Below, piece by piece: positions 1-64,000 of a stretch of 64,000 nt of DNA (the stretch's first letter is position 1; each line of letters begins with the position of its first letter). The translations under genes were made by a program, and so were the position numbers. The notes under the pieces were generated by a model. That model made no database searches, was not told the origin of the DNA, and saw nothing but the letters and a program-made list of their open reading frames with translations. This DNA comes from Cytophagales bacterium (GTDB taxonomy: Bacteria > Bacteroidota > Bacteroidia > Cytophagales > Cyclobacteriaceae). The stretch covers positions 62,001 to 126,000 of the forward strand of contig JAFLBR010000009.1 of NCBI GenBank assembly GCA_017303795.1. Reading direction: 5' to 3'.

Positions 1-941
1 TTATTGTGGCTTGCGGCACTTCGTGGCATGCCGGATTAGTAGCCGAATATTTCTTTGAAGAGTTTTGTCGCATACCCGTTGAAGTTGAGTACGCATCAGA
101 ATTTCGGTATCGCAACCCGATTGTGCGCGAAGGCGATGTAGTAATTGCAATTTCGCAATCTGGTGAAACTGCCGATACATTAGCGGCAATCGAATTGGCT
201 AAATCCAAGGGTGCTATCATATTTGGAGTTTGTAACGTAGTAGGTTCTTCCATTGCGCGCGCCACGCATGCCGGTGCTTACACCCATGCGGGGCCCGAAA
301 TTGGAGTAGCCAGCACAAAAGCGTTCACCGCACAACTTACCGTGCTGAACATGATTGCTTTAATTGTAGCTCAGAAGAAAGGAACCATTACCGAACAGAA
401 ACTGAACGAGCTTTTAGTGGAAATGGAAAACCTACCCGCTAAAGTTGAAAAGGTTTTGAAACTCAACGATCAGATTAAAAAGATTGCTGAAGAGTTTAAA
501 GACTCCACCAACTTCTTGTATCTCGGTCGCGGTTATAATTTCCCGGTTGCATTAGAAGGCGCGTTAAAGCTAAAAGAGATTTCGTACATACATGCAGAAG
601 GTTACCCGGCTGCCGAAATGAAACACGGCCCCATTGCATTGATAGATGCTGAAATGCCAGTAGCTTTTATTGCTACCAAAGACAGCTCTTACGAGAAAGT
701 TGTTTCCAACATACAAGAAGTGAAAGCCCGCAAGGGCCGGGTAATTTCTATTGTGACTGAAGGCGATACTCTAATTCCTAAAATGTCGGAGTTTGTAATT
801 GAAGTACCGCCCGTAGCAGAGGCATTAGTCCCACTGATTTCAGTTGTGCCCTTGCAATTACTCTCCTACCACATTGCTGTAATGCGCGGCTGTAATGTAG
901 ATCAACCCAGAAACCTGGCTAAGTCTGTAACGGTTGAGTAA
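1..941 (+). CDS. glmS: Glutamine--fructose-6-phosphate aminotransferase (isomerizing), C-terminal part, 5'-truncated by the window edge
   Basis: This is the C-terminal isomerase half of GlmS, which makes glucosamine-6-phosphate from fructose-6-phosphate and glutamine, the first step towards UDP-GlcNAc for peptidoglycan. The reading frame enters at base 3 with [11 protein letters not shown], the start of the first SIS domain. 'SQSGETADT' is the sugar-phosphate loop, '[14 protein letters not shown]' follows, the second SIS domain carries '[26 protein letters not shown]', and the protein ends with the typical '[13 protein letters not shown]'. About 310 of some 610 residues are visible. The glutaminase domain lies upstream of the window. 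The gene converges on the YeeE/YedE pair with a gap of only 39 bp. Confidence 0.97.
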
Positions 942-980
942 ACATATCTTCTTCTGATTAGATAGCCAGGCCGCAAACCT

Positions 981-1487
981 TCAATGTGGTAATTTGTTTT
1001 GCAAAACTCCGTACACATAGGTACCTGCAATTGCGCTTAACAGTGTAACTACTACAACCACTAAGCCACTGCCTATCTGCGCAAACAAAGGGCCGGGGCA
1101 TGCACCTGTTATTCCCCACCCTAATCCGAACATCAAGCCACCAATTACATTACCCCAATGAAATGGTTTTGCATGAAATATTACTTTTTCGCCTTGAATG
1201 GTTTTGATGTTGAAACGTTTGATCATCCAAACTGAGATAGCCCCCACAACTACCGCGGTTCCAATCACACCATACATATGAAAGGAATGTAACCGAAACA
1301 TTTCCTGAATGCGATACCATGAAATGATTTCGGACTTAACCGCGATAATCCCAAACAAAATTCCTACGCCCAGGTATTTAAGGTTTGAACCGACCAACGA
1401 TTCAGTGGCAACCTGATCATTGGCAGCTCCACATTCGTCCGGATGTACAACTGAACGCTCCGCAAACTCGTCATTAATTTTTTTCAT
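981..1487 (-). CDS. YeeE/YedE-type (DUF6691) membrane protein, C-terminal half of a split thiosulfate-type transporter
   Basis: This 168-residue protein has four hydrophobic segments and the YeeE/YedE signature 'GLGWGITGACPGP' (around residues 122-134), which contains the conserved membrane cysteine. The full-length relatives YeeE/TsuA are about 350 residues and carry thiosulfate through the inner membrane along a row of conserved cysteines. Here the fold is divided over two genes, and this one matches the second half. It starts 21 bp after the stop of the first half and is the last gene of the riboswitch-controlled operon. The N-terminal 35 residues are polar and contain one cysteine. Family assignment is good; the substrate is inferred from the family and from the neighbouring cystathionine enzyme. 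Confidence 0.85.
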   Translation of the reverse strand: MKKINDEFAERSVVHPDECGAANDQVATESLVGSNLKYLGVGILFGIIAVKSEIISWYRIQEMFRLHSFHMYGVIGTAVVVGAISVWMIKRFNIKTIQGEKVIFHAKPFHWGNVIGGLMFGLGWGITGACPGPLFAQIGSGLVVVVVTLLSAIAGTYVYGVLQNKLPH

Positions 1488-1508
1488 CTTAATAATATCA
1501 TCAATCGG

Positions 1509-2075
1509 TTAAATGATTTTAAATAACCACGGAAATACGAGGTGAACCACGGCAAACCCACCTGCCATAAAACAACAGGTTGCAATTAGCGATGGCCATT
1601 GCAAGGTGGAGAGTCCCATAATTGAATGACCACTGGTACACCCACCAGCATAGCGAGTACCAAACCCAACTAAGAAGCCTCCAATCACAAAAAACACAAG
1701 GCCCTTTAGTGTGAATAGATTTGAAAAATTAAAAATAGAAACCGGAGCCAGATTCCCATCAGCCACAATGCCAAGGTCTGCAAGTGCCTGCACGGTATTG
1801 GCCGAAACTTTTACCGGTTGATGATCCGACAAAAAATTTACAGCAAGAGCAGCCCCCACAACAATACCTGCTACAAAAAACAAATTCCAGATTTCGCGTT
1901 TCCAATCGTATTGAAAAAATGGAACCTTACCCGGCAAGCAGGCAGCACAGATGTGCCGTAAGGAAGATGAAATTCCAAAATGCTTATTGCCTAACAATAA
2001 CAAAGCTGGCACCGTTAATCCGATGAGGGCCCCGGATACATACCAACTCCAGGGTTGAGAAATAAAATCCTTCAT
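1509..2075 (-). CDS. YeeE/YedE family membrane protein, N-terminal half of a split thiosulfate-type transporter
   Basis: This 188-residue inner-membrane protein has about five hydrophobic segments. The signature 'GTRYAGGCTSGHSIMGLS' (around residues 139-156) is that of YeeE/YedE sulfur transporters, and a 'CAACLPGK' segment near residue 43 adds two more cysteines. With the next gene it makes up one complete YeeE/YedE fold of about 356 residues, so the two probably form a heterodimeric channel for thiosulfate or a related sulfur species. It starts 30 bp after the stop of the cystathionine gamma-synthase/lyase gene on the same strand, so it should be under the same SAM-I riboswitch. Transport of thiosulfate is known for the family but is inference here. 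Confidence 0.88.
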   Translation of the reverse strand: MKDFISQPWSWYVSGALIGLTVPALLLLGNKHFGISSSLRHICAACLPGKVPFFQYDWKREIWNLFFVAGIVVGAALAVNFLSDHQPVKVSANTVQALADLGIVADGNLAPVSIFNFSNLFTLKGLVFFVIGGFLVGFGTRYAGGCTSGHSIMGLSTLQWPSLIATCCFMAGGFAVVHLVFPWLFKII

Positions 2076-2105
2076 TACAATAATTAATTGTCAAAATTAT
2101 AAAAT

Positions 2106-3275
2106 CTAAAGGGCCAGAACAGTTTCGGTTACAGCAACCTTCTTCAGCGCATTTTCTAAATCCTTAATAAGGTCAATTGAATTTTCTAAACCTACCGACA
2201 ACCGCAACAACCCATCAGTAATTCCAAATGCAGCGTGGCGTTCTTTGGGTATGGAAGCGTGTGTCATTGAGGCTGGATGCGCAATCAGACTTTTTATTCC
2301 ACCCAGACTTTCGGCAAGTTTAAAGAGTTTTGTTGATGTAGAAAACTTACGAGCCGCTTCAATCGAATCATCCCGTAAACGGAATGACACTATTCCACCA
2401 AAATATTTTTGTTGCCCGGCAGCAATTTCATGACCTGCATGCACTTTTAACCCTGGATAAAAGACCTCTTTTACTTCTGATCGCTCACTCAAGTATTCCG
2501 CAATAGCTTGTGCGTTTTCAGAATGCTGTCGAAATCGTAATTCCAAGGTTTCAAGTCCACGAATCAACAACCAGCTTTCAATCGGACTTAGAATTGCGCC
2601 CGTAGCATTTTGAACAAAAAGTATTTGCTCGCCTAATTCTTTGGTAGCCGCAACCACCAATCCGGAAATTACATCACTATGTCCACCAATGTATTTTGTG
2701 GCACTATGTACTACAAGATCAGCACCTGATTCAATTGGGCGCTGCGCAGCTGGTGTGGCAAAGGTGTTATCCACAGCTAACAACAAGTTGTTGGCTTTTG
2801 CGATGCGCGAAATTTTACGAATGTCAACAATTTTTAACGATGGGTTTGTTGGTGTTTCTACCCAGATTAATCTGGTTTGAGGTGTAATGGCTAACAAAAC
2901 TTCTTCATCGTTTTGCAAATCGACAAAGCTTACGGTAATGCCAAAGTTTTTGTACAGCGTAGTAAGCAACCGGTATGTTCCACCATAAATATCATTACCT
3001 GCTATTACATGATCGCCCGTTTTCAGTAATCGAAGCACGGCATCAATAGCAGCCATGCCACTGGCAAATGCAGCGCCGGTATGGCCGTTCTCAGCTTTGG
3101 CAATTAAATCTTCTAAAACTTTTCGGGTTGGGTTACCCGAACGGGTATAATCATAACCCTGATGCACACCAGGCGAACTGTGCACAAAAGTAGTGGTTTG
3201 ATAAATGGGTACTGAAATAGCTCCGGTTGCTTCGTCAACCGGAATGCTGTGAATGAGATCTGTTGTGAACGACAT
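2106..3275 (-). CDS. Cystathionine gamma-synthase / cystathionine gamma-lyase (trans-sulfuration PLP enzyme)
   Basis: This 389-residue member of the Cys/Met-metabolism PLP family has 'YDYTRSGNPTRKVLE' (phosphate and substrate contacts), 'FASGMAAIDAVLRLL', 'AVDNTFATPAAQRPIESGAD' and the PLP-lysine segment 'SATKYIGGHSD' (Lys about residue 194). MetB, MetC-like and CGL enzymes share these motifs. Sequence alone does not tell the biosynthetic gamma-synthase from the gamma-lyase. The SAM-I riboswitch and terminator in the 5' leader say that the gene is shut off when S-adenosylmethionine is plentiful, which favours a role in methionine or cysteine supply. Two YeeE/YedE genes follow, so sulfur uptake and trans-sulfuration are probably co-expressed. 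The ATG at 3275 lies about 75 nt after the terminator. Confidence 0.93.
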   Translation of the reverse strand: MSFTTDLIHSIPVDEATGAISVPIYQTTTFVHSSPGVHQGYDYTRSGNPTRKVLEDLIAKAENGHTGAAFASGMAAIDAVLRLLKTGDHVIAGNDIYGGTYRLLTTLYKNFGITVSFVDLQNDEEVLLAITPQTRLIWVETPTNPSLKIVDIRKISRIAKANNLLLAVDNTFATPAAQRPIESGADLVVHSATKYIGGHSDVISGLVVAATKELGEQILFVQNATGAILSPIESWLLIRGLETLELRFRQHSENAQAIAEYLSERSEVKEVFYPGLKVHAGHEIAAGQQKYFGGIVSFRLRDDSIEAARKFSTSTKLFKLAESLGGIKSLIAHPASMTHASIPKERHAAFGITDGLLRLSVGLENSIDLIKDLENALKKVAVTETVLAL

Positions 3276-3350
3276 ACAATTTTTAGTTTATGGTTTAAAA
3301 TGATTTTACACTTTCTCCCACTTACCAAAAATTCCGAAGTCGCTTCAAAT

Positions 3351-3383
3351 AAAAAAAGCTCCTCCGATAAATCAGAAGAGCTT
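3351..3383 (-). terminator. Intrinsic terminator between SAM-I riboswitch and the cystathionine enzyme gene
   Basis: Read on the minus strand, AGCTCTTCTGA and TCGGAGGAGCT form an 11-bp stem with a few G-U pairs around a TTTA loop, followed by seven T. It lies 32 nt downstream of the aptamer and about 75 nt before the start codon, where the expression platform of an OFF-type S-box leader belongs. I expect it to form when SAM is bound. Confidence 0.85.
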
Positions 3384-3414
3384 CTATCATTATAATATAG
3401 ATTTCTCTTACTAA

Positions 3415-3512
3415 CTCATCTTTCCTCAACTACGTTGAGGCTGGATTTAGCACCTGAAAAAATCAGGTTGCTAAGGCTTCACAGGGCCAGTCCCTCTGCC
3501 TTTCTTGATAAG
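3415..3512 (-). ncRNA. SAM-I (S-box) riboswitch
   Basis: The minus strand shows the S-box core in order: P1 5' arm CTTATC, the AAGA/GGCAGAGGGA segment, pseudoknot loop ACTGGCCC, GAAGCC, TTAGCAACCTGA, the P3 hairpin closing with CAGGTGCTAAATCCAGC, the P4 hairpin CTCAACGTAGTTGAG, and the P1 3' arm GATGAG pairing with CTTATC. The L2 CTGG pairs with the CCAG after P3. It precedes the cystathionine gamma-synthase/lyase gene, a typical S-box target. SAM binding should free the terminator at 3351-3383 and stop transcription. Confidence 0.95.
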
Positions 3513-3534
3513 TGATGTTACAAAGAACGTTGAG

Positions 3535-3566
3535 CAAACATATCAATCTGATTGTTCCTGCTCAAG
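3535..3566 (-). promoter_or_regulatory. Bacteroidota-type promoter of the SAM-I riboswitch operon
   Basis: On the minus strand TATGTTTG (3535-3542) matches the Bacteroidota -7 consensus TAnnTTTG exactly. A TTG at 3563-3565 lies 20 nt upstream, where the -33 element is expected. Transcription would begin near 3528, about 16 nt before riboswitch helix P1. Confidence 0.6.
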
Positions 3567-3601
3567 AATTTTCAGAATTATTTTCCATTTACGAATGGTT
3601 G

Positions 3602-4381
3602 TCAGCCATGCCAGTTTTTCAACTTATTGGGTTCCTTCAAAAAACGCAACAGGTGTTTGGTGTATTGTTCGGCCTGCTCTACCATTGGTAAATGGGCACA
3701 CTCATCCATAAACTTTACTTCTGAGTTTGGCAACAGATCATGAAAATGCAAAGCAGATTCAGGCGTAGTAATTTTATCCTGTAAGCCCCACATTAATAAA
3801 ACCGGATGATCAATCCTATTCAAAAATGAAGTTACCCTTGAGTGCTCGGCCGAGCGGGCAATACTTCCAATCGCTAATCTTTTGGGAATGTTTTGTACGG
3901 TTGTATAAATTTCATTTACCAGATCTTCTGAGACCAAATCTTTGTAATAAAAAGCATCTTCTACTCTATCCTGAATGTAATTATAATCTGTAATGTTTGC
4001 GCTTTCGGTGAATGCAGATTTTTCCAATAAACCAGTACTGCTGGTTAAGATTAGCCGATCTACATTTTGAGGATACTGATGTGTGTACATAAGTGCAACT
4101 TGTCCGCCCATGGCATGCCCTACCAGCGTTACATCTGTAAGCTGATGCCAATCAATAAAGTCATGCAACGTTTTGGTAAGATACTTTACTGTTGTATTCT
4201 CAATGGGTAATTCAAATAACGGCAAACGCGGAACAATTACTTTATAATCATTTTTAAGTGCATCAATAACCGTTTTCCACATGGCGAGGTTCCCGAACAG
4301 GCCGTGTACTAAAATTACCACCGGCCCTTGGCCAACCGTTATGTATGCCTGATTATACAATGGCGGATTCGTTTTTTTCAT
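3602..4381 (-). CDS. Alpha/beta-fold hydrolase homologue with alanine in place of the nucleophile
   Basis: This 259-residue alpha/beta-hydrolase-fold protein has the oxyanion segment 'VILVHGLFGNLAMW' (around residues 22-35), a nucleophile elbow reading 'LVGHAMGGQVAL' (around residues 86-97), an acid 'GLQDKITTPE' and a C-terminal 'CAHLPMVEQ' histidine. The usual elbow is GHSMGG. Here the serine codon is GCC (Ala), so the acid and base are kept but the nucleophile is missing. It is probably not a normal esterase; a non-hydrolytic or binding role is possible. It lies 5 bp downstream of the redoxin lipoprotein gene and is the third gene of the operon behind the second SAM-I-like leader. No signal peptide is seen. 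Confidence 0.85.
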   Translation of the reverse strand: MKKTNPPLYNQAYITVGQGPVVILVHGLFGNLAMWKTVIDALKNDYKVIVPRLPLFELPIENTTVKYLTKTLHDFIDWHQLTDVTLVGHAMGGQVALMYTHQYPQNVDRLILTSSTGLLEKSAFTESANITDYNYIQDRVEDAFYYKDLVSEDLVNEIYTTVQNIPKRLAIGSIARSAEHSRVTSFLNRIDHPVLLMWGLQDKITTPESALHFHDLLPNSEVKFMDECAHLPMVEQAEQYTKHLLRFLKEPNKLKNWHG

Positions 4382-4386
4382 AAATC

Positions 4387-5628
4387 TTAAATCGCATTTT
4401 CGCCCTCATTCAATAACGCGGTAACATCCTCATTAAAGTGCTTAATAAATTCCTGGTAATACTCACCAGTTGCCGGACCAGAAAATCCTGTATGGATTTT
4501 TCGAACATTACCTTTTCTATCAATAAGTATGGTAGTAGGAAAAGATAAAACCTGATTTAAGGCTGGAAGCTTTTCACTGGCTTGAGATTTGTCGGCCAAA
4601 CCGGCAAACAGAATATCGTACGCTATATCAAATCGTTTTACAAACTTAGAGATCCGTGTGCGCGCAAAATCAAGATCATCTTTGCGCTCAAAGCTTAGGG
4701 CTACAATTTCTACTCCACGTGCTTTGTTTTCTTTATACCACGGTGCTAAAAAAGCAGCTTCATCTACACAGTTAGGGCACCAGCTACCCATTATTGTTAC
4801 TACTACTACTTTATCCTTATACTTTTCGTCTTGTAATGAAACGGGTTTACCCGATAAATCAGGAAAAGTAAAATCAAGTTTATCGTACCCTGCTTTCAGA
4901 TACGTAAGCGCATACGCATCGGGCAACTTCGCGGTGTCGTTTTTAATAGCAACAAATTGAGTTCTGCCACTCGCTGAAATCAACTCTCCCGTAAGGTGAA
5001 GACTATCCACAATTTTTGCTCGTAGTAAAGATGGGTTTGATCCACTAAATCCTGAAATCTTCAAACTATCGCCATCTACTACGCCATCAAAATAACGGTA
5101 GTCGCCTGTGGTGGTAAGTATTGTACCACTTACCTGCGATTGATCCTGTTCTAATAAACCGACTGTATAGCGGATTTCGCTCTTATCATTAATTAAACTT
5201 ACCGACCATTTACCATCAACAGTTTTCGTAGCTGATGTGGAGGTGAAGCGCACCGCTTGTCCACGAATTGCTGCAAACGGAATACCTTGTTTGGTTGATT
5301 GATTCTTGCGAAAGTAGCCTGCTAAAGAATCACCCTTAAGTTTACCGATTAACAACGCATCATATACATCAACCGGAATAATAACTGAATCACGTTCATA
5401 CCGAACGCTGTCTAACAGAAATTTTTCTTCACCGTTAATAAGCGCAACTTTTACCAGTCCTGCGGTATCATCTTCAACTATAAAATTGAATGGAATCTCA
5501 ACGTTCTGAGTATTGAAAGCCCCTCGCCAGTTACCCACTTGCAGGTAGCCCGGTTCTTCTTTACAGGAAAAAAGCAAAACACTAAAAGATAGCAGATATA
5601 AAATTTTCACAGTCTTCATCATTTTCAT
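4387..5628 (-). CDS. TlpA-like thiol-disulfide oxidoreductase lipoprotein with N-terminal DUF4369-like region
   Basis: The 413-residue protein begins with a lipoprotein signal ending 'LLFSC' (Cys about residue 22), so it is likely anchored on the periplasmic side. The N-terminal ~230 residues are a beta-rich region of the kind found before many Bacteroidota redoxins. The C-terminal ~160 residues are a thioredoxin fold with 'VTIMGSWCPNCVDEAAFL' (active site CPNC) and the cis-proline region 'LSFPTTILIDRKG'. It reduces or oxidises thiols outside the cytoplasm. The start overlaps the stop of the ATP-grasp gene by 4 bp (ATGA), which points to translational coupling. The operon is led by a SAM-I-like aptamer and a Cys-codon leader ORF, in keeping with a link to thiol chemistry. 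Confidence 0.9.
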   Translation of the reverse strand: MKMMKTVKILYLLSFSVLLFSCKEEPGYLQVGNWRGAFNTQNVEIPFNFIVEDDTAGLVKVALINGEEKFLLDSVRYERDSVIIPVDVYDALLIGKLKGDSLAGYFRKNQSTKQGIPFAAIRGQAVRFTSTSATKTVDGKWSVSLINDKSEIRYTVGLLEQDQSQVSGTILTTTGDYRYFDGVVDGDSLKISGFSGSNPSLLRAKIVDSLHLTGELISASGRTQFVAIKNDTAKLPDAYALTYLKAGYDKLDFTFPDLSGKPVSLQDEKYKDKVVVVTIMGSWCPNCVDEAAFLAPWYKENKARGVEIVALSFERKDDLDFARTRISKFVKRFDIAYDILFAGLADKSQASEKLPALNQVLSFPTTILIDRKGNVRKIHTGFSGPATGEYYQEFIKHFNEDVTALLNEGENAI

Positions 5629-6626
5629 AATTCTTCAGGTTGAAATTCGGGTTGGGAATCTATTTGAAACACCGGTTGCAATCGGCTTTCGATATAGTTC
5701 ACCAGATTTACATAAGGATTAAATCCAATTATGTTTACGGCATCGGCTACAAAATTGGACAACGCATTAATGTCGTAGTAATGAGCATCACCTTCTTCGT
5801 CTAACAAATACTCTACACCGCCCACATCCAATCGTGCTGCTTTTACTATGCGTTCCACATCTTCAATAATCTGGCTAGGCGGATTGAACTTTTCGACTTT
5901 AATTCCATTGCGCGTTGCCTCTGCTATGCAGGCCTGAGAATTAGTATAAGCCGGCACATCGCATAAATCGGCTGGGCACAGGTTAAAACTTTTGTGCGAT
6001 GGATAAACTTTAATGGCATACAGAAATTTTCCATTCAATGTTTCTACCCGTATGATGTGACCATTCTTTGGCGCCAGGTATTCTTGCACCAAGGCAACCT
6101 GATCGGTACCTAGACTAACTTGATTTAAGTAAATAGCTTTTTGTAAAGTCTCCGGAGTATCAAACTGCGTAATGCCAGCACCACTTCCGCCAATATTCGC
6201 TTTTACCAGTATTGGAAATCTTAAAGCTTTGGCAGCAGCCAGAATCTGGTTAACATGATTAACAACTCTTGATTTAGGAAAGCGCAAGCCCAACGATGCC
6301 AGCAAGCCTAATTGTTTGGCTTTGGAGATTTCATAAGAATGTGCAATTGATCCATTTATTACCGGCACACCTAGTCGCTCCAGATGCTCTATATATTGAG
6401 TGGCGTATAAAATACTCTGTCCGTTGCCTCGTAAATGCGATGAAGGACTGATTCTATTTAGCACCAAACTGTAAGGCACATCGCGCTCCAGCGGATTGAA
6501 ATGATGTTGAGCCGCGTTTAACCTCACAAACGGAATTCTTCTTTGTTCAAGTTCTTCAAATAATGGTTTAAACCAGGATGTGTGTTCGTAAAAAATACCT
6601 ATAGGTCTGTTTAATGTAATGCTCAT
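5625..6626 (-). CDS. ATP-grasp family enzyme (RimK / D-Ala-D-Ala ligase-like), substrate unknown
   Basis: The 333-residue protein has an ATP-grasp fold. It shows a pre-ATP domain with 'GVPVINGS', an ATP-binding lysine strand 'FPILVKANIGGSGAGI' (around residues 156-171), 'ALVQEYLAPKNGHIIRVETLNGKFLYAIKV' and a metal-binding C-terminal part 'GGVEYLLDEEGDAHYYDINALSNF' with the E and N ligands. Enzymes of this fold join a carboxylate to an amine or thiol using ATP. The substrate cannot be read from the sequence. It is the first gene after a leader with a SAM-I-like aptamer, a Cys-rich leader ORF and a terminator, so its product may belong to sulfur or thiol metabolism. This is inference from regulation only. 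Confidence 0.85.
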   Translation of the reverse strand: MSITLNRPIGIFYEHTSWFKPLFEELEQRRIPFVRLNAAQHHFNPLERDVPYSLVLNRISPSSHLRGNGQSILYATQYIEHLERLGVPVINGSIAHSYEISKAKQLGLLASLGLRFPKSRVVNHVNQILAAAKALRFPILVKANIGGSGAGITQFDTPETLQKAIYLNQVSLGTDQVALVQEYLAPKNGHIIRVETLNGKFLYAIKVYPSHKSFNLCPADLCDVPAYTNSQACIAEATRNGIKVEKFNPPSQIIEDVERIVKAARLDVGGVEYLLDEEGDAHYYDINALSNFVADAVNIIGFNPYVNLVNYIESRLQPVFQIDSQPEFQPEEL

Positions 6627-6649
6627 ATAAGTGTAAGATTAGATTGATT

Positions 6650-6688
6650 TAAAAAGGGCGGGGATCTACTTCGCTGAAGATTCCCCAC
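6650..6688 (-). terminator. Terminator in the leader of the ATP-grasp operon
   Basis: On the minus strand GGGGA pairs with TCCCC and CTTC with GAAG around an AGC loop, with a small internal loop between. GCCC and TTTTT follow. It ends only 24 nt before the ATP-grasp start codon, so it can act only as a leader attenuator, as expected for an OFF riboswitch or a peptide attenuator. Confidence 0.65.
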
Positions 6689-6745
6689 ACCTTTACCCCC
6701 TTATATACTACCATGAGGGGTTTAAACTTGAAATGGCAAATGCCT

Positions 6746-6856
6746 TTACGAACAACAACAATACCTGCTGTTAGCGAAAACTTTTGATAACGAAATGAGG
6801 AGGTGACCAATAGGCCATTGCCCGATTGGTGTTGAATTGACGCAGTTCTTTTTCAT
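6746..6856 (-). CDS. Candidate leader peptide with three consecutive cysteine codons (36 aa)
   Basis: An ATG at 6856, 10 nt after the end of the aptamer, opens a 36-codon frame starting MKKNCVNSTP and ending ANSRYCCCS. The three TGT codons are followed by one Ser codon and TAA. The ORF lies wholly between the aptamer and the terminator, the place of a classic amino-acid attenuator peptide. If cysteine is scarce the ribosome would stall on the Cys codons and could favour an antiterminator. Peptide leaders with Cys runs are known from other bacteria in front of sulfur genes. Here the function is inference. There is no Shine-Dalgarno, which is normal for this phylum. Confidence 0.5.
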   Translation of the reverse strand: MKKNCVNSTPIGQWPIGHLLISLSKVFANSRYCCCS

Positions 6857-6865
6857 ACTTAATAA

Positions 6866-6968
6866 TTTATAATTTCCCTTGCGGGCAGGTTGTGGCACTT
6901 ATTCAGCTTTAACACTAAAAGTTGCCAGGGATTCTCTGAGCCTGTCTCTCCTCCCGTTCTTTATAAAC
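6866..6968 (-). ncRNA. SAM-I-like riboswitch, variant with CAGG/CCTG pseudoknot
   Basis: The minus strand carries P1 arms TTTATAA (6961-6967) and TTATAAA (6866-6872), then AGAACGGGAGGAGAGACAGG, CTCAGAGAATCCCTGGCAAC, a P3 hairpin closing in AAGTGCCA, AACCTG, and a short P4 CCCGCAAGGG. The order and the GGCAAC...GTGCCA...CCTG pattern match the S-box. The CAGG of loop 2 pairs with the CCTG after P3, in place of the CTGG/CCAG pairing of the first riboswitch. I infer SAM as ligand. A SAM-I/IV-type variant is an alternative subclass. Confidence 0.75.
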
Positions 6969-6974
6969 GTGGTT

Positions 6975-7004
6975 CAAAAGTAAGAACATTTTTATAAATA
7001 CCAA
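6975..7004 (-). promoter_or_regulatory. Promoter of the ATP-grasp operon leader
   Basis: On the minus strand TACTTTTG (6975-6982) matches the -7 consensus TAnnTTTG. TTG at 7002-7004 lies 19 nt upstream as a -33 element. The start of transcription would fall a few bases before helix P1 of the aptamer. The GTCTAT palindrome lies directly upstream of the -33 box. Confidence 0.6.
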
Positions 7005-7007
7005 TAA

Positions 7008-7028
7008 AGTCTATAGAATTTATAGACT
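7008..7028. promoter_or_regulatory. Inverted repeat operator candidate, GTCTAT-N7-ATAGAC
   Basis: AGTCTATA and TATAGACT flank a 5-bp centre. The same half-sites with the same spacing, followed by the same TAAT, recur at 41219-41237 in front of the DUF1684 gene. It lies 26 bp before the antiporter start codon and just upstream of the -33 box of the divergent leader, so it could control either unit. The regulator is unknown. Confidence 0.5.
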
Positions 7029-7054
7029 AATTTGCACGAAATTTATTTTGCTAT

Positions 7055-8344
7055 ATGCTGGTACCCAAGAAAGGTTCATTCTTTGCGCTTCTCCCCTTAT
7101 TAATATTCGTTGTCACCTACCTGACTACTTCCCTCATCCTGAATGATTTCTACAAACTGCCAATTCTGGTGGCACTATTGTTTTCGGCTGTAGTTGGTTT
7201 GCTGCAATATCCCAAGCTATCGTTCACTTCCAAGATGGATGAGTTCTCAAAAGGCGCTGGCAATCCCGGTATCATGTTTATGATTCTCATCTTTTTACTG
7301 GCCGGAGCGTTTGCTGAACTAAGTAAAGCAACGGGAGCCGTTCAATCTACCATTTACTTTGCGCTTTCCTATCTGCCACCCAGCTTACTGATTGCCGGTT
7401 TGTTTCTGGCTGCATGCTTTGTTTCGCTTTCGCTGGGAACATTGGTAGGTACCATTGTTGCATTAGGACCAATAGCCGTTGGCCTGAACGAAACCCTTAC
7501 GGGAACATTAGCCGTTAGCCTTTCGGCTGTAGTTGGCGGAGCCATGTTTGGCGATAATCTCTCAATTATATCCGATACCACTATTGCCGCAACACGCACG
7601 CAGGGTGTTGAAATGCGCGATAAGTTTAAAATGAACTTTAAGATAGTGCTGCCAGCAGCTATAATAACATTTCTGCTTTATACATTTGGTAATGAGCTAA
7701 CTCAATCTGGTGTAAATGCTTCGTATGATTATTCTATTTTAAAAATTTTGCCATACCTGTTCATTTTTGTAGCAGCCCTGCTAGGGCTAAATGTAATCTG
7801 GGTTTTGATATTGGGGATTCTTTTCACTTTAGTTATTGGTTTGTATGGAGGCCTAAGTTTCTGGGATTCGATCAGCGCACTTAATGCAGGTATGATTTCC
7901 ATGTTCGAATTGAGTATTGTCTGTATTATGATAGGTGGAATTGTAGGCTTGATTCAACTATATGGCGGCATTGATTATATCCTGAGTTTTGCTTCGAGTA
8001 AAATAAAATCGACACGTGGTGGAGAGTTAGGCATAGCCTCGCTAACAGCAATTGTAAATGTTTTTCTGGCTAACAATACTATAACTATTCTGTTGGTAGG
8101 CCCCTTGGCTAAAACCATTTCTCAAAATCAGGCGATCGATCCCCGAAGAAGTGCCAGCATCTTAGATACGGTTTCCTGCTTCGCGCAAGGCATACTCCCC
8201 TATGGTGCACAATTATTGGCAGCAGTGTCGATAGCTTCTGGCAGTGTTACCGTATTTGAAATTCAAAAACAGCTCTACTACCCATACCTCATTGGCATCA
8301 GTACACTCATTTTTATTTTACTCAGAACCAAAAAACAACCTTAA
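7055..8344 (+). CDS. Na+/H+ antiporter, NhaC family
   Basis: This 429-residue inner-membrane protein has about eleven hydrophobic segments. 'LSLGTLVGTIVALGPIAVGL' and 'GAMFGDNLSIISDTTIAATRTQGVEMRDKFKMNFKI' are the conserved core of the NhaC/ion-transporter superfamily, with the polar 'GDN.S.ISDTT' motif in a broken helix. It exchanges sodium for protons and helps pH or sodium homeostasis. NhaC relatives also include organic-acid antiporters such as malate/lactate exchangers, so the substrate is not certain. It is divergent from the riboswitch operon and shares with it the palindromic control region at 7008-7028. The C-terminus ends in a short basic tail. Confidence 0.88.
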   Translation: MLVPKKGSFFALLPLLIFVVTYLTTSLILNDFYKLPILVALLFSAVVGLLQYPKLSFTSKMDEFSKGAGNPGIMFMILIFLLAGAFAELSKATGAVQSTIYFALSYLPPSLLIAGLFLAACFVSLSLGTLVGTIVALGPIAVGLNETLTGTLAVSLSAVVGGAMFGDNLSIISDTTIAATRTQGVEMRDKFKMNFKIVLPAAIITFLLYTFGNELTQSGVNASYDYSILKILPYLFIFVAALLGLNVIWVLILGILFTLVIGLYGGLSFWDSISALNAGMISMFELSIVCIMIGGIVGLIQLYGGIDYILSFASSKIKSTRGGELGIASLTAIVNVFLANNTITILLVGPLAKTISQNQAIDPRRSASILDTVSCFAQGILPYGAQLLAAVSIASGSVTVFEIQKQLYYPYLIGISTLIFILLRTKKQP

Positions 8345-8373
8345 TTATAAAAGTCATTTAAACTCAAAACTCT

Positions 8374-9615
8374 ATGAACTACAGTTTAAATTTGGTTGCA
8401 TTCATTATCCCGGCCTTTTTCGTGTTTCTGGGGTTAGAATATTTTGTGGCCAAGAGCAAAAAACAGGAGCACCTTTTTAATTACGAAAGTTCCGTTACCA
8501 ATATATCAGTAGGAATAGCCGAACGTCTACTAAACCTCCTTATCACCGGAAGTTTTTACGGTCTTTATCATTATATGTTTGAACACTTTGCCCTGTGGCA
8601 AATACCGAATGCCTGGTGGGTATGGGTACTCCTATTGCTTACCACCGACTTAGTATGGTATTGGTACCATCGTTTGGGGCATGAAGTAAACTTGTTTTGG
8701 GGCGCACATATTGTACATCATCAAAGCGAAGAATTTAATTATACTGTATCGGCACGCATTACAACTATTCAAGCAATTGTACGAAATGTCTTCTGGTGCC
8801 TGTTACCATTGGCTGGCTTTCACCCGGCTATGGTAATGGCCATTTTAGTTGTGCATGGCACCTATTCTTTTTTTACGCATACCCAGATGATCGGCAAACT
8901 CGGCTGGCTGGAGCATATTCTTATTACACCCTCCCATCATGGAGTTCATCATGCATCCAACCCAAAATACCTCGACAAAAACTATGGCGATATTTTTGTT
9001 TTTTGGGACAAGCTTTTCGGCACCTTTCAGATTGAAGATGAAAAGGAAAAACCGATTTACGGTATCACGCATCCGTTAAAAAGTAACAGTTTCCTCTGGC
9101 AACACTTTCATTATTATGCCGAGTTATTTGAGGCCTGCAGACGAAGCGGCAGTGTTTGGACATCGTTTAAAATTATTTTCGGGAAACCCGACACTGTAGA
9201 TGCTGCAATCCGAAGTGAGTTAGAGAAAAAACTATTGCCTGCCAAGGGACCATTCCGATCAACCTTCAGACTAAAAGCATATCTTAACGTTCAGGTTGTG
9301 GTTAGCCTGATTAGCTTGTTTTTCTTTACGCTTTACTTCAGTCAACTCACAGTTGTTGATAAATGGTTTGGCATCAGTGCCATTATCATCACACTCATTA
9401 ACTGCAGAGCCATGCTGGAACAACAAAAATGGGTGTTTCAGGTTGAGGTGGTGCGTTTGCTTTTAATCTGCACCTATGCCAGTATATTAGAACAAAGCTT
9501 CGGACTATTTATGGTGAGCGTTCTTACTGTGTTAATTCTTTCTACATTCGAATTTGTTGAGAAACAGTATTATAAGTTTATTTACACTGCTGAAGAATCA
9601 AACTCCGACAAATAA
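8374..9615 (+). CDS. Sterol desaturase / fatty acid hydroxylase family membrane protein
   Basis: The 413-residue protein carries the histidine boxes of the fatty-acid-hydroxylase superfamily: 'WYWYHRLGHEVNLFWGAHIVHHQSEEFN' (about residues 95-122), a later histidine in 'FFTHTQMIG' and 'HHGVHHASNP'. These bind two irons that hydroxylate or desaturate lipids in the membrane. Hydrophobic segments flank the boxes, and the C-terminal third has further membrane segments. Relatives include alkylglycerol monooxygenase and carotenoid or sterol oxygenases; the substrate is unknown. It starts 29 bp after the antiporter stop and may be co-transcribed with it. Confidence 0.88.
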   Translation: MNYSLNLVAFIIPAFFVFLGLEYFVAKSKKQEHLFNYESSVTNISVGIAERLLNLLITGSFYGLYHYMFEHFALWQIPNAWWVWVLLLLTTDLVWYWYHRLGHEVNLFWGAHIVHHQSEEFNYTVSARITTIQAIVRNVFWCLLPLAGFHPAMVMAILVVHGTYSFFTHTQMIGKLGWLEHILITPSHHGVHHASNPKYLDKNYGDIFVFWDKLFGTFQIEDEKEKPIYGITHPLKSNSFLWQHFHYYAELFEACRRSGSVWTSFKIIFGKPDTVDAAIRSELEKKLLPAKGPFRSTFRLKAYLNVQVVVSLISLFFFTLYFSQLTVVDKWFGISAIIITLINCRAMLEQQKWVFQVEVVRLLLICTYASILEQSFGLFMVSVLTVLILSTFEFVEKQYYKFIYTAEESNSDK

Positions 9616-9699
9616 GTCAAAACTTTCAAGTCAGCAAGAATCCGCTTAACGACAACAACTCCTGATTTGTAATTTTACAGCACAAGAACCGACATCAAC

Positions 9700-9951
9700 A
9701 TGTGGTTACATGTTTCATTAACGCAATCTGAAATTCAATCGAAAATTAAACAGGGAGAAATCACGTTTGCCGGCAACCATAAACTTAAAATTTATGGCCT
9801 GTTAAATTGTGCCAGCGGCAAGCGTATGAAAAAACAGAATCGCGTGTTTTTTGTTTCAGAAACAGAGGCTTTGAAAAATGGGTATCGGCCTTGCAGAAAC
9901 TGTACATACAAAAAGTATCAACAATGGATTTATTCAATACAGAACAGGTAA
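9700..9951 (+). CDS. Stand-alone Ada metal-binding (methylphosphotriester) domain protein
   Basis: This 83-residue protein corresponds to the N-terminal zinc domain of Ada. 'NCASGKRMKKQNRVFF' and 'GYRPCRNC' give three cysteines in the Ada pattern (about residues 31, 67 and 70); a fourth cysteine is not obvious in the usual place. In Ada one zinc cysteine takes the methyl group from DNA phosphotriesters and turns the protein into an activator. Here there is no AraC domain and no methyltransferase domain. The 3' end overlaps the AlkB gene by 28 bp in another frame, so the two are translated as a pair. It could act as a methylation sensor or as a DNA-binding adaptor for AlkB. Confidence 0.75.
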   Translation: MWLHVSLTQSEIQSKIKQGEITFAGNHKLKIYGLLNCASGKRMKKQNRVFFVSETEALKNGYRPCRNCTYKKYQQWIYSIQNR

Positions 9952-10526
9952 CAAATTTGTTGCCCTTTGATGGCGAGGTGGAATATTTTGGAAAAGTGAT
10001 GAGCCACGAAAAGGCACAACACTACCTGCAACAATTGCTTACTACTATTGAGTGGCGAAATGATGAAGCGGTTATTTTCGGTCGGCACATTATTACCAAA
10101 CGTAAAGTTGCGTGGTATGGTAATCAATCATTCTCTTATACCTACTCTAACATCACCAAACAGGCGCTACCGTGGACACCCGAATTACTGGAGTTGAAAA
10201 ATCTTTCGGAAAAATTAACGGCAGCAACGTATAACTCGTGCTTACTTAATCTGTACCATACTGGCGAAGAAGGCATGGCCTGGCATAGCGATGATGAAAA
10301 AACATTAGGGCATCATTCCGCCATTGCCTCCATGAGTTTTGGAGCCGAACGAAAATTTTCTTTTAAACATAAACAAACCAAAGAAACGGTATCGTTGCAA
10401 CTGGAGCCGGGTAGTTTACTGGTAATGAAAGGCGCTACACAAATTAACTGGCTGCATCGGCTGCCGCCTACTAAAAAGGTAACGCAACCCCGCGTTAATT
10501 TAACGTTTAGATTAATGGTGGTCTAA
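9924..10526 (+). CDS. AlkB-family 2-oxoglutarate/Fe(II) dioxygenase (DNA dealkylation repair)
   Basis: The 200-residue protein is AlkB-like. 'NSCLLNLYHTGEEGMAWHSDDEKTLG' holds the iron ligands H and D (HSD), 'LLVMKGATQINWLHRLPPTK' the second histidine, and 'PRVNLTFRL' the 2-oxoglutarate-binding arginines. It oxidises 1-methyladenine and 3-methylcytosine back to normal bases. I chose the ATG at 9924 because the frame upstream of it only overlaps the Ada zinc-domain gene and has no AlkB similarity. The length then fits small ALKBH2-like bacterial AlkBs. The gene ends 4 bp into the convergent HCDH-like gene. Confidence 0.92.
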   Translation: MDLFNTEQVTNLLPFDGEVEYFGKVMSHEKAQHYLQQLLTTIEWRNDEAVIFGRHIITKRKVAWYGNQSFSYTYSNITKQALPWTPELLELKNLSEKLTAATYNSCLLNLYHTGEEGMAWHSDDEKTLGHHSAIASMSFGAERKFSFKHKQTKETVSLQLEPGSLLVMKGATQINWLHRLPPTKKVTQPRVNLTFRLMVV

Positions 10527-11173
10527 TCGGATGATTCCGTTCGCAGCAGCGGACAAACCTGATAACGCACATCGCCAGAAACTCGATGCACGGTATCTAA
10601 AACATTAACCACATTTTTTAACCCGATTTTTCCTGCCCACTCATATGGCCCGAATGGATAGTTTGTACCCAGTTTCATAGCCAGATCAATATCTTCGCGT
10701 GTGGCTGTTTCCTCTTCTACCGTAAAGTATGCTTCATTAATTATCATACAAATAATACGAGGGGTAATGAAACCAACCTGATCTTTTATAAGACTATATT
10801 TCGTGTTGAGCATTCTGCACACTTCATCAAGTGCACCTTCATGGCCTTCACTATTAATACATACCTCCAGCAAGTCGCGGTTAACAAAAGTAGGTAGGCC
10901 GCAAAAACCAAAGATTAATTTCTTCAAATCGGCTTCCGCAATAACTTCTGAGAGCGATGTGAGTGTAGTATCCAGAAATACCGATGCCGGAATTTGCTCG
11001 TAAACTTTTAGTGTATCCGGTGCTGTCGCAGAAATAAAATCAAAAATAACCTCGGCCTCTTGAATTGAGGTTGATTCCGCTAGACTTTCAGCAAAGTTAT
11101 AAGTGTGTTGTGTGCCAAATTTCTCGGCAATCTCTACCCGGTTTACTTCATTACCAATTACCAGAATGTTCAT
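10523..11173 (-). CDS. 3-hydroxyacyl-CoA dehydrogenase-like protein with degenerate NAD domain
   Basis: This 216-residue protein begins 'MNILVIGNEVNRVEIAEKFG', a shortened Rossmann start without the glycine-rich fingerprint. It continues with 'VIFDFISATAPDTLKVYEQ' and a C-terminal segment 'IKDQVGFITPRIICMIINEAYFTVEEETATREDIDLAMKLGTNYPFGPYEWAGKIG', the typical C-terminal domain of HCDH enzymes. The dinucleotide motif is weak, so activity is uncertain. I took the ATG at 11173, which gives the expected beta strand at the N-terminus. A longer frame from 11218 would overlap the promoter of the divergent ridA. Confidence 0.8.
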   Translation of the reverse strand: MNILVIGNEVNRVEIAEKFGTQHTYNFAESLAESTSIQEAEVIFDFISATAPDTLKVYEQIPASVFLDTTLTSLSEVIAEADLKKLIFGFCGLPTFVNRDLLEVCINSEGHEGALDEVCRMLNTKYSLIKDQVGFITPRIICMIINEAYFTVEEETATREDIDLAMKLGTNYPFGPYEWAGKIGLKNVVNVLDTVHRVSGDVRYQVCPLLRTESSD

Positions 11174-11194
11174 GTGTTTGTGTGCCGGATTACC

Positions 11195-11202
11195 GATATT
11201 TG
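11195..11202 (+). promoter_or_regulatory. Possible -7 box of ridA
   Basis: GATATTTG agrees with TAnnTTTG in seven of eight positions and ends 26 bp before the ridA ATG. It also lies just upstream of the divergent HCDH-like start. Confidence 0.35.
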
Positions 11203-11228
11203 AAATCAAATTTAACACACACCACCTT

Positions 11229-11609
11229 ATGTCAAAAGAAGTTATTTATTCGGCCAATGCCCCGGAGCCTATTGGCCCTTATAGCCAGGCTATTAAAGTG
11301 GGTTCCATGCTATTTGTTTCGGGTCAGATTGCCATCGATAAAGCCAGTGGAAAAATTCTTACCGATAACATTACCGAAGAAACTAATCAGGTTCTTAAAA
11401 ATCTTAGCGATGTATTAGCTGCTGCCGGCATGGATTTTTCACACGTAGTAAAGTGTTCTATTTTTCTAAAAGACATGGGGCAGTTTCCGGTGGTGAATGA
11501 AGCTTATGGTAAAATGTTTACTCATAATCCTCCTGCCCGAGAAACAGTAGAAGTAAGCAGACTTCCCAAAGATGTAAACGTAGAAATTTCATGTATTGCC
11601 GTAAAGTAA
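11229..11609 (+). CDS. ridA: RidA family enamine/imine deaminase
   Basis: This 126-residue protein is a close match to RidA: 'MSKEVIYSANAPEPIGPYSQAI' at the N-terminus, 'LFVSGQIAIDKASGKIL', 'NPPARETVEVSRLPKDVNVEISCIA' with the conserved arginine and the late glutamate. RidA hydrolyses reactive 2-aminoacrylate formed by PLP enzymes such as threonine or cysteine lyases. The ATG at 11229 gives the usual family length. It is followed 31 bp later by gltX on the same strand and is divergent from the HCDH-like gene. Confidence 0.95.
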   Translation: MSKEVIYSANAPEPIGPYSQAIKVGSMLFVSGQIAIDKASGKILTDNITEETNQVLKNLSDVLAAAGMDFSHVVKCSIFLKDMGQFPVVNEAYGKMFTHNPPARETVEVSRLPKDVNVEISCIAVK

Positions 11610-11640
11610 TTCTATAACTTGCACTCTAATTTTTAGATAC

Positions 11641-13164
11641 ATGCAGCCCGTTCGAGTACGTTTTGCCCCAAGCCCAACTGGTGCTTTACACATTGGTGGA
11701 GTGCGCACAGCCCTTTACAATTATCTGTTGGCTAAAAAAACCAATGGCACTATGATTCTTCGCATTGAAGATACCGACCAAACGCGATTTGTGCCGGGTG
11801 CGGAAGAATACATTATGAAGTCGCTGGAATGGGTAGGTATAAAAATAGACGAAGGCGTGGTGCAAGGCGGCCCGCACGCGCCTTACCGGCAGTCCGAACG
11901 CAAATCCATTTACAAACAATACGCGCAAAAACTGATTGATGAAGGCAATGCCTATTATGCATTCGATACGGAAGAAGAACTGGAAGCCATGCGCAACCGG
12001 TTAAAAGCAACGGGCTCTTCCAATCAGCAATACAGTTCCATCACGCGTATGATGATGAATAACTCTTTGACTTTACCAGAAGCCGAAGTAAAAAGGAAAC
12101 TTGAAAGTGGCGATGCTTATGTAATCCGGTTAAAGGTTCCCGATGCTGAAGAGATAGCGCTTACGGATTTGATTCGTGGTGAAGTAAAAGTTCATTCCGA
12201 GCAGATTGATGATAAGGTGCTAATGAAATCGGATGGCATGCCAACATATCATCTTGCCAATGTGGTAGATGATTACCTGATGCAGATTACGCATGTTATC
12301 CGGGGCGAAGAATGGTTGCCTTCTGCACCCTTACATGTTTTGTTGTATCGCTTTTTGGGTTGGGAAAAACAGATGCCGCAGTTTGCGCACTTACCTTTGT
12401 TACTGAAACCCGATGGCAATGGTAAGCTAAGTAAACGCGATGCCGACAAAGCCGGGTTCCCGTTGTTTCCATACAACTGGGTTGATCCAACTTCTGGTGA
12501 GTTATCGAAAGGATTTCAGGAGTCGGGCTATTTGCCGGATGCGTTAATAAATTTTCTTGCCTTTCTGGGTTGGAACCCCGGCACAGAACAAGAAATTTTT
12601 TCAATGGCTGAATTAGTAAGTGCGTTTACGGTTGAACGAATTGGTAAAGCCGGTGCACGCTTTGATATTCTAAAGGCTCAGTGGTTTAATCAGCAATATC
12701 TAAAAGCAAAATCAAACGATGAGTTGGCTGAGTTTCTTCTGGCATCGTTACCAGCAGGCAGTTGCACGAAAGAGAAGGCAGCAAAAATTTGTGGCATGTT
12801 GAAAGAGCGGGTAACCTTTACTCACGACTTTGCCACACAGGCAAAGTTTTTCTTTGAAGCTCCGGCCGAGTACGATCAACAAGTAGTAAGTAAAAAGTGG
12901 AATAACGATGCCGTTACTGTACTTACAGCCTACAGTCAGGCGCTTGCATCTATTCAGGAGTTAACAGCCGAGGCTGCTAAGACAACGTTGGAAAACGTAA
13001 CAACCACATTAGGTATTGGATCCGGAAAAATTATGCAGGCACTTCGGGTTTCTATTACAGGCGCAGGCTCAGGCCCCGATCTGATGATTGCTATGGAGAT
13101 ACTCGGTTCAACTGAAGTTGTATCCAGAATCAATCGCGCATTATCCACGTTAAAGAAAGTATAA
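11641..13164 (+). CDS. gltX: Glutamyl-tRNA synthetase
   Basis: This 507-residue class I synthetase charges tRNA-Glu. The HIGH-type motif reads 'PSPTGALHIGGVRTALYNYL' (around residues 9-28), 'LRIEDTDQTR' follows, and the KMSKS-type motif is 'KLSKRDADKAGFP' (around residues 262-274). The C-terminal ~180 residues form the anticodon-binding helical bundle, ending 'DLMIAMEILGSTEVVSRINRAL'. Length and order agree with bacterial GltX. The stop codon overlaps the start of the next small basic protein by one base (TAATG), so the two are probably translated together. Confidence 0.97.
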   Translation: MQPVRVRFAPSPTGALHIGGVRTALYNYLLAKKTNGTMILRIEDTDQTRFVPGAEEYIMKSLEWVGIKIDEGVVQGGPHAPYRQSERKSIYKQYAQKLIDEGNAYYAFDTEEELEAMRNRLKATGSSNQQYSSITRMMMNNSLTLPEAEVKRKLESGDAYVIRLKVPDAEEIALTDLIRGEVKVHSEQIDDKVLMKSDGMPTYHLANVVDDYLMQITHVIRGEEWLPSAPLHVLLYRFLGWEKQMPQFAHLPLLLKPDGNGKLSKRDADKAGFPLFPYNWVDPTSGELSKGFQESGYLPDALINFLAFLGWNPGTEQEIFSMAELVSAFTVERIGKAGARFDILKAQWFNQQYLKAKSNDELAEFLLASLPAGSCTKEKAAKICGMLKERVTFTHDFATQAKFFFEAPAEYDQQVVSKKWNNDAVTVLTAYSQALASIQELTAEAAKTTLENVTTTLGIGSGKIMQALRVSITGAGSGPDLMIAMEILGSTEVVSRINRALSTLKKV

Positions 13165-13376
13165 TGGCAAAGAAAACCAGCAAGCCCGGTAAGAAGCCAC
13201 GCGTTCACAAAGAACTCTCTGGCTTTGAAGTTTCGATCGATCAGTTTGGTGAATTAAAAACCAATATGGCCATCGAAAAGCTAAATGAATTTCTGAATGA
13301 GAATGTGGACGACAAAAAACTTGCCGAGCGTAACGATTACACTGAATTGAAAAAATCTAAAAAGAAGAAAAATTAA
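13164..13376 (+). CDS. Small basic hypothetical protein coupled to gltX
   Basis: The 70-residue protein is very rich in lysine: 13 residues of 'MAKKTSKPGKKPRV' type at the start and 'LKKSKKKKN' at the end. The middle 'LSGFEVSIDQFGELKTNMAIEKLNEFLNENVDDKKLA' is an amphipathic region. The ATG overlaps the gltX stop (TAATG). I do not recognise a named family beyond small conserved Bacteroidota proteins. The charge pattern suits nucleic-acid or ribosome contact, but this is a guess. Confidence 0.75.
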   Translation: MAKKTSKPGKKPRVHKELSGFEVSIDQFGELKTNMAIEKLNEFLNENVDDKKLAERNDYTELKKSKKKKN

Positions 13377-13427
13377 TTCTTCTGCGCTCTGCCTAAACAA
13401 TACCTATTTTACCATTACCAAAAAGCT

Positions 13428-15053
13428 ATGCGATTTATTTTCATTGTACCCTTTCTTCTTTCATTAGTGCCGGCCTTCGCACAACAAAGCTGGCCAGAAG
13501 ATTTAATCATCGCGCCTGAAAAGAGTAATTATGTAAAAACTTCTACACACGCTGAGGTAATGGATTTTATCAAAGCCATTCAATCCAAATCAGAAAATGC
13601 GTTTGTGTTTACGATGGGTGTAAGTAAAGAAGGAAAAGAAATTCCGGTAGTTGTCTTATCAAACACTAAAATTAAAACCCCGGCCGAGGCAAAAGCTTCT
13701 GGGAAACCTGTTGTTTACATTCAGGGAAATATTCATGCTGGCGAGGTAGAGGGCAAAGAAGTAGTGATGCTACTGATGCGCGAAATTTTGCTGGGCGATA
13801 AAAAACATCTACTCGATAATCAGATCATTTTGTTTGCACCCATTTATAATACCGATAGTAATGACAAAATGGAGAAAGGCAGGCGGCCTTCGCAAGAAGA
13901 TAGCCCGCTGGAAGTAGGCTTACGCGAAAACAGTCAGGGTTTGGATTTAAATCGCGATGGAATGAAAATGGAAGCCATCGAAACACAAGCTTTGTTTGCA
14001 AGCGTATTGCTTCCGTGGGATCCGCAAGTTTTTGTTGACTTGCATACCACAAATGGTACGTGGCATGCTTATTCCCTTACCTGGGCTCCAGGTTATCAAA
14101 GCAGTGGCCATCCGGCTACTTATAATTTTGTAAACAATAAAATGTTACCCGAAATCACTTCTACAGTAAAATCAAAATACGATTTGAACTTTGGGCCTTT
14201 CGGAGATTATTATTTGCGTGAAGGTTGGCCACCAAAAAATTTCTACACGTACAATCATCACCCGCGGTATCTTGTAAATCAATTCGGGTTACGCAACCGG
14301 CTATCTATACTAAGTGAAGCTTTCGCACACGAAAGATTTTATCAGCGCATTCATTCTACCTACAGGTTTGTTTCTGAAATTCTGGAATACACCAACACAC
14401 ATGCATCTGATATAATTACTGTAAACAAAACTGCCGAGGCTGAAACGATTGCCGAAATGAAAGCCGGTGCCGGTTCTTTGAAGAAGGGTGTTCGCTTTAA
14501 AATGGCTCCGCTAAAAAAACTTGACAATTTTATCACATACGATTATATCCAAAAACAAAAAGCAGATGGCACAACGGAAAATGTTCGCACAGGAAAAGTG
14601 GCACAGTATAAAGATGTAACCTACCACGCTCGTTTCGAGCCAACGCTGGAAGCAACGGTGCCCAGTGGTTATATTATTCCAGCCCGGTTTTCTAAACTTG
14701 CTGATAATCTACGGTTGCATGGAATTAAAGTGGAAACACTAACTAAGTCAACCACATTAAAAGGCGAAGTTTTTCAGATTGAGAAATTCGAAAAAGCAAA
14801 GCAGGCATTTCAGGGGCACGCTATGGCTCAGGCCGATGGAAAATTTGTATCGGCAACCAAAAAGTTTTCAAAAGGCGATTTCAAAGTAGAAATCGCTCAG
14901 CCGCTGGCCAATCTCATTTTCTATTTACTAGAACCCCAATCCGATGATGGGCTTTTAACGTGGAATTTTCTGGATGAATATCTTGAAACCTTGAAGGTGG
15001 AAAACAAACCGGTTGAATATCCCGTATTTAAGTACATGAACAAAACCAATTAG
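13428..15053 (+). CDS. Secreted M14 family zinc carboxypeptidase
   Basis: The 541-residue protein starts with a signal peptide ([18 protein letters not shown], cleavage before QQSW). The M14 zinc ligands are in '[14 protein letters not shown]' (HxxE, about residues 103-106), with a later histidine in '[12 protein letters not shown]' and substrate residues in '[10 protein letters not shown]'. A C-terminal catalytic glutamate is likely in '[12 protein letters not shown]'. About 200 residues after the peptidase domain form an accessory region. It cleaves C-terminal amino acids from peptides in the periplasm or outside. The stop is 2 bp before the next start. Confidence 0.92.
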
Positions 15054-15055
15054 TA

Positions 15056-15826
15056 ATGGCAACCTCGCATGTAATCGACTACCAGATAAAAGGTGAAAGC
15101 ATTCAAATTGTTGAAGTAGAACTCGATCCACAGGAAACGGTAATTGCTGAAGCCGGTGCCATGTTGTTTATGGAAGAAGGTATTCAATTTGATACCAAAA
15201 TGGGTGATGGTTCCAATCCTAATCAAAGCATTTTCGATAAACTTCTGTCCGCGGGCAGTCGGGTTTTAACAGGCGAGTCGTTGTTTATGACACACTTCAC
15301 CAATCGCGGCTATCGAAAAGCTAAAGTTGGATTTTCAGCTCCTTACCCGGGCACCATTATTCCGGTAGATTTAGCAACCAGTCGCAACAACGAATTAGTG
15401 GTTCAGAAAGATGGATTTCTTTGTGCTGCTTACGGAACAAAACTTTCCATTGTATTTAATCGCAAAATCGGTGCGGGCCTTGTAGGTGGTGAAGGTTTTA
15501 TCTTACAAAAACTGCAAGGCGATGGAATGGCATTCGTGCATGCAGGCGGAACTGTCATTGAGCGTACGTTAAACAATGAAACTCTTCGGGTGGATACCGG
15601 TTGCGTAGTAGCTTTCGAATCGCAGATTGATTTTGATGTAGAAACTACCGGAAGCTTAAAGTCGATGATTTTTGGTGGCGAAGGAATTTTTCTTGCCACA
15701 CTTCGTGGTACTGGTAAAGTCTGGCTGCAATCTATGCCCATTCGTAAACTCGTGCAGGCGCTTTCACCTTACGGACGAAACTCGCGCAAAGAAGGTGGAT
15801 CAATACTTGGCAGCTTTCTGGAGTAA
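15056..15826 (+). CDS. TIGR00266 / AIM24 family protein
   Basis: The 256-residue all-beta protein belongs to the AIM24-like family, which folds as a repeated beta-helix-like sandwich rich in glycine: '[26 protein letters not shown]', '[24 protein letters not shown]' and '[16 protein letters not shown]' are typical. Mitochondrial Aim24 helps inner-membrane organisation, but bacterial members have no settled function. It starts 2 bp after the M14 peptidase stop and looks co-transcribed. No signal peptide is present, so it is cytoplasmic. Confidence 0.9.
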
Positions 15827-15900
15827 ACCCCATTTATCGTAAGCAGTATTGTTTCAGAATAGGAAAAGGTCGCTACCTTCGGGTAGTTGAATCCTTACGC

Positions 15901-17115
15901 ATGGCCTTAATAAAAATCGGATTAATTCGGGAGGGTAAAAATCCACCAGATAAACGCGTTCCTTTTACTCCGGCACAAGCTGAAGAAATTGAGCAGCGGT
16001 TTCCGCACGCAAAAGTTATTTGCCAACAGAGCAAAGTCCGGTGCTTTGAAGATACTGAATATGAAGCGCGGAATGTGAACACACAGCTTGAGGTTAACGA
16101 TTGTGATATTCTGATGGGGATAAAAGAAGTTCCTATCGACATGCTGGTGCCTGATAAAACATATCTATTCTTTTCACACACCATAAAAAAGCAACCGTAT
16201 AACCGAAAACTTTTGCAGGCTGTGCTTCAAAAAAAAATCCGGTTAATAGACTATGAAGGTTTAAAAGACACACAAGGTAACAGGCTGGTGGCCTTTGGTC
16301 GCTTTGCCGGAATTGTAGGCGCCTACAACGGGTTGTGGACGTATGGAAAGCGATTTAAACAATTTGACTTACGCAGAGCTTTTGATTGCTTTGATATTAA
16401 TGATCTGAAACTTGAGTTGCGAAAAATCAAGTTGCCTCCGATAAAAATTGTTTTAACCGGAGCTGGTCGCGTGGGTAAAGGTGCTATGGAAACGCTGGAC
16501 ACAGCTGGTATTCGTAAAGTAAGTGTTGCCGATTTTTTAACTAAAACATATTCTGAGCCAGTCTATGCTCAACTCAGCAGTGCCGATTATCATGAGAGAA
16601 AAGAAGGTGGTCATTTTAACCGGGACGAGTTTCATCGTAACCCCGAACGTTATCAATCTACGTTCAATAAGTTTTTAAAAGTTACCGATATACTTATGGC
16701 TGGTGCTTTCTGGAATCCGAAAGCACCCGTGCTTTTTACAAGAGAAGAGATGCTTGCTTCTGACTTCGGCATTAAAATAATAGCAGACATTACGTGCGAT
16801 ATTAATGGTTCTATTCCCAGTACCATTCGCGCAAGCTCAATTCCTGATCCGCTTTACGATTACAATCCAGAAACCAATTCAGATTTACCAGCATTCAGTC
16901 ATGAAAAATTTGTTACAGTAATGGCGGTTGACAATCTTCCTTGCGAGTTGCCCCGCAGTGCCTCAGATGAATTTGGGCGTGATCTGATTGATCGCATTTT
17001 AAAACCGCTTTTGTTTGAAGATACCGAAGGGATTATCAAACGTGGTACGATTGCAGAGAATGGAAAACTAACTGCCGAATTTGCTTACTTGCAAGATTAC
17101 GTGAATGCAACCTAA
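15901..17115 (+). CDS. Saccharopine dehydrogenase-like NAD-dependent enzyme (AlaDH/PNT fold)
   Basis: This 404-residue protein starts 'IKIGLIREGKNPPDKRVPFTPAQAEEI', the AlaDH/PNT N-terminal domain seen in LYS1 and alanine dehydrogenases. It has a substrate segment 'TYLFFSHTIKKQPYNRKLLQ' with the catalytic lysine/histidine region and a Rossmann domain from 'KIVLTGAGRVGKGAMETL' (about residue 180). 'IIADITCDINGSIPSTIRA' and 'DNLPCELPRSASDEFG' are strong matches to saccharopine dehydrogenase (lysine-forming). In bacteria the substrate may differ from the fungal one. It is followed by the DUF4286 gene 11 bp later. Confidence 0.88.
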   Translation: MALIKIGLIREGKNPPDKRVPFTPAQAEEIEQRFPHAKVICQQSKVRCFEDTEYEARNVNTQLEVNDCDILMGIKEVPIDMLVPDKTYLFFSHTIKKQPYNRKLLQAVLQKKIRLIDYEGLKDTQGNRLVAFGRFAGIVGAYNGLWTYGKRFKQFDLRRAFDCFDINDLKLELRKIKLPPIKIVLTGAGRVGKGAMETLDTAGIRKVSVADFLTKTYSEPVYAQLSSADYHERKEGGHFNRDEFHRNPERYQSTFNKFLKVTDILMAGAFWNPKAPVLFTREEMLASDFGIKIIADITCDINGSIPSTIRASSIPDPLYDYNPETNSDLPAFSHEKFVTVMAVDNLPCELPRSASDEFGRDLIDRILKPLLFEDTEGIIKRGTIAENGKLTAEFAYLQDYVNAT

Positions 17116-17126
17116 AAATTAAACGC

Positions 17127-17429
17127 ATGCTTCTTTACAACGTAACGTTTGGTATCGACAAACAAATAGAAAAAGAATGGCTGCTCTGGATGCGCGAAAA
17201 CTATATTCCGGGCATTATGAATACCGGCCTTTTTACAGAACACAAAATCTACAAAGTGCTTACGCACGATGACGAAACCAGCATCTCATATAGTGTTCAA
17301 TGTTTTGCCCCTTCCATCGAACATGTATTGCAATACCTGAACGAGTTCGCGCCTAAGCTCGTAGAAACACACCACGCCCGCTTTAAAGATCAGCATGTAG
17401 CGTTTAATACCTTACTCGAAGAACTTTAA
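17127..17429 (+). CDS. DUF4286 family protein
   Basis: The 100-residue protein matches the DUF4286 family of Bacteroidota: 'MLLYNVTFGIDKQIEKEWLLWMRENYIPGIMNTGLFTE' followed by 'SYSVQCF' and a C-terminal helix. It has a ferredoxin-like alpha/beta pattern and no known catalytic motif. It starts 11 bp after the saccharopine-dehydrogenase-like gene and overlaps the convergent acetyltransferase gene by 4 bp. Function is unknown. Confidence 0.85.
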   Translation: MLLYNVTFGIDKQIEKEWLLWMRENYIPGIMNTGLFTEHKIYKVLTHDDETSISYSVQCFAPSIEHVLQYLNEFAPKLVETHHARFKDQHVAFNTLLEEL

Positions 17430-17896
17430 CGATCTTGTAGTAATTGTTTTATCTGGTTTGTTTCCAGATGGCAATTCACCCATTCACCATCTAATCGCGA
17501 TCCATATGTTTTATAAAAGGCGATGGCGGACTCATTCCAATCCAACACCTGCCACATCATGCCAGTACAATTATCCAGCACAGCTTGGTTCATAGTGGCA
17601 TCAAATAAAGCTTTACCTAAACCAAGCCCCCGTTTATTCTCTGTAACAATTATGTCTTCCAGATAAAGGCGCTTTCCTTTCCAGGTAGAATAGCGGTAGT
17701 AATACAAAGAGATTCCATGGATTCCGGTTTCATCCTCTGCTACGAAGAAACCAAATAAGGGGTTGGGTCCAAATCCATCAACCTCCATCTGCGCTACGGT
17801 ATTTGTAACCTCGTGTGGAGCGCGTTCAAAGTGCGCCAACTCCAATACCAACTCAAACACCCGTGGCAAGTCCTCAAGTCTACCTTTTCTAATCAT
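17426..17896 (-). CDS. GNAT family N-acetyltransferase
   Basis: The 156-residue protein has a GNAT acetyl-CoA site 'YLEDIIVTENKRGLGLGKALFDATMNQAV' (motif A, with the RGLGLG pyrophosphate loop) and motif B 'MMWQVLDWNESAIAFYKTYGSRLDGEW'. The pattern resembles diamine acetyltransferases and ribosomal-protein acetyltransferases; the substrate is open. It lies on the minus strand downstream of gldN, but a strong terminator at 17908-17934 divides it from the type IX operon, so it has its own promoter. Confidence 0.9.
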   Translation of the reverse strand: MIRKGRLEDLPRVFELVLELAHFERAPHEVTNTVAQMEVDGFGPNPLFGFFVAEDETGIHGISLYYYRYSTWKGKRLYLEDIIVTENKRGLGLGKALFDATMNQAVLDNCTGMMWQVLDWNESAIAFYKTYGSRLDGEWVNCHLETNQIKQLLQDR

Positions 17897-17907
17897 GATG
17901 CTGTTGT

Positions 17908-17934
17908 TAAAAACAAAGGGCCCTTACGGGCCCT
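17908..17934 (-). terminator. Intrinsic terminator of the gldKLMN operon
   Basis: On the minus strand AGGGCCC-GTAA-GGGCCCT makes a perfect 7-bp G+C stem, followed by TTGTTTTT. It lies 22 bp after the gldN stop. Confidence 0.88.
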
Positions 17935-17955
17935 GTTATTAAATACTTTGGAATT

Positions 17956-18852
17956 TTAGTACTCCCAAAGGTTGTGTTCTTTCTCCATCAACTTCATTTC
18001 TTCTTCCCAACGGGCAAATACAGATTCACCATAGCTACGACCATTACGCTCATAGATTTGTTGGATTGAACGATCATCTGGGTTTTCAACTTTGTCAATA
18101 ACACCTCTGAATAATCTCAATTTGAAGGCATCCGTAAACGTTCTGTTCTCTGCAGGGTTGTAACGATTTCTCCACAACACTTTATCACGCTCTTTATAAT
18201 CTTTACTGTGCGCTGTCTTCTCAACTGCGTTGTAAAAATCTTTGTAGTTGATGAAGGCAATAGGGTTAATTGTTGTTTCACCTGAACGTTGTGCCAACAA
18301 ACCAATTGATTGGATGTCGTAATACAAACGTGAACGCCTCTTATCGAAAATCACATCTTCGATAATGGTAATCGCAACAATATTATCCTTAGTGAAGAAT
18401 TCGGTTTGAGAAGCGGCCAATTCCCACCACTGATTGTCAGTTGGTAAGTGATTCTTGTTATCGTTACGGGTTGACTGATAGTTTTTACCCCTGTAACTGG
18501 CTGTTTCATTTGTGAAATAAGACTTGTTAGCGTCATATGGAGGTTCAGCAACAGCCTGATTACTTACCAGAATTTCTTCAGCTGGCCTTGTATTTTTTAA
18601 AGAGTCATCATAAGCCACAATTGCGCCACTTTGAATACTCTTGATTAAAAAATTAGTAAGGTCGGATTGCGCTGACTTAAAACCGGCATTTTGTTTTTCA
18701 TTCAAATCAACTGTTCTCCATACCCGGAAGCGATACAATTGCTCGTAGTAAGGGATTTTCTCAGTCGAGTTCGGATTGTAAATAGTATCCGGTTGAGCGT
18801 AAGCCGCACCTGCCAAGCCAAAAGACAGAATTGCTATTTTAACAAGTTTCAT
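17956..18852 (-). CDS. gldN: Gliding motility / type IX secretion protein GldN (PorN)
   Basis: The 298-residue protein has a signal peptide (ending YAQPD) and the GldN signatures 'IPYYEQLYRFRVWRTVDLNEKQN', 'FFTKDNIVAITIIEDVIFDKRRSRLYYDIQSIGLL' and 'VLWRNRYNPAENRTFTDAFKLRLFRGVIDKVENPDD'. GldN works with GldK as a periplasmic ring under the outer membrane in the type IX system. It starts 14 bp after the gldM stop and is the last gene of the operon. A DUF-like insert 'NKNHLPTDNQWWELA' interrupts the middle, as in other Cytophagales versions. Confidence 0.95.
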   Translation of the reverse strand: MKLVKIAILSFGLAGAAYAQPDTIYNPNSTEKIPYYEQLYRFRVWRTVDLNEKQNAGFKSAQSDLTNFLIKSIQSGAIVAYDDSLKNTRPAEEILVSNQAVAEPPYDANKSYFTNETASYRGKNYQSTRNDNKNHLPTDNQWWELAASQTEFFTKDNIVAITIIEDVIFDKRRSRLYYDIQSIGLLAQRSGETTINPIAFINYKDFYNAVEKTAHSKDYKERDKVLWRNRYNPAENRTFTDAFKLRLFRGVIDKVENPDDRSIQQIYERNGRSYGESVFARWEEEMKLMEKEHNLWEY

Positions 18853-18866
18853 TTCTCCAATTTAAA

Positions 18867-20444
18867 TTATCTACCCATCACGTAAACGCCTTCTAACTTA
18901 GCATTTACAGGTTTTGCATCGTTATCGTTAGGATCCCAGGTTGAACGCACTACCTGAACATTGTAAATCGAGAAGCTATCACCTGGACGAAGTCCGTATT
19001 TACTCAATTCGATTGTTCCTGAGGTTAATGTAATAGGCGTTTTACCTGTAATCTGTAATATCATCTGTGTAACGCGGTAACCAGCATCTTTAGCGTTCTG
19101 ACGTTTGAAAGTTTCGTCAGAAATATCGGGCACAAAGCGAACAATTGAAGTTCCGGGGGGAATACCCTTTTTCACATCGTACTCGCCATTACCCACCATC
19201 AGTTTCGCAACTGGCATGGGTACAGCCTTAGCTTTGAAAGGCTTTACTTCAATTCGGGCTCCGTTTACAAGAACACTTACGTCCATTTGCGGACGAGTAG
19301 GAATTAGCACAAACTTACCAGAACCTTGTGCTACAATTTTGCCTTGATCGCCAGGAGCACTTAAAGTGATGCCCGAAGATTCAGTAAGGCCTTGAACTGT
19401 AACAGACATTTCGTTACCACAATCCAGATATAATGTGCTTGCGCTTTCCGATTCAAATTTTGCTACCGGACGAGCTACTTTATATCTGATTGTTTCTTCA
19501 TAAGGTTTGCCCTTAATGTTAATTTTTACTTTGTAAGATGCCTCAGCAAGACCATTCTTGTCGTAAGTTCCACCCTGAGTTCTAAACTTGATCTTACCCA
19601 TTTTAATACCGGTAGCGGCATCCTTTTCAACTTTTACCGCAGCACCATTGTAAAACATTTCTGATTCTGCATCAGTTGCACCAGCAATAAATAAGTCTGC
19701 AGTGTATTCCTGCCCAGCTACCAAGGTATTCGTTTCAGCACGAACCATGGGTACTACTTTATCGAACTTAACCTGAACACCTTCTGCAACAGCATTCAGT
19801 GTATCCAAAGCTGCCATTTCGTATTCCAGAATTTCAGTTTGCATCTGGCTGAGGGTTGCGATAGCCCCCATAGTAGGCGTTTGCTCAAATTGAAACTGAA
19901 GAAAGTTTTTGCTTAGTTGATTCGTATTGCTCTTAAACTGCTCGTAATCCTTAGCCGTGCGAGTTAACCCCGGAAATGGGGTTTTGAGTTTCATAATTTT
20001 ATTCAACTCATTCACGTGGTCGTTAAGTTTCTTTTCATAACCCTGACCAATCTCTGGTTTTCTGCTATCCAGCATTAACTCTTCCGCACGGTGTGTGTTT
20101 GTTACCAAAGCTTCACCTTCAATGGCTTTGCCATCGGGTTCTGATCTCATTTTACCTTTTACCTCATCGATATAGGCAATGGTTGCTTTTGTTAATTCGC
20201 GTACCTGCTTAGCTTTCTCTTTTGCTTCTAACACATCAGGATCTTGACTTGTAGATCCGAGAATAGCGGTTAGCTTATTTTCATTTGTTACTTGTCCTTC
20301 TGCTATTAGCTTGAGAAGGGTGTCATCTATAATGGCAAATTTTTCGAGAACGGAATTACTTACGTTAAGTGCCAACAAAGCTGTTAACACCATGTACATC
20401 ATCCCGATCATCTTTTGCCTGGGTGTTTCCTTACCACCTGCCAT
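18867..20444 (-). CDS. gldM: Gliding motility / type IX secretion protein GldM (PorM)
   Basis: The 525-residue protein starts 'MAGGKETPRQKMIGMMYMVLTALLALNVSNSVLEKF', the GldM N-terminus with its single membrane helix. A long helical part follows, and then the periplasmic beta domains D1-D4 ('TNTLVAGQEYTADLFIAG', 'RPVAKFESESASTLYLDCGNEMSVTVQG'). GldM forms with GldL the proton-driven motor that crosses the periplasm and powers secretion and gliding. It lies 51 bp after gldL and 14 bp before gldN. Confidence 0.97.
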   Translation of the reverse strand: MAGGKETPRQKMIGMMYMVLTALLALNVSNSVLEKFAIIDDTLLKLIAEGQVTNENKLTAILGSTSQDPDVLEAKEKAKQVRELTKATIAYIDEVKGKMRSEPDGKAIEGEALVTNTHRAEELMLDSRKPEIGQGYEKKLNDHVNELNKIMKLKTPFPGLTRTAKDYEQFKSNTNQLSKNFLQFQFEQTPTMGAIATLSQMQTEILEYEMAALDTLNAVAEGVQVKFDKVVPMVRAETNTLVAGQEYTADLFIAGATDAESEMFYNGAAVKVEKDAATGIKMGKIKFRTQGGTYDKNGLAEASYKVKINIKGKPYEETIRYKVARPVAKFESESASTLYLDCGNEMSVTVQGLTESSGITLSAPGDQGKIVAQGSGKFVLIPTRPQMDVSVLVNGARIEVKPFKAKAVPMPVAKLMVGNGEYDVKKGIPPGTSIVRFVPDISDETFKRQNAKDAGYRVTQMILQITGKTPITLTSGTIELSKYGLRPGDSFSIYNVQVVRSTWDPNDNDAKPVNAKLEGVYVMGR

Positions 20445-20495
20445 GATCTTTTATTTTTTGTTTTTAAAAAACTTCAATCTCTAAACTCTTCAATC

Positions 20496-21320
20496 TTAGT
20501 TACCGCCCTTCATAGCAGTAAGCATACCACCATAAACTTTGTTCAGGGCAGTTACATTGTTGGTAAGGCTTCCCAATTCCGAAGAGAACTTCGCAGTGTT
20601 TTCACCCACTTTAGAAAGACCTTGCATAGCACCAGTTAAACTTTCGTAGAACTTGTTCATGTTCTTCACATGAGAATCTGCGTCTTTCAACTCCATTTCA
20701 TAAACTGCATTCAATGACTGTAGGTTTTTAGTAACAGCCTGCATTTGCTTATGATATTCGTTGGTGTCTTTTGATGCATCAGACATTGACTTAACAGCCG
20801 TCATGGCAGTTCCGTAAGCCTTATTCATTTCCGTTAGGGCAGAAGAAGCTGACTGAACGTTTTTAGCATATTCGTTAGTGGCTACCGCAGCATTAGACAG
20901 ATTGCTCATCTGAGAAGCAGATGTTGCCAAATTGGTTAACCCTTTACCAAGATTATCCAACAGGTTTTGATCAACCTTAGCGGTTTTCAACATTTCGTCA
21001 ATTTTCAATAATGGAGAGTCTCCACCAGCCGGGCGGTTGCTGATTTTAGTTGCCGTAGGATTTACAGGGCCTTCATATTCTTCAGAAAGTTCTGGGTATA
21101 CTTTTGACCAATCTGGTTCTTCGTGCTTCGGTTCGAAGGCACTTAAAAAGAAGATAGCGGCCTCAATACTTAAACCTAAAATAAGCATCAAACTCGCACC
21201 TTCCATGTGCTCGATCTTAAACAAAGCACCTATAATTACTACCGCTGCCCCAATACCATAAATTTTGGGCATTATAGTACTGTAGAGTAAATTAACAAAT
21301 CCGCCTTTTTTCTTTGCCAT
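20496..21320 (-). CDS. gldL: Gliding motility / type IX secretion motor protein GldL (PorL)
   Basis: This 274-residue protein shows the GldL pattern 'NLLYSTIMPKIYGIGAAVVIIGALFKIEHMEGASLMLILGLSIEAAIFFLSAFEP', two membrane helices with the key glutamate in helix 2. A long cytoplasmic helical tail with heptad-like repeats follows. GldL conducts protons and turns GldM. Gene order sprF-gldK-gldL-gldM-gldN and the common strand support one operon, ended by the terminator at 17908-17934. Confidence 0.97.
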   Translation of the reverse strand: MAKKKGGFVNLLYSTIMPKIYGIGAAVVIIGALFKIEHMEGASLMLILGLSIEAAIFFLSAFEPKHEEPDWSKVYPELSEEYEGPVNPTATKISNRPAGGDSPLLKIDEMLKTAKVDQNLLDNLGKGLTNLATSASQMSNLSNAAVATNEYAKNVQSASSALTEMNKAYGTAMTAVKSMSDASKDTNEYHKQMQAVTKNLQSLNAVYEMELKDADSHVKNMNKFYESLTGAMQGLSKVGENTAKFSSELGSLTNNVTALNKVYGGMLTAMKGGN

Positions 21321-21382
21321 GGTTCTGTGAGATTTAAGTTTAGTCCGTCTTTTTTTTAAATAAATATAACCAGAGTTTTTAA

Positions 21383-22504
21383 TTATTGAAATTCAGCACC
21401 TGATGAGCGGCCCAGATTCGTCATAGCACAACGAAATCCAATGTAGGCACGGGTTGAATCTTTATACTCATAAGTTCTGGTTCCAGTTTCCAGGTAATAC
21501 GCCACATCTTTCCACGAGCCTCCACGAATCACTTTGCGTGCATTATAATTTTGTTTTGAATTTCCTTCGCGATCGTATGCGTTTTTATCGATGTACTGCG
21601 GGTTCAGATCCCATACTGTTGGCACTGATGCAGGATTGAAATCGTCAAGACACCATTCCGAAACGTTACCCGCCATATCAACCAAGCCGTAATCGTTAGG
21701 GAAATAAATGCCTACAGGCGCGGTGTATGCAAAGCCATCATCGTAGAAGTTACCACGACCGGGCTTGAAGTTAGCCAACATACAACCTTTCGAGTTACGG
21801 ATGTATGGGTTACCCCAAGGATACTTAGCCATATCGCGACCTCCACGAGCTGCGTATTCCCACTCAGCTTCTGATGGTAAACGGAACGCTGGCATAGGAG
21901 GCTGACCTCCGTTAACCTGACGCCACTCATTTAAGAAGGCTGATCTCCATTTTCCAAAAAAGTTTGCTGCTTCCCAGCTAACACCTACTACCGGGTAATC
22001 CTGATAGCCTGGGTGTTGCCAATAATAATCTACCAACGGATCGCCCATGTGGTGCGAGAAGTCTTTCATCCACACGGTAGTGTCAGGATAAAACTTCTCC
22101 ATAAACTCCTGCTGACCGATCTGATCGAAGTTTGTTAAGCCTTCTGCTCCGTTAGGATCAAGAAAGAAGGTTGTGAACTGCAGGTATTCATCGTTTGTAA
22201 TTTCGGTCTCATCCATGAACAACGGACCGATTGTTATCTGCTTGTTGAAGTTGATTTGAGTGGATGCCGGATCTTCATCGGCTTGACCCATGTGGAATGT
22301 ACCCGCTGGAATTGGTACCATACCATAAGGTATTACCATCGACCAGCCTTCTCTGCGCTCAAGTGTGGATTGCCCCACAACTTCGCCCCGGGCATCGCCA
22401 CCTTTATTGCCGCCAATACCCAGCAAGCCGCAGCCCCCAACCAGGGTGCCCGCTCCCAGAATTAAAGCATAGTACAGAACCTTCGGAGATACTCTCTTCT
22501 TCAT
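21383..22504 (-). CDS. gldK: Gliding motility / type IX secretion lipoprotein GldK (PorK)
   Basis: This 373-residue protein has a lipoprotein signal, 'MKKRVSPKVLYYALILGAG' then 'TLVGGC', and a formylglycine-generating-enzyme-like (SUMF1) domain: 'VPIPAGTFHMGQADED', 'MDETEITNDEYLQF', 'RLPSEAEWEYAARGG', 'DMAGNVSEWCLDDF' and 'RKVIRGGSWKD'. GldK forms the outer-membrane-linked ring with GldN. I chose the ATG at 22504, as the 14 residues before it do not belong to the signal peptide. A longer frame starts at 22546. Confidence 0.95.
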   Translation of the reverse strand: MKKRVSPKVLYYALILGAGTLVGGCGLLGIGGNKGGDARGEVVGQSTLERREGWSMVIPYGMVPIPAGTFHMGQADEDPASTQINFNKQITIGPLFMDETEITNDEYLQFTTFFLDPNGAEGLTNFDQIGQQEFMEKFYPDTTVWMKDFSHHMGDPLVDYYWQHPGYQDYPVVGVSWEAANFFGKWRSAFLNEWRQVNGGQPPMPAFRLPSEAEWEYAARGGRDMAKYPWGNPYIRNSKGCMLANFKPGRGNFYDDGFAYTAPVGIYFPNDYGLVDMAGNVSEWCLDDFNPASVPTVWDLNPQYIDKNAYDREGNSKQNYNARKVIRGGSWKDVAYYLETGTRTYEYKDSTRAYIGFRCAMTNLGRSSGAEFQ

Positions 22505-22644
22505 ACTTTTTTTGTTAGTTCCAGTCTTTCGGTTTAGTAAAGCCAACGATACAGACCCGAAAGATATTCTTTTTCGCCTTTTTTTTAAAAACCTGAGATA
22601 CCAAATTCAATAAATTCTACAAAAATCCAAAATATTAGTCCCGC

Positions 22645-23595
22645 TTAATGTCTGTAGCGGGGGGTACGTACTATCTTTTTGCCGATTGTCGGATTAACCG
22701 GCAACTGGTAGGTAAGCAAGATTTCGTGCGACAACGGCTGCTTGGCTTCCTTATCTTTCACAATTACATCCATTCCGTAACCTACTTTCAAAGCTCCGTC
22801 TTTCAACAGGCTGTAGCCCAGCATCACAATGGCTGCTTCCGATTGTCTGAACGACAAACCGCCCCACATCTTGTCTTTATAATAAGCTATTCCACCTACA
22901 TCAAAGCTGGTTTTGGTAAAATCGGACTTAATAAGGGTTGAGAATTGCAGTCGCAGGTCGAAATTAACCTGATAATAATAACCCCCGGTTATATACATGT
23001 GTGGCTCAAGCGCGCTGCGCTGGCTCACGCCAAAATCAAATGTTGACTTAATAAGGTGGTTGAAACTTACTCCCACATAATATTTTTCGCGATGCATAAA
23101 AACACCTGCTGCCAAATCTGGTTTAACCTGCGATGTTTTGCCCACTTTATCTTTTAATAGATCATCGTCTGGATCGATGTACCGGTACATATCAAAGTCG
23201 AGTGTTTGAGAGAACATACCTGCCTTTAATCCGAAACTAAGTTTGGTATCTTTTAAAGCCAGGTGGTACGCATACGAAACCTGCGCCTCTAAATTATTAA
23301 GTGCCCCCAGCCTGTCGTTAACAATATAGCCGCCAATACCGCTTCTTATTCTATTAAGTGGTGCCGTCATCGAAATGATTTGAGTAGTAGGGGCACCACC
23401 ATCACCAAAGGAAGGTTGATACCCAGCCCATTGGCTGCGATGCAAGGCTGTAAACTTTGTAATGCCTTCTGCTCCGGCATAGCCCGGATTATAGTACATG
23501 GTGTTAAACATGTAGTGGGTAAACTGTGGGTCTTGCTGGCCCAGGCACACATTAATAGTGAATGCCAGTAGAAGTAAAAAATAGACTTTCTTCAC
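22645..23595 (-). CDS. PorP/SprF family outer-membrane protein of the type IX system
   Basis: The 316-residue protein begins with a signal peptide (cleavage after LGQ) and the family signature 'QDPQFTHYMFNTMYYNPGYAGAEG'. Alternating strands of an outer-membrane beta barrel follow. PorP/SprF proteins are thought to attach the gliding adhesin or the secretion ring to the outer membrane. It lies 140 bp upstream of gldK on the same strand and is the likely first gene of the type IX operon. A possible promoter (TATCTTTA, 23617-23624) lies 21 bp before its start. Confidence 0.93.
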   Translation of the reverse strand: MKKVYFLLLLAFTINVCLGQQDPQFTHYMFNTMYYNPGYAGAEGITKFTALHRSQWAGYQPSFGDGGAPTTQIISMTAPLNRIRSGIGGYIVNDRLGALNNLEAQVSYAYHLALKDTKLSFGLKAGMFSQTLDFDMYRYIDPDDDLLKDKVGKTSQVKPDLAAGVFMHREKYYVGVSFNHLIKSTFDFGVSQRSALEPHMYITGGYYYQVNFDLRLQFSTLIKSDFTKTSFDVGGIAYYKDKMWGGLSFRQSEAAIVMLGYSLLKDGALKVGYGMDVIVKDKEAKQPLSHEILLTYQLPVNPTIGKKIVRTPRYRH

Positions 23596-23616
23596 AGGTT
23601 CTTATTGAACAGGACT

Positions 23617-23624
23617 TAAAGATA
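23617..23624 (-). promoter_or_regulatory. Possible -7 box of the sprF-gldKLMN operon
   Basis: TATCTTTA on the minus strand agrees with TAnnTTTG in seven of eight positions. A TTTTG lies 21 nt upstream as a -33 element. Confidence 0.4.
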
Positions 23625-23709
23625 AGCCAATTCTTATCACACTTTCAAAACCAATGTAATTAAAGTGTAATAAAATCAGAGTACTGGTAAAAACGTAAGG
23701 GTTAGCCAG

Positions 23710-24486
23710 TTATTTGATTCCGTTGGCGGATCTTATATAGAGTTCCAAGGCCCCCGTCATGGAAGGGGCATTGGGCAGTGGTGCTTCAATGTCCAGAATC
23801 AAGTTAGCATCGCGCACCGCCTTTGCCGTAGTTGGGCCAAAGGCTGCAATGCGGGTATTGTTCTGTTTAAACTCGGGGAAGTTTACAAGCAATGAACTGA
23901 TGCCTGACGGGCTGAAGAATGCCAGCACATCGTAAAAAACATTTTTAAGATCGTTAAGGTTAGCGGCCACCGTGTGATACATAATGGCTTCGGAGAAGTT
24001 GAATCCATTGGCTGTTAGAAAATCCGGAATGTCGCTCTTGCGGATATCAGAACACGGGAAGAGGAATTTCTCGTTCTTATGTTTCTTAATAATCTCCAGT
24101 AAATCTTTCGTGTCTTTTAATCCGGAAAAAATTTTACGCTTACGGATTACGATATACTTCTGCAGGTAGTTGGAGGTTTGATCGGAGATGCAGAAATACT
24201 TCATATCGGGTGGCATCTCTATCTTTAACTCGCGGCAAATAGAAAAGAAGTGATCTACTGCATGGCGGCTTGTAAGAATGATTGCCGTGTGCTGAAGGAT
24301 ATCTATCTTCTGTTTGCGGAAATCTTTAATGGGAACGGCATCCACCTGAATGAACGGGCGAAAGTCGATCTTGAGTCCGTATTTCTCTGCAAGTTTGAGG
24401 TAGGGTGAATTTGCATCGGTAGGAGCTTCCTGAGTAACCAGAATGCTTTTTACTTTTCGCATTCTGTCCGTAGCAGTTTCAATCAT
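23710..24486 (-). CDS. hemD: Uroporphyrinogen-III synthase
   Basis: The 258-residue protein has the two-lobed HemD pattern: 'KVKSILVTQEAPTDANSPYLKLAEKYGLKIDFRPFIQVD', 'HTAIILTSRHAVDHFF', 'VLAFFSPSGISSLL' and 'RIAAFGPTTAKAVRDANLILDIEAPLPNAPSMTGALELYI'. It closes hydroxymethylbilane to uroporphyrinogen III in tetrapyrrole synthesis. HemD proteins are poorly conserved, but these segments and the length agree. It follows the DUF4271 gene by 19 bp, a pairing common in this phylum. Confidence 0.9.
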   Translation of the reverse strand: MIETATDRMRKVKSILVTQEAPTDANSPYLKLAEKYGLKIDFRPFIQVDAVPIKDFRKQKIDILQHTAIILTSRHAVDHFFSICRELKIEMPPDMKYFCISDQTSNYLQKYIVIRKRKIFSGLKDTKDLLEIIKKHKNEKFLFPCSDIRKSDIPDFLTANGFNFSEAIMYHTVAANLNDLKNVFYDVLAFFSPSGISSLLVNFPEFKQNNTRIAAFGPTTAKAVRDANLILDIEAPLPNAPSMTGALELYIRSANGIK

Positions 24487-24505
24487 ATCAACACGTATCG
24501 GGTTC

Positions 24506-25576
24506 TTAAAACAATAGCACTTTACCTATTATTATCAACGGGATAATTTCGGATGCGCAAAGGTACGAAAATAAATGAAAAACGGGCAGGCCTGTGCGCC
24601 CCAATAATTTCAAAAACAAGAATGCAACGCTAATCAATATAAGTGTGGCTGCTATGAACAATAAACCCGCAAATGCGCCTGCACTACTGGTACCTGCAAT
24701 AAAAAAGCCTATAAGCACAATACACACACCAATACCCGAGATAAACAAGAGCCTGACAAAATGAAAAAACTGAAACCGAACTGTATCGCGTAAGCCAAAC
24801 AATTGCGAAAAAATAAAAATCAGAAACAACTTTACTATCAATACAACAAACACGGTTACGGATAATCCTAACCAAATACCGAATGTTGCTACGGTTGATT
24901 CCGTAATGAAATATGTACTAAGCGAAAACCGATCGTTCGAAAACCGAAACAAGATGAGGATCAGCAACGCAAACAGAAAACTAACAAAAGCGAAATACAA
25001 AATGTTAAGACTTGCACCAATCCTACCCGTTACGGTGGCCTCATCTCTTTCTTGAATCGAAAACAATTTGATCACATTGAGGTAATCGAAAGTGAGTTGA
25101 GGATTGGCCCGGAATAAGCCCACCATAAAAAAGAGCAAAAGAAAAGTGGCTATTATAATAAAGTTGTTGAAGTGGACTGATGGCCGCAAAGCATTTGAGT
25201 CCACGTGCTGTTGATTTGGAATTACCAACCAGGTTTTGAGAGAATACACCCGTGGCTGCTGATAAATACTTAGTCGTGCTGCGCCCCCGGCCACCCGAAG
25301 CAAACTATCGCAATTTATTTTTAACGTATCGGCAGATCGCCAGCCAAGTTGACCATTCACCAAAACAGAAAACTCATGCCTGTCGGTTATATATAATGTA
25401 CCGGTATGAGTTTTACTGCTTAACTCCAGATGCACCGACTGTGTGGTTTGGTTGGCGAACGGAACATAACTCCCATTCTGATATACCTGCCACTGCATTT
25501 GCAAATTCAACTCGCGGGGTTGTGCGTATAGTTGAGCAGAAAAAAAGATTAGAAGAAGAAACAAACAGAATTTCAT
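24506..25576 (-). CDS. DUF4271 membrane protein
   Basis: The 356-residue protein has a signal peptide (to YAQ), a ~120-residue soluble region and about seven hydrophobic segments in the C-terminal two thirds. The spacing 'RFQFFHFVRLLFISGIG' and 'LFSYLCASEIIPLIIIGKVL' is typical of DUF4271 proteins, which stand next to hemD in many Bacteroidota. No catalytic motif is seen and function is unknown. It is divergent from hemW with 72 bp between the starts. Confidence 0.85.
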   Translation of the reverse strand: MKFCLFLLLIFFSAQLYAQPRELNLQMQWQVYQNGSYVPFANQTTQSVHLELSSKTHTGTLYITDRHEFSVLVNGQLGWRSADTLKINCDSLLRVAGGAARLSIYQQPRVYSLKTWLVIPNQQHVDSNALRPSVHFNNFIIIATFLLLFFMVGLFRANPQLTFDYLNVIKLFSIQERDEATVTGRIGASLNILYFAFVSFLFALLILILFRFSNDRFSLSTYFITESTVATFGIWLGLSVTVFVVLIVKLFLIFIFSQLFGLRDTVRFQFFHFVRLLFISGIGVCIVLIGFFIAGTSSAGAFAGLLFIAATLILISVAFLFLKLLGRTGLPVFHLFSYLCASEIIPLIIIGKVLLF

Positions 25577-25633
25577 GCAGCGACAAAAATATCAGGAAAG
25601 CTGGTTATCGCGAAATCCTGAAACGATGCATAT

Positions 25634-25641
25634 TATCTTTG
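25634..25641 (+). promoter_or_regulatory. -7 box of hemW, close to the start codon
   Basis: TATCTTTG is a perfect match to TAnnTTTG and ends only 7 bp before the hemW ATG. The start of transcription would fall on or within 2-3 bases of the ATG, so the mRNA may be leaderless or nearly so. Confidence 0.5.
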
Positions 25642-25648
25642 ACCCGAA

Positions 25649-26782
25649 ATGGCCGGACTTTATCTTCATATTCCGTTTTGCAAACAGGCTTGTTATTACT
25701 GCGACTTCCACTTTTCGGTTAACACCGATATTAAAGCCGAACTGGTGAAGGCTATTATTCGCGAAATGGAACTGCAAGTGCATTACCTTGGCGGTGAGCC
25801 GCTTGAAACCATTTACTTTGGTGGTGGCACACCTTCTTTATTAACAGAGGCCGAACTGAACTCTATCCTGAACACCATCTATAAGCTACATCCGGTTGCC
25901 CCAACTCCGGAAATTACACTTGAGGCTAATCCTGATGATCTTACCGCGGAAAAACTAACTGCTCTTGCGCGGGTCGGAGTTAACCGGCTAAGCATTGGGG
26001 TTCAATCATTTGATAATTCTGTCTTGCAATTTCTAAACAGGGCGCATACGGCAGATGAAGCAACAAAATGTATTGATGCTGCACATCAGGTTGGCATTAG
26101 TAACCTGAGCATTGATATTATGTTTGGTTTACCTAACCAACACGAAGCGATACTCTATAAAGATCTTGCTTCGGCTATAGCCTTGCACCCTACACATGTC
26201 TCTGTTTATTCTTTAACCGTAGAAGAGAAAACAGTGTTTGGTAAATGGGCGCAGCAAGGCAAACTGAACATTGCAGCCGAACCAGAAGCTGCGCGGCAAT
26301 TTGAAGTGGTGATGGATACGTTAGAAAGCAATGGCTTTACTCAATATGAGATTTCCAATTATGCTAAACCGGGGTTTGAATCGCAGCATAACGGCAGTTA
26401 CTGGCAACGAAAAAAATATCTGGGCATTGGCCCGAGTGCGCATTCATACAATGGCGACACAAGACAGTTCAACATCAGTAACAACCACCGCTACGTGCAA
26501 GCATTAAGTGGTGGAAAAATTCCGTTTGAGTTGGAACAACTTACCCGCGCAAACAAGATTAACGAATACATTTTTACAACACTCCGCACCAATCGCGGGT
26601 GTAACCTTGCTGTACTGAAGCAGGATTATGATTACGATCTTGAAACCGTTGCTGGCAAGGCGCTTGCGCGGATGGTGGCCAATAACCTGATTACCCAAAA
26701 AGCCGGCACCCTGCTGCTTACGCGAGCGGGCAAACTGGTAGCCGATCAATTGGCGTTAGAATTTTTTGCATCAGAAAAATGA
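25649..26782 (+). CDS. hemW: Heme chaperone HemW (radical SAM, coproporphyrinogen III oxidase-like)
   Basis: This 377-residue protein starts 'MAGLYLHIPFCKQACYYCDFHF' with the radical-SAM cysteines CX3CX2C plus the extra C-x-F pattern of HemW/HemN, but lacks the HemN N-terminal extension. 'ETIYFGGGTPSLLTEAELNSIL' and 'TLEANPDDLT' follow, then 'NRLSIGVQSFD' and a C-terminal HemN domain. HemW carries heme to haem proteins. It begins the plus-strand group hemW, small protein, Uma2. Confidence 0.95.
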   Translation: MAGLYLHIPFCKQACYYCDFHFSVNTDIKAELVKAIIREMELQVHYLGGEPLETIYFGGGTPSLLTEAELNSILNTIYKLHPVAPTPEITLEANPDDLTAEKLTALARVGVNRLSIGVQSFDNSVLQFLNRAHTADEATKCIDAAHQVGISNLSIDIMFGLPNQHEAILYKDLASAIALHPTHVSVYSLTVEEKTVFGKWAQQGKLNIAAEPEAARQFEVVMDTLESNGFTQYEISNYAKPGFESQHNGSYWQRKKYLGIGPSAHSYNGDTRQFNISNNHRYVQALSGGKIPFELEQLTRANKINEYIFTTLRTNRGCNLAVLKQDYDYDLETVAGKALARMVANNLITQKAGTLLLTRAGKLVADQLALEFFASEK

Positions 26783-26818
26783 AACTGAAATTTCTGATAT
26801 TCGCACTTTGACAATCTG

Positions 26819-27184
26819 ATGACCAGCGAAGAGAAAAAAGTTTACCTGCTCTTAAAGTCCGTAATTTTCCACTACCACGGATTGGATGAAGTGGAGCAAC
26901 GCGATCTTGAAAAAGTAGCTGCCGATTTTAATGCTCCCGATGAACTGACCTGGGCCCTAAACTTTGTTGCCGAAGATTACCTTACTGCATTTGACCGCGC
27001 CCGCGCCTACCTCAATAATATTATTGGCGACTACCCCAAGAACAAAAGAGTTGACCTCATTAATATGGTTTGGCAATCCAACAACCTGAAAGGTTATGTT
27101 ACCGAGATGGAAGCCACCGCCATGCTAAAACTTGCCCGCGACTGGAATGTGGAGAAAGAGTTGATTGAGTTGGTGTTGAAATAA
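26819..27184 (+). CDS. Hypothetical protein, 121 aa, all-helical
   Basis: I do not recognise this protein. It is acidic and helical: 'MTSEEKKVYLLLKSVIFHYHGLDEVEQRDLEKVAADFNAPDELTWALNFVAEDYLTAFDRARAYLNNIIGDYPKNKR' followed by a second helical part. The layout of helices with conserved 'HYHGLDE' and 'A..YL..II.DYPK' is reminiscent of TerB-like small proteins. It lies 36 bp after hemW and 15 bp before the Uma2 gene, so it is likely co-transcribed. Confidence 0.75.
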   Translation: MTSEEKKVYLLLKSVIFHYHGLDEVEQRDLEKVAADFNAPDELTWALNFVAEDYLTAFDRARAYLNNIIGDYPKNKRVDLINMVWQSNNLKGYVTEMEATAMLKLARDWNVEKELIELVLK

Positions 27185-27199
27185 TCTGTAAATTTGATT

Positions 27200-27802
27200 A
27201 TGATTTTCGATTCTGTTTTTTTACCTAATCGCGTATTGAAAGGTTCATTCATTGAACGAATGACAGATGCTGAGTTTTTCACTTTCTGCCAGGACAACAA
27301 TGAGTTTAAGTTTGAAAGAACTGCTGAGGGCCAAATTATTCTTATGTCACCTACACATTACCTTACGGGAAGAAGAAACAATGAAATTCTGTTTCAATTA
27401 ACCCAGTGGAATAAGCAGCATCTAAAAGGCGAATGTGTTGATTCTGATACCGGTTTTTATTTGCAAAATGGAGCTATGCGTAATCCTGATGCTGCATGGA
27501 TCAGTAACGAACGCGCAGCTTCGTTCAAAGAAAAAGAACTAAGGAGTTTTCCGCATGCTTGCCCTGATTTTGTTATTGAACTACGTTCTGAAAGTGATCG
27601 ATTGAAAGATCTTAAATCAAAAATGACAGAATGGATAACCAATGGTTGCCGGTTAGCCTGGTTAATTGACGCTGACGAAGAAACAGTTTATATCTACAGA
27701 CCCGGTAAGCCTGAAGAAATCTTCAAAGATTTCAACAGGACACTTTCCGGTGATCCGGAGTTGCCCGGATTCAATCTTATTTTGTCTGAATTACGAGTTT
27801 AA
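27200..27802 (+). CDS. Uma2 family (DUF820) nuclease-fold protein
   Basis: This 200-residue protein has the restriction-endonuclease-like Uma2 fold: 'ERTAEGQIILMSPTHYLTGRRNNEIL', 'NPDAAWIS', 'CPDFVIELRSESDRLKDLKSKMTEWITNGCRLAWLIDADEETVYIYRPG', which carries the D-E-K type active-site residues (D in NPDAA, E in IELRS, K in KSKM). The family is common in cyanobacteria and Bacteroidota; its biological role is not established. I took the ATG at 27200; a TTG two codons upstream is possible. Confidence 0.88.
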   Translation: MIFDSVFLPNRVLKGSFIERMTDAEFFTFCQDNNEFKFERTAEGQIILMSPTHYLTGRRNNEILFQLTQWNKQHLKGECVDSDTGFYLQNGAMRNPDAAWISNERAASFKEKELRSFPHACPDFVIELRSESDRLKDLKSKMTEWITNGCRLAWLIDADEETVYIYRPGKPEEIFKDFNRTLSGDPELPGFNLILSELRV

Positions 27803-27814
27803 GTTTTAGAGAGT

Positions 27815-28531
27815 TTACAAACTCATCATATCCTTAAACTTGGCAGCTTGCCTACGGCTTACCTCCACTTTATCGCCACCTCTTAGTTTCACCATAAGGC
27901 CACCGTTAAACCACGGCTCAATACCTTCAACCCAACTCAGGTTAATAATATGTTTGCGGCTTGCGCGAAAGAAGGCACGTTCATCTAACCGATCGTCCAA
28001 TGCATTCAATGATTTATGAATCATAGGGCGGTTGGCATCGAAATAGACTTTAATATAATTACCGTCCGATTCGAAGTAGCGGATGTTAGCAAGACTCACG
28101 AACCAGCAACGCTCGCCATCTTTTACAAACACCTGATCCTCCAAACCAAGTTTTTTGCCCGCACCACGGCCAATCTTGGCGCGTTCTTTCTCCATTATTT
28201 TATGGATGGCTTCGCTTAAGCGTTCGGCCTGAATTGGCTTTAATAAATAATCCAACGCATTTACTTCAAATGCTTTCAGCGCAAACTCATCGTAAGCAGT
28301 GGTAAACACAACCAACGGTACCGACTCCAGCGATTCGAGTAACTGAAAGCCTGTGCGGCCCGGCATTTGAATATCCAGAAAAAGTAAATCCGGATTTAAA
28401 TCATTTATCATTTGTTCGGCTTCATCGGCATTCATAGCCTCGCCTACTATTTCAATAGAAGGATGTTCTTCCAAAAGTTTAGTCAACTCTTTGCGCGCCA
28501 GGCGCTCATCATCAATTATCAACGCTCTCAT
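27815..28531 (-). CDS. LytTR-type response regulator
   Basis: The 238-residue protein has an N-terminal receiver domain with phospho-acceptor aspartate in 'LLFLDIQMPGRTGF' and the conserved lysine in 'NALDYLLKPIQ'. A C-terminal LytTR DNA-binding domain follows ('DQVFVKDGERCWFVSLANIRYFESDGNYIKVYFD', 'ASRKHIINLSWVEGIEPWFNGG'). It partners the histidine kinase whose gene it overlaps by 20 bp. No target is visible in the window. Confidence 0.95.
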   Translation of the reverse strand: MRALIIDDERLARKELTKLLEEHPSIEIVGEAMNADEAEQMINDLNPDLLFLDIQMPGRTGFQLLESLESVPLVVFTTAYDEFALKAFEVNALDYLLKPIQAERLSEAIHKIMEKERAKIGRGAGKKLGLEDQVFVKDGERCWFVSLANIRYFESDGNYIKVYFDANRPMIHKSLNALDDRLDERAFFRASRKHIINLSWVEGIEPWFNGGLMVKLRGGDKVEVSRRQAAKFKDMMSL

Positions 28532-29567
28532 ACTGTATAGGTGGAATTATTATTTCTGTGAGTACAAAATTATCCTTTTCATTACTAATTGCGAAGTAGG
28601 CACCATCGCCATACAAAAGCTTTAGCCGCTGCGAGGTATTAACCAGACCCAGGCCACCCCTGCGTTTATGCCCATTGGTAGCATGGTATTGGCCGCTGTT
28701 GCGGATGCGGATGCTGAGTTTACCGCGCTCAACTTTTGTTTTTAGTTGTATTACTCCGCCTTCGGTAAGTTTTGAAATGCCATGCTTTACGCCATTTTCA
28801 ACCAGCGTTTGAACCATTAAAGGCGGCACCAGAAAATTTTTGGAAGCCGGATCAATATCGAAATCAGTTTTCAGTCGCTCTTCAAACCGAATGCTTTCCA
28901 GACCCAGGTAATCGCGCACCACTTTTAATTCATCTCCAAACTTAGTAAGTCCCTTTTTCTCGGTAACTAATGTGTTGCGCAAAATGTTCGACAATTGATT
29001 AATCGCCATTTTAGCCTTATCGGGATTTTCATCTACCAATGCCCGAATGCTATTCAACGCATTGAAAATAAAATGCGGATTGAGTTGCGATTTGAGATTA
29101 CTCAATTCAATCTCTTTCACTGAAGCTTCCAGCTTAAGCGATTTATTATACCGCTCGAAATAATTATACGTAAAGTAAACAATGGACCACGTGAAAAAGA
29201 AAAACGAATACACTAACGACAAGCCCAGAATATTATTGAGATCGAATACCAGATTTTTATTGAATAACCCTAATGGAACAGATAAGGGGATCCGTAAAAA
29301 GTACATGGCAACCGCCATAACAATAATAGCCGAAAACAAACGGGGTAAAAGCCGGGGCATGCTCAGACTTAACCAGCGGTTGCTGTTCATGTACGTGCGA
29401 AACCCGTGCGTAAGCAGAAAACAGAAAAATGATTCGTAGGCCAGGAAGATGATTCTTTTTGTACTGATTACTTCGCTGGATGAAATAGCCACAACAATCT
29501 GTACCACGGCATACAGCGTCCAACCTCCTATTTGTAAAATCCAATATAGCCGCGACTTATTAAGCAT
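28512..29567 (-). CDS. LytS-like sensor histidine kinase (His_kinase family)
   Basis: The 351-residue inner-membrane protein has four N-terminal hydrophobic segments, a short linker and the 'LKSQLNPHFIFNALNSIRALVDENPDKAK' H-box of the LytS/YpdA kinase family, then an ATPase domain with 'VPPLMVQTLVENGVKHGI' and 'GLGLVNTSQRLKLLYGDGA'. It phosphorylates the LytTR regulator encoded downstream with a 20-bp overlap. No extracellular sensor domain is visible. Confidence 0.95.
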   Translation of the reverse strand: MLNKSRLYWILQIGGWTLYAVVQIVVAISSSEVISTKRIIFLAYESFFCFLLTHGFRTYMNSNRWLSLSMPRLLPRLFSAIIVMAVAMYFLRIPLSVPLGLFNKNLVFDLNNILGLSLVYSFFFFTWSIVYFTYNYFERYNKSLKLEASVKEIELSNLKSQLNPHFIFNALNSIRALVDENPDKAKMAINQLSNILRNTLVTEKKGLTKFGDELKVVRDYLGLESIRFEERLKTDFDIDPASKNFLVPPLMVQTLVENGVKHGISKLTEGGVIQLKTKVERGKLSIRIRNSGQYHATNGHKRRGGLGLVNTSQRLKLLYGDGAYFAISNEKDNFVLTEIIIPPIQYESVDN

Positions 29568-29711
29568 TCGGAGGCAAAATTAATCAATCCATTAGCCACC
29601 GGCTGTTTTTTATACGAGCGGATAAGAAGGCCCAAAATCAAACAAATAAGTTATATCTTAGAATCGCAGAAGGGTAGAATTCAAATGATCAACGAGTCGT
29701 ATTAGTTAAGC

Positions 29712-31430
29712 ATGGGAAGAGGTTTCATATCTTGGTTATGTTTTGTCTCTTTGGTATTTCTTCTCAATATAAGTTTTGAAGGATTCAGCCAAACATGCTC
29801 TTTAGGAATAAGGCTAGTATCTGATACGGTCGCATGTCGTTCCGAATTTCCTCCACCAAGGGGTATTGCGACTGCATCGAACCAATTTAGCATCAAATTA
29901 GAAATCTTGTCAGGCAACCCTACCAGTATTAACTGGTCAAATGGAGATGTTGGCCAACTCTTAAGACCTGATAGTGCCGGGTCATATGAGGTAATTGTAA
30001 CAGATATTAGCGGCTGTAGTATAACTAAAAAAGTGAAAGTTTCTGAGTTCGGTATACCTAATCCTATATATTCAGAGGCTGCTGTCTCTTTTAACAAGAC
30101 TTGTTTTGGAGACACCACAGAGTTTAAAGGTATACCCATTTCAATAATTGATAGTTACATCTGGTCATTTGGTGATGGAGCTACAAGTACTGCTCAAAAT
30201 CCAAAAAATTACTATGCAAGTTCTGGAGAATATCTATCCATTTTAAGGCTTACAAATAGATGTGGGTTAGACACAACAATGTTAAAACAAGTATCTATAA
30301 CCACTCCACCTCTCAAGCCCACGCTGCCAGCAACCGTTACGCTATGTAATGATCTGGTTATCTTAGACGCTGATATTACCAATGCCCCTCAAATAAGTTA
30401 CCTTTGGTCTACTGGTGTCACTACTAAAAATATTGTAGTCAATGAGGCTTCATTTATATCAGCAACAAATACTGATGTGAATAGATGCTCATCAAGGTCT
30501 ACCACCATTGTCGTTGACAATCGTCCACAAGTTGATCTCGGCCCTGACATTTCAATTTGCCAATTTTCTACTACTACCCCCTTCCATGTACAAAATCCGG
30601 GTATGTCCTACACTTGGGAGATTAATGGTGCTACAAATGGTAATACAAGCGATACACAATCAATTAACACATCAATAGCAGGTAATTTTAATTACTCCTT
30701 AAAAGTTACAGACCCTTTTACAACATGCTTTGGATTTAGTAGTACTGATGTTATTGTTTTGTCTTCTCCAAAACCCTCAGTACCAACAACAGCCTCCATT
30801 TGTAACGAATATGTGACTTTAGATGCCAATTCATCTGGGGAACCGGGGATATTGTACGCCTGGTCAACAGGCGAAACAAGTCAAACTATTCAAGTAAGTT
30901 CTAGTGCACTAATATCAGTGACAAACTTGAATCAACAATCAGGGTGCAGTTCTTCTGCTCAAATTTTAGTGACCGACTTACGTCCTCCAAAACCAAGTGT
31001 AACATTGGTTGGGCAGTTTAACCTAAGATCGTCTAGTCCACAGGGTAATCAATGGTTCAGAAACGAAATCAAAATTAATAATGAAACAAATCAAGATTTG
31101 ACTGTGACAGAATCTGGTAGCTATTCTGTTCAAACTACGTTTGCTGGTTGCGCTAGTATTAAATCCGATAATTATATGTATACCATAACCGCTTTAGAAG
31201 ATTTAAGCCCATGCCTTGAAACTTATCCAAATCCAACAGATGGTTACATTTCTTTGTGTTTGAAGAATAGAGATTTTCCCCAAATCAAAATCACTGATTT
31301 ATCTGGTCGAGAGATTCCATTTGTTATCAATGATGATTTGGTTGATATAAGGAATGCTGCTGCGGGCACATATTTTCTGACCATCCGAAATGGTCATTCA
31401 TTTGTTACTAAAAGAATAGTTAAACGCTAA
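29712..31430 (+). CDS. Secreted PKD-domain protein with type IX (type A) C-terminal sorting domain
   Basis: The 572-residue protein starts with a signal peptide (through FEGFSQ). A PKD domain lies near residues 120-195 ('SYIWSFGDGATSTAQNPKNYYASSGEYL'), followed by repeated Ig-like segments of the type 'PSVPTTASICNEYVTLDANSSGEPGILYAWSTGETSQTI'. The last ~75 residues 'CLETYPNPTDGYISLCL' through 'GTYFLTIRNGHSFVTKRIVKR' are a typical type A sorting domain. It is therefore a cargo of the gldKLMN system. Some stretches are A+T-rich (a spot count gives about 33-42% G+C). It converges on uvrA, overlapping by 4 bp. Confidence 0.9.
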   Translation: MGRGFISWLCFVSLVFLLNISFEGFSQTCSLGIRLVSDTVACRSEFPPPRGIATASNQFSIKLEILSGNPTSINWSNGDVGQLLRPDSAGSYEVIVTDISGCSITKKVKVSEFGIPNPIYSEAAVSFNKTCFGDTTEFKGIPISIIDSYIWSFGDGATSTAQNPKNYYASSGEYLSILRLTNRCGLDTTMLKQVSITTPPLKPTLPATVTLCNDLVILDADITNAPQISYLWSTGVTTKNIVVNEASFISATNTDVNRCSSRSTTIVVDNRPQVDLGPDISICQFSTTTPFHVQNPGMSYTWEINGATNGNTSDTQSINTSIAGNFNYSLKVTDPFTTCFGFSSTDVIVLSSPKPSVPTTASICNEYVTLDANSSGEPGILYAWSTGETSQTIQVSSSALISVTNLNQQSGCSSSAQILVTDLRPPKPSVTLVGQFNLRSSSPQGNQWFRNEIKINNETNQDLTVTESGSYSVQTTFAGCASIKSDNYMYTITALEDLSPCLETYPNPTDGYISLCLKNRDFPQIKITDLSGREIPFVINDDLVDIRNAAAGTYFLTIRNGHSFVTKRIVKR

Positions 31431-34270
31431 CTCAACTCCGGCTTTAAAAACTTCCCCGTAAAGCTTGCCGGATTTTTTGAAACTATTTCAGGAGTTCCCT
31501 TAGCAATTATCCTTCCGCCACCGGCACCGCCTTCAGGACCCAGATCAACAATGTAATCGGCTGATTTGATTACATCCATGTTGTGTTCAATCACCAGCAC
31601 GGTGTTGCCTTTGTCAACCAGTTTTTGCAACACATCCAGCAAATGGCTGATGTCCTGAAAATGCAAACCAGTAGTAGGTTCATCTAATATGTAAAGTGTT
31701 TTACCCGTATCGCGTTTAGATAGTTCAGTAGCAAGCTTTACACGTTGTGCTTCACCACCCGATAAAGTTGTAGCATGTTGCCCCAATGAAATGTAGCCCA
31801 ACCCAACTTCACTTAAGGTTTGAATCTTGCGCAAAATTTTAGGTTGATTCTCGAAGAAGTTCACCGCTTCTTCCACCGTCATATCCAACACATCGCTAAT
31901 CGATTTACCTTTAAACCTTACTTCCAATGTTTCGCGGTTGTAGCGCTTGCCTTTGCAGGTTTCGCACGGCACATATACATCGGGCAGAAATTCCATTTCA
32001 ATCAGGCGTAAGCCCGCGCCTTCGCAGGTTTCGCAGCGACCACCTTTTACATTAAATGAAAACCGCCCAGTTTTGTAACCGCGGATTTTTGCTTCAGGCA
32101 TTTGCGCAAACAAATCGCGGATGTCGGTAAACACACCGGTATAAGTTGCCGGGTTTGATCTTGGTGTGCGGCCGATAGGCGATTGATCAACTTCAATTAC
32201 TTTATCGATAAGCTTCAGGCCTTCAATTTTTTTGTAGGCCAATGGCTCGGTGCGCGAATTAAAGAAGTGCTGATTTAAAATTGGGAACAACGTATCGTGT
32301 ACCAATGTGGACTTGCCACTACCCGATACTCCGGTAATACATGTAAGCGTGCCTAGTGGAATTTCAAGATCAACATTTTTTAAGTTATTACCAGTAGCGC
32401 CCAGCAATTGAATTTTTTCACCACTTCCTTTTCTGCGTTCTTTCAAATACGCAATGCCTATTTTACCATTCAGGTATTTGGCGGTTGTGCTGTTGTTCTT
32501 TAAAAAAGTTTTGGGATCGCCCTCGGCTACAACCGTGCCACCATGTCGGCCAGCACCGGGGCCAATATCAATAATATAATCCGATTCGAGCATCATTTCT
32601 TTATCGTGCTCTACTACAATTACTGAGTTACCCAGATCACGTAAGTCTTTAAGTGCCTTAATCAGTTTTGCATTATCGCGGGCATGCAAGCCAATGCTTG
32701 GTTCATCCAGAATATATAAAACGCCTACCAGTTGCGTTCCGATTTGTGTAGCCAATCGTATACGTTGAGCTTCACCGCCACTTAATGTGCGCAACGGCCG
32801 GTTGAGGTGTAGGTAATCCAAACCAACATCCAACAGGAAGCCAATACGTTTGCGGATTTCTTTTAATACTTCGGTGGCGATAACGCGCTGCTTTTCGTTA
32901 ATGCGATTCTCTAAACCCGTAAACCATTTTTGCAGTTCGTTAATATTCAACTCTGCTAATTGGGCTATGTTCCGGTTATCGATTTTAAAGTGAAGCGATT
33001 CCTTTTTTAAGCGTGCGCCTTCGCACTCAGGACAAATTTTTGTAGTGGTGAAGTCTTCTACCCACTTGCGGATATTGTCGGAGCCTTCGTCTTTTTGTTT
33101 TTGTAAGAAGTTTATAATGCCTTCAAACCTGGTGCTCCATTCTGTGCCCGGATATTTTACGGATGCTACGGCAACGGGTTCGTCATCACCATACAAAAGA
33201 ATTTTTAATGCGTCTTTCGGAATGTCTTTTATAGGTGTGGACAGTGTAAGCTTTGAGCGTTTAAGAATGGCTTCAATTTTTTTGAAGATCCAGATGTCGC
33301 GATATTCGCCTAAAGGCAAAATACCACCTCTGCTTATGCTTAGTTTTTTGTCGGGGATAACACTGTCTTCCGTAATCTCTTCAATAACACCTAAACCTGT
33401 GCACGATGGGCAAGCGCCATAAGGCGAGTTGAATGAAAAGTTATTCGGAGCCGGTTCATCGTACGACAAACCGGTTTTCGGATCCATCAAAAACTTAGAG
33501 AAGTGATGCACTTTTTTATTCTCTTCCATCACCATAATTACGCCTTTGCCTTCCTTCATGGCAGAGGTAATGGATTGCCCAATGCGATGGCGATCTTTTT
33601 CGTTGGGCACGATGCGATCGATCACAATTTCGATATCGTGAATTTTGAACCGATCTACCTGCATCTTAGCCGTGATTTCAAGCACCTCACCATCTACACG
33701 TACTTTGGTATAACCTTGCTTGCGTATCTGTACAAACAACTCGCGGTAATGCCCCTTGCGACCTTTTATAATAGGCGCCAGTAACGTAAGTTTTTTACCA
33801 GAAAAATTATGGATGATGGCATCCAGAATCTGATCTTCAGATTGACGCACCATTTTATCGCCCGACAGGTAAGAGAATGCTTCGCCTGCACGCGCATACA
33901 ACAAGCGCATGAAATCGTAAATCTCGGTTACCGTACCAACGGTTGAGCGTGGATTGCGCGAAGTAGTTTTTTGTTCAATGGAAATTACCGGACTCAAGCC
34001 GTTGATCTTGTCCACATCGGGCCGCTCCAGGTTGCCAATAAAACTGCGGGCGTAGGCCGAAAAACTTTCCATGTATCTGCGCTGTCCCTCGGCATAAATG
34101 GTATCGAACGCGAGTGATGATTTACCGCTGCCGCTGATGCCGGTTATTACCACCAGCTTGTTGCGGGGAAAAGAGACGCTTACATTTTTTAGGTTGTGCT
34201 CACGCGCGCCAATAATTTCTATGTACTCATGACCGGAAAGGTCGATTGGATTTTTCTGTGGTTTGGACAT
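31427..34270 (-). CDS. uvrA: Excinuclease ABC subunit A
   Basis: The 947-residue protein is the damage-recognition ATPase of nucleotide excision repair. Two ABC modules are present: Walker A 'GISGSGKSSLAFDT' and 'GVSGSGKSTLVHDT', signature segments 'LSGGEAQRIRLATQIG' and 'LSGGEAQRVKLATELS', Walker B 'LYILDEPSIGLHARD' and 'LYILDEPTTGLHFQD'. Zinc-finger cysteines lie in 'CPSCTGLG'/'CPECEGARL' and 'CETCEGAGL'/'CETCKGKRY'. Length and order are standard. Confidence 0.98.
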   Translation of the reverse strand: MSKPQKNPIDLSGHEYIEIIGAREHNLKNVSVSFPRNKLVVITGISGSGKSSLAFDTIYAEGQRRYMESFSAYARSFIGNLERPDVDKINGLSPVISIEQKTTSRNPRSTVGTVTEIYDFMRLLYARAGEAFSYLSGDKMVRQSEDQILDAIIHNFSGKKLTLLAPIIKGRKGHYRELFVQIRKQGYTKVRVDGEVLEITAKMQVDRFKIHDIEIVIDRIVPNEKDRHRIGQSITSAMKEGKGVIMVMEENKKVHHFSKFLMDPKTGLSYDEPAPNNFSFNSPYGACPSCTGLGVIEEITEDSVIPDKKLSISRGGILPLGEYRDIWIFKKIEAILKRSKLTLSTPIKDIPKDALKILLYGDDEPVAVASVKYPGTEWSTRFEGIINFLQKQKDEGSDNIRKWVEDFTTTKICPECEGARLKKESLHFKIDNRNIAQLAELNINELQKWFTGLENRINEKQRVIATEVLKEIRKRIGFLLDVGLDYLHLNRPLRTLSGGEAQRIRLATQIGTQLVGVLYILDEPSIGLHARDNAKLIKALKDLRDLGNSVIVVEHDKEMMLESDYIIDIGPGAGRHGGTVVAEGDPKTFLKNNSTTAKYLNGKIGIAYLKERRKGSGEKIQLLGATGNNLKNVDLEIPLGTLTCITGVSGSGKSTLVHDTLFPILNQHFFNSRTEPLAYKKIEGLKLIDKVIEVDQSPIGRTPRSNPATYTGVFTDIRDLFAQMPEAKIRGYKTGRFSFNVKGGRCETCEGAGLRLIEMEFLPDVYVPCETCKGKRYNRETLEVRFKGKSISDVLDMTVEEAVNFFENQPKILRKIQTLSEVGLGYISLGQHATTLSGGEAQRVKLATELSKRDTGKTLYILDEPTTGLHFQDISHLLDVLQKLVDKGNTVLVIEHNMDVIKSADYIVDLGPEGGAGGGRIIAKGTPEIVSKNPASFTGKFLKPELS

Positions 34271-34572
34271 GCTTCAAAAAACGGGACTACAAGGATACAA
34301 AAATCCCGCAAGGAAGGTTTCGGAAATTCTAAAATTGGAAAGATTGTTTGAGCAACTCTGATTGGATGTTGCCCACACCTTCAGAATAGAGTTCAAGATT
34401 TTCACGCTAAGACGCTAAGAACGCAAAGATTATTTGCACCAAACTCACGGCTCAGGTAAGTCAAGATTTTAAGTTTAACAAAATTTACCATTAAATTCTG
34501 CAATAGCATAGCGATTTAATCGTCTCGCCAATATGTTATGATGATGCAGGTGAAAAAACTGAAATCCTGATA
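34271..34572. other. 302-bp intergenic region with a short terminator-like hairpin and a dispersed repeat
   Basis: No gene is seen. Close to the uvrA start, CGGGA and TCCCG (around 34281-34303, minus strand) form a weak long-loop hairpin followed by six T. It may end transcription from the caspase gene or attenuate uvrA. At 34401-34430 lies the tandem CGCTAAGA/CGCTAAGAACGCAAAGA repeat, a sequence family often found scattered in Bacteroidota genomes. Confidence 0.6.
34401..34430. repeat. Dispersed repeat with CGCTAAGACGCTAAGAACGC core
   Basis: TTTCACGCTAAGACGCTAAG continues directly into AACGCAAAGA. The 8-nt unit CGCTAAGA occurs twice with an imperfect third copy. I know this word family from intergenic DNA in Bacteroidota; copy number in this genome is not visible here. 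Confidence 0.55.
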
Positions 34573-36942
34573 CTACTTTTCAAAAACCGCTATCGGAAAA
34601 TCGTTACCAAACGAATAAGCCGATGGGAATTGTGCCGTGCCTTTCAATTGCTCTGATAACTCCGGCACTTTGTTTTCGATGTACGTGCTCAACTCGCGAA
34701 TGGTAAGGCGCTGATCTTTGTTTGTATCGGCTGCGCCACCAATGCCTTCCAGCAAAGCATATGTAAAAATACCATGACCCAGTTTGGCAAACTCAGTAGC
34801 AAATTGCTCGGCCCCGGTTGAAGTAATCCAAAACGTGCCGGTACTGCGGGCCAGTTGCGCAATTGCTTTTTCTTCGGCTGCACCTCGATCTAATGCATCT
34901 AATGCTCCGGCCGACTGGCATGCATCCAGAATAAATACCTGCTTTTGTGCGTTTATGTCCGATGCAAAATTTCTTAAATCACTTGCCGAAATTCCTTTTG
35001 CCGCCAACATATCATCGCGACCATACAATTGCGTAACATCGTGCGGTACAATATAAAACTCTTTCTCTGCTCCGCTCGACATTACTCCATGCCCGGCATA
35101 ATAGACTACTATCATATCCTGCTCAAGTGCTTTGGTTTTTATCTGATTGAGTGCGGCAAAAATATTTGCCTTTATGGCTTTATCGTTGCGAATGGAAAAC
35201 GGAACTACTTCCTGAAACAATGACTTTGATTGTTTGTTAATAACATTGGCTACACCATCGGCATCGGCCTGTGCATAGTTTAAATTATACTTGGGATTTT
35301 TGTATTTGTCTATCCCGATAGTAACAAGGTATAGTTTCGGTTTGGCTTCGGTTACACCTTTATAGTTTATGGTAAACTTTACTTTTTCAGATTCAACACC
35401 CGATTTACTGCTGGCGGTAGCATAAAAATAATTCAGCTCACCAAACGAGTTGGTTAACGAAATATCAAATCCGTACAAACTTTTTCCGTTACCGGGAATA
35501 ACTTTTACCAGTTTAGAGTTCTGATACAATTTTACTTCGGTTACTTCTTGTGCATTTTGGGTTACCGCTATCTCAACCTTCGATTGCTTTTGGGTAGCCG
35601 AAGCTGTGCCATTAGCAGCTGCCGCTCCGTTTACCGATTTAAGTTGCAGGGCCGGAATTTTATCAATCACTTTCTCAACCTCAAAAGTGGTTTTTGCCAA
35701 TTGTGTTTTTTCATCTTCATCCATTATCTGCGAAAGCAAGCGCGGTGTAAATCCACTTTCAAAGGTGCTCTCTAACGGTGTGCGTTGATTGGATAACCTC
35801 GATGTCCAGATGGATGTCCAGAAAACTTTGCGTAACGCTTCGGGTGTTCCTTCTACTCGCCCATCGCGCGATACTACGGCAAAATCATCGTTACTATCGC
35901 AAAAGAAATACCCTACAATGGCATTGGTTTTAATATCATAAATCTGATTGATGTTGTTGCCTAGAGAATTGATGAGAAACTTACCGCTGTTGCCTAACGG
36001 AAAAGAATTTTCGTTGCCCACACCCAACGACATAAAACCTGAAATTTTAATTCCATCGGATTTAGTTGTGAAGCGAATACCACCCGCATCAATATCATAC
36101 ACATTAAAAGAACGCGAAGCTGTAATGGCCAAAAGTTTACCGTTCGATACCCTGCCGGCATTGGGCATAATGTTATTGCCCCAAACTACTTTACCATCCA
36201 CCGCACGTGTCAATGCCAATGAAGTTCCGTTTAAAATTTCGATGCTGGCTTTAGTAACAAAGGTGTTCAGACTAGACACCACCAAATTCTCGCCCTTCTC
36301 ATCGAACGCAGCCATGGTATAAAATCCTTTTTTTGATTCTACCAGAATATTCCCGGTACGAATCTCGATAAGCCGAATTGGGTTCATTTCTTTCAGCAAG
36401 GGCATTACTGCCACGGCAATTTTTTTTCCATCAGGATGAAAGGCCAATGCGCTTACATGGTGCTTCTTATATTGAAAGGTGTTGATCACTTTCAATAATT
36501 TAAGATCGTACACCTCCACCCAACCCTCGCGTTGGCCTACTGCAAAAAGATTGTTTCTATCTGAATACGTGGATTTGGTAATCTCGAATGTGGTAGTAAA
36601 CTGTGTAAGTGTTTTCTCTGTCTTCCAATCTATAATTTCAATTTGCTTGCCTTCTACTAAAATCAATTTGCCGTCATTCGTAAGTTGCATGTCGAACAAA
36701 TTGACAAACGAAGTAGTAAAGCGTTTTATAAATCGTCCGGCTTTTACATCAAAAACCTTTACCGTGCGATCTCTGAATGCAAATGCTGCATGCGTGCCAT
36801 CGGGCGAGGCCGCCATGCCCACTTGTTCGGATGTGGTTTCATTTTTCAAATAACCCAACCGCACCTTGTCAACCTCTGGCTCTTGTGCCTGGCTAACTAA
36901 GCTTATCAAAACCAGCACTACTGTTAGAATTCTCATTGCCAT
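34573..36942 (-). CDS. Secreted WD40-caspase (peptidase C14) family protein
   Basis: This 789-residue protein begins with a signal peptide (MAMRILTVVLVLISLVSQAQ). The N-terminal ~370 residues form a WD40-like propeller ('AASPDGTHAAFAFRDRTVKVFDVKAG', 'LAFHPDGKKIAVAV'), then a linker, and a caspase domain from about 535. The catalytic histidine lies in 'VYYAGHGVMSS' (about residue 618) and the cysteine in 'FILDACQSAGALD' (about residue 675). An EF-hand-like loop 'DTNKDQRLTIREL' (around 740) may bind calcium. It probably acts in the periplasm or outside. The aldo/keto reductase stop is 10 bp upstream. I took the ATG at 36942 because the signal peptide begins there. Confidence 0.9.
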   Translation of the reverse strand: MAMRILTVVLVLISLVSQAQEPEVDKVRLGYLKNETTSEQVGMAASPDGTHAAFAFRDRTVKVFDVKAGRFIKRFTTSFVNLFDMQLTNDGKLILVEGKQIEIIDWKTEKTLTQFTTTFEITKSTYSDRNNLFAVGQREGWVEVYDLKLLKVINTFQYKKHHVSALAFHPDGKKIAVAVMPLLKEMNPIRLIEIRTGNILVESKKGFYTMAAFDEKGENLVVSSLNTFVTKASIEILNGTSLALTRAVDGKVVWGNNIMPNAGRVSNGKLLAITASRSFNVYDIDAGGIRFTTKSDGIKISGFMSLGVGNENSFPLGNSGKFLINSLGNNINQIYDIKTNAIVGYFFCDSNDDFAVVSRDGRVEGTPEALRKVFWTSIWTSRLSNQRTPLESTFESGFTPRLLSQIMDEDEKTQLAKTTFEVEKVIDKIPALQLKSVNGAAAANGTASATQKQSKVEIAVTQNAQEVTEVKLYQNSKLVKVIPGNGKSLYGFDISLTNSFGELNYFYATASSKSGVESEKVKFTINYKGVTEAKPKLYLVTIGIDKYKNPKYNLNYAQADADGVANVINKQSKSLFQEVVPFSIRNDKAIKANIFAALNQIKTKALEQDMIVVYYAGHGVMSSGAEKEFYIVPHDVTQLYGRDDMLAAKGISASDLRNFASDINAQKQVFILDACQSAGALDALDRGAAEEKAIAQLARSTGTFWITSTGAEQFATEFAKLGHGIFTYALLEGIGGAADTNKDQRLTIRELSTYIENKVPELSEQLKGTAQFPSAYSFGNDFPIAVFEK

Positions 36943-36952
36943 TAAAGTTTTG

Positions 36953-37822
36953 TTATGCCACTTCACTGCCTGTTGCCCATTGCAACATCTCAAACCAATC
37001 TTGCCGGTCTAATTTTATAGCTGTTGATTTTGCTGCCTCCACTATGCGCTCGGCTTTGGTTGTACCGATAACGGGAAAAATAACTGACGGATGTGCCAGT
37101 AACCATGCCAACGAAAGTTGACTGTATGTTGCATTGTACTTGGTTGCTTTACTAAATAGTTCGCGTTCGCCAGCCATAAGTTTGCCGCCACCCAATGGCG
37201 ACCATGCCATAGCCGAAGTTTTATGCTCCATTAATAAATCCAGATCGCCATTGAACAAAGGTTCAACCCGCGCCAGTGAAATTTCAATCTGGTTGGTGAC
37301 TAACGGCATAGGCAAAAGCTTTTGCAGCATGTAGAACTGTGGTCGGGTAAAGTTTGAAACCCCAAAGTTCAGCACTTTACCTTGTTGCTTTAATTGCGAA
37401 AATGCTTCTGCTACTTCGTGTGGATTTAGCAACGGATCGGGCCTGTGAATCAACAACAGATCCAATCTATCGGTGTGTAACATCTTTAGCGAGTTCTCTG
37501 CCGACCAGATGATGTGTTCTTTAGAAGTATCGTAATGTTTTACCCAGGTTTTCGGTCGCTTGTCGGATGGAAATTTTATACCACACTTGCTTACCAATTC
37601 TATCTTATCGCGCAAAGCGGGTTGCTTGCGCAGTGCTTCTCCAAAAATTTCTTCGTTGCTATGATCGCCATAAATATCGGCATGATCGAACGTGGTGATG
37701 CCTTCATCCAGCGAAGCCTGAATCAATCGCTCAACTGTTTCGGGCGAAAGCCGCCAGCGCCAGGCACCTGCTATAACTCTGGAAAAAGTTGGCCCTTGAG
37801 GATGAATGGGTAATCGTTGCAT
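36953..37822 (-). CDS. Aldo/keto reductase, YdhF-like
   Basis: The 289-residue TIM-barrel enzyme reduces carbonyls with NADPH. The catalytic tetrad is seen in 'TTFDHADIYGDHSNEEIFGEAL' (Asp, Tyr), 'IELVSKCGIKF' (Lys) and 'LDLLLIHRPDPL' (His). The start 'MQRLPIHPQGPTFSRVIAGAWRW' aligns with E. coli YdhF, so I used the ATG at 37822; an ATG five codons upstream (37837) would overlap the previous gene by 14 bp. The physiological substrate is unknown. Confidence 0.92.
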   Translation of the reverse strand: MQRLPIHPQGPTFSRVIAGAWRWRLSPETVERLIQASLDEGITTFDHADIYGDHSNEEIFGEALRKQPALRDKIELVSKCGIKFPSDKRPKTWVKHYDTSKEHIIWSAENSLKMLHTDRLDLLLIHRPDPLLNPHEVAEAFSQLKQQGKVLNFGVSNFTRPQFYMLQKLLPMPLVTNQIEISLARVEPLFNGDLDLLMEHKTSAMAWSPLGGGKLMAGERELFSKATKYNATYSQLSLAWLLAHPSVIFPVIGTTKAERIVEAAKSTAIKLDRQDWFEMLQWATGSEVA

Positions 37823-37823
37823 G

Positions 37824-38135
37824 TTACTTTCCTTCATGTTGAAAACACTTCTTGGTTTTGTTGGCCGTCATGCGTTTGCAGCGGGTGCCATCGGCAGTCT
37901 TGCCACTGCATTGATTTAGTTTGGCTTTGCCTAATTCGTTGGGTTTGCAAATATCGCAAGCACCTTTGCCCGCTTTTTTGGCATCGGCTAACTTTATAGG
38001 TGCGGCTTCACCAGAAAGCCGGCAATCGGCAGTGTGATACTTTTCGCCTTTAGGCGAAGAATAAACCGTTTGACTGAAGGCTTTGATGGAGAGGCCAAAG
38101 AAGAGGAATAGCGATAAAACGAGAATCTTTTTCAT
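37824..38135 (-). CDS. Small exported Cys/His-rich protein
   Basis: The 103-residue protein starts with a signal peptide ('MKKILVLSLFLFFGLSIKAFS'). Two cysteine motifs follow: 'YHTADCRLSG' with 'GACDICKP', and 'QCSGKTADGTRCKRMTANKTKKCFQHEGK', a C-x10-C-x10-C-x2-H pattern like the DUF5763 type. It probably binds zinc or another metal in the periplasm. The ATG at 38135 gives a proper signal peptide; a longer frame starts at 38195 but adds no recognisable sequence. The stop lies 1 bp before the aldo/keto reductase ATG. Confidence 0.8.
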   Translation of the reverse strand: MKKILVLSLFLFFGLSIKAFSQTVYSSPKGEKYHTADCRLSGEAAPIKLADAKKAGKGACDICKPNELGKAKLNQCSGKTADGTRCKRMTANKTKKCFQHEGK

Positions 38136-38281
38136 GTGGAAAGTTTGATAGGCCAAGTTCAAACTTTTTTGATAGAAATGCGAATGATTCACCACTTATG
38201 AATTTTCAAACACCGCTACAAAGTGTATTAGAAGCAATTAGAATTATTATGTCGTAAGCGTGAGCAAGAAAATTATGAAAA

Positions 38282-39751
38282 CTAAAAACTCAACTTCCCA
38301 GCTTTCGGCTCTTTGAATGAATCGGTTTTAATCAGATACCCCTCCATTTCGTCTATACTATTTTGCCTCAACGTTGCACTGAAATCATACGCCCGGCCAA
38401 GCATTCTGATATATGGATCTGCTATTCGCTGGCGTGTTAATTTGCGAAGCGCACCCATGTAATCTTCCCGATAAACAGTTGGTACTATAATTTTTGATAG
38501 GCCTTTAGATGAAAGTTCGGCATTCATCATAACCCTGGCAATACGCCCGTTGCCATCCAGAAATGGATGAACTTCACTTACTAAAAACATCATATATACG
38601 GCCTTGGCAAATGGATTCTGTAAGAGACTGTACCATTCAAAGCCTTTCTTCAATGTACCATTCACTAATCGCCAGTCTACAAATTCAGAATCACCCGCAC
38701 GATTGTTTTTGTCTTTAAACTCTCCTGGTTTTTTGGATAGCCGCGCCTGTAGTAAAACGGCATGCCGAGTTCTCAACAAATCGAGAAAGTGATTTGCTGA
38801 TGAAGGACAAACAGACATTTCCTTTTTGTTGGACACGATGCGGTACGTACCCAGAACATCATGCGAATCTTCCGCACGAGCTGGAAGAGGTGTCTTTGTG
38901 AAGACAATTTCTTTTGCTTCCTCTACCGTGAACTCGGTACCTTCAATATAGTTAGAGAAGTAACCTTCAAAAAAGGCGAATGCTTTGTAATGCTGTGAAG
39001 ATTGAATTGCCTTGTGGATATGAAAATTTTTTCCTGCCAATTCTCCATACAGTTGTTCAAATAGTTTGATCCGATCTGGGTCAAACGGTTCGCCCAAAGC
39101 TCTGGCCAAAGCTACCGGAGATTTCAGGTTTTTGGATTTGCCGGTGGACAGCAAGGCGCTGATGATCTGGTTGAGTTTCTTGAACTCTTTCTGCATTTTC
39201 AAAAACCTTGAAATATCTTTTGCTTTATCGCGCAAAGCATTCAAGCCGTCTTCGCCACGCGATCGAAAAATTACCTCAAGTCGCTCTTCAATTTCTTTAA
39301 TCGATAGCGTCTTCGACTCCTCTCCCTTTTTTCTGCTCTCCTGAAGGTTTTCTAAAAACGCTCTGGCTTCTTGTGCTGCTGAAAGGTTTTCAAAAAACAA
39401 ATTGTCACCTTCTACTGGCCCATTACCTGCAAGCAAATGAATGTTAAGACCAGGAAGCTTAACATTTGATGTATATGAATACGTTAAAAAGATATGACCA
39501 TTGATTGTAGGCTTGAATTCAAGTGCGCTGCGGTGGCTTAGCAATGCCTCTGGGTACAAATGAGCCAATAGGTGATACCAATTTCGTTTTAGGATTGAAG
39601 CCGGTTTCTCTTCCAGGTTTGAGGTGTAAATGCGGGGTGCAATTTTCCGAATCAACTTTTGTTTTAACAAGGCAGTAATTCTTCTTGATTCTTTCTTATC
39701 AGAAGCAGCGAAGACAAGCTCCTGAACTTTAGATGTGGGAATTTTTCCCAT
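38282..39751 (-). CDS. Fic-domain AMP transferase with AbiEi-like N-terminal domain
   Basis: This 489-residue protein has two parts. Residues ~1-125 resemble the AbiEi antitoxin winged-helix region ('RITALLKQKLIRKIAPRIYTSNL', 'SHRSALEFKPTINGHIFLTYSYT'). Residues ~230-450 are a Fic domain with the catalytic loop 'HPFLDGNGRIAR' (His 395) and, before it, the inhibitory motif 'SNYIEG' (residues 266-271), that is (S/T)xxxE(G/N), so it is a self-inhibited class II Fic. Fic enzymes attach AMP to a hydroxyl side chain of a target protein. Two direct repeats lie in its promoter. Whether it acts as a toxin, a regulator or a defence protein is open. Confidence 0.92.
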   Translation of the reverse strand: MGKIPTSKVQELVFAASDKKESRRITALLKQKLIRKIAPRIYTSNLEEKPASILKRNWYHLLAHLYPEALLSHRSALEFKPTINGHIFLTYSYTSNVKLPGLNIHLLAGNGPVEGDNLFFENLSAAQEARAFLENLQESRKKGEESKTLSIKEIEERLEVIFRSRGEDGLNALRDKAKDISRFLKMQKEFKKLNQIISALLSTGKSKNLKSPVALARALGEPFDPDRIKLFEQLYGELAGKNFHIHKAIQSSQHYKAFAFFEGYFSNYIEGTEFTVEEAKEIVFTKTPLPARAEDSHDVLGTYRIVSNKKEMSVCPSSANHFLDLLRTRHAVLLQARLSKKPGEFKDKNNRAGDSEFVDWRLVNGTLKKGFEWYSLLQNPFAKAVYMMFLVSEVHPFLDGNGRIARVMMNAELSSKGLSKIIVPTVYREDYMGALRKLTRQRIADPYIRMLGRAYDFSATLRQNSIDEMEGYLIKTDSFKEPKAGKLSF

Positions 39752-39778
39752 TAATTGACTGGTTTACAGTTCAATTTG

Positions 39779-39829
39779 GGTAAAATTTTAGATTAACTTA
39801 CCTAATTATTGGAAAAATTTGGATTAACT
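39779..39829. promoter_or_regulatory. Direct repeat in the fic promoter region
   Basis: GGTAAAATTTTAGATTAACT (39779-39798) and GGAAAAATTTGGATTAACT (39811-39829) are near-copies 32 bp apart, about three helical turns. They lie 28-78 bp before the fic start codon. They could be an operator read by the AbiEi-like domain of the Fic protein, which would be self-regulation. Confidence 0.4.
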
Positions 39830-39856
39830 GGTCTTTTCTACGGACTATTAGACCAA

Positions 39857-39888
39857 AATAAAAAGGGTTATCAAATTAATGATAACCC
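39857..39888 (-). terminator. Intrinsic terminator after tRNA-Leu
   Basis: On the minus strand GGGTTATC-ATTAATTT-GATAACCC has an 8-bp stem followed by TTTTTATTTT, 5 bp after the tRNA 3' end. Confidence 0.85.
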
Positions 39889-39893
39889 AAGAG

Positions 39894-39979
39894 TACCCAG
39901 GACGGGACTTGAACCCGTACAGATATTACTATCCACAGGATTTTAAGTCCTGCGTGTCTACCAATTCCACCACCCGGGC
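39894..39979 (-). tRNA. tRNA-Leu (TAA)
   Basis: The 86-nt cloverleaf starts GCCCGGG and closes with CCTGGGT plus discriminator A. The anticodon stem CAGGA/TCCTG holds the loop CTTAAAA (anticodon TAA). There is a long variable arm as in all tRNA-Leu, and the T arm is ACGGG-TTCAAGT-CCCGT. Confidence 0.97.
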
Positions 39980-39993
39980 AAAACCTAAAAAAC

Positions 39994-40035
39994 AACCCCT
40001 CTCTCCCGATAGCTATCGGGACGGAGAGGGGTTTT
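39994..40035 (-). terminator. Long hairpin between two tRNA genes, with palindrome CCCGATAGCTATCGGG
   Basis: AACCCCTCTC and GAGAGGGGTT arms enclose the perfect 16-bp palindrome CCCGATAGCTATCGGG (40005-40020). On the minus strand GTTTTTTAGGTTTT follows, so it can terminate tRNA-Gly transcription. The inner palindrome word recurs as TCCCGAT-AACC-ATCGGGA at 40145-40162 and is a scattered REP-like word. Confidence 0.7.
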
Positions 40036-40109
<74 letters not shown>

Positions 40110-40144
40110 TTATGCCACTTAAAATAAAATGGTCTGCTCAACCA

Positions 40145-40179
40145 TCCCGATAACCATCGGGAGAGCTACTCCCGCTTAT
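40145..40179. repeat. REP-like palindrome followed by a copy of the tRNA-Gly 5' end
   Basis: TCCCGAT-AACC-ATCGGGA (40145-40162) is directly followed by GAGCTACTCCCGCTTAT (40163-40179), an exact 17-bp copy of 40097-40113, which is the 5' end of tRNA-Gly and its flank. This is a duplication remnant 66 bp from the source. Confidence 0.7.
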
Positions 40180-40310
40180 TAAATGGGACTGCAAATTTAA
40201 TAGCCAGTACCAAATATCCAACACACGACTGTTTTTTTCGGAAAAAACTCAACTTGTAAATGATAGGGCTGAAACCGTCTTCTCCTGATAAGAATACAAA
40301 CCGGTTCTAA

Positions 40311-41216
40311 CTAATTGGCAACCGTATGAAGTTCTGCTCCATAACTCTTTTCGCCTGCGCGGATAGAGATTGGTAAAACATTTTGGCGCGGTGGTAGCGG
40401 ACAGGTAGCATGTGGGGTAAACACACACGGTGGATTATATGCTTTATTAAAATCCAGAATTACCTTTTCGTTGCCTGCAGGCTTTTTAGCATACAGATAC
40501 CGGCCTGCACCATAGGTTTCGGTACCGCTGGTAGCATCGGCAAAAATGATAAAGAGTTGATCGCCTTCTTCCAATGCATCCAGGCGATAGGTTTTATTTT
40601 GATATTCAAATACAAGTGTGCCGGGCGAGCGTTGGGGTGTAGTTTGACCCAACACATTTGTAATTTCAATGGTGCGGGTGGAGTCATACTCCATTGTAGC
40701 TTCTAACCGATAATCAGCTACGATAGGGTAGCGCTCAATTTCAGTAAATGTTTTTAATGCTTCGGCTTTATCATCGCGCAAGCGTACGCCCAGTTTAGTA
40801 TCGCGCTTAATAATATTGCAACGCAGATCACCAACCTGAACTTGCGGGGCACGAGTGGAATCCGGATGAAAAATTGTGCGCGTTGTAATGGTATCATTAT
40901 CTATTGTAGCCGTCACACCCTTGTTCACCACAAGCGTTACCACATTATCCTTCACCAGAAAATAACCGGCACGGCTTGCTATTTTTCCTTGCGGGAAAAC
41001 AAGTGCATTACCTGAATCACCCCCAAAGGTGTTCATGCCCGGCTCCAGCCAATGCAAGCCAACCAGATTGAGCCAGCCATTTGGAGCTTTAAGATTGGCA
41101 ATACGTTCGGCATGCCATGTCCCTACTTCAGCACGGTGTGCCTCAAGTTCTTGTTCGGTAAGCTGCCTTTGTTGAGTACATGCCGCAACAACCAGTAATA
41201 AAAAGATGTATCGCAT
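40311..41216 (-). CDS. DUF1684 lipoprotein
   Basis: The 301-residue protein starts with a lipoprotein signal ('MRYIFLLLVVAAC'). The DUF1684 pattern follows: 'APNGWLNLVGLHWLEPGMNTFGGDSGNALVFP', 'DPTSTRAP'-like 'PDSTRAPQVQVG', 'GRYLYAKKP' and 'VILDFNKAYNPPCVFTPHATCPLPPRQNVLPISIRAGEKSYG'. The family is all-beta and has no known function. A -7 box TATATTTG lies directly upstream, and a GTCTAT-N7-ATAGAC palindrome covers the likely transcription start. Confidence 0.88.
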   Translation of the reverse strand: MRYIFLLLVVAACTQQRQLTEQELEAHRAEVGTWHAERIANLKAPNGWLNLVGLHWLEPGMNTFGGDSGNALVFPQGKIASRAGYFLVKDNVVTLVVNKGVTATIDNDTITTRTIFHPDSTRAPQVQVGDLRCNIIKRDTKLGVRLRDDKAEALKTFTEIERYPIVADYRLEATMEYDSTRTIEITNVLGQTTPQRSPGTLVFEYQNKTYRLDALEEGDQLFIIFADATSGTETYGAGRYLYAKKPAGNEKVILDFNKAYNPPCVFTPHATCPLPPRQNVLPISIRAGEKSYGAELHTVAN

Positions 41217-41218
41217 TA

Positions 41219-41237
41219 GTCTATAAGATCAATAGAC
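41219..41237. promoter_or_regulatory. Operator candidate GTCTAT-N7-ATAGAC in front of the DUF1684 gene
   Basis: GTCTAT (41219-41224) and ATAGAC (41232-41237) have the same 7-bp spacer and the same outer TAAT as the palindrome at 7008-7028. The -7 box TATATTTG (minus strand, 41237-41244) touches it, so binding would block transcription. Confidence 0.5.
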
Positions 41238-41353
41238 AAATATATCTTTAAATTCTATGATGCTGTGCATCTAGGCGCACATAAATTGTTCGCCACCGGA
41301 CAAGTTCAATCGCCTCCATTCATCAAATAAGCGATTTATAAGCATTTGTTGCT

Positions 41354-41381
41354 TTGGCACAATTATTAATACTACAAATAG
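41354..41381 (+). promoter_or_regulatory. Shared promoter/operator motif of PadR1
   Basis: TTGGCAC (41354-41360), ATTATT and CTACAAATAG (41372-41381) recur in the same order before PadR2 (50803-50829) and, in the form GTGGCAT/CCTACAATTAG, before PadR4 (63244-63271). The second box is palindromic and overlaps the expected -7 region. Confidence 0.5.
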
Positions 41382-41398
41382 GAATTTATTATAGTCGC

Positions 41399-41788
41399 AT
41401 GAAAAAATATCAATTAGGCGAGTTTGAAGAAGTAGTAATGTTAACCGTAGGCATTCTGTATGGCGAGGCATACGGAGTATCCATTAAAAAAGAAATCGAG
41501 TCGCGTTTGAAACGCGGTGTAAGTGTTGGGGCCTTGCAGACTGCTTTGAGAAGGCTGGAAGACAAAGGCTACTTAAAATCGCACGAAGGCGAAGCCACTG
41601 AAGAACGTGCTGGCCGACCTAAAAAGTATTTTACCATTACGGCTTATGGAAAGAAAGCTATGGAATACACGCGCAGCACGCGTGAAGAGTTGTGGAATGC
41701 GATACCGAAGGTAGCATTAAAGGTGGTTACCGGTTTCCGGTTACCAGTTGCCGATAACCTGCAACTGGAAACTGGTAACAATGAATAA
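41399..41788 (+). CDS. PadR family transcriptional regulator, PadR1
   Basis: This 129-residue winged-helix protein opens with 'MKKYQLGEFEEVVMLTVGILYGEAYGVSIKKEIESRLKR' and continues 'VGALQTALRRLEDKGYLKSHEGEATEERAGRPKKYFTITAYGKKAMEY', the PadR helix-turn-helix and wing. PadR proteins repress neighbouring genes and often respond to small toxic molecules. It opens the group PadR1-P1-P2-P3; the P1 ATG is 3 bp after its stop. The last ~20 residues (from about 'KVVTGFRLPV') are coded by the palindromic repeat described at 41725-41779 and are missing from the PadR2 and PadR4 copies. Confidence 0.93.
   Translation: MKKYQLGEFEEVVMLTVGILYGEAYGVSIKKEIESRLKRGVSVGALQTALRRLEDKGYLKSHEGEATEERAGRPKKYFTITAYGKKAMEYTRSTREELWNAIPKVALKVVTGFRLPVADNLQLETGNNE
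41725..41779. repeat. Palindromic repeat R1, inside the 3' end of the PadR1 gene
   Basis: GGTTACCGGTTTCCGGTTAC with the complementary GCAACTGGAAACTGGTAAC arm. It is related to R2-R5 downstream but sits inside coding sequence and supplies the PadR1 C-terminal tail. Confidence 0.65.
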
Positions 41789-41791
41789 CTA

Positions 41792-44455
41792 ATGAAAGAA
41801 GTTCCCCCCAAACTCCCCCTCCGCTTCTTCCGGTGGTTCTGCCACCCGAAGTTGCGCGATAGCATTGAAGGGGATTTGATGGAATTGTATGAGGAGAGAA
41901 GAGCAAAAAGTGGAAAGGTAAAAGCTGACGCTTTATTTTTTAAAGATGTGCTGCTTCTCTTTAGACCCGGTATTATCAGGCCAGCAGAAGGATACCAACA
42001 ATTAAACAACTACGGTATGTTGAAAAACTATTTGAAGATTAGCTGGAGAAGTCTCCTGAAACAAAAAATGTATTCGTTCATCAAGATTGGTGGCTTTGCC
42101 ATTGGTGTTGCTGCCTGTTTGCTCATTGCCTTGTTCATTAAAGATGAATTGTCGTATGACAAACATTACGCCAATCACAAGCAGTTGTACCGAGTTCTGG
42201 CTGTGATCACCGAGAATGGTGACATTAAAAAAGGTGTAGCCTTTCCGGCACCGATGGCTCTGGCTGTAAAAGAAGATTTTCCTGAAGTTGTAAATACGGG
42301 TCGGTATAATAATAGTGAACTGTTTGGTGCGGGTGCAAGTGAAGTGCGTGCGGCTGATGCCGAAGACAATGCCTACGATGAAGGTTTTGTCTATTTCGAT
42401 CAATCGTTGATTGACATGCTGCAATTGAAATTCATTTATGGCAATCCGCAAAAAGCATTAAGCCAGCCGGGTGCAATTGTTATTACAAAAAGAAAGGCCG
42501 ATAAGTATTTTCCCAATGAAGATCCGGTAGGCAAGGCTTTGGTAGTAAACAACAAAGCCGACAAACCTTATACAGTTGGCGGAGTGATTGAAGATTTTAA
42601 GTCGACCTCGCACCTGCAATTTGATTTTTTAATTGGTATGGAAGGTCTGGAGTTTTGGAACGGTGAACAAAAAACCTGGGACGCCAGTAACTATGCAACC
42701 TATATTCAGGTAGCGGAAGGCACTGATGCAAAATCTTTAGAAGAAAAACTCTCAAACGGCATCATTGAAAAATATTATATCCCAATGATGACAAAAAGTG
42801 GCCGGTCTTTAGATGATGTTAAAAAATTCTTTACTGAAACGCAGGCACATCTGGAACTGCAACCTATTAACGAGATTCATTTATTTTCGGAAGGTGTTGA
42901 CGACAAACTAAATTATGGGGACATCCGCATTGTTTGGCTTTTTGGTGGTATAGCCTTGTTTATTCTGTTAATAGCCGCTATCAACTTTATCAATCTCTCT
43001 ACCGCACGATCGGCTAACCGCGCAAAAGAGGTTGGCTTGCGAAAAGTAGTAGGTTCGCTGCGTGGTAATATCATTAACCAGTTCCTCAGCGAATCGGTTA
43101 TGTTCAGTGCAATCTCTTTTGTGTTGGGGTTGGCTATTGCATCGATTATGTTGCAATACTTCAACTCGATTTCAGGAAAATCAATTTCAATACCTTGGAT
43201 GGAATGGTGGTTCGTTCCTTCTCTTTTGGGATTATCGGTAGTGGTAGGTGTTATCGCTGGAATTTATCCGTCATTTTACTTGTCGGCATTCAAACCCATT
43301 CAGGTGTTGAAAGGTGCGCTAACACAAGGATCAAAAAGTTCACCACTCCGAAGCTCGTTGGTAATCTTTCAATTCACCATTAGTATCATTCTGCTCATTG
43401 GCACAATGGTTATCCAAAAGCAAATGAATTTTATCCTAAACAAAAAAATTGGCTTTGAAAAAGATCAAGTCTTATTACTTCAGGGCACAGGAACATTGGG
43501 CACGCAGGTGGTTGCTTTCGCGGATGAGTTGCGCGCTACTTCGCATGTAGTGGAAGTTTCTACCGGAGATTATTTGCCCGTGCGCGGTTCTAAACGAAAC
43601 GGAAATAGCTTTTGGAATGAAGGTCGCGAAAATATTGACCCAAACGTAACAAGTCAGTTTTGGCGCGTTGATCCATACTATGTAAACACACTCGGTCTTA
43701 AAATTGTAGAAGGCCGCGACTTCAACCGCGATCTTGCTTCAGACTCCAGCGCCATCATCATCAATCAAAAAATGGCAAAAGAACTTGGCGGTAACATGCT
43801 GGGTAAACGCATTACCAACTATGGCGGCTTGTGGACGGTGATTGGCATTGTAGAAGATTTCCATTACGAATCACTTCGCGAAGACATTCGTCCAATTGCA
43901 ATGGTATTGGGCACAGAGGCTTCTGTGCTTGCTGTTAAACTGAAAGCCGGCGATATGTCTGAAAGTATTCAATCTATTACCACTGTGTGGGATAAGTTTG
44001 CTCCGCATCAACCTATTCGGTATTCATTTTTAGATGATCGGTATGCGGCCATGTATAACGATGTGCAACGCATGGGTAAGATCTTCACCAGCTTTTCCAT
44101 ATTGGCCATTGTAGTAGCGTGCTTAGGATTATTTGCACTCTCTGCTTTTATGGTGGAACAACGAAGCAAAGAAATCAGCGTACGATTAGTATTAGGCGCA
44201 TCGGTGAACAGTGTGTTTCAATTGCTCACATGGGATTTTCTACGATTGGTTTTGATTTCCATTGTAATTGCTGCGCCCATCAGTTGGTACATGATGTCGC
44301 GCTGGCTTGAAGACTATGCTTACCGGACAGATATAGGCTGGGATGTTTTTGTGGTGTCGGGCATTACCTCTGTTCTGATTGCACTTATCACCATAAGTTT
44401 TCAATCGATAAAAGCTGCGGTGATGAATCCGGTGAAAGGGTTGAGAAGTGAATAG
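41792..44455 (+). CDS. Orphan MacB/FtsX-type permease P1 with N-terminal prefix domain
   Basis: The 887-residue inner-membrane protein has three parts. Residues 1-75 are a polar prefix ('PPKLPLRFFRWFCHPKLRDS', 'IEGDLMELYEE', 'FFKDVLLLFRPGI'). From Met76 ('MLKNYLKISWRSLLKQKMYS') comes a MacB/FtsX permease with two periplasmic domains and two FtsX-type membrane units; the motifs 'KEVGLRKVVGS' and 'KEISVRLVLGAS' mark the cytoplasmic coupling helices. It ends 'NPVKGLRSE'. Such permeases normally need an ABC ATPase to move lipids, peptides or drugs, or to send a mechanical signal, but none is encoded nearby. The stop codon begins repeat R2. First permease of group A. Confidence 0.92.
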   Translation: MKEVPPKLPLRFFRWFCHPKLRDSIEGDLMELYEERRAKSGKVKADALFFKDVLLLFRPGIIRPAEGYQQLNNYGMLKNYLKISWRSLLKQKMYSFIKIGGFAIGVAACLLIALFIKDELSYDKHYANHKQLYRVLAVITENGDIKKGVAFPAPMALAVKEDFPEVVNTGRYNNSELFGAGASEVRAADAEDNAYDEGFVYFDQSLIDMLQLKFIYGNPQKALSQPGAIVITKRKADKYFPNEDPVGKALVVNNKADKPYTVGGVIEDFKSTSHLQFDFLIGMEGLEFWNGEQKTWDASNYATYIQVAEGTDAKSLEEKLSNGIIEKYYIPMMTKSGRSLDDVKKFFTETQAHLELQPINEIHLFSEGVDDKLNYGDIRIVWLFGGIALFILLIAAINFINLSTARSANRAKEVGLRKVVGSLRGNIINQFLSESVMFSAISFVLGLAIASIMLQYFNSISGKSISIPWMEWWFVPSLLGLSVVVGVIAGIYPSFYLSAFKPIQVLKGALTQGSKSSPLRSSLVIFQFTISIILLIGTMVIQKQMNFILNKKIGFEKDQVLLLQGTGTLGTQVVAFADELRATSHVVEVSTGDYLPVRGSKRNGNSFWNEGRENIDPNVTSQFWRVDPYYVNTLGLKIVEGRDFNRDLASDSSAIIINQKMAKELGGNMLGKRITNYGGLWTVIGIVEDFHYESLREDIRPIAMVLGTEASVLAVKLKAGDMSESIQSITTVWDKFAPHQPIRYSFLDDRYAAMYNDVQRMGKIFTSFSILAIVVACLGLFALSAFMVEQRSKEISVRLVLGASVNSVFQLLTWDFLRLVLISIVIAAPISWYMMSRWLEDYAYRTDIGWDVFVVSGITSVLIALITISFQSIKAAVMNPVKGLRSE

Positions 44456-44494
44456 TTTCCGGTTACTAGTCACCGGTAACCAGCAACTGGTAAC
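44455..44494. repeat. Palindromic repeat R2, starting on the P1 stop codon
   Basis: 40 bp, GTTTCCGGTTACTAGTCACC then GGTAACCAGCAACTGGTAAC; its first G is the last base of the P1 stop TAG. The arms pair to form an imperfect hairpin. R3 and R5 have the same length and the same position. Confidence 0.75.
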
Positions 44495-44512
44495 TATCAG
44501 TAAAATCAAAAA

Positions 44513-47122
44513 ATGAAAAAGGCCATGTCCCCACCTCAACTCCCCCTCCGCTTCTTTCGCTGGTTCTGCCACCCGAAGTTGCGCGATAGTATTGAAGGGG
44601 ATTTGATGGAGTTGTATAAGGAACGATTAATTAAAAACGGAAAGTTAAAGGCCGATGCACACTTTATTAAAGATGTGTTGTTGCTATTTAGGCCAGGCAT
44701 TATCAGGCCAACAGAAGGTTATCAAAATTTAAACTCTTACGGTATGTATAAAAATTATTTCATTACAGCATGGCGAAATGTAATTCGCAAGAAATCATCT
44801 GCTGCCATTAATGTATTTGGGCTTACGCTCGGTATCTCCTGCGCCCTTATCATTTTCGCATTGGTTAACTACCATCTAAGTTTTGATAATTTTCATACGG
44901 ATGCGGATAGAATCTACCGGTTTGTAACAGAAGAACATCGCGATGAGGTGGAATATGATGCCAGTGTACCTCCACCCTTCGGTAAGTTTTTTCGCGAAGA
45001 CTATACTTTCAGCGATCAGGTAGCCCGGCTTTATACGGGCGACAATGAATTAATCACTATTGAACGGATTGGTGAGAAGAATAAATTCAATGAAACCATT
45101 GCGTTTGCAGAACCCGATTTTTTTAAAATCTTCAATTTTCCGTTAAGCACCGGAAACCCTGAAACTATTCTGGTTGAACCCAACACGGCCATCATAACTA
45201 AAAAGATGGCTGCAAAATACTTTGGTGATGAGTCCGCTATTGGAAAAGTGATTCGATTAAATAGTAAAATTGATTTTACTGTTTCAGGCGTTCTGCAAGA
45301 CCTTCCTGTTAATTCCGACATCCAAACCGAAATCTATTTTTCATACAGCACCATGAAGCAGTATAATGAATGGGCAGCATCGGATGACGCCTGGGGTGGT
45401 ATTACCAGCAGTATTAAAACATACACCAAACTAAAACCCGGTGTTAACCCAACCGATGTAGAGCAAGCTGTGGATGAATATGTGAAAAGGTTTCGCCCAA
45501 AGAGTAAAAACGTACATCACTATAAACTTCAACCTTTAAACGATGTACATTTTAATGCACGTTATGAAGGCGTGATGAGTAAAACCACCATTTGGATTCT
45601 TTCATTAGTGGGTGTACTTCTGGTACTAACGGCCAGTTTAAATTTTATCAACTTAACTACTGCACAAGCTATTAATCGCTCCAAAGAAGTAGGTGTGCGC
45701 AAAAGTTTAGGCGGTGCCCGCGGCCAACTGTTCTGGCAGTTTACTATCGAAACCGGATTGGTGGTTCTGGTAGCTACCGTATTAGCACTTGCCTTTTCGT
45801 ACGCTATTCTTCCACAGCTAAATAGTTTTCTCAACACCAACATCAGCATCAATTTATTTACCGATACACGACTGCTGTTATTTGTTCTTGCTTTGATAGT
45901 AGTGGTTACCGGTTTGTCGGGTGCCTATCCGGGAATTGTCCTATCGGGTTTCAAACCGGTGCTGGCATTAAAAGGAAAATTAAGTGGTAAACAAACCGGG
46001 AGTTTCAATATCAGGCGCGCATTAATCGTTACCCAATTTTCAATCTCACAAATTCTTTTGCTGGGTTTGATTGTGATGTTTTTCCAAATGCGCTACTTCA
46101 GCAAAACCGACATGGGTTTCGACACAGATGCCATCATTATGATGCCCGTTGGATCGAATGACGAAAAATTAAAAACGGTTAAGTCTCAATTGTTGCAAGT
46201 TCCGGGTGTTGAAAACGTATCCCTATGTTTTGGTGCACCCGCATCCGATAATCATTGGACTACTTCAATAAAGTTTGATGATCGTGCCGAGACCGAGCCT
46301 TTCTCTATCAGTCATAAAGGTGCAGATGAAGATTACCTGTCAACTTTCTCGTTAGAAATTATTGCTGGCCGAAATCTTACTCCATCAGATACGGTACGCG
46401 AATTTCTGGTGAACGAAAATCTTTTATCGCAGCTGAATCTCGCTTCGCCCGAAGAAATTCTTGGGAAGAATATAACCGTTAATGGTTCGTGGAAAGGACC
46501 AGTTGTGGGTGTAGTTAAAGATTTTCATGAACAATCTTTCCATGCCGACATAAAGCCTGTGTTTCTTACCACCTCGGGAAACACCTACAATTCAATTGCG
46601 GTTAAAATTAACATGCGCAATGCAAATGAAACACTCACCTCAATAGAAAAAGTGTGGAGTGGTATGTATCCTGATTTAATTTACAAGTATGATTTTCTGG
46701 ATGATCAGATCGCCAGCTTTTATCAGACCGAGCAACAGATGGTTTCTATTGTTTACATTTTTGCGAGCATTGCTTTAATCATTGGAGCGCTGGGCTTATA
46801 TGGTTTGGTTTCGTTTATGGCCGTTCAAAAAACAAAAGAGATTGGTATCAGAAAAGTTTTAGGTGGCGATGTTGTTCAAATACTCTGGATTTTCGGTAAA
46901 GAGTTTACAGCATTGGTTGTTGTTGCTTTTTTAATTGCCGCGCCTGTCGGCTGGTTAGTGATGACGGAGTGGCTATCGAATTATGCTTTCAAGGTTGACA
47001 TTAGTCTTTGGATGTTTGCGCTGGAGTTATTCATTATTGCTTTAGTAGTACTGGTAACTGTTGGTTATCGTTCGCTTAAGGCGGTGGTGGCTAATCCGGT
47101 TGAGAGTTTGAGAAGTGAATAG
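44513..47122 (+). CDS. Orphan MacB/FtsX-type permease P2 with N-terminal prefix domain
   Basis: The 869-residue protein has a prefix (residues 1-77, 'LPLRFFRWFCHPKLRDSIEG') that at DNA level is 76/80 identical to that of P1. The junction is 'YGMYKNYFITAWRNVIRKK', and the permease part differs strongly from P1 (for example 'AAINVFGLTLGISCALIIFALV'). Coupling motifs are 'KEVGVRKSLGG' and 'KEIGIRKVLGG'; the end is 'NPVESLRSE'. It lies 57 bp after P1 with repeat R2 in the gap, and belongs to the same transcription unit. Confidence 0.92.
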   Translation: MKKAMSPPQLPLRFFRWFCHPKLRDSIEGDLMELYKERLIKNGKLKADAHFIKDVLLLFRPGIIRPTEGYQNLNSYGMYKNYFITAWRNVIRKKSSAAINVFGLTLGISCALIIFALVNYHLSFDNFHTDADRIYRFVTEEHRDEVEYDASVPPPFGKFFREDYTFSDQVARLYTGDNELITIERIGEKNKFNETIAFAEPDFFKIFNFPLSTGNPETILVEPNTAIITKKMAAKYFGDESAIGKVIRLNSKIDFTVSGVLQDLPVNSDIQTEIYFSYSTMKQYNEWAASDDAWGGITSSIKTYTKLKPGVNPTDVEQAVDEYVKRFRPKSKNVHHYKLQPLNDVHFNARYEGVMSKTTIWILSLVGVLLVLTASLNFINLTTAQAINRSKEVGVRKSLGGARGQLFWQFTIETGLVVLVATVLALAFSYAILPQLNSFLNTNISINLFTDTRLLLFVLALIVVVTGLSGAYPGIVLSGFKPVLALKGKLSGKQTGSFNIRRALIVTQFSISQILLLGLIVMFFQMRYFSKTDMGFDTDAIIMMPVGSNDEKLKTVKSQLLQVPGVENVSLCFGAPASDNHWTTSIKFDDRAETEPFSISHKGADEDYLSTFSLEIIAGRNLTPSDTVREFLVNENLLSQLNLASPEEILGKNITVNGSWKGPVVGVVKDFHEQSFHADIKPVFLTTSGNTYNSIAVKINMRNANETLTSIEKVWSGMYPDLIYKYDFLDDQIASFYQTEQQMVSIVYIFASIALIIGALGLYGLVSFMAVQKTKEIGIRKVLGGDVVQILWIFGKEFTALVVVAFLIAAPVGWLVMTEWLSNYAFKVDISLWMFALELFIIALVVLVTVGYRSLKAVVANPVESLRSE

Positions 47123-47161
47123 TTACCGGTTTCCAGTCACCGGTAACTGGAAACCGGTAAC
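47122..47161. repeat. Palindromic repeat R3, starting on the P2 stop codon
   Basis: 40 bp, GTTACCGGTTTCCAGTCACC then GGTAACTGGAAACCGGTAAC. The outer 16 bases of each arm are fully complementary (GTTACCGGTTTCCAGT with ACTGGAAACCGGTAAC), so it can form a stable stem. The first G is the last base of the P2 stop. Confidence 0.8.
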
Positions 47162-47177
47162 ATTAAAAGAAACACAA

Positions 47178-49829
47178 TTGAAAAATAGAAAATCATATCC
47201 ACCTAAACTTCCCCTCCGCTTCTTCCGATGGTTCTGCCATCCGAAGTTGCGCGATAGCATTGAAGGTGATTTGATGGAGTTGCATGAAGAGCGATTGATT
47301 AAAAGTGGAAAGCTGAAAGCAGATGCACACTTTATTAAAGATGTACTGTTGTTATTCAGACCGGGCATCATTAAGCCAACAGAAGGAACAGAAAGATTAA
47401 ACACGTACGGTATGTATAAAAGTTATTTTAAAATTGGCTGGCGCAATTTGCTGAAAAGCAAAGTCCATGCATTCATAAACATCAGCGGGCTGGCATTGGG
47501 TATCGCCAGTGTTTTTCTGATGGCTACGTATGTTCGGTATGAACTGGGTTACGACCGGTATTATGATCAACCTGAAAATCTTTACCGCATTACGTGGGAA
47601 AATGAGAGTCCGCAAACGCGCACCCCGCACCCCATGGCGCAAGCACTGGTGGCCGATTTTCCCGAAGTGGAAAGCGCGGTTACTTTATCGCCCCTCTGGG
47701 CAGCAGGTTTAACGCGTGCTATCTATTCTATGGCCAACCCGGAAAATGATGTTCGCTTTGACGAGAAAAACTTATTAGCCGTTGACACAACTTTTTTTGA
47801 TGTGTTTGGTTTTCCGGTGGTTCGTGGCAATGCCCGTAAAGCGTTGGAGAATGTAAATGGAATTTTAATTTCAGAATCAACAGCTAAAAAATATTTTAAC
47901 GATGATGATCCTATTGGTAAACATTTGATTGTGTATCCGGATAGTGCGCTGCTGGAAGTGATGGCCGTGTTTAAAGATGTTCCGCAACAATCGCATTTTC
48001 ATTTCGACATGTTGATTTCGTATGTGCGCGAAAAGTCGTTCGATCCGGATGACGAATATTATACGTGGGCCGACTTTGGTCACTTCAATTATGTACGATT
48101 GAAGCCCGGTACTGACCCAAAAGCACTTGAAGCCAAGTTGATGCCAGCGATGCGCAAGTACATCGATTTACCAGATGAATATTACAGAAACCTCATCGCC
48201 AACAACATGGGCTTTCGTGTGCAGCCCGTAACAGACATCCACTTGAAATCGCACGTACGTTGGGAGCTTGAAACGAACGGCAACATCGAATACGTCTATA
48301 TCATGGGGGCAGCGGCATTACTCACCCTGCTCATCGCCTGCATAAACTTTATGAATTTAATGACGGCCAAGTCAGTAGAACGGGCCAAAGAAATCGGGAT
48401 TCGGAAAACGATGGGCGCCATGCGTCAACAATTATCGGTACAGTTTATAGGCGAATCCATTTTAGTAACCGGTATCGCACTTGTTTTTGCAGTATTAGCG
48501 CTTGAAGTAAGTTTACCATTCTATAACTCCCTCACCGGCCAATCGCTTTCATTAAATTATTGGGAAGCATTGCCGGTTTTATTGGTAGTAGCACTCGTTA
48601 TCGGAATTGGCTCGGGAATTTATCCGGCTGTTTTTCTTTCGGCCATTCAGCCGCAAAGTATTTTGAAAGGAAAATTCCAAACCTCGCATCGCGGTAATGG
48701 TTTGCGCAATGGGTTGATTGTTTTTCAGTTTGCCATTTCAATGATACTAATTTCCGGAGCGGTTATTATCTACAACCAACTCAATTTCATTCAAAACAAA
48801 AACCTGGGCTTCGGCAAAGAAGAAGTACTTGTTATTCCGATGAAGGATGAGCACATGGACAGACGCATGGAGGCCATCAAAAATGAATTGAGCAGGATTG
48901 AGGATGTCGTTTCCGTTTCGGCAAGTTCTAATATGCCGGGCGGACAATTCAATCAAAATTCTATCTCGTTAGTAGAAGCACCAGAAAACGATATCACAAC
49001 TTCCGAAGTTTTTGTGGATTATGATTTTCAGAAAGTGATGAATCTGGAATTAGTTGAAGGCCGATATTTTACAATGGATGATAAACCCAGTTCAACTGAA
49101 GTGAAGTTTGTTATCAATGAAACCGCAGCAAAGCAACTTAGCAGTTCATCGGTGGTAGGAAAAGAAATTCATTGGCATGCGTATGAGAACGACAAACCTA
49201 TAGTAGGACGTGTGATCGGTGTGGTGAAGGATTTTCATTTTCAATCCTTGCACGATCCGCTCAGACCTATATTGATGATTCCTTACCCAGCTTACAATCA
49301 TCTTATTGTAAAACTAAACACCGGGAACTTTGAAAACACGCTGGCTCAAATTCAAAACGTGTATCGCGAGTTCGAGAATTCATTTCAATTTGAATTTGCT
49401 TTTCTGGACGACCGGCTCGCTAAACAATATGAATCGGAAGCGCGTACATCCATTATCTTTAGTGCGTTTGCATTCATTGCCATTGTAATTGCGTGTTTCG
49501 GATTGTTTGGTATGGCCATGCTTACGTTTAGTCAGCGTATGAAAGAAGTGAGCATCCGCAAAGTACTGGGTGCTTCCTTTGGTGGATTAATAATTCTATT
49601 ACTCCGCGACTTCACTAAACTCATCGCCTTTGCCGTACTACTTGCCACACCCCTGGCGTGGTGGCTGATGGATCGTTGGCTCAAGAATTTTATTTATCAG
49701 GTGGGTATCCATCCGGTTGTGTTTATTGTTTCAGGATTAACTCTTATCGTTATTGCCTGGATTACGCTGGGATACTTTACCTTAAAAACCACACGTGTTA
49801 ACCCCGCACAGACGTTGAAGAATGAATAG
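47178..49829 (+). CDS. Orphan MacB/FtsX-type permease P3 with N-terminal prefix domain (TTG start)
   Basis: The 883-residue protein has no ATG near the prefix. I chose the TTG at 47178, which gives 'MKNRKSYPPKLPLRFFRWFC' just like the starts of P1, P2 and P8. A GTG at 47115 would put 21 residues coded by repeat R3 at the N-terminus. Prefix residues 1-78 are of group A type. The junction is 'YGMYKSYFKIGWRNLLKSK'. Coupling motifs are 'KEIGIRKTMGA' and 'KEVSIRKVLGA', and the end 'RVNPAQTLKNE' departs from the LRSE ending of most others. It closes group A; a VOC-GNAT gene follows. Confidence 0.9.
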   Translation: MKNRKSYPPKLPLRFFRWFCHPKLRDSIEGDLMELHEERLIKSGKLKADAHFIKDVLLLFRPGIIKPTEGTERLNTYGMYKSYFKIGWRNLLKSKVHAFINISGLALGIASVFLMATYVRYELGYDRYYDQPENLYRITWENESPQTRTPHPMAQALVADFPEVESAVTLSPLWAAGLTRAIYSMANPENDVRFDEKNLLAVDTTFFDVFGFPVVRGNARKALENVNGILISESTAKKYFNDDDPIGKHLIVYPDSALLEVMAVFKDVPQQSHFHFDMLISYVREKSFDPDDEYYTWADFGHFNYVRLKPGTDPKALEAKLMPAMRKYIDLPDEYYRNLIANNMGFRVQPVTDIHLKSHVRWELETNGNIEYVYIMGAAALLTLLIACINFMNLMTAKSVERAKEIGIRKTMGAMRQQLSVQFIGESILVTGIALVFAVLALEVSLPFYNSLTGQSLSLNYWEALPVLLVVALVIGIGSGIYPAVFLSAIQPQSILKGKFQTSHRGNGLRNGLIVFQFAISMILISGAVIIYNQLNFIQNKNLGFGKEEVLVIPMKDEHMDRRMEAIKNELSRIEDVVSVSASSNMPGGQFNQNSISLVEAPENDITTSEVFVDYDFQKVMNLELVEGRYFTMDDKPSSTEVKFVINETAAKQLSSSSVVGKEIHWHAYENDKPIVGRVIGVVKDFHFQSLHDPLRPILMIPYPAYNHLIVKLNTGNFENTLAQIQNVYREFENSFQFEFAFLDDRLAKQYESEARTSIIFSAFAFIAIVIACFGLFGMAMLTFSQRMKEVSIRKVLGASFGGLIILLLRDFTKLIAFAVLLATPLAWWLMDRWLKNFIYQVGIHPVVFIVSGLTLIVIAWITLGYFTLKTTRVNPAQTLKNE

Positions 49830-49885
49830 CGTTTAAGTTTGAACTGCGGATTTAGTGTAACTTTCTTACCGAAATTAAACTAGCG

Positions 49886-50713
49886 ATGCAATTCGAAAAC
49901 CCTGTCGATTACCAACAACTCTCACTCGACCATGTTGAGCCCGTGTTGCCCGTGCGCGATGTGAACCAAACCATTGCTTATTGGCGCGAAGTGCTGGGCT
50001 TTCGGGAACAATGGACATCTTCTGGAGAGCCAAGCGATATTGGTGCAGTTTCTTGGGGCGCGGTTCATGTTCAGTTCTATTCAAGCAAAGATTTTGTTGA
50101 GCATGCTGTGCGGCATTATGTGTGGATTAAAGTGCGACAACTATCGGACTTGTATGCAATGCATCAAAAGAATAAAGCCGAGATTGTAACTCCCTTGCAA
50201 CCTACCGGCTGGGGTTTTTCAGAATACATTGTTCAAGACATCAACGGCCATCATTTAATTTTCACCGCACCGGGAACAGAAATTAAAGACATACCCAAAC
50301 AAAAAGTACCGGTAAAAATTGTAGAGCGCATACCAACTTTCGAAGAAGTTTGTAAGCTAACCGAGTCCGTAAACTGGAAAGCCCCAGACCCTTCATCTTA
50401 TAATCAAAACTTAGAATCAACAGTTTACGCGGTGGTTTCCGAAAATTCAGAAACTGGTGAAGCTATTGGCTGCGCCTTTCTGCTGGGCGATAGCAAAAGT
50501 ATTTTTTATGTGAAGGATGTGATTGTTCATCCGCAATGGCAACATCAACAAGTCGGTACCAAAATGATGCGCGCCATCGAACAATGGTTAGATACAAACG
50601 CCCCCGTTGGTGCCACGGCAGGACTTTTCTCTGGCGAGCAACTCGCACCGTTTTACAAGCAGTTCAAGTTTGTGCAAGCGTGCGGCATGTATCGTGTGAT
50701 TGAGCACAAATAG
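49886..50713 (+). CDS. VOC (glyoxalase/bleomycin-resistance-like) and GNAT fusion protein
   Basis: This 275-residue protein joins two enzymes. Residues ~10-130 are a VOC fold ('LDHVEPVLPVRDVNQTIAYWREVLGF', 'AVSWGAVHVQFYSS', 'GFSEYIVQDINGHHLIFTAPG'), and residues ~140-270 a GNAT acetyltransferase ('FYVKDVIVHPQWQHQQVGTKMMRAIEQWLDT', with the acetyl-CoA loop QWQHQQVGT). VOC domains often bind or modify small molecules such as antibiotics. It stands between permease groups A and B, but its 57-bp distance from P3 makes co-transcription possible. Confidence 0.88.
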   Translation: MQFENPVDYQQLSLDHVEPVLPVRDVNQTIAYWREVLGFREQWTSSGEPSDIGAVSWGAVHVQFYSSKDFVEHAVRHYVWIKVRQLSDLYAMHQKNKAEIVTPLQPTGWGFSEYIVQDINGHHLIFTAPGTEIKDIPKQKVPVKIVERIPTFEEVCKLTESVNWKAPDPSSYNQNLESTVYAVVSENSETGEAIGCAFLLGDSKSIFYVKDVIVHPQWQHQQVGTKMMRAIEQWLDTNAPVGATAGLFSGEQLAPFYKQFKFVQACGMYRVIEHK

Positions 50714-50802
50714 AAGTTCCCATGTTCCGAATCCGTACACTCCTGTTCTGTTATCCGTACAGTTAGTTGTACTCAATCCTTAAAATCAGACTGAAATCTG
50801 CG

Positions 50803-50829
50803 TTGGCACGATTATTCCTACATTTAGGA
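50803..50829 (+). promoter_or_regulatory. Shared promoter/operator motif of PadR2
   Basis: TTGGCAC (50803-50809), ATTATT, then the perfect palindrome TCCTA-CATT-TAGGA (50816-50829). It ends 13 bp before the ATG of PadR2, where a -7 region and an autorepressor site would fall. Confidence 0.55.
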
Positions 50830-50842
50830 AAATAGTCTTGCT

Positions 50843-51181
50843 ATGAAGAAATACCAATTGGGTGAATTCGAGGAAATTGTAATGCTCACCATCGCCATCT
50901 TATATAAAGAAGCCTATGGCGTGGCTATTAAAAATGAAATTGAATCGCGCCTGAAACGCAATGTGAGCATGGGGGCTATGCATACCGCATTGGTTCGGTT
51001 GGAAGATAAAGGCTATATCCGCTCGCACGATGGCGAACCAACGGAAGAACGTATGGGCCGACCCAAAAAATATTTTCAGGTAACAGCGCTCGGCAAAAGA
51101 GCAATGGAATATTCGCGAGAAACGCGCAATGCACTTTGGGGCGCCATTCCAGATGTATCGCCCAATGTGAAATTCAGTTAG
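50843..51181 (+). CDS. PadR family transcriptional regulator, PadR2
   Basis: The 112-residue protein 'MKKYQLGEFEEIVMLTIAILYKEAYGVAIKNEIESRLKRNVSMG' closely resembles PadR1 and PadR4 (same 'QLGEFEE' start and 'EERMGRPKKYFQVTALGKRAMEY' wing). It opens group B (P4, P5). It lacks the repeat-coded tail of PadR1, so it shows the basic length of the family here. Its promoter has the shared palindrome. Confidence 0.93.
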   Translation: MKKYQLGEFEEIVMLTIAILYKEAYGVAIKNEIESRLKRNVSMGAMHTALVRLEDKGYIRSHDGEPTEERMGRPKKYFQVTALGKRAMEYSRETRNALWGAIPDVSPNVKFS

Positions 51182-51217
51182 GTGATGAAGCAAGTTAAGA
51201 AGTTTGAAGTCGTAATA

Positions 51218-51243
51218 GTCACCGGTAACTGGAAACCGGTAAC
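51218..51243. repeat. Half copy of the palindromic repeat (R4) before P4
   Basis: GTCACCGGTAACTGGAAACC then GGTAAC, equal to the right half of R3. It lies between PadR2 and P4, 6 bp before the P4 ATG. Confidence 0.65.
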
Positions 51244-51249
51244 CATCAA

Positions 51250-53937
51250 ATGAAAAAGATTGTAGCTCCACCAAAACTCTTCCATCGATTCTTCCGATGG
51301 TATTGTCACCCAAAGATGTTGGGGCATATCGAGGGTGATTTGTTGGAAGACTATAGAGATCGTGTTCACAAAAAAGGAAAGTGGCGAGCCGATGCGCGAT
51401 TTGTATTAGATGTATTGCTCTTATTAAGACCAGAAATCATCCGGCCGATGGAAGGCTATAAAAATTTAAACACGTACGGTATGTATAAAAATTATTTCAA
51501 AATCAGCTTTCGGCAACTGGCCAAAAACAAAACCTTTGCCGCTATTAATATTTCGGTATTGACACTGGGCTTTTCGTGTTTTATACTCTTGGCACTTTAC
51601 CTGCACGATGAACTTTCGTTCGATAGGTTTCATTCAGATGCAGAAAAAATTTATAGAATCGTTCAGCATGAGCAACAAGAAAACGGAACAATAAGAAGTG
51701 TGTCTTCTGTTGCACCTGCACTTGGCAAAGAGGCCCGCGAACAATTTCAGGAAATTGAAGACATGTGCCGACTGTCGGCTTTCGGGCGGGTAACTCTCGG
51801 CAACGATCCGCTAACACGTACCCATGAACGCGCACTCTCTGCTGATCCTAACTTCTTTACCTTCTTTAATTTTCCGTTGATTGAAGGTGATCCAAAAAGT
51901 GTACTTCAAAATTCCGATGCGATTGTTATTTCAGAATCCATTAAAGAAAAATATTTTGGTGAGGGGCCGGCTTTAGGAAAACAAATCTGGTCGGGATATA
52001 TGCGCCAAGGAAAGCCGGTGTATTTAACAGTTGGTGGCGTAATGAAAGATTTTCCAAAGAATTCGCACCTGCAAATTTCACTTCTGTTTTCAGATGCTAC
52101 ATGGAATGTGCAGTATAGAGATTATGCGCAATACGTAAACACCGATTGGGTGGATACCGAATACACCACCTATCTAAAATTAAAACCGCAAAGCGATGTG
52201 GCTTTACTTACGGCCAAAATAAAAAATCTGGTAAAGTCGAATTATCCTACTGATCGCGAATTCAAAAGCAACTTCGAATTACAACCCCTGCAAGAAATTC
52301 ATACCGAGACCGAACAGTTTCAATCGGCTGCCGATGAGTTTAATGCCAACAACATAAAGCCATTTTATCTCTATACGTTTGCTGCATTGGGTATAATTCT
52401 CTTGCTCACCGCTTGTCTGAACTACATGAACCTGGCTACGGCTGTTGCGATAAAACGCACCCGCGAAATTGGAACGCGCAAAACATTAGGTGCACCAAAA
52501 TTTCAAATGGTAACACAATTTATTACTGACTCTGTAGTGCTATCGTTGCTTTCTTTTATCATCGCCATTGCAATTGTGTATGCGGTGCTGCCGTTCGTGA
52601 ATGTGTTTGCCAGCAAAGCGCTTTCCATTACAACATTGCCTGTGGAGTGGATGATTGGAATTCTTTTTATCATTTTCATTGTCGGTATTTTATCGGCACA
52701 ATACCCAGCCTTTATTGCCACCCGCGTTTCAATTGTGGATGCGCTTAAGCGTGAAGTAAAACTTGGCGGCAGTAGTTTGTCTGTAAGAAAGGCTCTGCTG
52801 ATTGCACAGTTTGCCATCTCCATTATGATGGTTGCTTCTACGTTAGTCATTTATCAGCAACTTAATTACCTGCGCGAAAAAGACCTTGGCTTTAATCATG
52901 AAAACATGGTAGTGATAGATGTGAACAGTCGTAACCTGCGCAGAAATTTTGAAACTGTTAAAACCGAATTCAGTAAACCTGCTGAAGTACTTGGTATTAC
53001 TGCTTCTACACGTGTACCGGGCGAGTGGAAAAGCTTTCCCATTGCTACCACCAAAAGCAGCGAGAACATAAATGGAAGCGAAATGATTTTTGTGGGCATT
53101 GATAACGACTTTCTGGATACTTATCAAATCAAGTTATTGGCAGGCCGCACTATTAATGACCCCGTTGCCGATTCGCTCAAGATTGTTCTCACGCAACTGG
53201 CTGTAGAACAATTAGGACTTACTGATCCAATAGGGCAAACTATTGAGATTCCTAAAGTGAGGTATGGCGAACGAATGGAAGAACTTGAGCAGCCATTCAG
53301 AGTAGAAGTTATTGGTGTGGTGGAAGACTTTCACTTTGAATCGTTACGCGCCAACATGATGCCCGTAATCTTTGGTGCTCTAAATACTTCCATTCAGGTT
53401 ATTGATTATTATACATTAAAAATCAAAACCAACGACTGGGCGCAGACTATTGAAACCTTAAAAACAATCAATAACAAAATTGATCCAAATACTCCATTGG
53501 AATATACGTTTCTCGATTCGCGGTTTGAGGAGTTATATGTAACCGATGCCAGACGCGGACAAATTTTTCTTACACTTTCCATAATTGTAGTGGTAATCGC
53601 CTGCCTCGGTCTGTTTGCATTAGTGTCGTACTCGGTAGAAAGCAGGATGAAAGAAATTGGAGTGCGCAAAGTAATGGGTGCATCGGTAAACAGCATTGTG
53701 CGTTTAATCTCAAAAGAGTTTTTAATACTGGTTGTTATTGCGGGTATCGTTGGCTTACCCATAGCGTGGTTCTTTATGCGGAGTTGGTTGCAGGAGTTTG
53801 CGTATCGGGTTCCATTTGGAGTTTCGGTGTTTGCATTGGCAATCTTGCTCACATTAATTATTGCGTTTGTTACCATTGGTTTGCGAGCGGCTCGTGCTGC
53901 GCGGATGAACCCGGTGAATAGCCTTCGCTCTGAATAG
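51250..53937 (+). CDS. Orphan MacB/FtsX-type permease P4 with N-terminal prefix domain
   Basis: The 895-residue protein has a group B prefix (residues 1-77: 'RFFRWYCHPKMLGHIEGDLL', 'YRDRVHKKGKWRADARFVLD'), which at DNA level is 94% identical to that of P5 (9 mismatches in 163 bp). The junction is 'YGMYKNYFKISFRQLAKNK', after which the two diverge sharply. Coupling motifs are 'REIGTRKTLGA' and 'KEIGVRKVMGAS'; the end is 'RMNPVNSLRSE'. Repeat R5 begins on the stop codon. Confidence 0.92.
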   Translation: MKKIVAPPKLFHRFFRWYCHPKMLGHIEGDLLEDYRDRVHKKGKWRADARFVLDVLLLLRPEIIRPMEGYKNLNTYGMYKNYFKISFRQLAKNKTFAAINISVLTLGFSCFILLALYLHDELSFDRFHSDAEKIYRIVQHEQQENGTIRSVSSVAPALGKEAREQFQEIEDMCRLSAFGRVTLGNDPLTRTHERALSADPNFFTFFNFPLIEGDPKSVLQNSDAIVISESIKEKYFGEGPALGKQIWSGYMRQGKPVYLTVGGVMKDFPKNSHLQISLLFSDATWNVQYRDYAQYVNTDWVDTEYTTYLKLKPQSDVALLTAKIKNLVKSNYPTDREFKSNFELQPLQEIHTETEQFQSAADEFNANNIKPFYLYTFAALGIILLLTACLNYMNLATAVAIKRTREIGTRKTLGAPKFQMVTQFITDSVVLSLLSFIIAIAIVYAVLPFVNVFASKALSITTLPVEWMIGILFIIFIVGILSAQYPAFIATRVSIVDALKREVKLGGSSLSVRKALLIAQFAISIMMVASTLVIYQQLNYLREKDLGFNHENMVVIDVNSRNLRRNFETVKTEFSKPAEVLGITASTRVPGEWKSFPIATTKSSENINGSEMIFVGIDNDFLDTYQIKLLAGRTINDPVADSLKIVLTQLAVEQLGLTDPIGQTIEIPKVRYGERMEELEQPFRVEVIGVVEDFHFESLRANMMPVIFGALNTSIQVIDYYTLKIKTNDWAQTIETLKTINNKIDPNTPLEYTFLDSRFEELYVTDARRGQIFLTLSIIVVVIACLGLFALVSYSVESRMKEIGVRKVMGASVNSIVRLISKEFLILVVIAGIVGLPIAWFFMRSWLQEFAYRVPFGVSVFALAILLTLIIAFVTIGLRAARAARMNPVNSLRSE

Positions 53938-53976
53938 TTACCGGTTTCCGGATTCCATTTACTGGAAACGGGTAAC
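53937..53976. repeat. Palindromic repeat R5, starting on the P4 stop codon
   Basis: 40 bp, GTTACCGGTTTCCGGATTCC then ATTTACTGGAAACGGGTAAC. Same length and same position on the stop codon as R2 and R3; the outer arms pair with a few mismatches. Confidence 0.75.
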
Positions 53977-53990
53977 GATGATAAACCAAA

Positions 53991-56597
53991 ATGAAAAAGA
54001 CAATAGGTCCACCAAGATTCGCACACCGCTTCTTCCGATGGTATTGTCATCCGCGGATGCGCAATCACATCGAGGGTGATTTGTTGGAAGACTATAGAGA
54101 TCGCGTTCACAAAAAAGGAAAGTGGAAAGCCGATGTGCGATTTGTATTGGATGTATTGCTCTTATTAAGACCTGAAATTATCCGGCCACTGGAAGGCTAT
54201 AAAAATTTAAACACGTACGGTATGTATAAAAGTTATTTTAAAATCGGATGGCGCAACCTCGCCAAGAACAAAGGTTACTCCTTTATTAATATTGGTGGGC
54301 TTGCATTAGGTATGGCTGTGGCTATGCTTATCAGTTTGTGGGTTTATGATGAGTTGTCTTTTAACAAGTATCATCAAAACTATGAGACCATCGCGCAAGT
54401 ATATCGTTTGCAGAATCGGGGCGGTGAAAGAGGAGTCAGTACTTCGCATGTAACCGGCCTCGGTACACTTCTTAAAACCGAATATGCTTCGCATTTTAAA
54501 AATGTGGCTATGATTCGTGCGCGCACCGAAGAACGAGTGCTCGCTTTCGGAGAAAATAAGTTCACGCAAAGTGGCTACTTCATGCAGCCGGAAGGAGCAG
54601 AAATGTTGACTTTAAAAATGGTTCGCGGAACGCGCCAGGGCCTTACTGACATGAAATCAATTTTACTTGCTGAGTCGGTTGCCAAAAAATTATTTGGCGA
54701 TGCTGATCCTATCAATCAGGTAGTGCTGATGGACGCGAAGTGGGATTTAAAAGTAACCGGTGTGTATGAAGATCTGCCCAAGAACTCCACCTTTTATGAT
54801 GCTTCCTATTTTGCTCCGCTCGATTTGTATATTGATGGCTGGGGCTCATTGACTTCGTGGGATAATTATTTTGTCTATATCTATGTCCAGCTTAACGAAG
54901 GAGGAAATTTTGAAGAACTGTCCCGATACATAAAAGATGTTATGTTGGCGCATGTGGATGCTGAAACCAAAGAGTCGAAGCCGGAAATCTTTTTGCATCC
55001 TATGGGCCAATGGCATTTGGATTCTGAATTTAAAAATGGCGAGCTAACTACAAGCAAGCGCATGCTGTCGGTTTGGTATTACAGTGCTATCGGAGTTTTT
55101 GTTTTGCTATTAGCTTGTATCAACTTCATGAATTTAAGTACGGCCCGTTCAGAAAAAAGAGCTAAAGAAGTTGGCATCCGGAAATCTATTGGTTCTATGC
55201 GCGGTCAGCTCATTCAACAATTTTTTGGCGAAACATTGTTGGTGGCATTTCTATCCGCAGTAATTGCATTGATAATTGTGCAGTTAAGTTTGCCGTGGTT
55301 TAATTATGTGAGTGATAAAAACATTGCATTGCCCATCAGCAATCCGCTGTTTTGGTTAGCGTGTGTTGCATTCACTTTATTCACCGGTTTGTTAGCCGGT
55401 AGTTACCCTGCACTTTATTTGTCTTCTTTCAATGCTGTAAAAATTCTGAAAGGCACTTTCAAAGCCGGTCGGTTTGCTGTGCTACCGAGACGCGTGTTGG
55501 TGGTTGTGCAATTTACTGTTTCCATTACACTTACTATCGGAACCATCATTGTCTATCAGCAAATTCAGTTTGCCAAAAACCGACCGGTTGGTTATTCGCG
55601 TGCAAACCTGATTGGCATGCGAACCGCCTCGCCCGAATACAAAGGTCAATATCATACTTTGCGAAATGAGTTAAAGAGCACCAACCTGGTGGAAGAAATT
55701 GCGGAAGCAAACTATTCTATTATTGATACGCGCGGTTGGAATGGCGGTTTCTCGTGGCATGGCAATAAGTATGATCAAACGTTCAACACCATATATGTTA
55801 CACATGAATATGGTAAAACTGTTGGGTGGGAATTTGTGGCCGGTCGCGATTTCTCCAGAGATTTTCCTTCCGATTTATCGGGAATTGTAATTAACGAATC
55901 TGCCGCTGCTATATTAAGTCTGGAAAACCCCGTGGGTGAATCACTTTCGTGGATGGACAGAGGTGAGTTTAAAATATTGGGCGTAGTGAAAGACATGGTG
56001 AAGGGTTCGCCTTATGAACCAACCGACCCTTCCATCATCTTTCTTTCAGAAAGTGATATGCAATGGTTATACATAAAAATAAAGCCAGAAGTTAGTGCGC
56101 ACGAAGCGTTACCAAAAATCCAATCGGTATTGGCCAGTATTGTTCCTTCTGCACCTTTCGATTACACCTTTGCCGATGAAGCCTACGATGCAAAGTTTAA
56201 AGCCGAAGAACGCATTGGAAAACTGGCCACGCTGTTTAGTGTATTGGCGTTGCTTATCAGTTGCCTGGGATTGTTTGGCCTTGCCTCTTTTATAGCGGAG
56301 CAGCGGACTAAAGAAATTGGAATCAGAAAAATATTGGGTGCCTCCATTCCCAATTTATGGAAGATGCTCTCCAAAGATTTTGCCGTGTTGGTTATTATCG
56401 CGTGCAGCGTTTCCATTCCACTTTCATATTATTTTATGAATAGCTGGTTAGGGCAATATGAATACCGCACGGCTATTTCGTGGAATGTATTTGCCTTTAC
56501 GGCACTTGGAGCTCTGGTTATTACTTTATTAACGGTAAGCTTTCAGGCAATTAAAGCTGCGGTAGCTAATCCGGTAAAAAGTTTAAGGTCGGAATAA
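53991..56597 (+). CDS. Orphan MacB/FtsX-type permease P5 with N-terminal prefix domain
   Basis: The 868-residue protein has a group B prefix (residues 1-77). Its permease part, from 'MYKSYFKIGWRNLAKNKGYSF' on, is much closer to P6 of the next group than to P4: compare 'INIGGLALGMAVAMLISLWVYDELSFNK' with the P6 version. Coupling motifs are 'KEVGIRKSIGS' and 'KEIGIRKILGAS'; the end is 'NPVKSLRSE'. It closes group B. Confidence 0.92.
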   Translation: MKKTIGPPRFAHRFFRWYCHPRMRNHIEGDLLEDYRDRVHKKGKWKADVRFVLDVLLLLRPEIIRPLEGYKNLNTYGMYKSYFKIGWRNLAKNKGYSFINIGGLALGMAVAMLISLWVYDELSFNKYHQNYETIAQVYRLQNRGGERGVSTSHVTGLGTLLKTEYASHFKNVAMIRARTEERVLAFGENKFTQSGYFMQPEGAEMLTLKMVRGTRQGLTDMKSILLAESVAKKLFGDADPINQVVLMDAKWDLKVTGVYEDLPKNSTFYDASYFAPLDLYIDGWGSLTSWDNYFVYIYVQLNEGGNFEELSRYIKDVMLAHVDAETKESKPEIFLHPMGQWHLDSEFKNGELTTSKRMLSVWYYSAIGVFVLLLACINFMNLSTARSEKRAKEVGIRKSIGSMRGQLIQQFFGETLLVAFLSAVIALIIVQLSLPWFNYVSDKNIALPISNPLFWLACVAFTLFTGLLAGSYPALYLSSFNAVKILKGTFKAGRFAVLPRRVLVVVQFTVSITLTIGTIIVYQQIQFAKNRPVGYSRANLIGMRTASPEYKGQYHTLRNELKSTNLVEEIAEANYSIIDTRGWNGGFSWHGNKYDQTFNTIYVTHEYGKTVGWEFVAGRDFSRDFPSDLSGIVINESAAAILSLENPVGESLSWMDRGEFKILGVVKDMVKGSPYEPTDPSIIFLSESDMQWLYIKIKPEVSAHEALPKIQSVLASIVPSAPFDYTFADEAYDAKFKAEERIGKLATLFSVLALLISCLGLFGLASFIAEQRTKEIGIRKILGASIPNLWKMLSKDFAVLVIIACSVSIPLSYYFMNSWLGQYEYRTAISWNVFAFTALGALVITLLTVSFQAIKAAVANPVKSLRSE

Positions 56598-56692
56598 AAA
56601 GTAGGCAGCAAGCAGGCGGCTGGAACCTGCTTGCAGCATCCTCTATTACAGAATTTTTTCTCCGTTTACTTAACAAAAGTGAAACTAATGCA

Positions 56693-56710
56693 TTACATTC
56701 ACGTTTGTAA
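56693..56710 (+). promoter_or_regulatory. Inverted repeat TTACA-N8-TGTAA before PadR3
   Basis: TTACA (56693-56697) and TGTAA (56706-56710) lie 13 bp before the PadR3 ATG. It differs from the palindrome shared by PadR1, 2 and 4, and PadR3 is also the most divergent regulator. Confidence 0.4.
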
Positions 56711-56723
56711 AGTAAATATCGTT

Positions 56724-57050
56724 ATGACACAACATTCTCTTGGCGAGTTTGAAGAACTCGTATTGCTAATGGTAGCCGCACTGCATGATGAAGCCTATGG
56801 TGTAGTTATACTCGAAGGCCTCGAAGAAAAATTGAAAAAGAAAGTAAACATCAGCGCGGTACACGTAGCGCTAAAGCGCATTGAAGACAAAGGCTTTGTA
56901 AAGTCGCGCATGGGCGGAATTACTGAAGACCGCGGTGGCAGACGCAAAAAGTTTTACGTCATTACTGCTTTGGGAAAAAGAATGTTGGATGCACAATATG
57001 ATTTACGTAATAGCATCTACAAGCAGATTCCCAAGATATCGTTTGGCTGA
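56724..57050 (+). CDS. PadR family transcriptional regulator, PadR3 (divergent)
   Basis: The 108-residue protein 'MTQHSLGEFEELVLLMVAALHDEAYGVVILEGLEEKLKKKVNISAVHVALKRIEDKGFVKSRMGG' is a PadR, but it differs clearly from PadR1, 2 and 4. The wing reads 'TEDRGGRRKKFYVITALGKRML'. It opens group C (P6, P7), whose prefixes are also the most divergent. I used the ATG at 56724; the frame is open upstream but without PadR similarity. Confidence 0.92.
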   Translation: MTQHSLGEFEELVLLMVAALHDEAYGVVILEGLEEKLKKKVNISAVHVALKRIEDKGFVKSRMGGITEDRGGRRKKFYVITALGKRMLDAQYDLRNSIYKQIPKISFG

Positions 57051-57054
57051 AAAT

Positions 57055-57101
57055 GGTAATCGGTGATCGGTAAGTAGTAATCGGTTAGGTTTACCGATTA
57101 C
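57055..57101. repeat. Diverged palindromic repeat R6 before P6
   Basis: GGTAATCGGTGATCGGTAAG followed by TAGTAATCGGTTAGGTTTACCGATTAC. It has the same style (CGGT/ACCG arms) as R1-R5 but another word (GTAATCGG). It lies between PadR3 and P6. Confidence 0.5.
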
Positions 57102-57122
57102 TATTCACAACGACAGTTGAAT

Positions 57123-59741
57123 ATGAAAAATAATCCTCCGAAACGTCCTTTACAGTTTCTCCGCTGGTTTTGCCGCGAAGATTATCTCGATGAGATTGAA
57201 GGAGATTTAACAGAGGTTTTTATAAAACAAGCAGAAACACATCCGCGCAAAGCAAAATGGAAATTTGCCTGGAGTGTGATTAAATATTTCAGGCCGGAGT
57301 TTCTGAAGTCGTTTAAGAATCATCAACCTAATGCATACGGTATGTATAAAAGTTATTTTAAAATCGGGTGGAGGAATTTGGTCAGGAATAACGGCTACTC
57401 CGTAATCAATATCGGAGGGCTTGCAATAGGCATGGCAGTGGCTATGTTTATTGGACTGTGGGTAAACGATGAAATTAGCTTTAATAAAAACCATACAAAT
57501 TATGCTGATATAGCTCAAGTGCGGTATTCAAATTTCGACCAAAGTACCCATACAACAGGTGGATCAGATGGCGTGCCTTTACCAATGGGAGCAGTGTTGA
57601 AAGACACCTATAAGCAGAATTTCAAACATGTTTTAATGGCTTGGTGGCTTGGCGACTATTCACTTACGGCAGGCGAAAATCAGCTAACCGCTAAAGGAGA
57701 ATTTATCGAGCCAGAAGTAATCGACATGCTATCATTAAAAATGCTTCGTGGGTCAAACCACGCTCTTGCGGATCCGCATTCAATCATTCTTTCTCAAACA
57801 CTGGCAGAAACAATTTTTGGTGCCACAGACCCAATCAATAAGACTTTAAGAATCGATAATAACTTCGATGTAAAAGTGACTGGGGTTTATGAGGACTTAC
57901 CACGAAACAGCAAGTTTGGCGAAGTTCACTTCTTTTCTCCTTGGGATTTGTGGGTTTCCGCAAACAACTGGATTAAAGATTCGGCTAATGATTGGAATAA
58001 TAGTTCATTCAATATCTACATACAAAAGCACCCACACGTCTCGTATGAGGGGATAGATAACGCAATCAAAGATATTTACTATAAACCTGTGGCGCGAGCG
58101 GATATAAACCACAAAAAAGTAGCCCTGCTGTACCCCATGAGTCAATGGCACTTGTATTCTGAATTTAAAGACGGAAGGCCTGCTGGTGGACGAATTACGT
58201 TTGTTTGGTTGTTTGGTACCGTTGGTTTTTTTGTGTTGTTCCTGGCGTGTATCAACTTTATGAATCTAAGTACAGCCCGATCCGAAAAACGGGCAAAGGA
58301 AGTTGGCATTCGCAAAGCCATAGGATCTGCAAAAGAAGCTTTGATTTTTCAATTCTTAATCGAATCCTTTTTGGTTGTTCTGTTGGCATTTGTGCTAACG
58401 CTAATACTGGTTACCATTTCATTTCCGTGGTTCAACGAATTGGCCGGTAAGAAACTATCAATACCGTTTACTAATCCTATATTTTGGTTAGCGTCCTTGA
58501 CCTTTGTCACCCTGACCGGTTTTTTAGCTGGACTTTATCCTTCATTTTATTTATCAACTTTTCAACCGGTTAAAGTATTGAAAGGCGCCATTCGTGTTGG
58601 TCGCTTCGCCTCACTTCCCCGCAAAGTTTTGGTTGTAGTTCAATTTACGGTCTCCGTTGTTTTAATCATCGGAACAATCCTGGTTTACCAACAAATACAA
58701 TATGCAAGCAACCGTCCAATTGGCTATAACCGTGAAGGTTTACTAACGCTGCCAATAAACGATCCAGGCTACAAGGGGAAGCCCGATGTAATCAAAAATG
58801 AATTGCTGAACACGGGCGTGGTAGAAGACATGGCATTGTCATCCAACACCATGACTAAATCGAACCGTCATTTGAGTGGTTTTAACTGGCCTGGAAAAGA
58901 TCCGGAAAAGGAGGCAAGCTTCAACTGTGTTGATGTCTCATACGGCTTTGGAAAAATGGTGGGTTGGCAAATTATAGCAGGAAGAGATTTTTCAGAAGCC
59001 CTTTCAACCGATTCTACGACTATCATTATTAATGAAACCGCAGCAACGTATCTAAATCTTAAAAATCCTATTGGTGAGTTTATTACAACAAGGGGCGGTC
59101 AGTCTTTGCAAATTGTGGGTGTGGTAAAAGATATGGTGATGGACTCTCCTTATGAGCCTGTAAAAAGAGGCATCTATTTTCTAGATAAAAATTACGTGGC
59201 AGCAAGACAAATAATTATTAAAATAAACCCAACCGTAAGTGCTGCTGAAGCGTTGCCGGAAATAGAAGCAATTTTCAAGAAAATAGTCCCCTCGGCTTCT
59301 TTCGATTATAAGTTTGTAGATGATCTATATGCAAACAAGTTTAGCCAGGAACAACGCATTGGCAAGTTGGCAACTTTCTTTGCTATCCTGGCCATATTTA
59401 TTTCATGCCTGGGGCTTATCGGTTTAGCCTCCTTCATAGCCGAACAGCGTACCAAAGAAATTGGCGTGCGCAAAATCTTGGGTGCTACCGTCACCAATCT
59501 CTGGCAAATGTTATGCAAAGACTTCGTGACTTTAATCATGATCTCTTGTTTGATAGCAACACCAATTGCCTACTCCTTGATGAATGGATGGTTGCAAAAA
59601 TATACTTATCGTACAGAAATTTCGTGGTGGGTATTTGTTGCAACAGCGCTCGGTACGTTTTGTATTACACTGTTAACCATAAGCTACCAAGCTGTAAAAG
59701 CAGCCAGGATGAATCCCGTGAATAGCTTAAAATCAGAATGA
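57123..59741 (+). CDS. Orphan MacB/FtsX-type permease P6 with N-terminal prefix domain
   Basis: The 872-residue protein has a group C prefix (residues 1-73: 'PLQFLRWFCREDYLDEIEGD'), sharing an unbroken 51-bp DNA identity with P7 (57156-57206 and 59771-59821). The permease part from 'MYKSYFKIGWRNLVRNNGYSV' is closest to P5. Coupling motifs are 'KEVGIRKAIGS' and 'KEIGVRKILGAT'; the end is 'RMNPVNSLKSE'. I used the ATG at 57123, as an upstream TTG adds only two residues. The stop overlaps the P7 ATG by 4 bp. Confidence 0.92.
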   Translation: MKNNPPKRPLQFLRWFCREDYLDEIEGDLTEVFIKQAETHPRKAKWKFAWSVIKYFRPEFLKSFKNHQPNAYGMYKSYFKIGWRNLVRNNGYSVINIGGLAIGMAVAMFIGLWVNDEISFNKNHTNYADIAQVRYSNFDQSTHTTGGSDGVPLPMGAVLKDTYKQNFKHVLMAWWLGDYSLTAGENQLTAKGEFIEPEVIDMLSLKMLRGSNHALADPHSIILSQTLAETIFGATDPINKTLRIDNNFDVKVTGVYEDLPRNSKFGEVHFFSPWDLWVSANNWIKDSANDWNNSSFNIYIQKHPHVSYEGIDNAIKDIYYKPVARADINHKKVALLYPMSQWHLYSEFKDGRPAGGRITFVWLFGTVGFFVLFLACINFMNLSTARSEKRAKEVGIRKAIGSAKEALIFQFLIESFLVVLLAFVLTLILVTISFPWFNELAGKKLSIPFTNPIFWLASLTFVTLTGFLAGLYPSFYLSTFQPVKVLKGAIRVGRFASLPRKVLVVVQFTVSVVLIIGTILVYQQIQYASNRPIGYNREGLLTLPINDPGYKGKPDVIKNELLNTGVVEDMALSSNTMTKSNRHLSGFNWPGKDPEKEASFNCVDVSYGFGKMVGWQIIAGRDFSEALSTDSTTIIINETAATYLNLKNPIGEFITTRGGQSLQIVGVVKDMVMDSPYEPVKRGIYFLDKNYVAARQIIIKINPTVSAAEALPEIEAIFKKIVPSASFDYKFVDDLYANKFSQEQRIGKLATFFAILAIFISCLGLIGLASFIAEQRTKEIGVRKILGATVTNLWQMLCKDFVTLIMISCLIATPIAYSLMNGWLQKYTYRTEISWWVFVATALGTFCITLLTISYQAVKAARMNPVNSLKSE

Positions 59742-62347
59742 AAGTTCATCCTCCCAAACGCTCCCTTCAATTTCTCCGCTGGTTTTGCCGCGAAGATTAT
59801 CTCGATGAGATTGAAGGAGATCTGGTTGAACTCTTTGAAAAGAGATCAGAAACGATTTCTCTCCACAAAGCGAAATGGAGATTCTTTTGTGATGTAATCA
59901 CCTCCTTTAAACTTAGAAATCTTAAAGTATTAAAATCAACTTCTAACCTGATTATGTTTCAACATCATTTAAAAATTGGCAGTCGGCAGTTACTTAAAAA
60001 TAAAGTATACTCTGCTATCAACATTTTAGGTCTTACCATTGGTATTACCTGCTGCCTGGTCATCTTCATTTTTATAAAGTACGAATCGGGTTTCGACAAC
60101 TTTCATCCGAAGGCTAAGGAAACCTATCGCGTAGTGCAGCATACAAAGTTTCCCGATCAAACACTTTATTGGAACACCACAGCCTACCCGCTGGCCGAAG
60201 CACTTCGAAATGATTTTAGTGAGTTTGAACTAATAACACAAACTGCTGGTCCGGTTAATCGGTTTTTTAGTTTTGAGAATAACGACAACCGGTTTGAATC
60301 GAACTATGTTCTCTTTGTTGATCCTTACTACCCAAAAGTATTTAACCTCAACTGGGTTTTGGGCGATCCCAATACTGCGCTTCAGCACACCAACTCTATT
60401 ATTATTACAGAGCAGATTGCACGCAAGTGTTTTGGTGATCAGGCCAACGATGCATCTATTCTCGGTAAAACCATTATGCTTAATGGAAAAGATCCATTGC
60501 AAATAACCGGTGTTGTTAAGAATGCACCTGGCAACAGCAATCTCCGCTACGAGATTCTAGTTCCTTACGAGTTTTTCCGGCAGAACAATCCCTATCCATC
60601 GGCTAATTGGTCAGGGAATTATCAAGGTACTACGTTTGTAGTGTTGCCCGATCAACTCGCGAAGCAAGACATTGAAACTCGCGTTGCCAATTGGAAAAAG
60701 AAATATCTAAATGCTGAAGATGATCAGCGCATCTCCTACTTGTTGCAGCCGCTTGAAGAAATTCACACTGAAACCATGTATGGCAGCAGTCCGGGTGGAT
60801 ACACGATGTCTAAGCGCATTCTTCAGGCATTAGCTTTTGTGGGTATTTTTATTTTACTGATTGCCATTGCCAATTTTATAAACCTGGTAACTGCAAAATC
60901 TACCGCACGCGCTAAGGAAGTAGGCGTAAGAAAGATAATCGGTAGTACCTGGTCTAACCTTGTTCGTCAATTTATTCTGGAAAATACCTTGTTAGTTTTT
61001 ATTACAATTATCGTCTCGTTGGGCATTACGTATGGTTTACTCAACCAGTTAAATTTCTTTCTCCACACCATCCATTTACAATTAGCGTTGCAATGGAGCG
61101 ATGTGGGGCTTGTGTTGTTACTGGGGCTGATAACTATTTTGTTAGGAACTTTATATCCGGCTTTGATACTGGCTTCGTTTAAGCCGTTGCAAATCATGCG
61201 AAACAATTTATCTATTGGTACCGATTCTGGTTTTACAATTCGGAAATCGCTTACAGTATTTCAATTCAGTATGATGCAGCTTTTTATTATCGGGGCTATT
61301 ATTGTTGGCATGCAAATGCACTTTTTCAAAAACGGAGAGTTAGGATTTTCAACCGATGCCGTTATTTCGGTACGGGTTCCACAATTCGACAAATTGAATG
61401 AGTTTAAAAACACCTTGCTGCAAAACAAAGATGTAATTAAAGTATCGTTTGGTTCCGGGCCACCGATGGCCGTTAATGGTTTTGCGTTAGGAACGCTCTT
61501 TCGACTGCCTGGTCAACCCGGTGAAGAAGGCATGGAAGCCGAGATGAAAATTGGAGACTTGAATTACCTGGAATTTTATAACCTGAAATTAATAAGCGGC
61601 AAAAATTTCTCGGAGAATAAATTTGAATTTGATGAGTTTATTGTGAACGAGCGTTTACTCAAATCGTTAGGCTGGACTGCAGAAGAAGCTATTGGCAAAA
61701 GACTCGCTATTAATGAAGGTGAAGCTACCATTGTTGGCGTTGTGCGCGACTTTCATAACAATTCGCTTCAGCATGAAATAACTCCTTGTGTTTTATTGAA
61801 TTGGAATCATTTCCAAAATCTGGCGTTCGTTCATTTGGCTAACGTAAAGCCCGAGGTGTTACAATCCATTGAGCAAATGTGGAAGCAAAGCTTCACTACT
61901 TCTATCTTTCAATACGAATTTGTAGATGACTCCATCGCGAAAGAATACTTTGTAGAAACGCTATCGTTTAAAGGCTTTACGGTGTTTTCCATTATTGTTG
62001 CGTTGATTGGTTGCCTCGGTTTATTTGGATTGATGACCTTCATCACTTCCAGAAAGACTAAGGAAGTGGGCATTCGAAAAATTCTGGGCGCATCGGCAGC
62101 AGAAATCATTCTCTTTTTTTCAAAAGAGTTTATGTTACTAATCTTAATCGCATTTGTGATAGCTACTCCCGTAGCTTTTGTACTCATGCGTTTATGGCTT
62201 GAAGGGTTTACGTATAAAATAGAGCTTGCAGCCTGGATGTTTTTCAGTGGCGGTATCATTACGCTGGTTGTTGCTTTGATAACTTCTGGTTTTCAAACTG
62301 TAAAAGCTGCAGGGGCTAATCCGGTGAACAGCCTTCGCTCAGAATGA
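59738..62347 (+). CDS. Orphan MacB/FtsX-type permease P7 with N-terminal prefix domain
   Basis: The 869-residue protein has a group C prefix (residues 1-72) and the junction 'LIMFQHHLKIGSRQLLKNKVYS', which still has Met although the YGMYK words are lost. The permease ('AINILGLTIGITCCLVIFIFI') resembles P2 more than P6. Coupling motifs are 'KEVGVRKIIGS' and 'KEVGIRKILGAS'; the end is 'NPVNSLRSE'. It starts within the P6 stop (ATGA), so the two are translationally coupled. Confidence 0.92.
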   Translation: MKVHPPKRSLQFLRWFCREDYLDEIEGDLVELFEKRSETISLHKAKWRFFCDVITSFKLRNLKVLKSTSNLIMFQHHLKIGSRQLLKNKVYSAINILGLTIGITCCLVIFIFIKYESGFDNFHPKAKETYRVVQHTKFPDQTLYWNTTAYPLAEALRNDFSEFELITQTAGPVNRFFSFENNDNRFESNYVLFVDPYYPKVFNLNWVLGDPNTALQHTNSIIITEQIARKCFGDQANDASILGKTIMLNGKDPLQITGVVKNAPGNSNLRYEILVPYEFFRQNNPYPSANWSGNYQGTTFVVLPDQLAKQDIETRVANWKKKYLNAEDDQRISYLLQPLEEIHTETMYGSSPGGYTMSKRILQALAFVGIFILLIAIANFINLVTAKSTARAKEVGVRKIIGSTWSNLVRQFILENTLLVFITIIVSLGITYGLLNQLNFFLHTIHLQLALQWSDVGLVLLLGLITILLGTLYPALILASFKPLQIMRNNLSIGTDSGFTIRKSLTVFQFSMMQLFIIGAIIVGMQMHFFKNGELGFSTDAVISVRVPQFDKLNEFKNTLLQNKDVIKVSFGSGPPMAVNGFALGTLFRLPGQPGEEGMEAEMKIGDLNYLEFYNLKLISGKNFSENKFEFDEFIVNERLLKSLGWTAEEAIGKRLAINEGEATIVGVVRDFHNNSLQHEITPCVLLNWNHFQNLAFVHLANVKPEVLQSIEQMWKQSFTTSIFQYEFVDDSIAKEYFVETLSFKGFTVFSIIVALIGCLGLFGLMTFITSRKTKEVGIRKILGASAAEIILFFSKEFMLLILIAFVIATPVAFVLMRLWLEGFTYKIELAAWMFFSGGIITLVVALITSGFQTVKAAGANPVNSLRSE

Positions 62348-62383
62348 GCTTCGGCAGTTTAAGTTCGGAGTAACTCTTTGTCC

Positions 62384-62590
62384 TCATACCAAATCTGTTT
62401 CTTCCAATTGAAAAATACTTTCCACGGATGCTCCAAATTCTTTGGCCATCCTCAGAGCCAACACCGTTGACGGAACAAACTTGCTGGCTTCAATCGAGTT
62501 GATGGCTTGACGCGATACTCCAATTTTCTCCGCGAGTTCGGCTTGCGTCCAGTTTTTCTTGGCACGCTCTACCTTAATCGTGTTCTTCAT
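62384..62590 (-). CDS. XRE-family helix-turn-helix regulator
   Basis: The 68-residue protein is a single XRE domain: 'VERAKKNWTQAELAEKIGVSRQAINSIEASKFVPSTVLALRMAKEFGASVESIFQLEE'. It lies on the minus strand between groups C and D and overlaps the end of the membrane-protein gene upstream of it by 17 bp. Small XRE regulators of this type commonly go with a small membrane protein in one operon. Confidence 0.93.
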   Translation of the reverse strand: MKNTIKVERAKKNWTQAELAEKIGVSRQAINSIEASKFVPSTVLALRMAKEFGASVESIFQLEETDLV

Positions 62591-62987
62591 GGTCGATGTT
62601 GTATTTCCGTTTTGAGATTACTAAACCGATTAGATAGTAAGCCATGAACATGGGTGCTAAAAATCGAAAGTTCCAGTCTTCTCCGTTTAACTTAAAAGCA
62701 ATATCAACCAGTCCCAAGGTCATGACTGTAACCAAAGCAAGCGAAAAAGCAACGACAGCGGCTTCCATGCGAATTTTAATTTGCACTTCGTCCATCAAGT
62801 GCACATAGCGGTAGAACGTATACAGAAAAAGCGCAAATGCCAACGCTGGTACAATGGTCAGAATAACTTCAAATTCTTCAGGTAAGGACAGCATTTTCAA
62901 TGCGCCTAAACTTCCAACGTAGCTTAACACCCAAATGAGTGCGTACAATGGCAAACGGTCGGATAAAGGTTTTTTTGATTTTTCCAT
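62574..62987 (-). CDS. Small membrane protein partnered with the XRE regulator
   Basis: The 137-residue protein has four hydrophobic segments (around residues 13-32, 38-58, 74-95 and 106-124) and a polar C-terminus 'SKRKYNIDHEEHD'. I do not recognise a named family; it looks like the DUF2178-type membrane proteins that accompany XRE regulators. I took the ATG at 62987, which starts 'MEKSKKPLSDRLPLYALIW'; the longer frame (63038) adds 17 residues without similarity. Confidence 0.8.
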   Translation of the reverse strand: MEKSKKPLSDRLPLYALIWVLSYVGSLGALKMLSLPEEFEVILTIVPALAFALFLYTFYRYVHLMDEVQIKIRMEAAVVAFSLALVTVMTLGLVDIAFKLNGEDWNFRFLAPMFMAYYLIGLVISKRKYNIDHEEHD

Positions 62988-63027
62988 AGCTCTGATTTGT
63001 TTGAGCCAAATGTACATCAAAAGTTTA

Positions 63028-63074
63028 CAAATTATCAATTATACTTGACAATTTGACTATTATAATGGCAAATT
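63028..63074. promoter_or_regulatory. Three CAAATT/AATTTG half-sites upstream of the XRE-membrane pair
   Basis: CAAATT at 63028-63033, AATTTG at 63050-63055 and CAAATT at 63069-63074, within A+T-rich DNA 41-87 bp before the ATG at 62987. They may be a site for the XRE regulator. The rest of the 250 bp up to PadR4 shows nothing else. Confidence 0.3.
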
Positions 63075-63243
63075 GATAGTGAAAAAGAGGTTTTAGGGAG
63101 CAAAAAGAATTATCATTACTACGCTTTGCTAGGAACAACTCAAGCAAAATCAATCCATACCGCTTTCAGACAAACTTGTGCGCATTCGAACACACCCTTC
63201 GAGTGACTACCCCTATTCAACTGTAAAAACAAAGATTCGAAGA

Positions 63244-63271
63244 GTGGCATAATTATTATTCCTACAATTAG
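63244..63271 (+). promoter_or_regulatory. Shared promoter/operator motif of PadR4
   Basis: GTGGCAT (63244-63250), ATTATT and CCTACAATTAG (63261-63271), in the order and spacing seen before PadR1 and PadR2. It ends 17 bp before the ATG. Confidence 0.5.
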
Positions 63272-63288
63272 AGAATAATATCCTTCAG

Positions 63289-63636
63289 ATGAAAAATTAT
63301 CAACTAGGTGAGTTTGAAGAGATCGTGCTACTCACCGTAGGCATTTTAAACAACGAAGCGTACAGCGTAGCCATTAAAGATGAAATCGAATCGCGCTTAA
63401 CGCGCACCGTAAGTATGGGTGCGTTGCATACTGCCTTGCTCCGGTTAGAAGAGAAAGGCTATCTCAAATCATTTTCAGGCGAAAGTACTGAAGACCGTGC
63501 TGGTCGGCCCAGACGATATTTTGAAATCACTGCACTCGGCAAAAAAGCCATGCTTTACGCGAAAGAAACGCGTGAGCAATTGTGGAAAGCTATACCGAAG
63601 GCGGTGCTGGAGTATCAGTTGACAATAGGCAATTAG
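63289..63636 (+). CDS. PadR family transcriptional regulator, PadR4
   Basis: The 115-residue protein 'MKNYQLGEFEEIVLLTVGILNNEAYSVAIKDEIESRLTRTVSMGALHTALLRLEEKGYLKSF' is close to PadR1 and PadR2. The wing is 'EDRAGRPRRYFEITALGKKAML'. It opens group D; the GTG of the last permease follows its stop by 4 bp. Confidence 0.93.
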   Translation: MKNYQLGEFEEIVLLTVGILNNEAYSVAIKDEIESRLTRTVSMGALHTALLRLEEKGYLKSFSGESTEDRAGRPRRYFEITALGKKAMLYAKETREQLWKAIPKAVLEYQLTIGN

Positions 63637-63640
63637 AAAA

Positions 63641-64000
63641 GTGAAATCCAAAAAACAACATCCACCCCAACTCCCCCTCCGCTTCTTCCGCTGGTATTGC
63701 AATCCGCGCTTGCAAGATTATATAGAAGGAGATTTAACGGAGGTGTATGAGAAACGATTGAAAAAATCTGGGAAGAGAATTGCTGACGTGAGATTTATAA
63801 TTGATGTACTTCTTCTGTTCAGACCGGGAATTATGAAATCAACACACAAGAGACCATACTTTAACAATTGGAGCATGTATAAAAATTATCTTTTGATTGG
63901 CTGGCGAAACCTCGTTCGCAGCAAGACTCATTCATTTTTCAATATTAGCGGGCTTGCCCTTGGTATCGCCAGTTGCTTACTGATTAGTTTATACATAGCT
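63641..64000 (+). CDS. Orphan MacB/FtsX-type permease P8, 3'-truncated by the window edge (GTG start)
   Basis: About 120 codons are visible. The GTG at 63641 gives 'MKSKKQHPPQLPLRFFRWYC' (first codon read as Met), the same layout as P1 and P3, and no in-frame ATG lies before the prefix. The prefix continues 'NPRLQDYIEGDLTEVYEKRL' and 'FIIDVLLLFRPGIMK'. The junction is 'NNWSMYKNYLLIGWRNLVRSK', followed by the first membrane helix 'ISGLALGIASCLLISLYIA' at the window end. The stop lies beyond 64000. Confidence 0.88.
   Translation, partial: MKSKKQHPPQLPLRFFRWYCNPRLQDYIEGDLTEVYEKRLKKSGKRIADVRFIIDVLLLFRPGIMKSTHKRPYFNNWSMYKNYLLIGWRNLVRSKTHSFFNISGLALGIASCLLISLYIA

Follow-up and report, generated by a model that had tools for sequence, protein, structure and literature searches.

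The PadR-led groups of permease genes described here are best read as units in which the prefix of each permease is a cognate tag for the PadR of its own group, the permease bodies are swappable, and the prefix competes with operator DNA. We put the probability of this reading at about three in four. Four such groups (A–D) were found in the window, the whole 64,000-nucleotide stretch of a Cytophagales bacterium genome that was analysed. The groups were tandem arrays, in which a PadR gene was followed by one to five prefix-bearing permeases. Judged by its profile matches, the prefix is perm_prefix_2 (NCBIfam NF038404), carried by ADOP-like permeases behind a short PadR. The features are listed below with residues at the positions discussed later; all body starts are approximate.

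41354..41384, + strand: operator-like box TTGGCACAATTATT..TACAAATAGGAA 5' of PadR1
41399..41788, + strand: PadR1, group A regulator (K31, P74; PF03551, 46.1 bits)
41804..41983, + strand: P1 prefix, perm_prefix_2 (E31, D19; NF038404 above cut-off)
42044..44455, + strand: P1 body, duplicated MacB_PCD/FtsX permease
44531..44710, + strand: P2 prefix, perm_prefix_2 (E31, D19; NF038404)
44768..47122, + strand: P2 body, sister of the group C P7 body in the body tree
47199..47378, + strand: P3 prefix, perm_prefix_2 (E31, D19; NF038404)
47436..49829, + strand: P3 body
50843..51181, + strand: PadR2, group B regulator (N31, P74; PF03551, 45.2 bits)
51268..51444, + strand: P4 prefix (D31, G19; NF038404)
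51505..53937, + strand: P4 body
54009..54185, + strand: P5 prefix (D31, N19; NF038404)
54246..56597, + strand: P5 body, grouping with the bodies of P6 (group C) and P10 (group D)
56665..56716, no strand assigned: imperfect, operator-like palindrome of 52 bp immediately 5' of PadR3 (overlapping 30-nt arms, 87% complementary)
56724..57050, + strand: PadR3, group C regulator (E31, R74; PF03551, 33.6 bits with the longer frame 56631-57047)
57135..57308, + strand: P6 prefix (K31, D19; NF038404)
57366..59741, + strand: P6 body
59750..59911, + strand: P7 prefix (K31, D19), without the usual RPxI end (NF038404 positions 1-54 of 62)
59975..62347, + strand: P7 body
63289..63636, + strand: PadR4, group D regulator (D31, P74; PF03551, 44.9 bits)
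63662..63841, + strand: P8 prefix (K31, D19; NF038404); the P8 gene extends past the window

All four PadRs scored above the PF03551 gathering cut-off of 27 (33.6–46.1 bits), and the seven window permeases tested all exceeded the NF038404 cut-off of 35 bits (47.5–61.9 bits). Beyond the window, group D continued from P8 to P9 and P10, both of which had prefixes with R31. The genome contained 27 perm_prefix_2 places above the cut-off, every one of them within 14 PadR-led groups. By hand count, about 32 MacB_PCD frames lacked a prefix.

The wide set comprised 264 PadR-led groups with 388 permeases, mostly from Bacteroidota (two records were titled as non-Bacteroidota MAGs). Its regions were hand-picked among the best matches listed, duplicate sequences were merged, and some genomes may bear two labels through overlapping records. 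Permeases shorter than 400 aa were excluded, a gap above 2500 nt ended a group, and 17 PadR matches with no downstream prefix permease in their stretch were left out. The 388 prefixes were grouped behind a PadR, and 40 others were not. By hand count, 31 of these 40 lay in runs that started no more than 2.2 kb from the end of a stretch, three were near a PadR in another layout, and six (three look-alike pairs, genomes G059 and G074) had no PadR-like ORF within their stretches of 15–16 kb. This indicated that the prefix can occur apart from PadR.

Within the window, the original prediction held that the prefix type follows the PadR of its group and not the permease type, based on hand alignments that a script reproduced. 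The best 80-bp window of the P1 and P2 prefixes had 76 matches, the best 163-bp window of P4 and P5 had 154, and P6 and P7 shared 51 bp with no mismatch. The noted collapse of P4/P5 similarity past the junction was also seen (56/60, 56/60, 41/60, 25/60 and then 21/40 matches); the P4 and P5 prefixes were 83% identical and their bodies 27%. The P5 body was indeed nearest to that of P6 (52% identity), though their prefixes shared only 30%. PadR3, singled out as the most divergent regulator, was 44% identical to PadR1, against 72% for PadR2 and 70% for PadR4, and it was accompanied by the most divergent prefixes: P6 and P7 were 31–47% identical to the others, which shared 58–92% among themselves.

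The same pattern was found across the 264 groups. Of 188 prefixes, 187 had their nearest same-genome paralogue in their own group, as did 79 of 188 bodies. For permeases with group mates, the counts were 21/21 and 5/21 in the window's own genome, 107/107 and 42/107 in the first 27 genomes, and 81/81 and 32/81 in genomes not previously used. Label shuffles in the first 27 genomes gave means of 20.3 (prefixes) and 19.9 (bodies), with maxima of 39.1 and 34.0. A weak group signal remained in the bodies of the first set (42 versus a shuffle maximum of 34) but not in those of the new set (32 versus 40). In the tree of the 27 own-genome bodies, the clades P4+P5 (p-AU 2.3e-5) and P6+P7 (p-AU 6.6e-6) were rejected, and a clade of P1–P3 was not (p-AU 0.087).

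PadR distances agreed with prefix distances in the wider sample, where disagreement had been named beforehand as refuting the pairing. The Mantel correlation between PadR and prefix was 0.68 in the own genome (p 0.0005; −0.11 for PadR and body), 0.82 in the genus (0.48 for the body) and 0.69–0.82 in the new set. The genus value was 0.77 after accounting for the body, and PadR and body kept a partial correlation of 0.24. For the 21 groups of genomes G039, G045 and G052, the values were 0.49 for the prefix and 0.25 for the body. When pairs were binned by identity, PadR identity varied with that of the prefix and scarcely with that of the body. In the first set, prefixes below 35% with bodies of 50–70% went with a PadR identity of 0.47 (95 pairs), and prefixes of 65–80% with bodies below 30% went with 0.84 (95 pairs); the new set was similar. 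Slow prefix evolution alone was ruled out by these 50–70% bodies behind prefixes below 35% (95 pairs in the first set and 137 in the new set). In 40 groups, the last members tracked PadR as well as the first (0.81 versus 0.82), so mere closeness to PadR was ruled out as the cause. In leave-genome-out partner prediction, run on 8 of 13 eligible outside genomes, the prefix identified the partner in 85 of 89 cases and two body segments in 26 and 23 (chance 13.5). Within the own genus, the prefix succeeded in 60 of 87 cases and the body in 27–32 (chance 12.5).

These likenesses might have arisen by neutral local gene conversion that makes the prefixes of a group alike, with PadR agreeing through inheritance of the operon as a unit and no functional pairing. 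Transfer of DNA is real, since synonymous codons are shared: the same-codon share in the own-genome prefixes was 0.55–0.67 within groups and 0.36–0.46 between groups. The tandem arrangement also suits conversion. In addition, four of the 11 genomes with at least six groups (G039, G088, G091 and G113) showed a correlation of PadR with the body, which in the last three exceeded that with the prefix, and the PadR–prefix correlation was not significant in G064 and G091. However, the homogenised tract stopped near the prefix end. Beyond column 84, the own-genome codon share was about the same within and between groups, whereas equal conversion of all the group DNA had been named beforehand as the pattern that would speak against pairing. 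Because the shared synonymous codons stop at the prefix/body junction, the prefixes have been homogenised as DNA while the bodies were exchanged. The tracking of PadR by last members, the poor prediction of PadR by bodies of the same operon, and an excess of opposite charges over tree-simulated independence (below) also argue against a neutral origin, which we consider improbable.

Residue covariation between PadR and prefix favours direct binding. The two leading DCA pairs, whose columns and scores were picked after the scan had been inspected, were PadR31–prefix31 (z 13.9) and PadR74–prefix19 (z 8.7). As controls, four PadR–body blocks reached tops of 0.85–1.5 against 5.17, and 12 within-genome re-pairings gave top-five means of 1.17–1.36 versus 2.81. 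When the scan was limited to the own genus (Meff 46), the two pairs ranked 41 and 393 of 6490; limited to later members, they ranked 43 and 71. At PadR31–prefix31, the charges in the 264 groups were −/+ in 97, +/− in 44, −/− in five and +/+ in none; among the 72 groups below 70% PadR identity, the counts were 18, 7, 1 and 0. Simulation on the tree gave p 0.0005 for this charge pairing, with 136 observed against maxima of 93 in 4000 prefix-side draws and 84 in 2000 PadR-side draws. On supported branches, a sign test could draw on two pairs for charge, six for D/E and one for 74–19, which is too few, and pairing of H31 with an aromatic prefix residue 31 was unsupported in its two pairs. Behind the PadR74–prefix19 coupling stand 10 changes in PadR along the tree, and its split coincides with that of an upstream DNA box, so it may reflect clade history. 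In the prefix itself, helix 2 was acidic (D24 invariant, G23 and E27 near-invariant), and of 388 sequences, 328 had R54 and 319 had P55 in the RPxI end.

Structure prediction is consistent with a complex. AlphaFold2 predicted three helices for the prefix, whose pLDDT rose from 64 alone to about 95 in an in-frame read-through chain with its PadR, an arrangement that forces the two parts into proximity. No natural PadR–prefix fusion was found among ORFs of at least 80 aa in the loci. In Foldseek, the 50 matches listed for the joint model were winged-helix regulators, mostly PadR, with PadR chains as the best matches. A search for solved relatives of the prefix gave a single weak match (E 0.49). 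The original idea that prefix and PadR form cognate pairs thus gained support from distance agreement, partner prediction, the 31–31 charge swap and a confident joint fold.

Another possibility is that the prefix coding region contains the PadR operator, and that this DNA, rather than the protein domain, co-evolves with PadR. The prefix DNA lies close 3' of PadR and is conserved at the nucleotide level among group members, and some of the coupled positions fall in the elements with which PadR reads DNA. This is nevertheless very improbable. What couples most strongly is a pair of residues of complementary charge. The prefix forms a curated protein family, present in at least 40 of 192 genomes from the order, and its predicted confidence rises with PadR in cis. 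Operator-like palindromes or boxes were found 5' of PadR genes, the region that the group-by-group scan covered. Besides the palindrome at PadR3, boxes resembling that of PadR1 lay 5' of PadR2 (50803-50829) and PadR4 (63244-63274), and the box core pattern occurred in 19 of 78 P74 groups versus none of 183 other groups.

We therefore return to pairing at the protein level. Each group would be a self-contained regulatory unit of a short PadR repressor and one to five prefixed permeases, and the three-helix prefix, at the cytoplasmic N-terminus, would bind the PadR of its own group rather than those of others. The prefix would act as an address tag and the bodies as exchangeable cargo, recombination near the junction placing new bodies behind the resident prefix. 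Within-group prefix likeness would be maintained by DNA transfer together with selection to match the local PadR. The binding surface would comprise prefix helix 2 on one side and, on the PadR side, alpha2, the first part of the recognition helix and the wing, with the 31–31 charge pair among the contacts. The coupled PadR positions were mainly in alpha2, the recognition helix and the wing; for 22 of the top 25 pairs, the PadR column fell in 22-31, 44-53 or 63-76, and the other three were columns 85 (alpha4), 9 (alpha1) and 4 (N-terminus). This surface overlaps the DNA-contact elements of PadR proteins, which were taken from the available text of PMC6457526 and PMC3506622, so competition between the prefix and operator DNA is most likely, which would make the prefix a membrane-tethered cognate antirepressor. 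The permeases would then hold or release PadR and so set transcription of their own operon, perhaps in response to envelope or membrane stress.

Direct pairing might instead form a tether or co-repressor complex that keeps PadR DNA-competent or ligand-sensing. For the HAAS–PadR dyad, the available text puts forward a change of conformation that ends in release or reconfiguration (PMC11237479), and LftR, a short PadR, is described with an intersubunit cavity as a putative ligand site. The position of the 22 coupled pairs argues against this alternative, which we regard as rather unlikely. More tentatively than DNA competition as such, we suggest that the prefix sequence may be an operon barcode on a membrane-tethered, DNA-competing antirepressor, and that up to 14 orthogonal PadR–prefix locks and keys per cell may let many FtsX-type permeases join any regulatory channel by recombination at the tag boundary. 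Keeping the tag while changing the cargo is a possible reason for the many PadR–permease operons per genome, and should the 14 pairs within a genome prove mutually insulated, they would be a ready-made orthogonal signalling set.

Among known systems, the bodies resembled ADOP (TIGR03434), with a best stretch spanning nearly the whole model in five of seven window permeases, but all seven scored 272.6–335.6 bits, under the cut-off of 622.3; PadR1 reached 37.5 bits against 101.8 for padR_acidobact (TIGR03433). LmrR, LftR and bcPadR share the short PadR fold of the window PadRs; the available accounts of LmrR and LftR describe answers to small molecules and no protein antirepressor. The Listeria PadR repressors LltR and LstR act chiefly on the operons that encode them, and that of LltR includes a DUF1700 membrane protein (PMC6624303). 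Their membrane partner differs from that of the window system, and the available text of that paper describes no pairing or specificity test. The closest parallel is the HAAS–PadR dyad (mSystems 2024, PMC11237479), in which, in the text available, a small helical domain, typically at a membrane-protein N-terminus and with fusions including FtsX/MacB-PCD, is encoded beside a standalone PadR as in the perm_prefix_2 system, and the dyad is suggested to be an alternative to two-component systems. HAAS is characterised by constant coupling to a standalone PadR, whereas the wide set here had both grouped and ungrouped prefixes (388 and 40). HAAS has a GxP kink in the third of its three helices, whereas perm_prefix_2 has RPxI and no conserved GxP. 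With HMMER filters on and E values up to 10 allowed, none of 10 prefix segments matched the HAAS model (PF22564), and the two weak places of this model in the own genome were not prefixes. In hhalign, the two families aligned with a probability of 2.7% (E 0.017 over 34 columns, with only 10 sequences on the HAAS side). The idea of such a dyad was already published, whereas neither the specificity code and body swapping nor paralogue-specific PadR–prefix pairing was found in the one open library searched. Body swapping and residue coupling were found here and specificity between paralogous pairs is supported, none of which the available text of the HAAS–PadR paper contained, and they add a candidate residue-level specificity code to a regulator–membrane pairing that, in the papers available, had been proposed from gene neighbourhoods only.

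Four groups were found on the + strand from position 41399 of the window onward, each led by a short PadR, behind which lie two or three permeases (862–904 aa).

PadR-led groups in the window
From 41399, + strand: group A, PadR1 and P1–P3
+ strand: group B, PadR2 and P4–P5
+ strand: group C, PadR3 and P6–P7
+ strand: group D, PadR4 and P8–P10; the window ends inside P8, and the remainder is in stretch L028

The permeases began with ~60 residues of NCBIfam NF038404 (perm_prefix_2), and the remainder was a duplicated MacB_PCD/FtsX permease of the ADOP type, scoring under the ADOP cut-off. The ORF between groups A and B (49886–50713) is, by eye, what we take to be joined glyoxalase-type and GNAT-type acetyltransferase domains. 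The whole genome (4.87 Mb, 24 contigs) contained 27 prefix permeases, arranged in 14 PadR-led groups; three more PadR matches, one of them under cut-off, were found elsewhere. Among its 102 MacB_PCD matches, about 32 frames (hand count) carried no prefix, one of which follows a PadR by position. Twenty-one of these measured 757–840 aa; the prefix permeases measured 865–912 aa, with one of 670. The prefixes of P7 (59750–59953) and of the L038 group did not have the usual RPGI end and carried FKLRN or FFRLRNM instead. The titles of related loci named Cyclobacteriaceae, Flammeovirgaceae, Chryseolinea, Algoriphagus and others.

The original prediction held that prefix type follows the PadR of the group, and its hand-aligned prefix match counts (P1/P2, P4/P5 and P6/P7) were reproduced identically by script. 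The body tree rejected both a P4+P5 and a P6+P7 clade; it placed P5, P6 and P10 (groups B, C and D) together and P2 with P7 (groups A and C). A P1–P3 clade was not rejected on that tree (p 0.087). In a first set of 27 genomes (96 groups, 166 permeases), the nearest same-genome paralogue was a group mate for 107/107 prefixes and 42/107 bodies, with label shuffles averaging about 20. In the enlarged set (112 genome labels, 264 groups, 388 permeases) the values were 187/188 and 79/188, the single prefix exception involving the related groups A and D, which nearly tied (0.75 vs. 0.74). Previously unused genomes gave 81/81 and 32/81 (shuffle means 24.6 and 24.1).

Mantel correlations of PadR with prefix and with body were 0.68 and −0.11 in the own genome, 0.82 and 0.48 in the genus, 0.49 and 0.25 in 21 groups of genomes G039, G045 and G052, and 0.69–0.82 and 0.24–0.37 in the new set. 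Among 11 genomes with at least six groups, p < 0.05 was reached in nine for the prefix and in four for the body. When pairs were binned by identity, PadR likeness was set by the prefix bin and barely by the body bin. The body correlation was the stronger one in genomes G088, G091 and G113, and therefore some lineages may still retain unshuffled operons.

Within the groups of the own genome, amino-acid identity was 63–79% over the prefix columns and 25–39% over most of the body, the latter being the between-group level. The share of identical residues with the same codon was 0.55–0.67 within and 0.36–0.46 between groups in the prefix; past column 84, the two shares were about equal. This prefix-only excess indicates that the prefixes are related as DNA and the bodies mostly are not, with the break point in the linker that precedes membrane helix 1 (YxMxKNYFKIxW). 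Probably bodies were repeatedly exchanged or prefixes converted, with crossover at the linker. A small palindromic repeat was observed at or just 5′ of the starts of P1–P5.

GGTTACCGGTTTCC-like palindromic repeats
41725–41780
44468–44481
47121–47155
51224–51237
53936–53977

Allowing at most one mismatch, the genome contained 22 matches vs. six with the reversed pattern. The repeat may delimit the exchanged tract on the left.

Two other PadR-led loci of the own genome resembled natural swaps. At locus L289:570–3672 (C19), a classical PadR (L289:570–902) led an ADOP-type permease whose body was 41% identical to that of P1 and 45% to that of L036, both prefix-bearing; its N-terminal ~80 residues matched neither perm_prefix_2 nor any Pfam family. 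At locus L290:929–3666 (C4), the PadR led a protein of 792 aa in which two PspC stretches and a HAAS match below threshold were found, an arrangement like published HAAS-PadR neighbourhoods. Thus, at these loci too, the N-terminal domain type goes with the PadR type and the body stays.

Forty prefix permeases in the enlarged set had no PadR upstream, 31 of them in runs whose start lay no more than 2.2 kb from the end of a stretch (hand count). One (L209) lay directly before a PadR, and in L230 and L260 more than 2.5 kb with another permease-sized ORF separated the two. No PadR-like ORF at E < 1 was found in the stretches of six others (L246, L248 and L250 of genome G059; L254, L255 and L257 of G074), so the PadR-prefix pairing is a rule with exceptions. 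These six full-prefix permeases form look-alike pairs across the two genomes.

For mean-field DCA, the 110 PadR columns were concatenated with the 59 prefix columns (388 rows, Meff 175). The ranking was led by PadR31-prefix31 at 5.17 (z 13.9), above the best intra-PadR score (4.28), followed by 74-19 (z 8.7), 44-52, 27-27, 31-28 and 45-25. Four PadR-body blocks reached at most 1.5, and 12 within-genome re-pairings gave top-5 means of 1.17–1.36 vs. 2.81 for the true pairing. The 31-31 residues were D-R in 66 groups, K-E in 41, E-K or E-R in 27 and H-Y or H-F in 16. By charge, the 264 groups comprised 97 −/+, 44 +/−, five −/− and no +/+, the others having a neutral side. In the window and L028, group A had K-E (3/3), B N-D (2/2), C E-K (2/2) and D D-K/R (3/3). 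Independence simulated on the tree reached maxima of 93 (4000 prefix-side draws) and 84 (2000 PadR-side draws), compared with 136 observed. The pair was chosen from 6490 after the scan, a choice that its signal should survive because it lies 6.4 and 5.4 standard deviations out; that of 74-19 (3.5 and 2.7) may not. Ranks of the two pairs among the 6490 were 1 and 2 outside the own genus, 41 and 393 within it alone (Meff 46), and 43 and 71 among later group members alone.

When the test genome and all PadRs at least 85% identical to it were left out of training, the couplings assigned the correct PadR to 85/89 prefixes in eight outside genomes (chance 13.5); two body segments gave 26/89 and 23/89. 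Training outside the genus gave 60/87 prefixes and 27–32 of 87 for body segments in the own genus (chance 12.5), and 14/27 prefixes in the own genome (chance 1.9). This success stems partly from homology, not contact.

PadR1 and P1 share one reading frame, separated by a single stop and one codon. A 207-residue read-through chain of PadR1 and the P1 prefix, with TAA as Q as a modelling device, was predicted by AlphaFold2 from 126 rows (17 paired likewise; 75 with prefix, by hand count). Mean pLDDT was 88.7 and pTM 0.80; ten-residue blocks scored 88–98 in PadR and 94–96 in prefix residues 141–190, and the linker was loose. The prefix alone (84 rows) gave pLDDT 64.0 and pTM 0.41. The two domains would be placed against each other, because a pTM of 0.80 is hard to reach otherwise. 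The predicted prefix has three helices, with coupled columns 17, 19, 20, 25, 27, 28 and 31 on helix 2 (columns 15–36) and 48, 51 and 52 on helix 3 or at its end. In 22 of the top 25 pairs the PadR column fell in 22–31 (α2 and just before), 44–53 (α3) or 63–76 (wing). These match the DNA-contact regions that the accessible text on short PadR proteins places at the start of α2, in α3 and in the wing (PMC3506622, PMC6457526), and we therefore infer that the prefix would compete with DNA for PadR.

A 52-bp imperfect palindrome directly adjoins PadR3 upstream. TTTG/CAAA-type dyads preceded 73/183 groups without the PadR residue P74 and 2/78 with it; a GGCA[CT][AG]ATTATT box preceded 0/183 and 19/78, respectively. 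These candidate sites would fit autoregulation through PadR-clade-specific operators, and also plain clade history. For Listeria LltR and LstR, the accessible text names their own operons as main targets (PMC6624303).

As far as our literature searches show, the cognate specificity, the body exchange, the charge-swap pair and the DNA-face proposal are new. The perm_prefix_2 domain is already named by NCBI, and the HAAS-PadR dyad has been published, the accessible text including FtsX/MacB fusions and the idea of signal transfer to PadR (PMC11237479). The PadR-prefix unit would work like that dyad, but a sequence test of HAAS membership failed for the prefix, which by profile and fold may still belong to HAAS.
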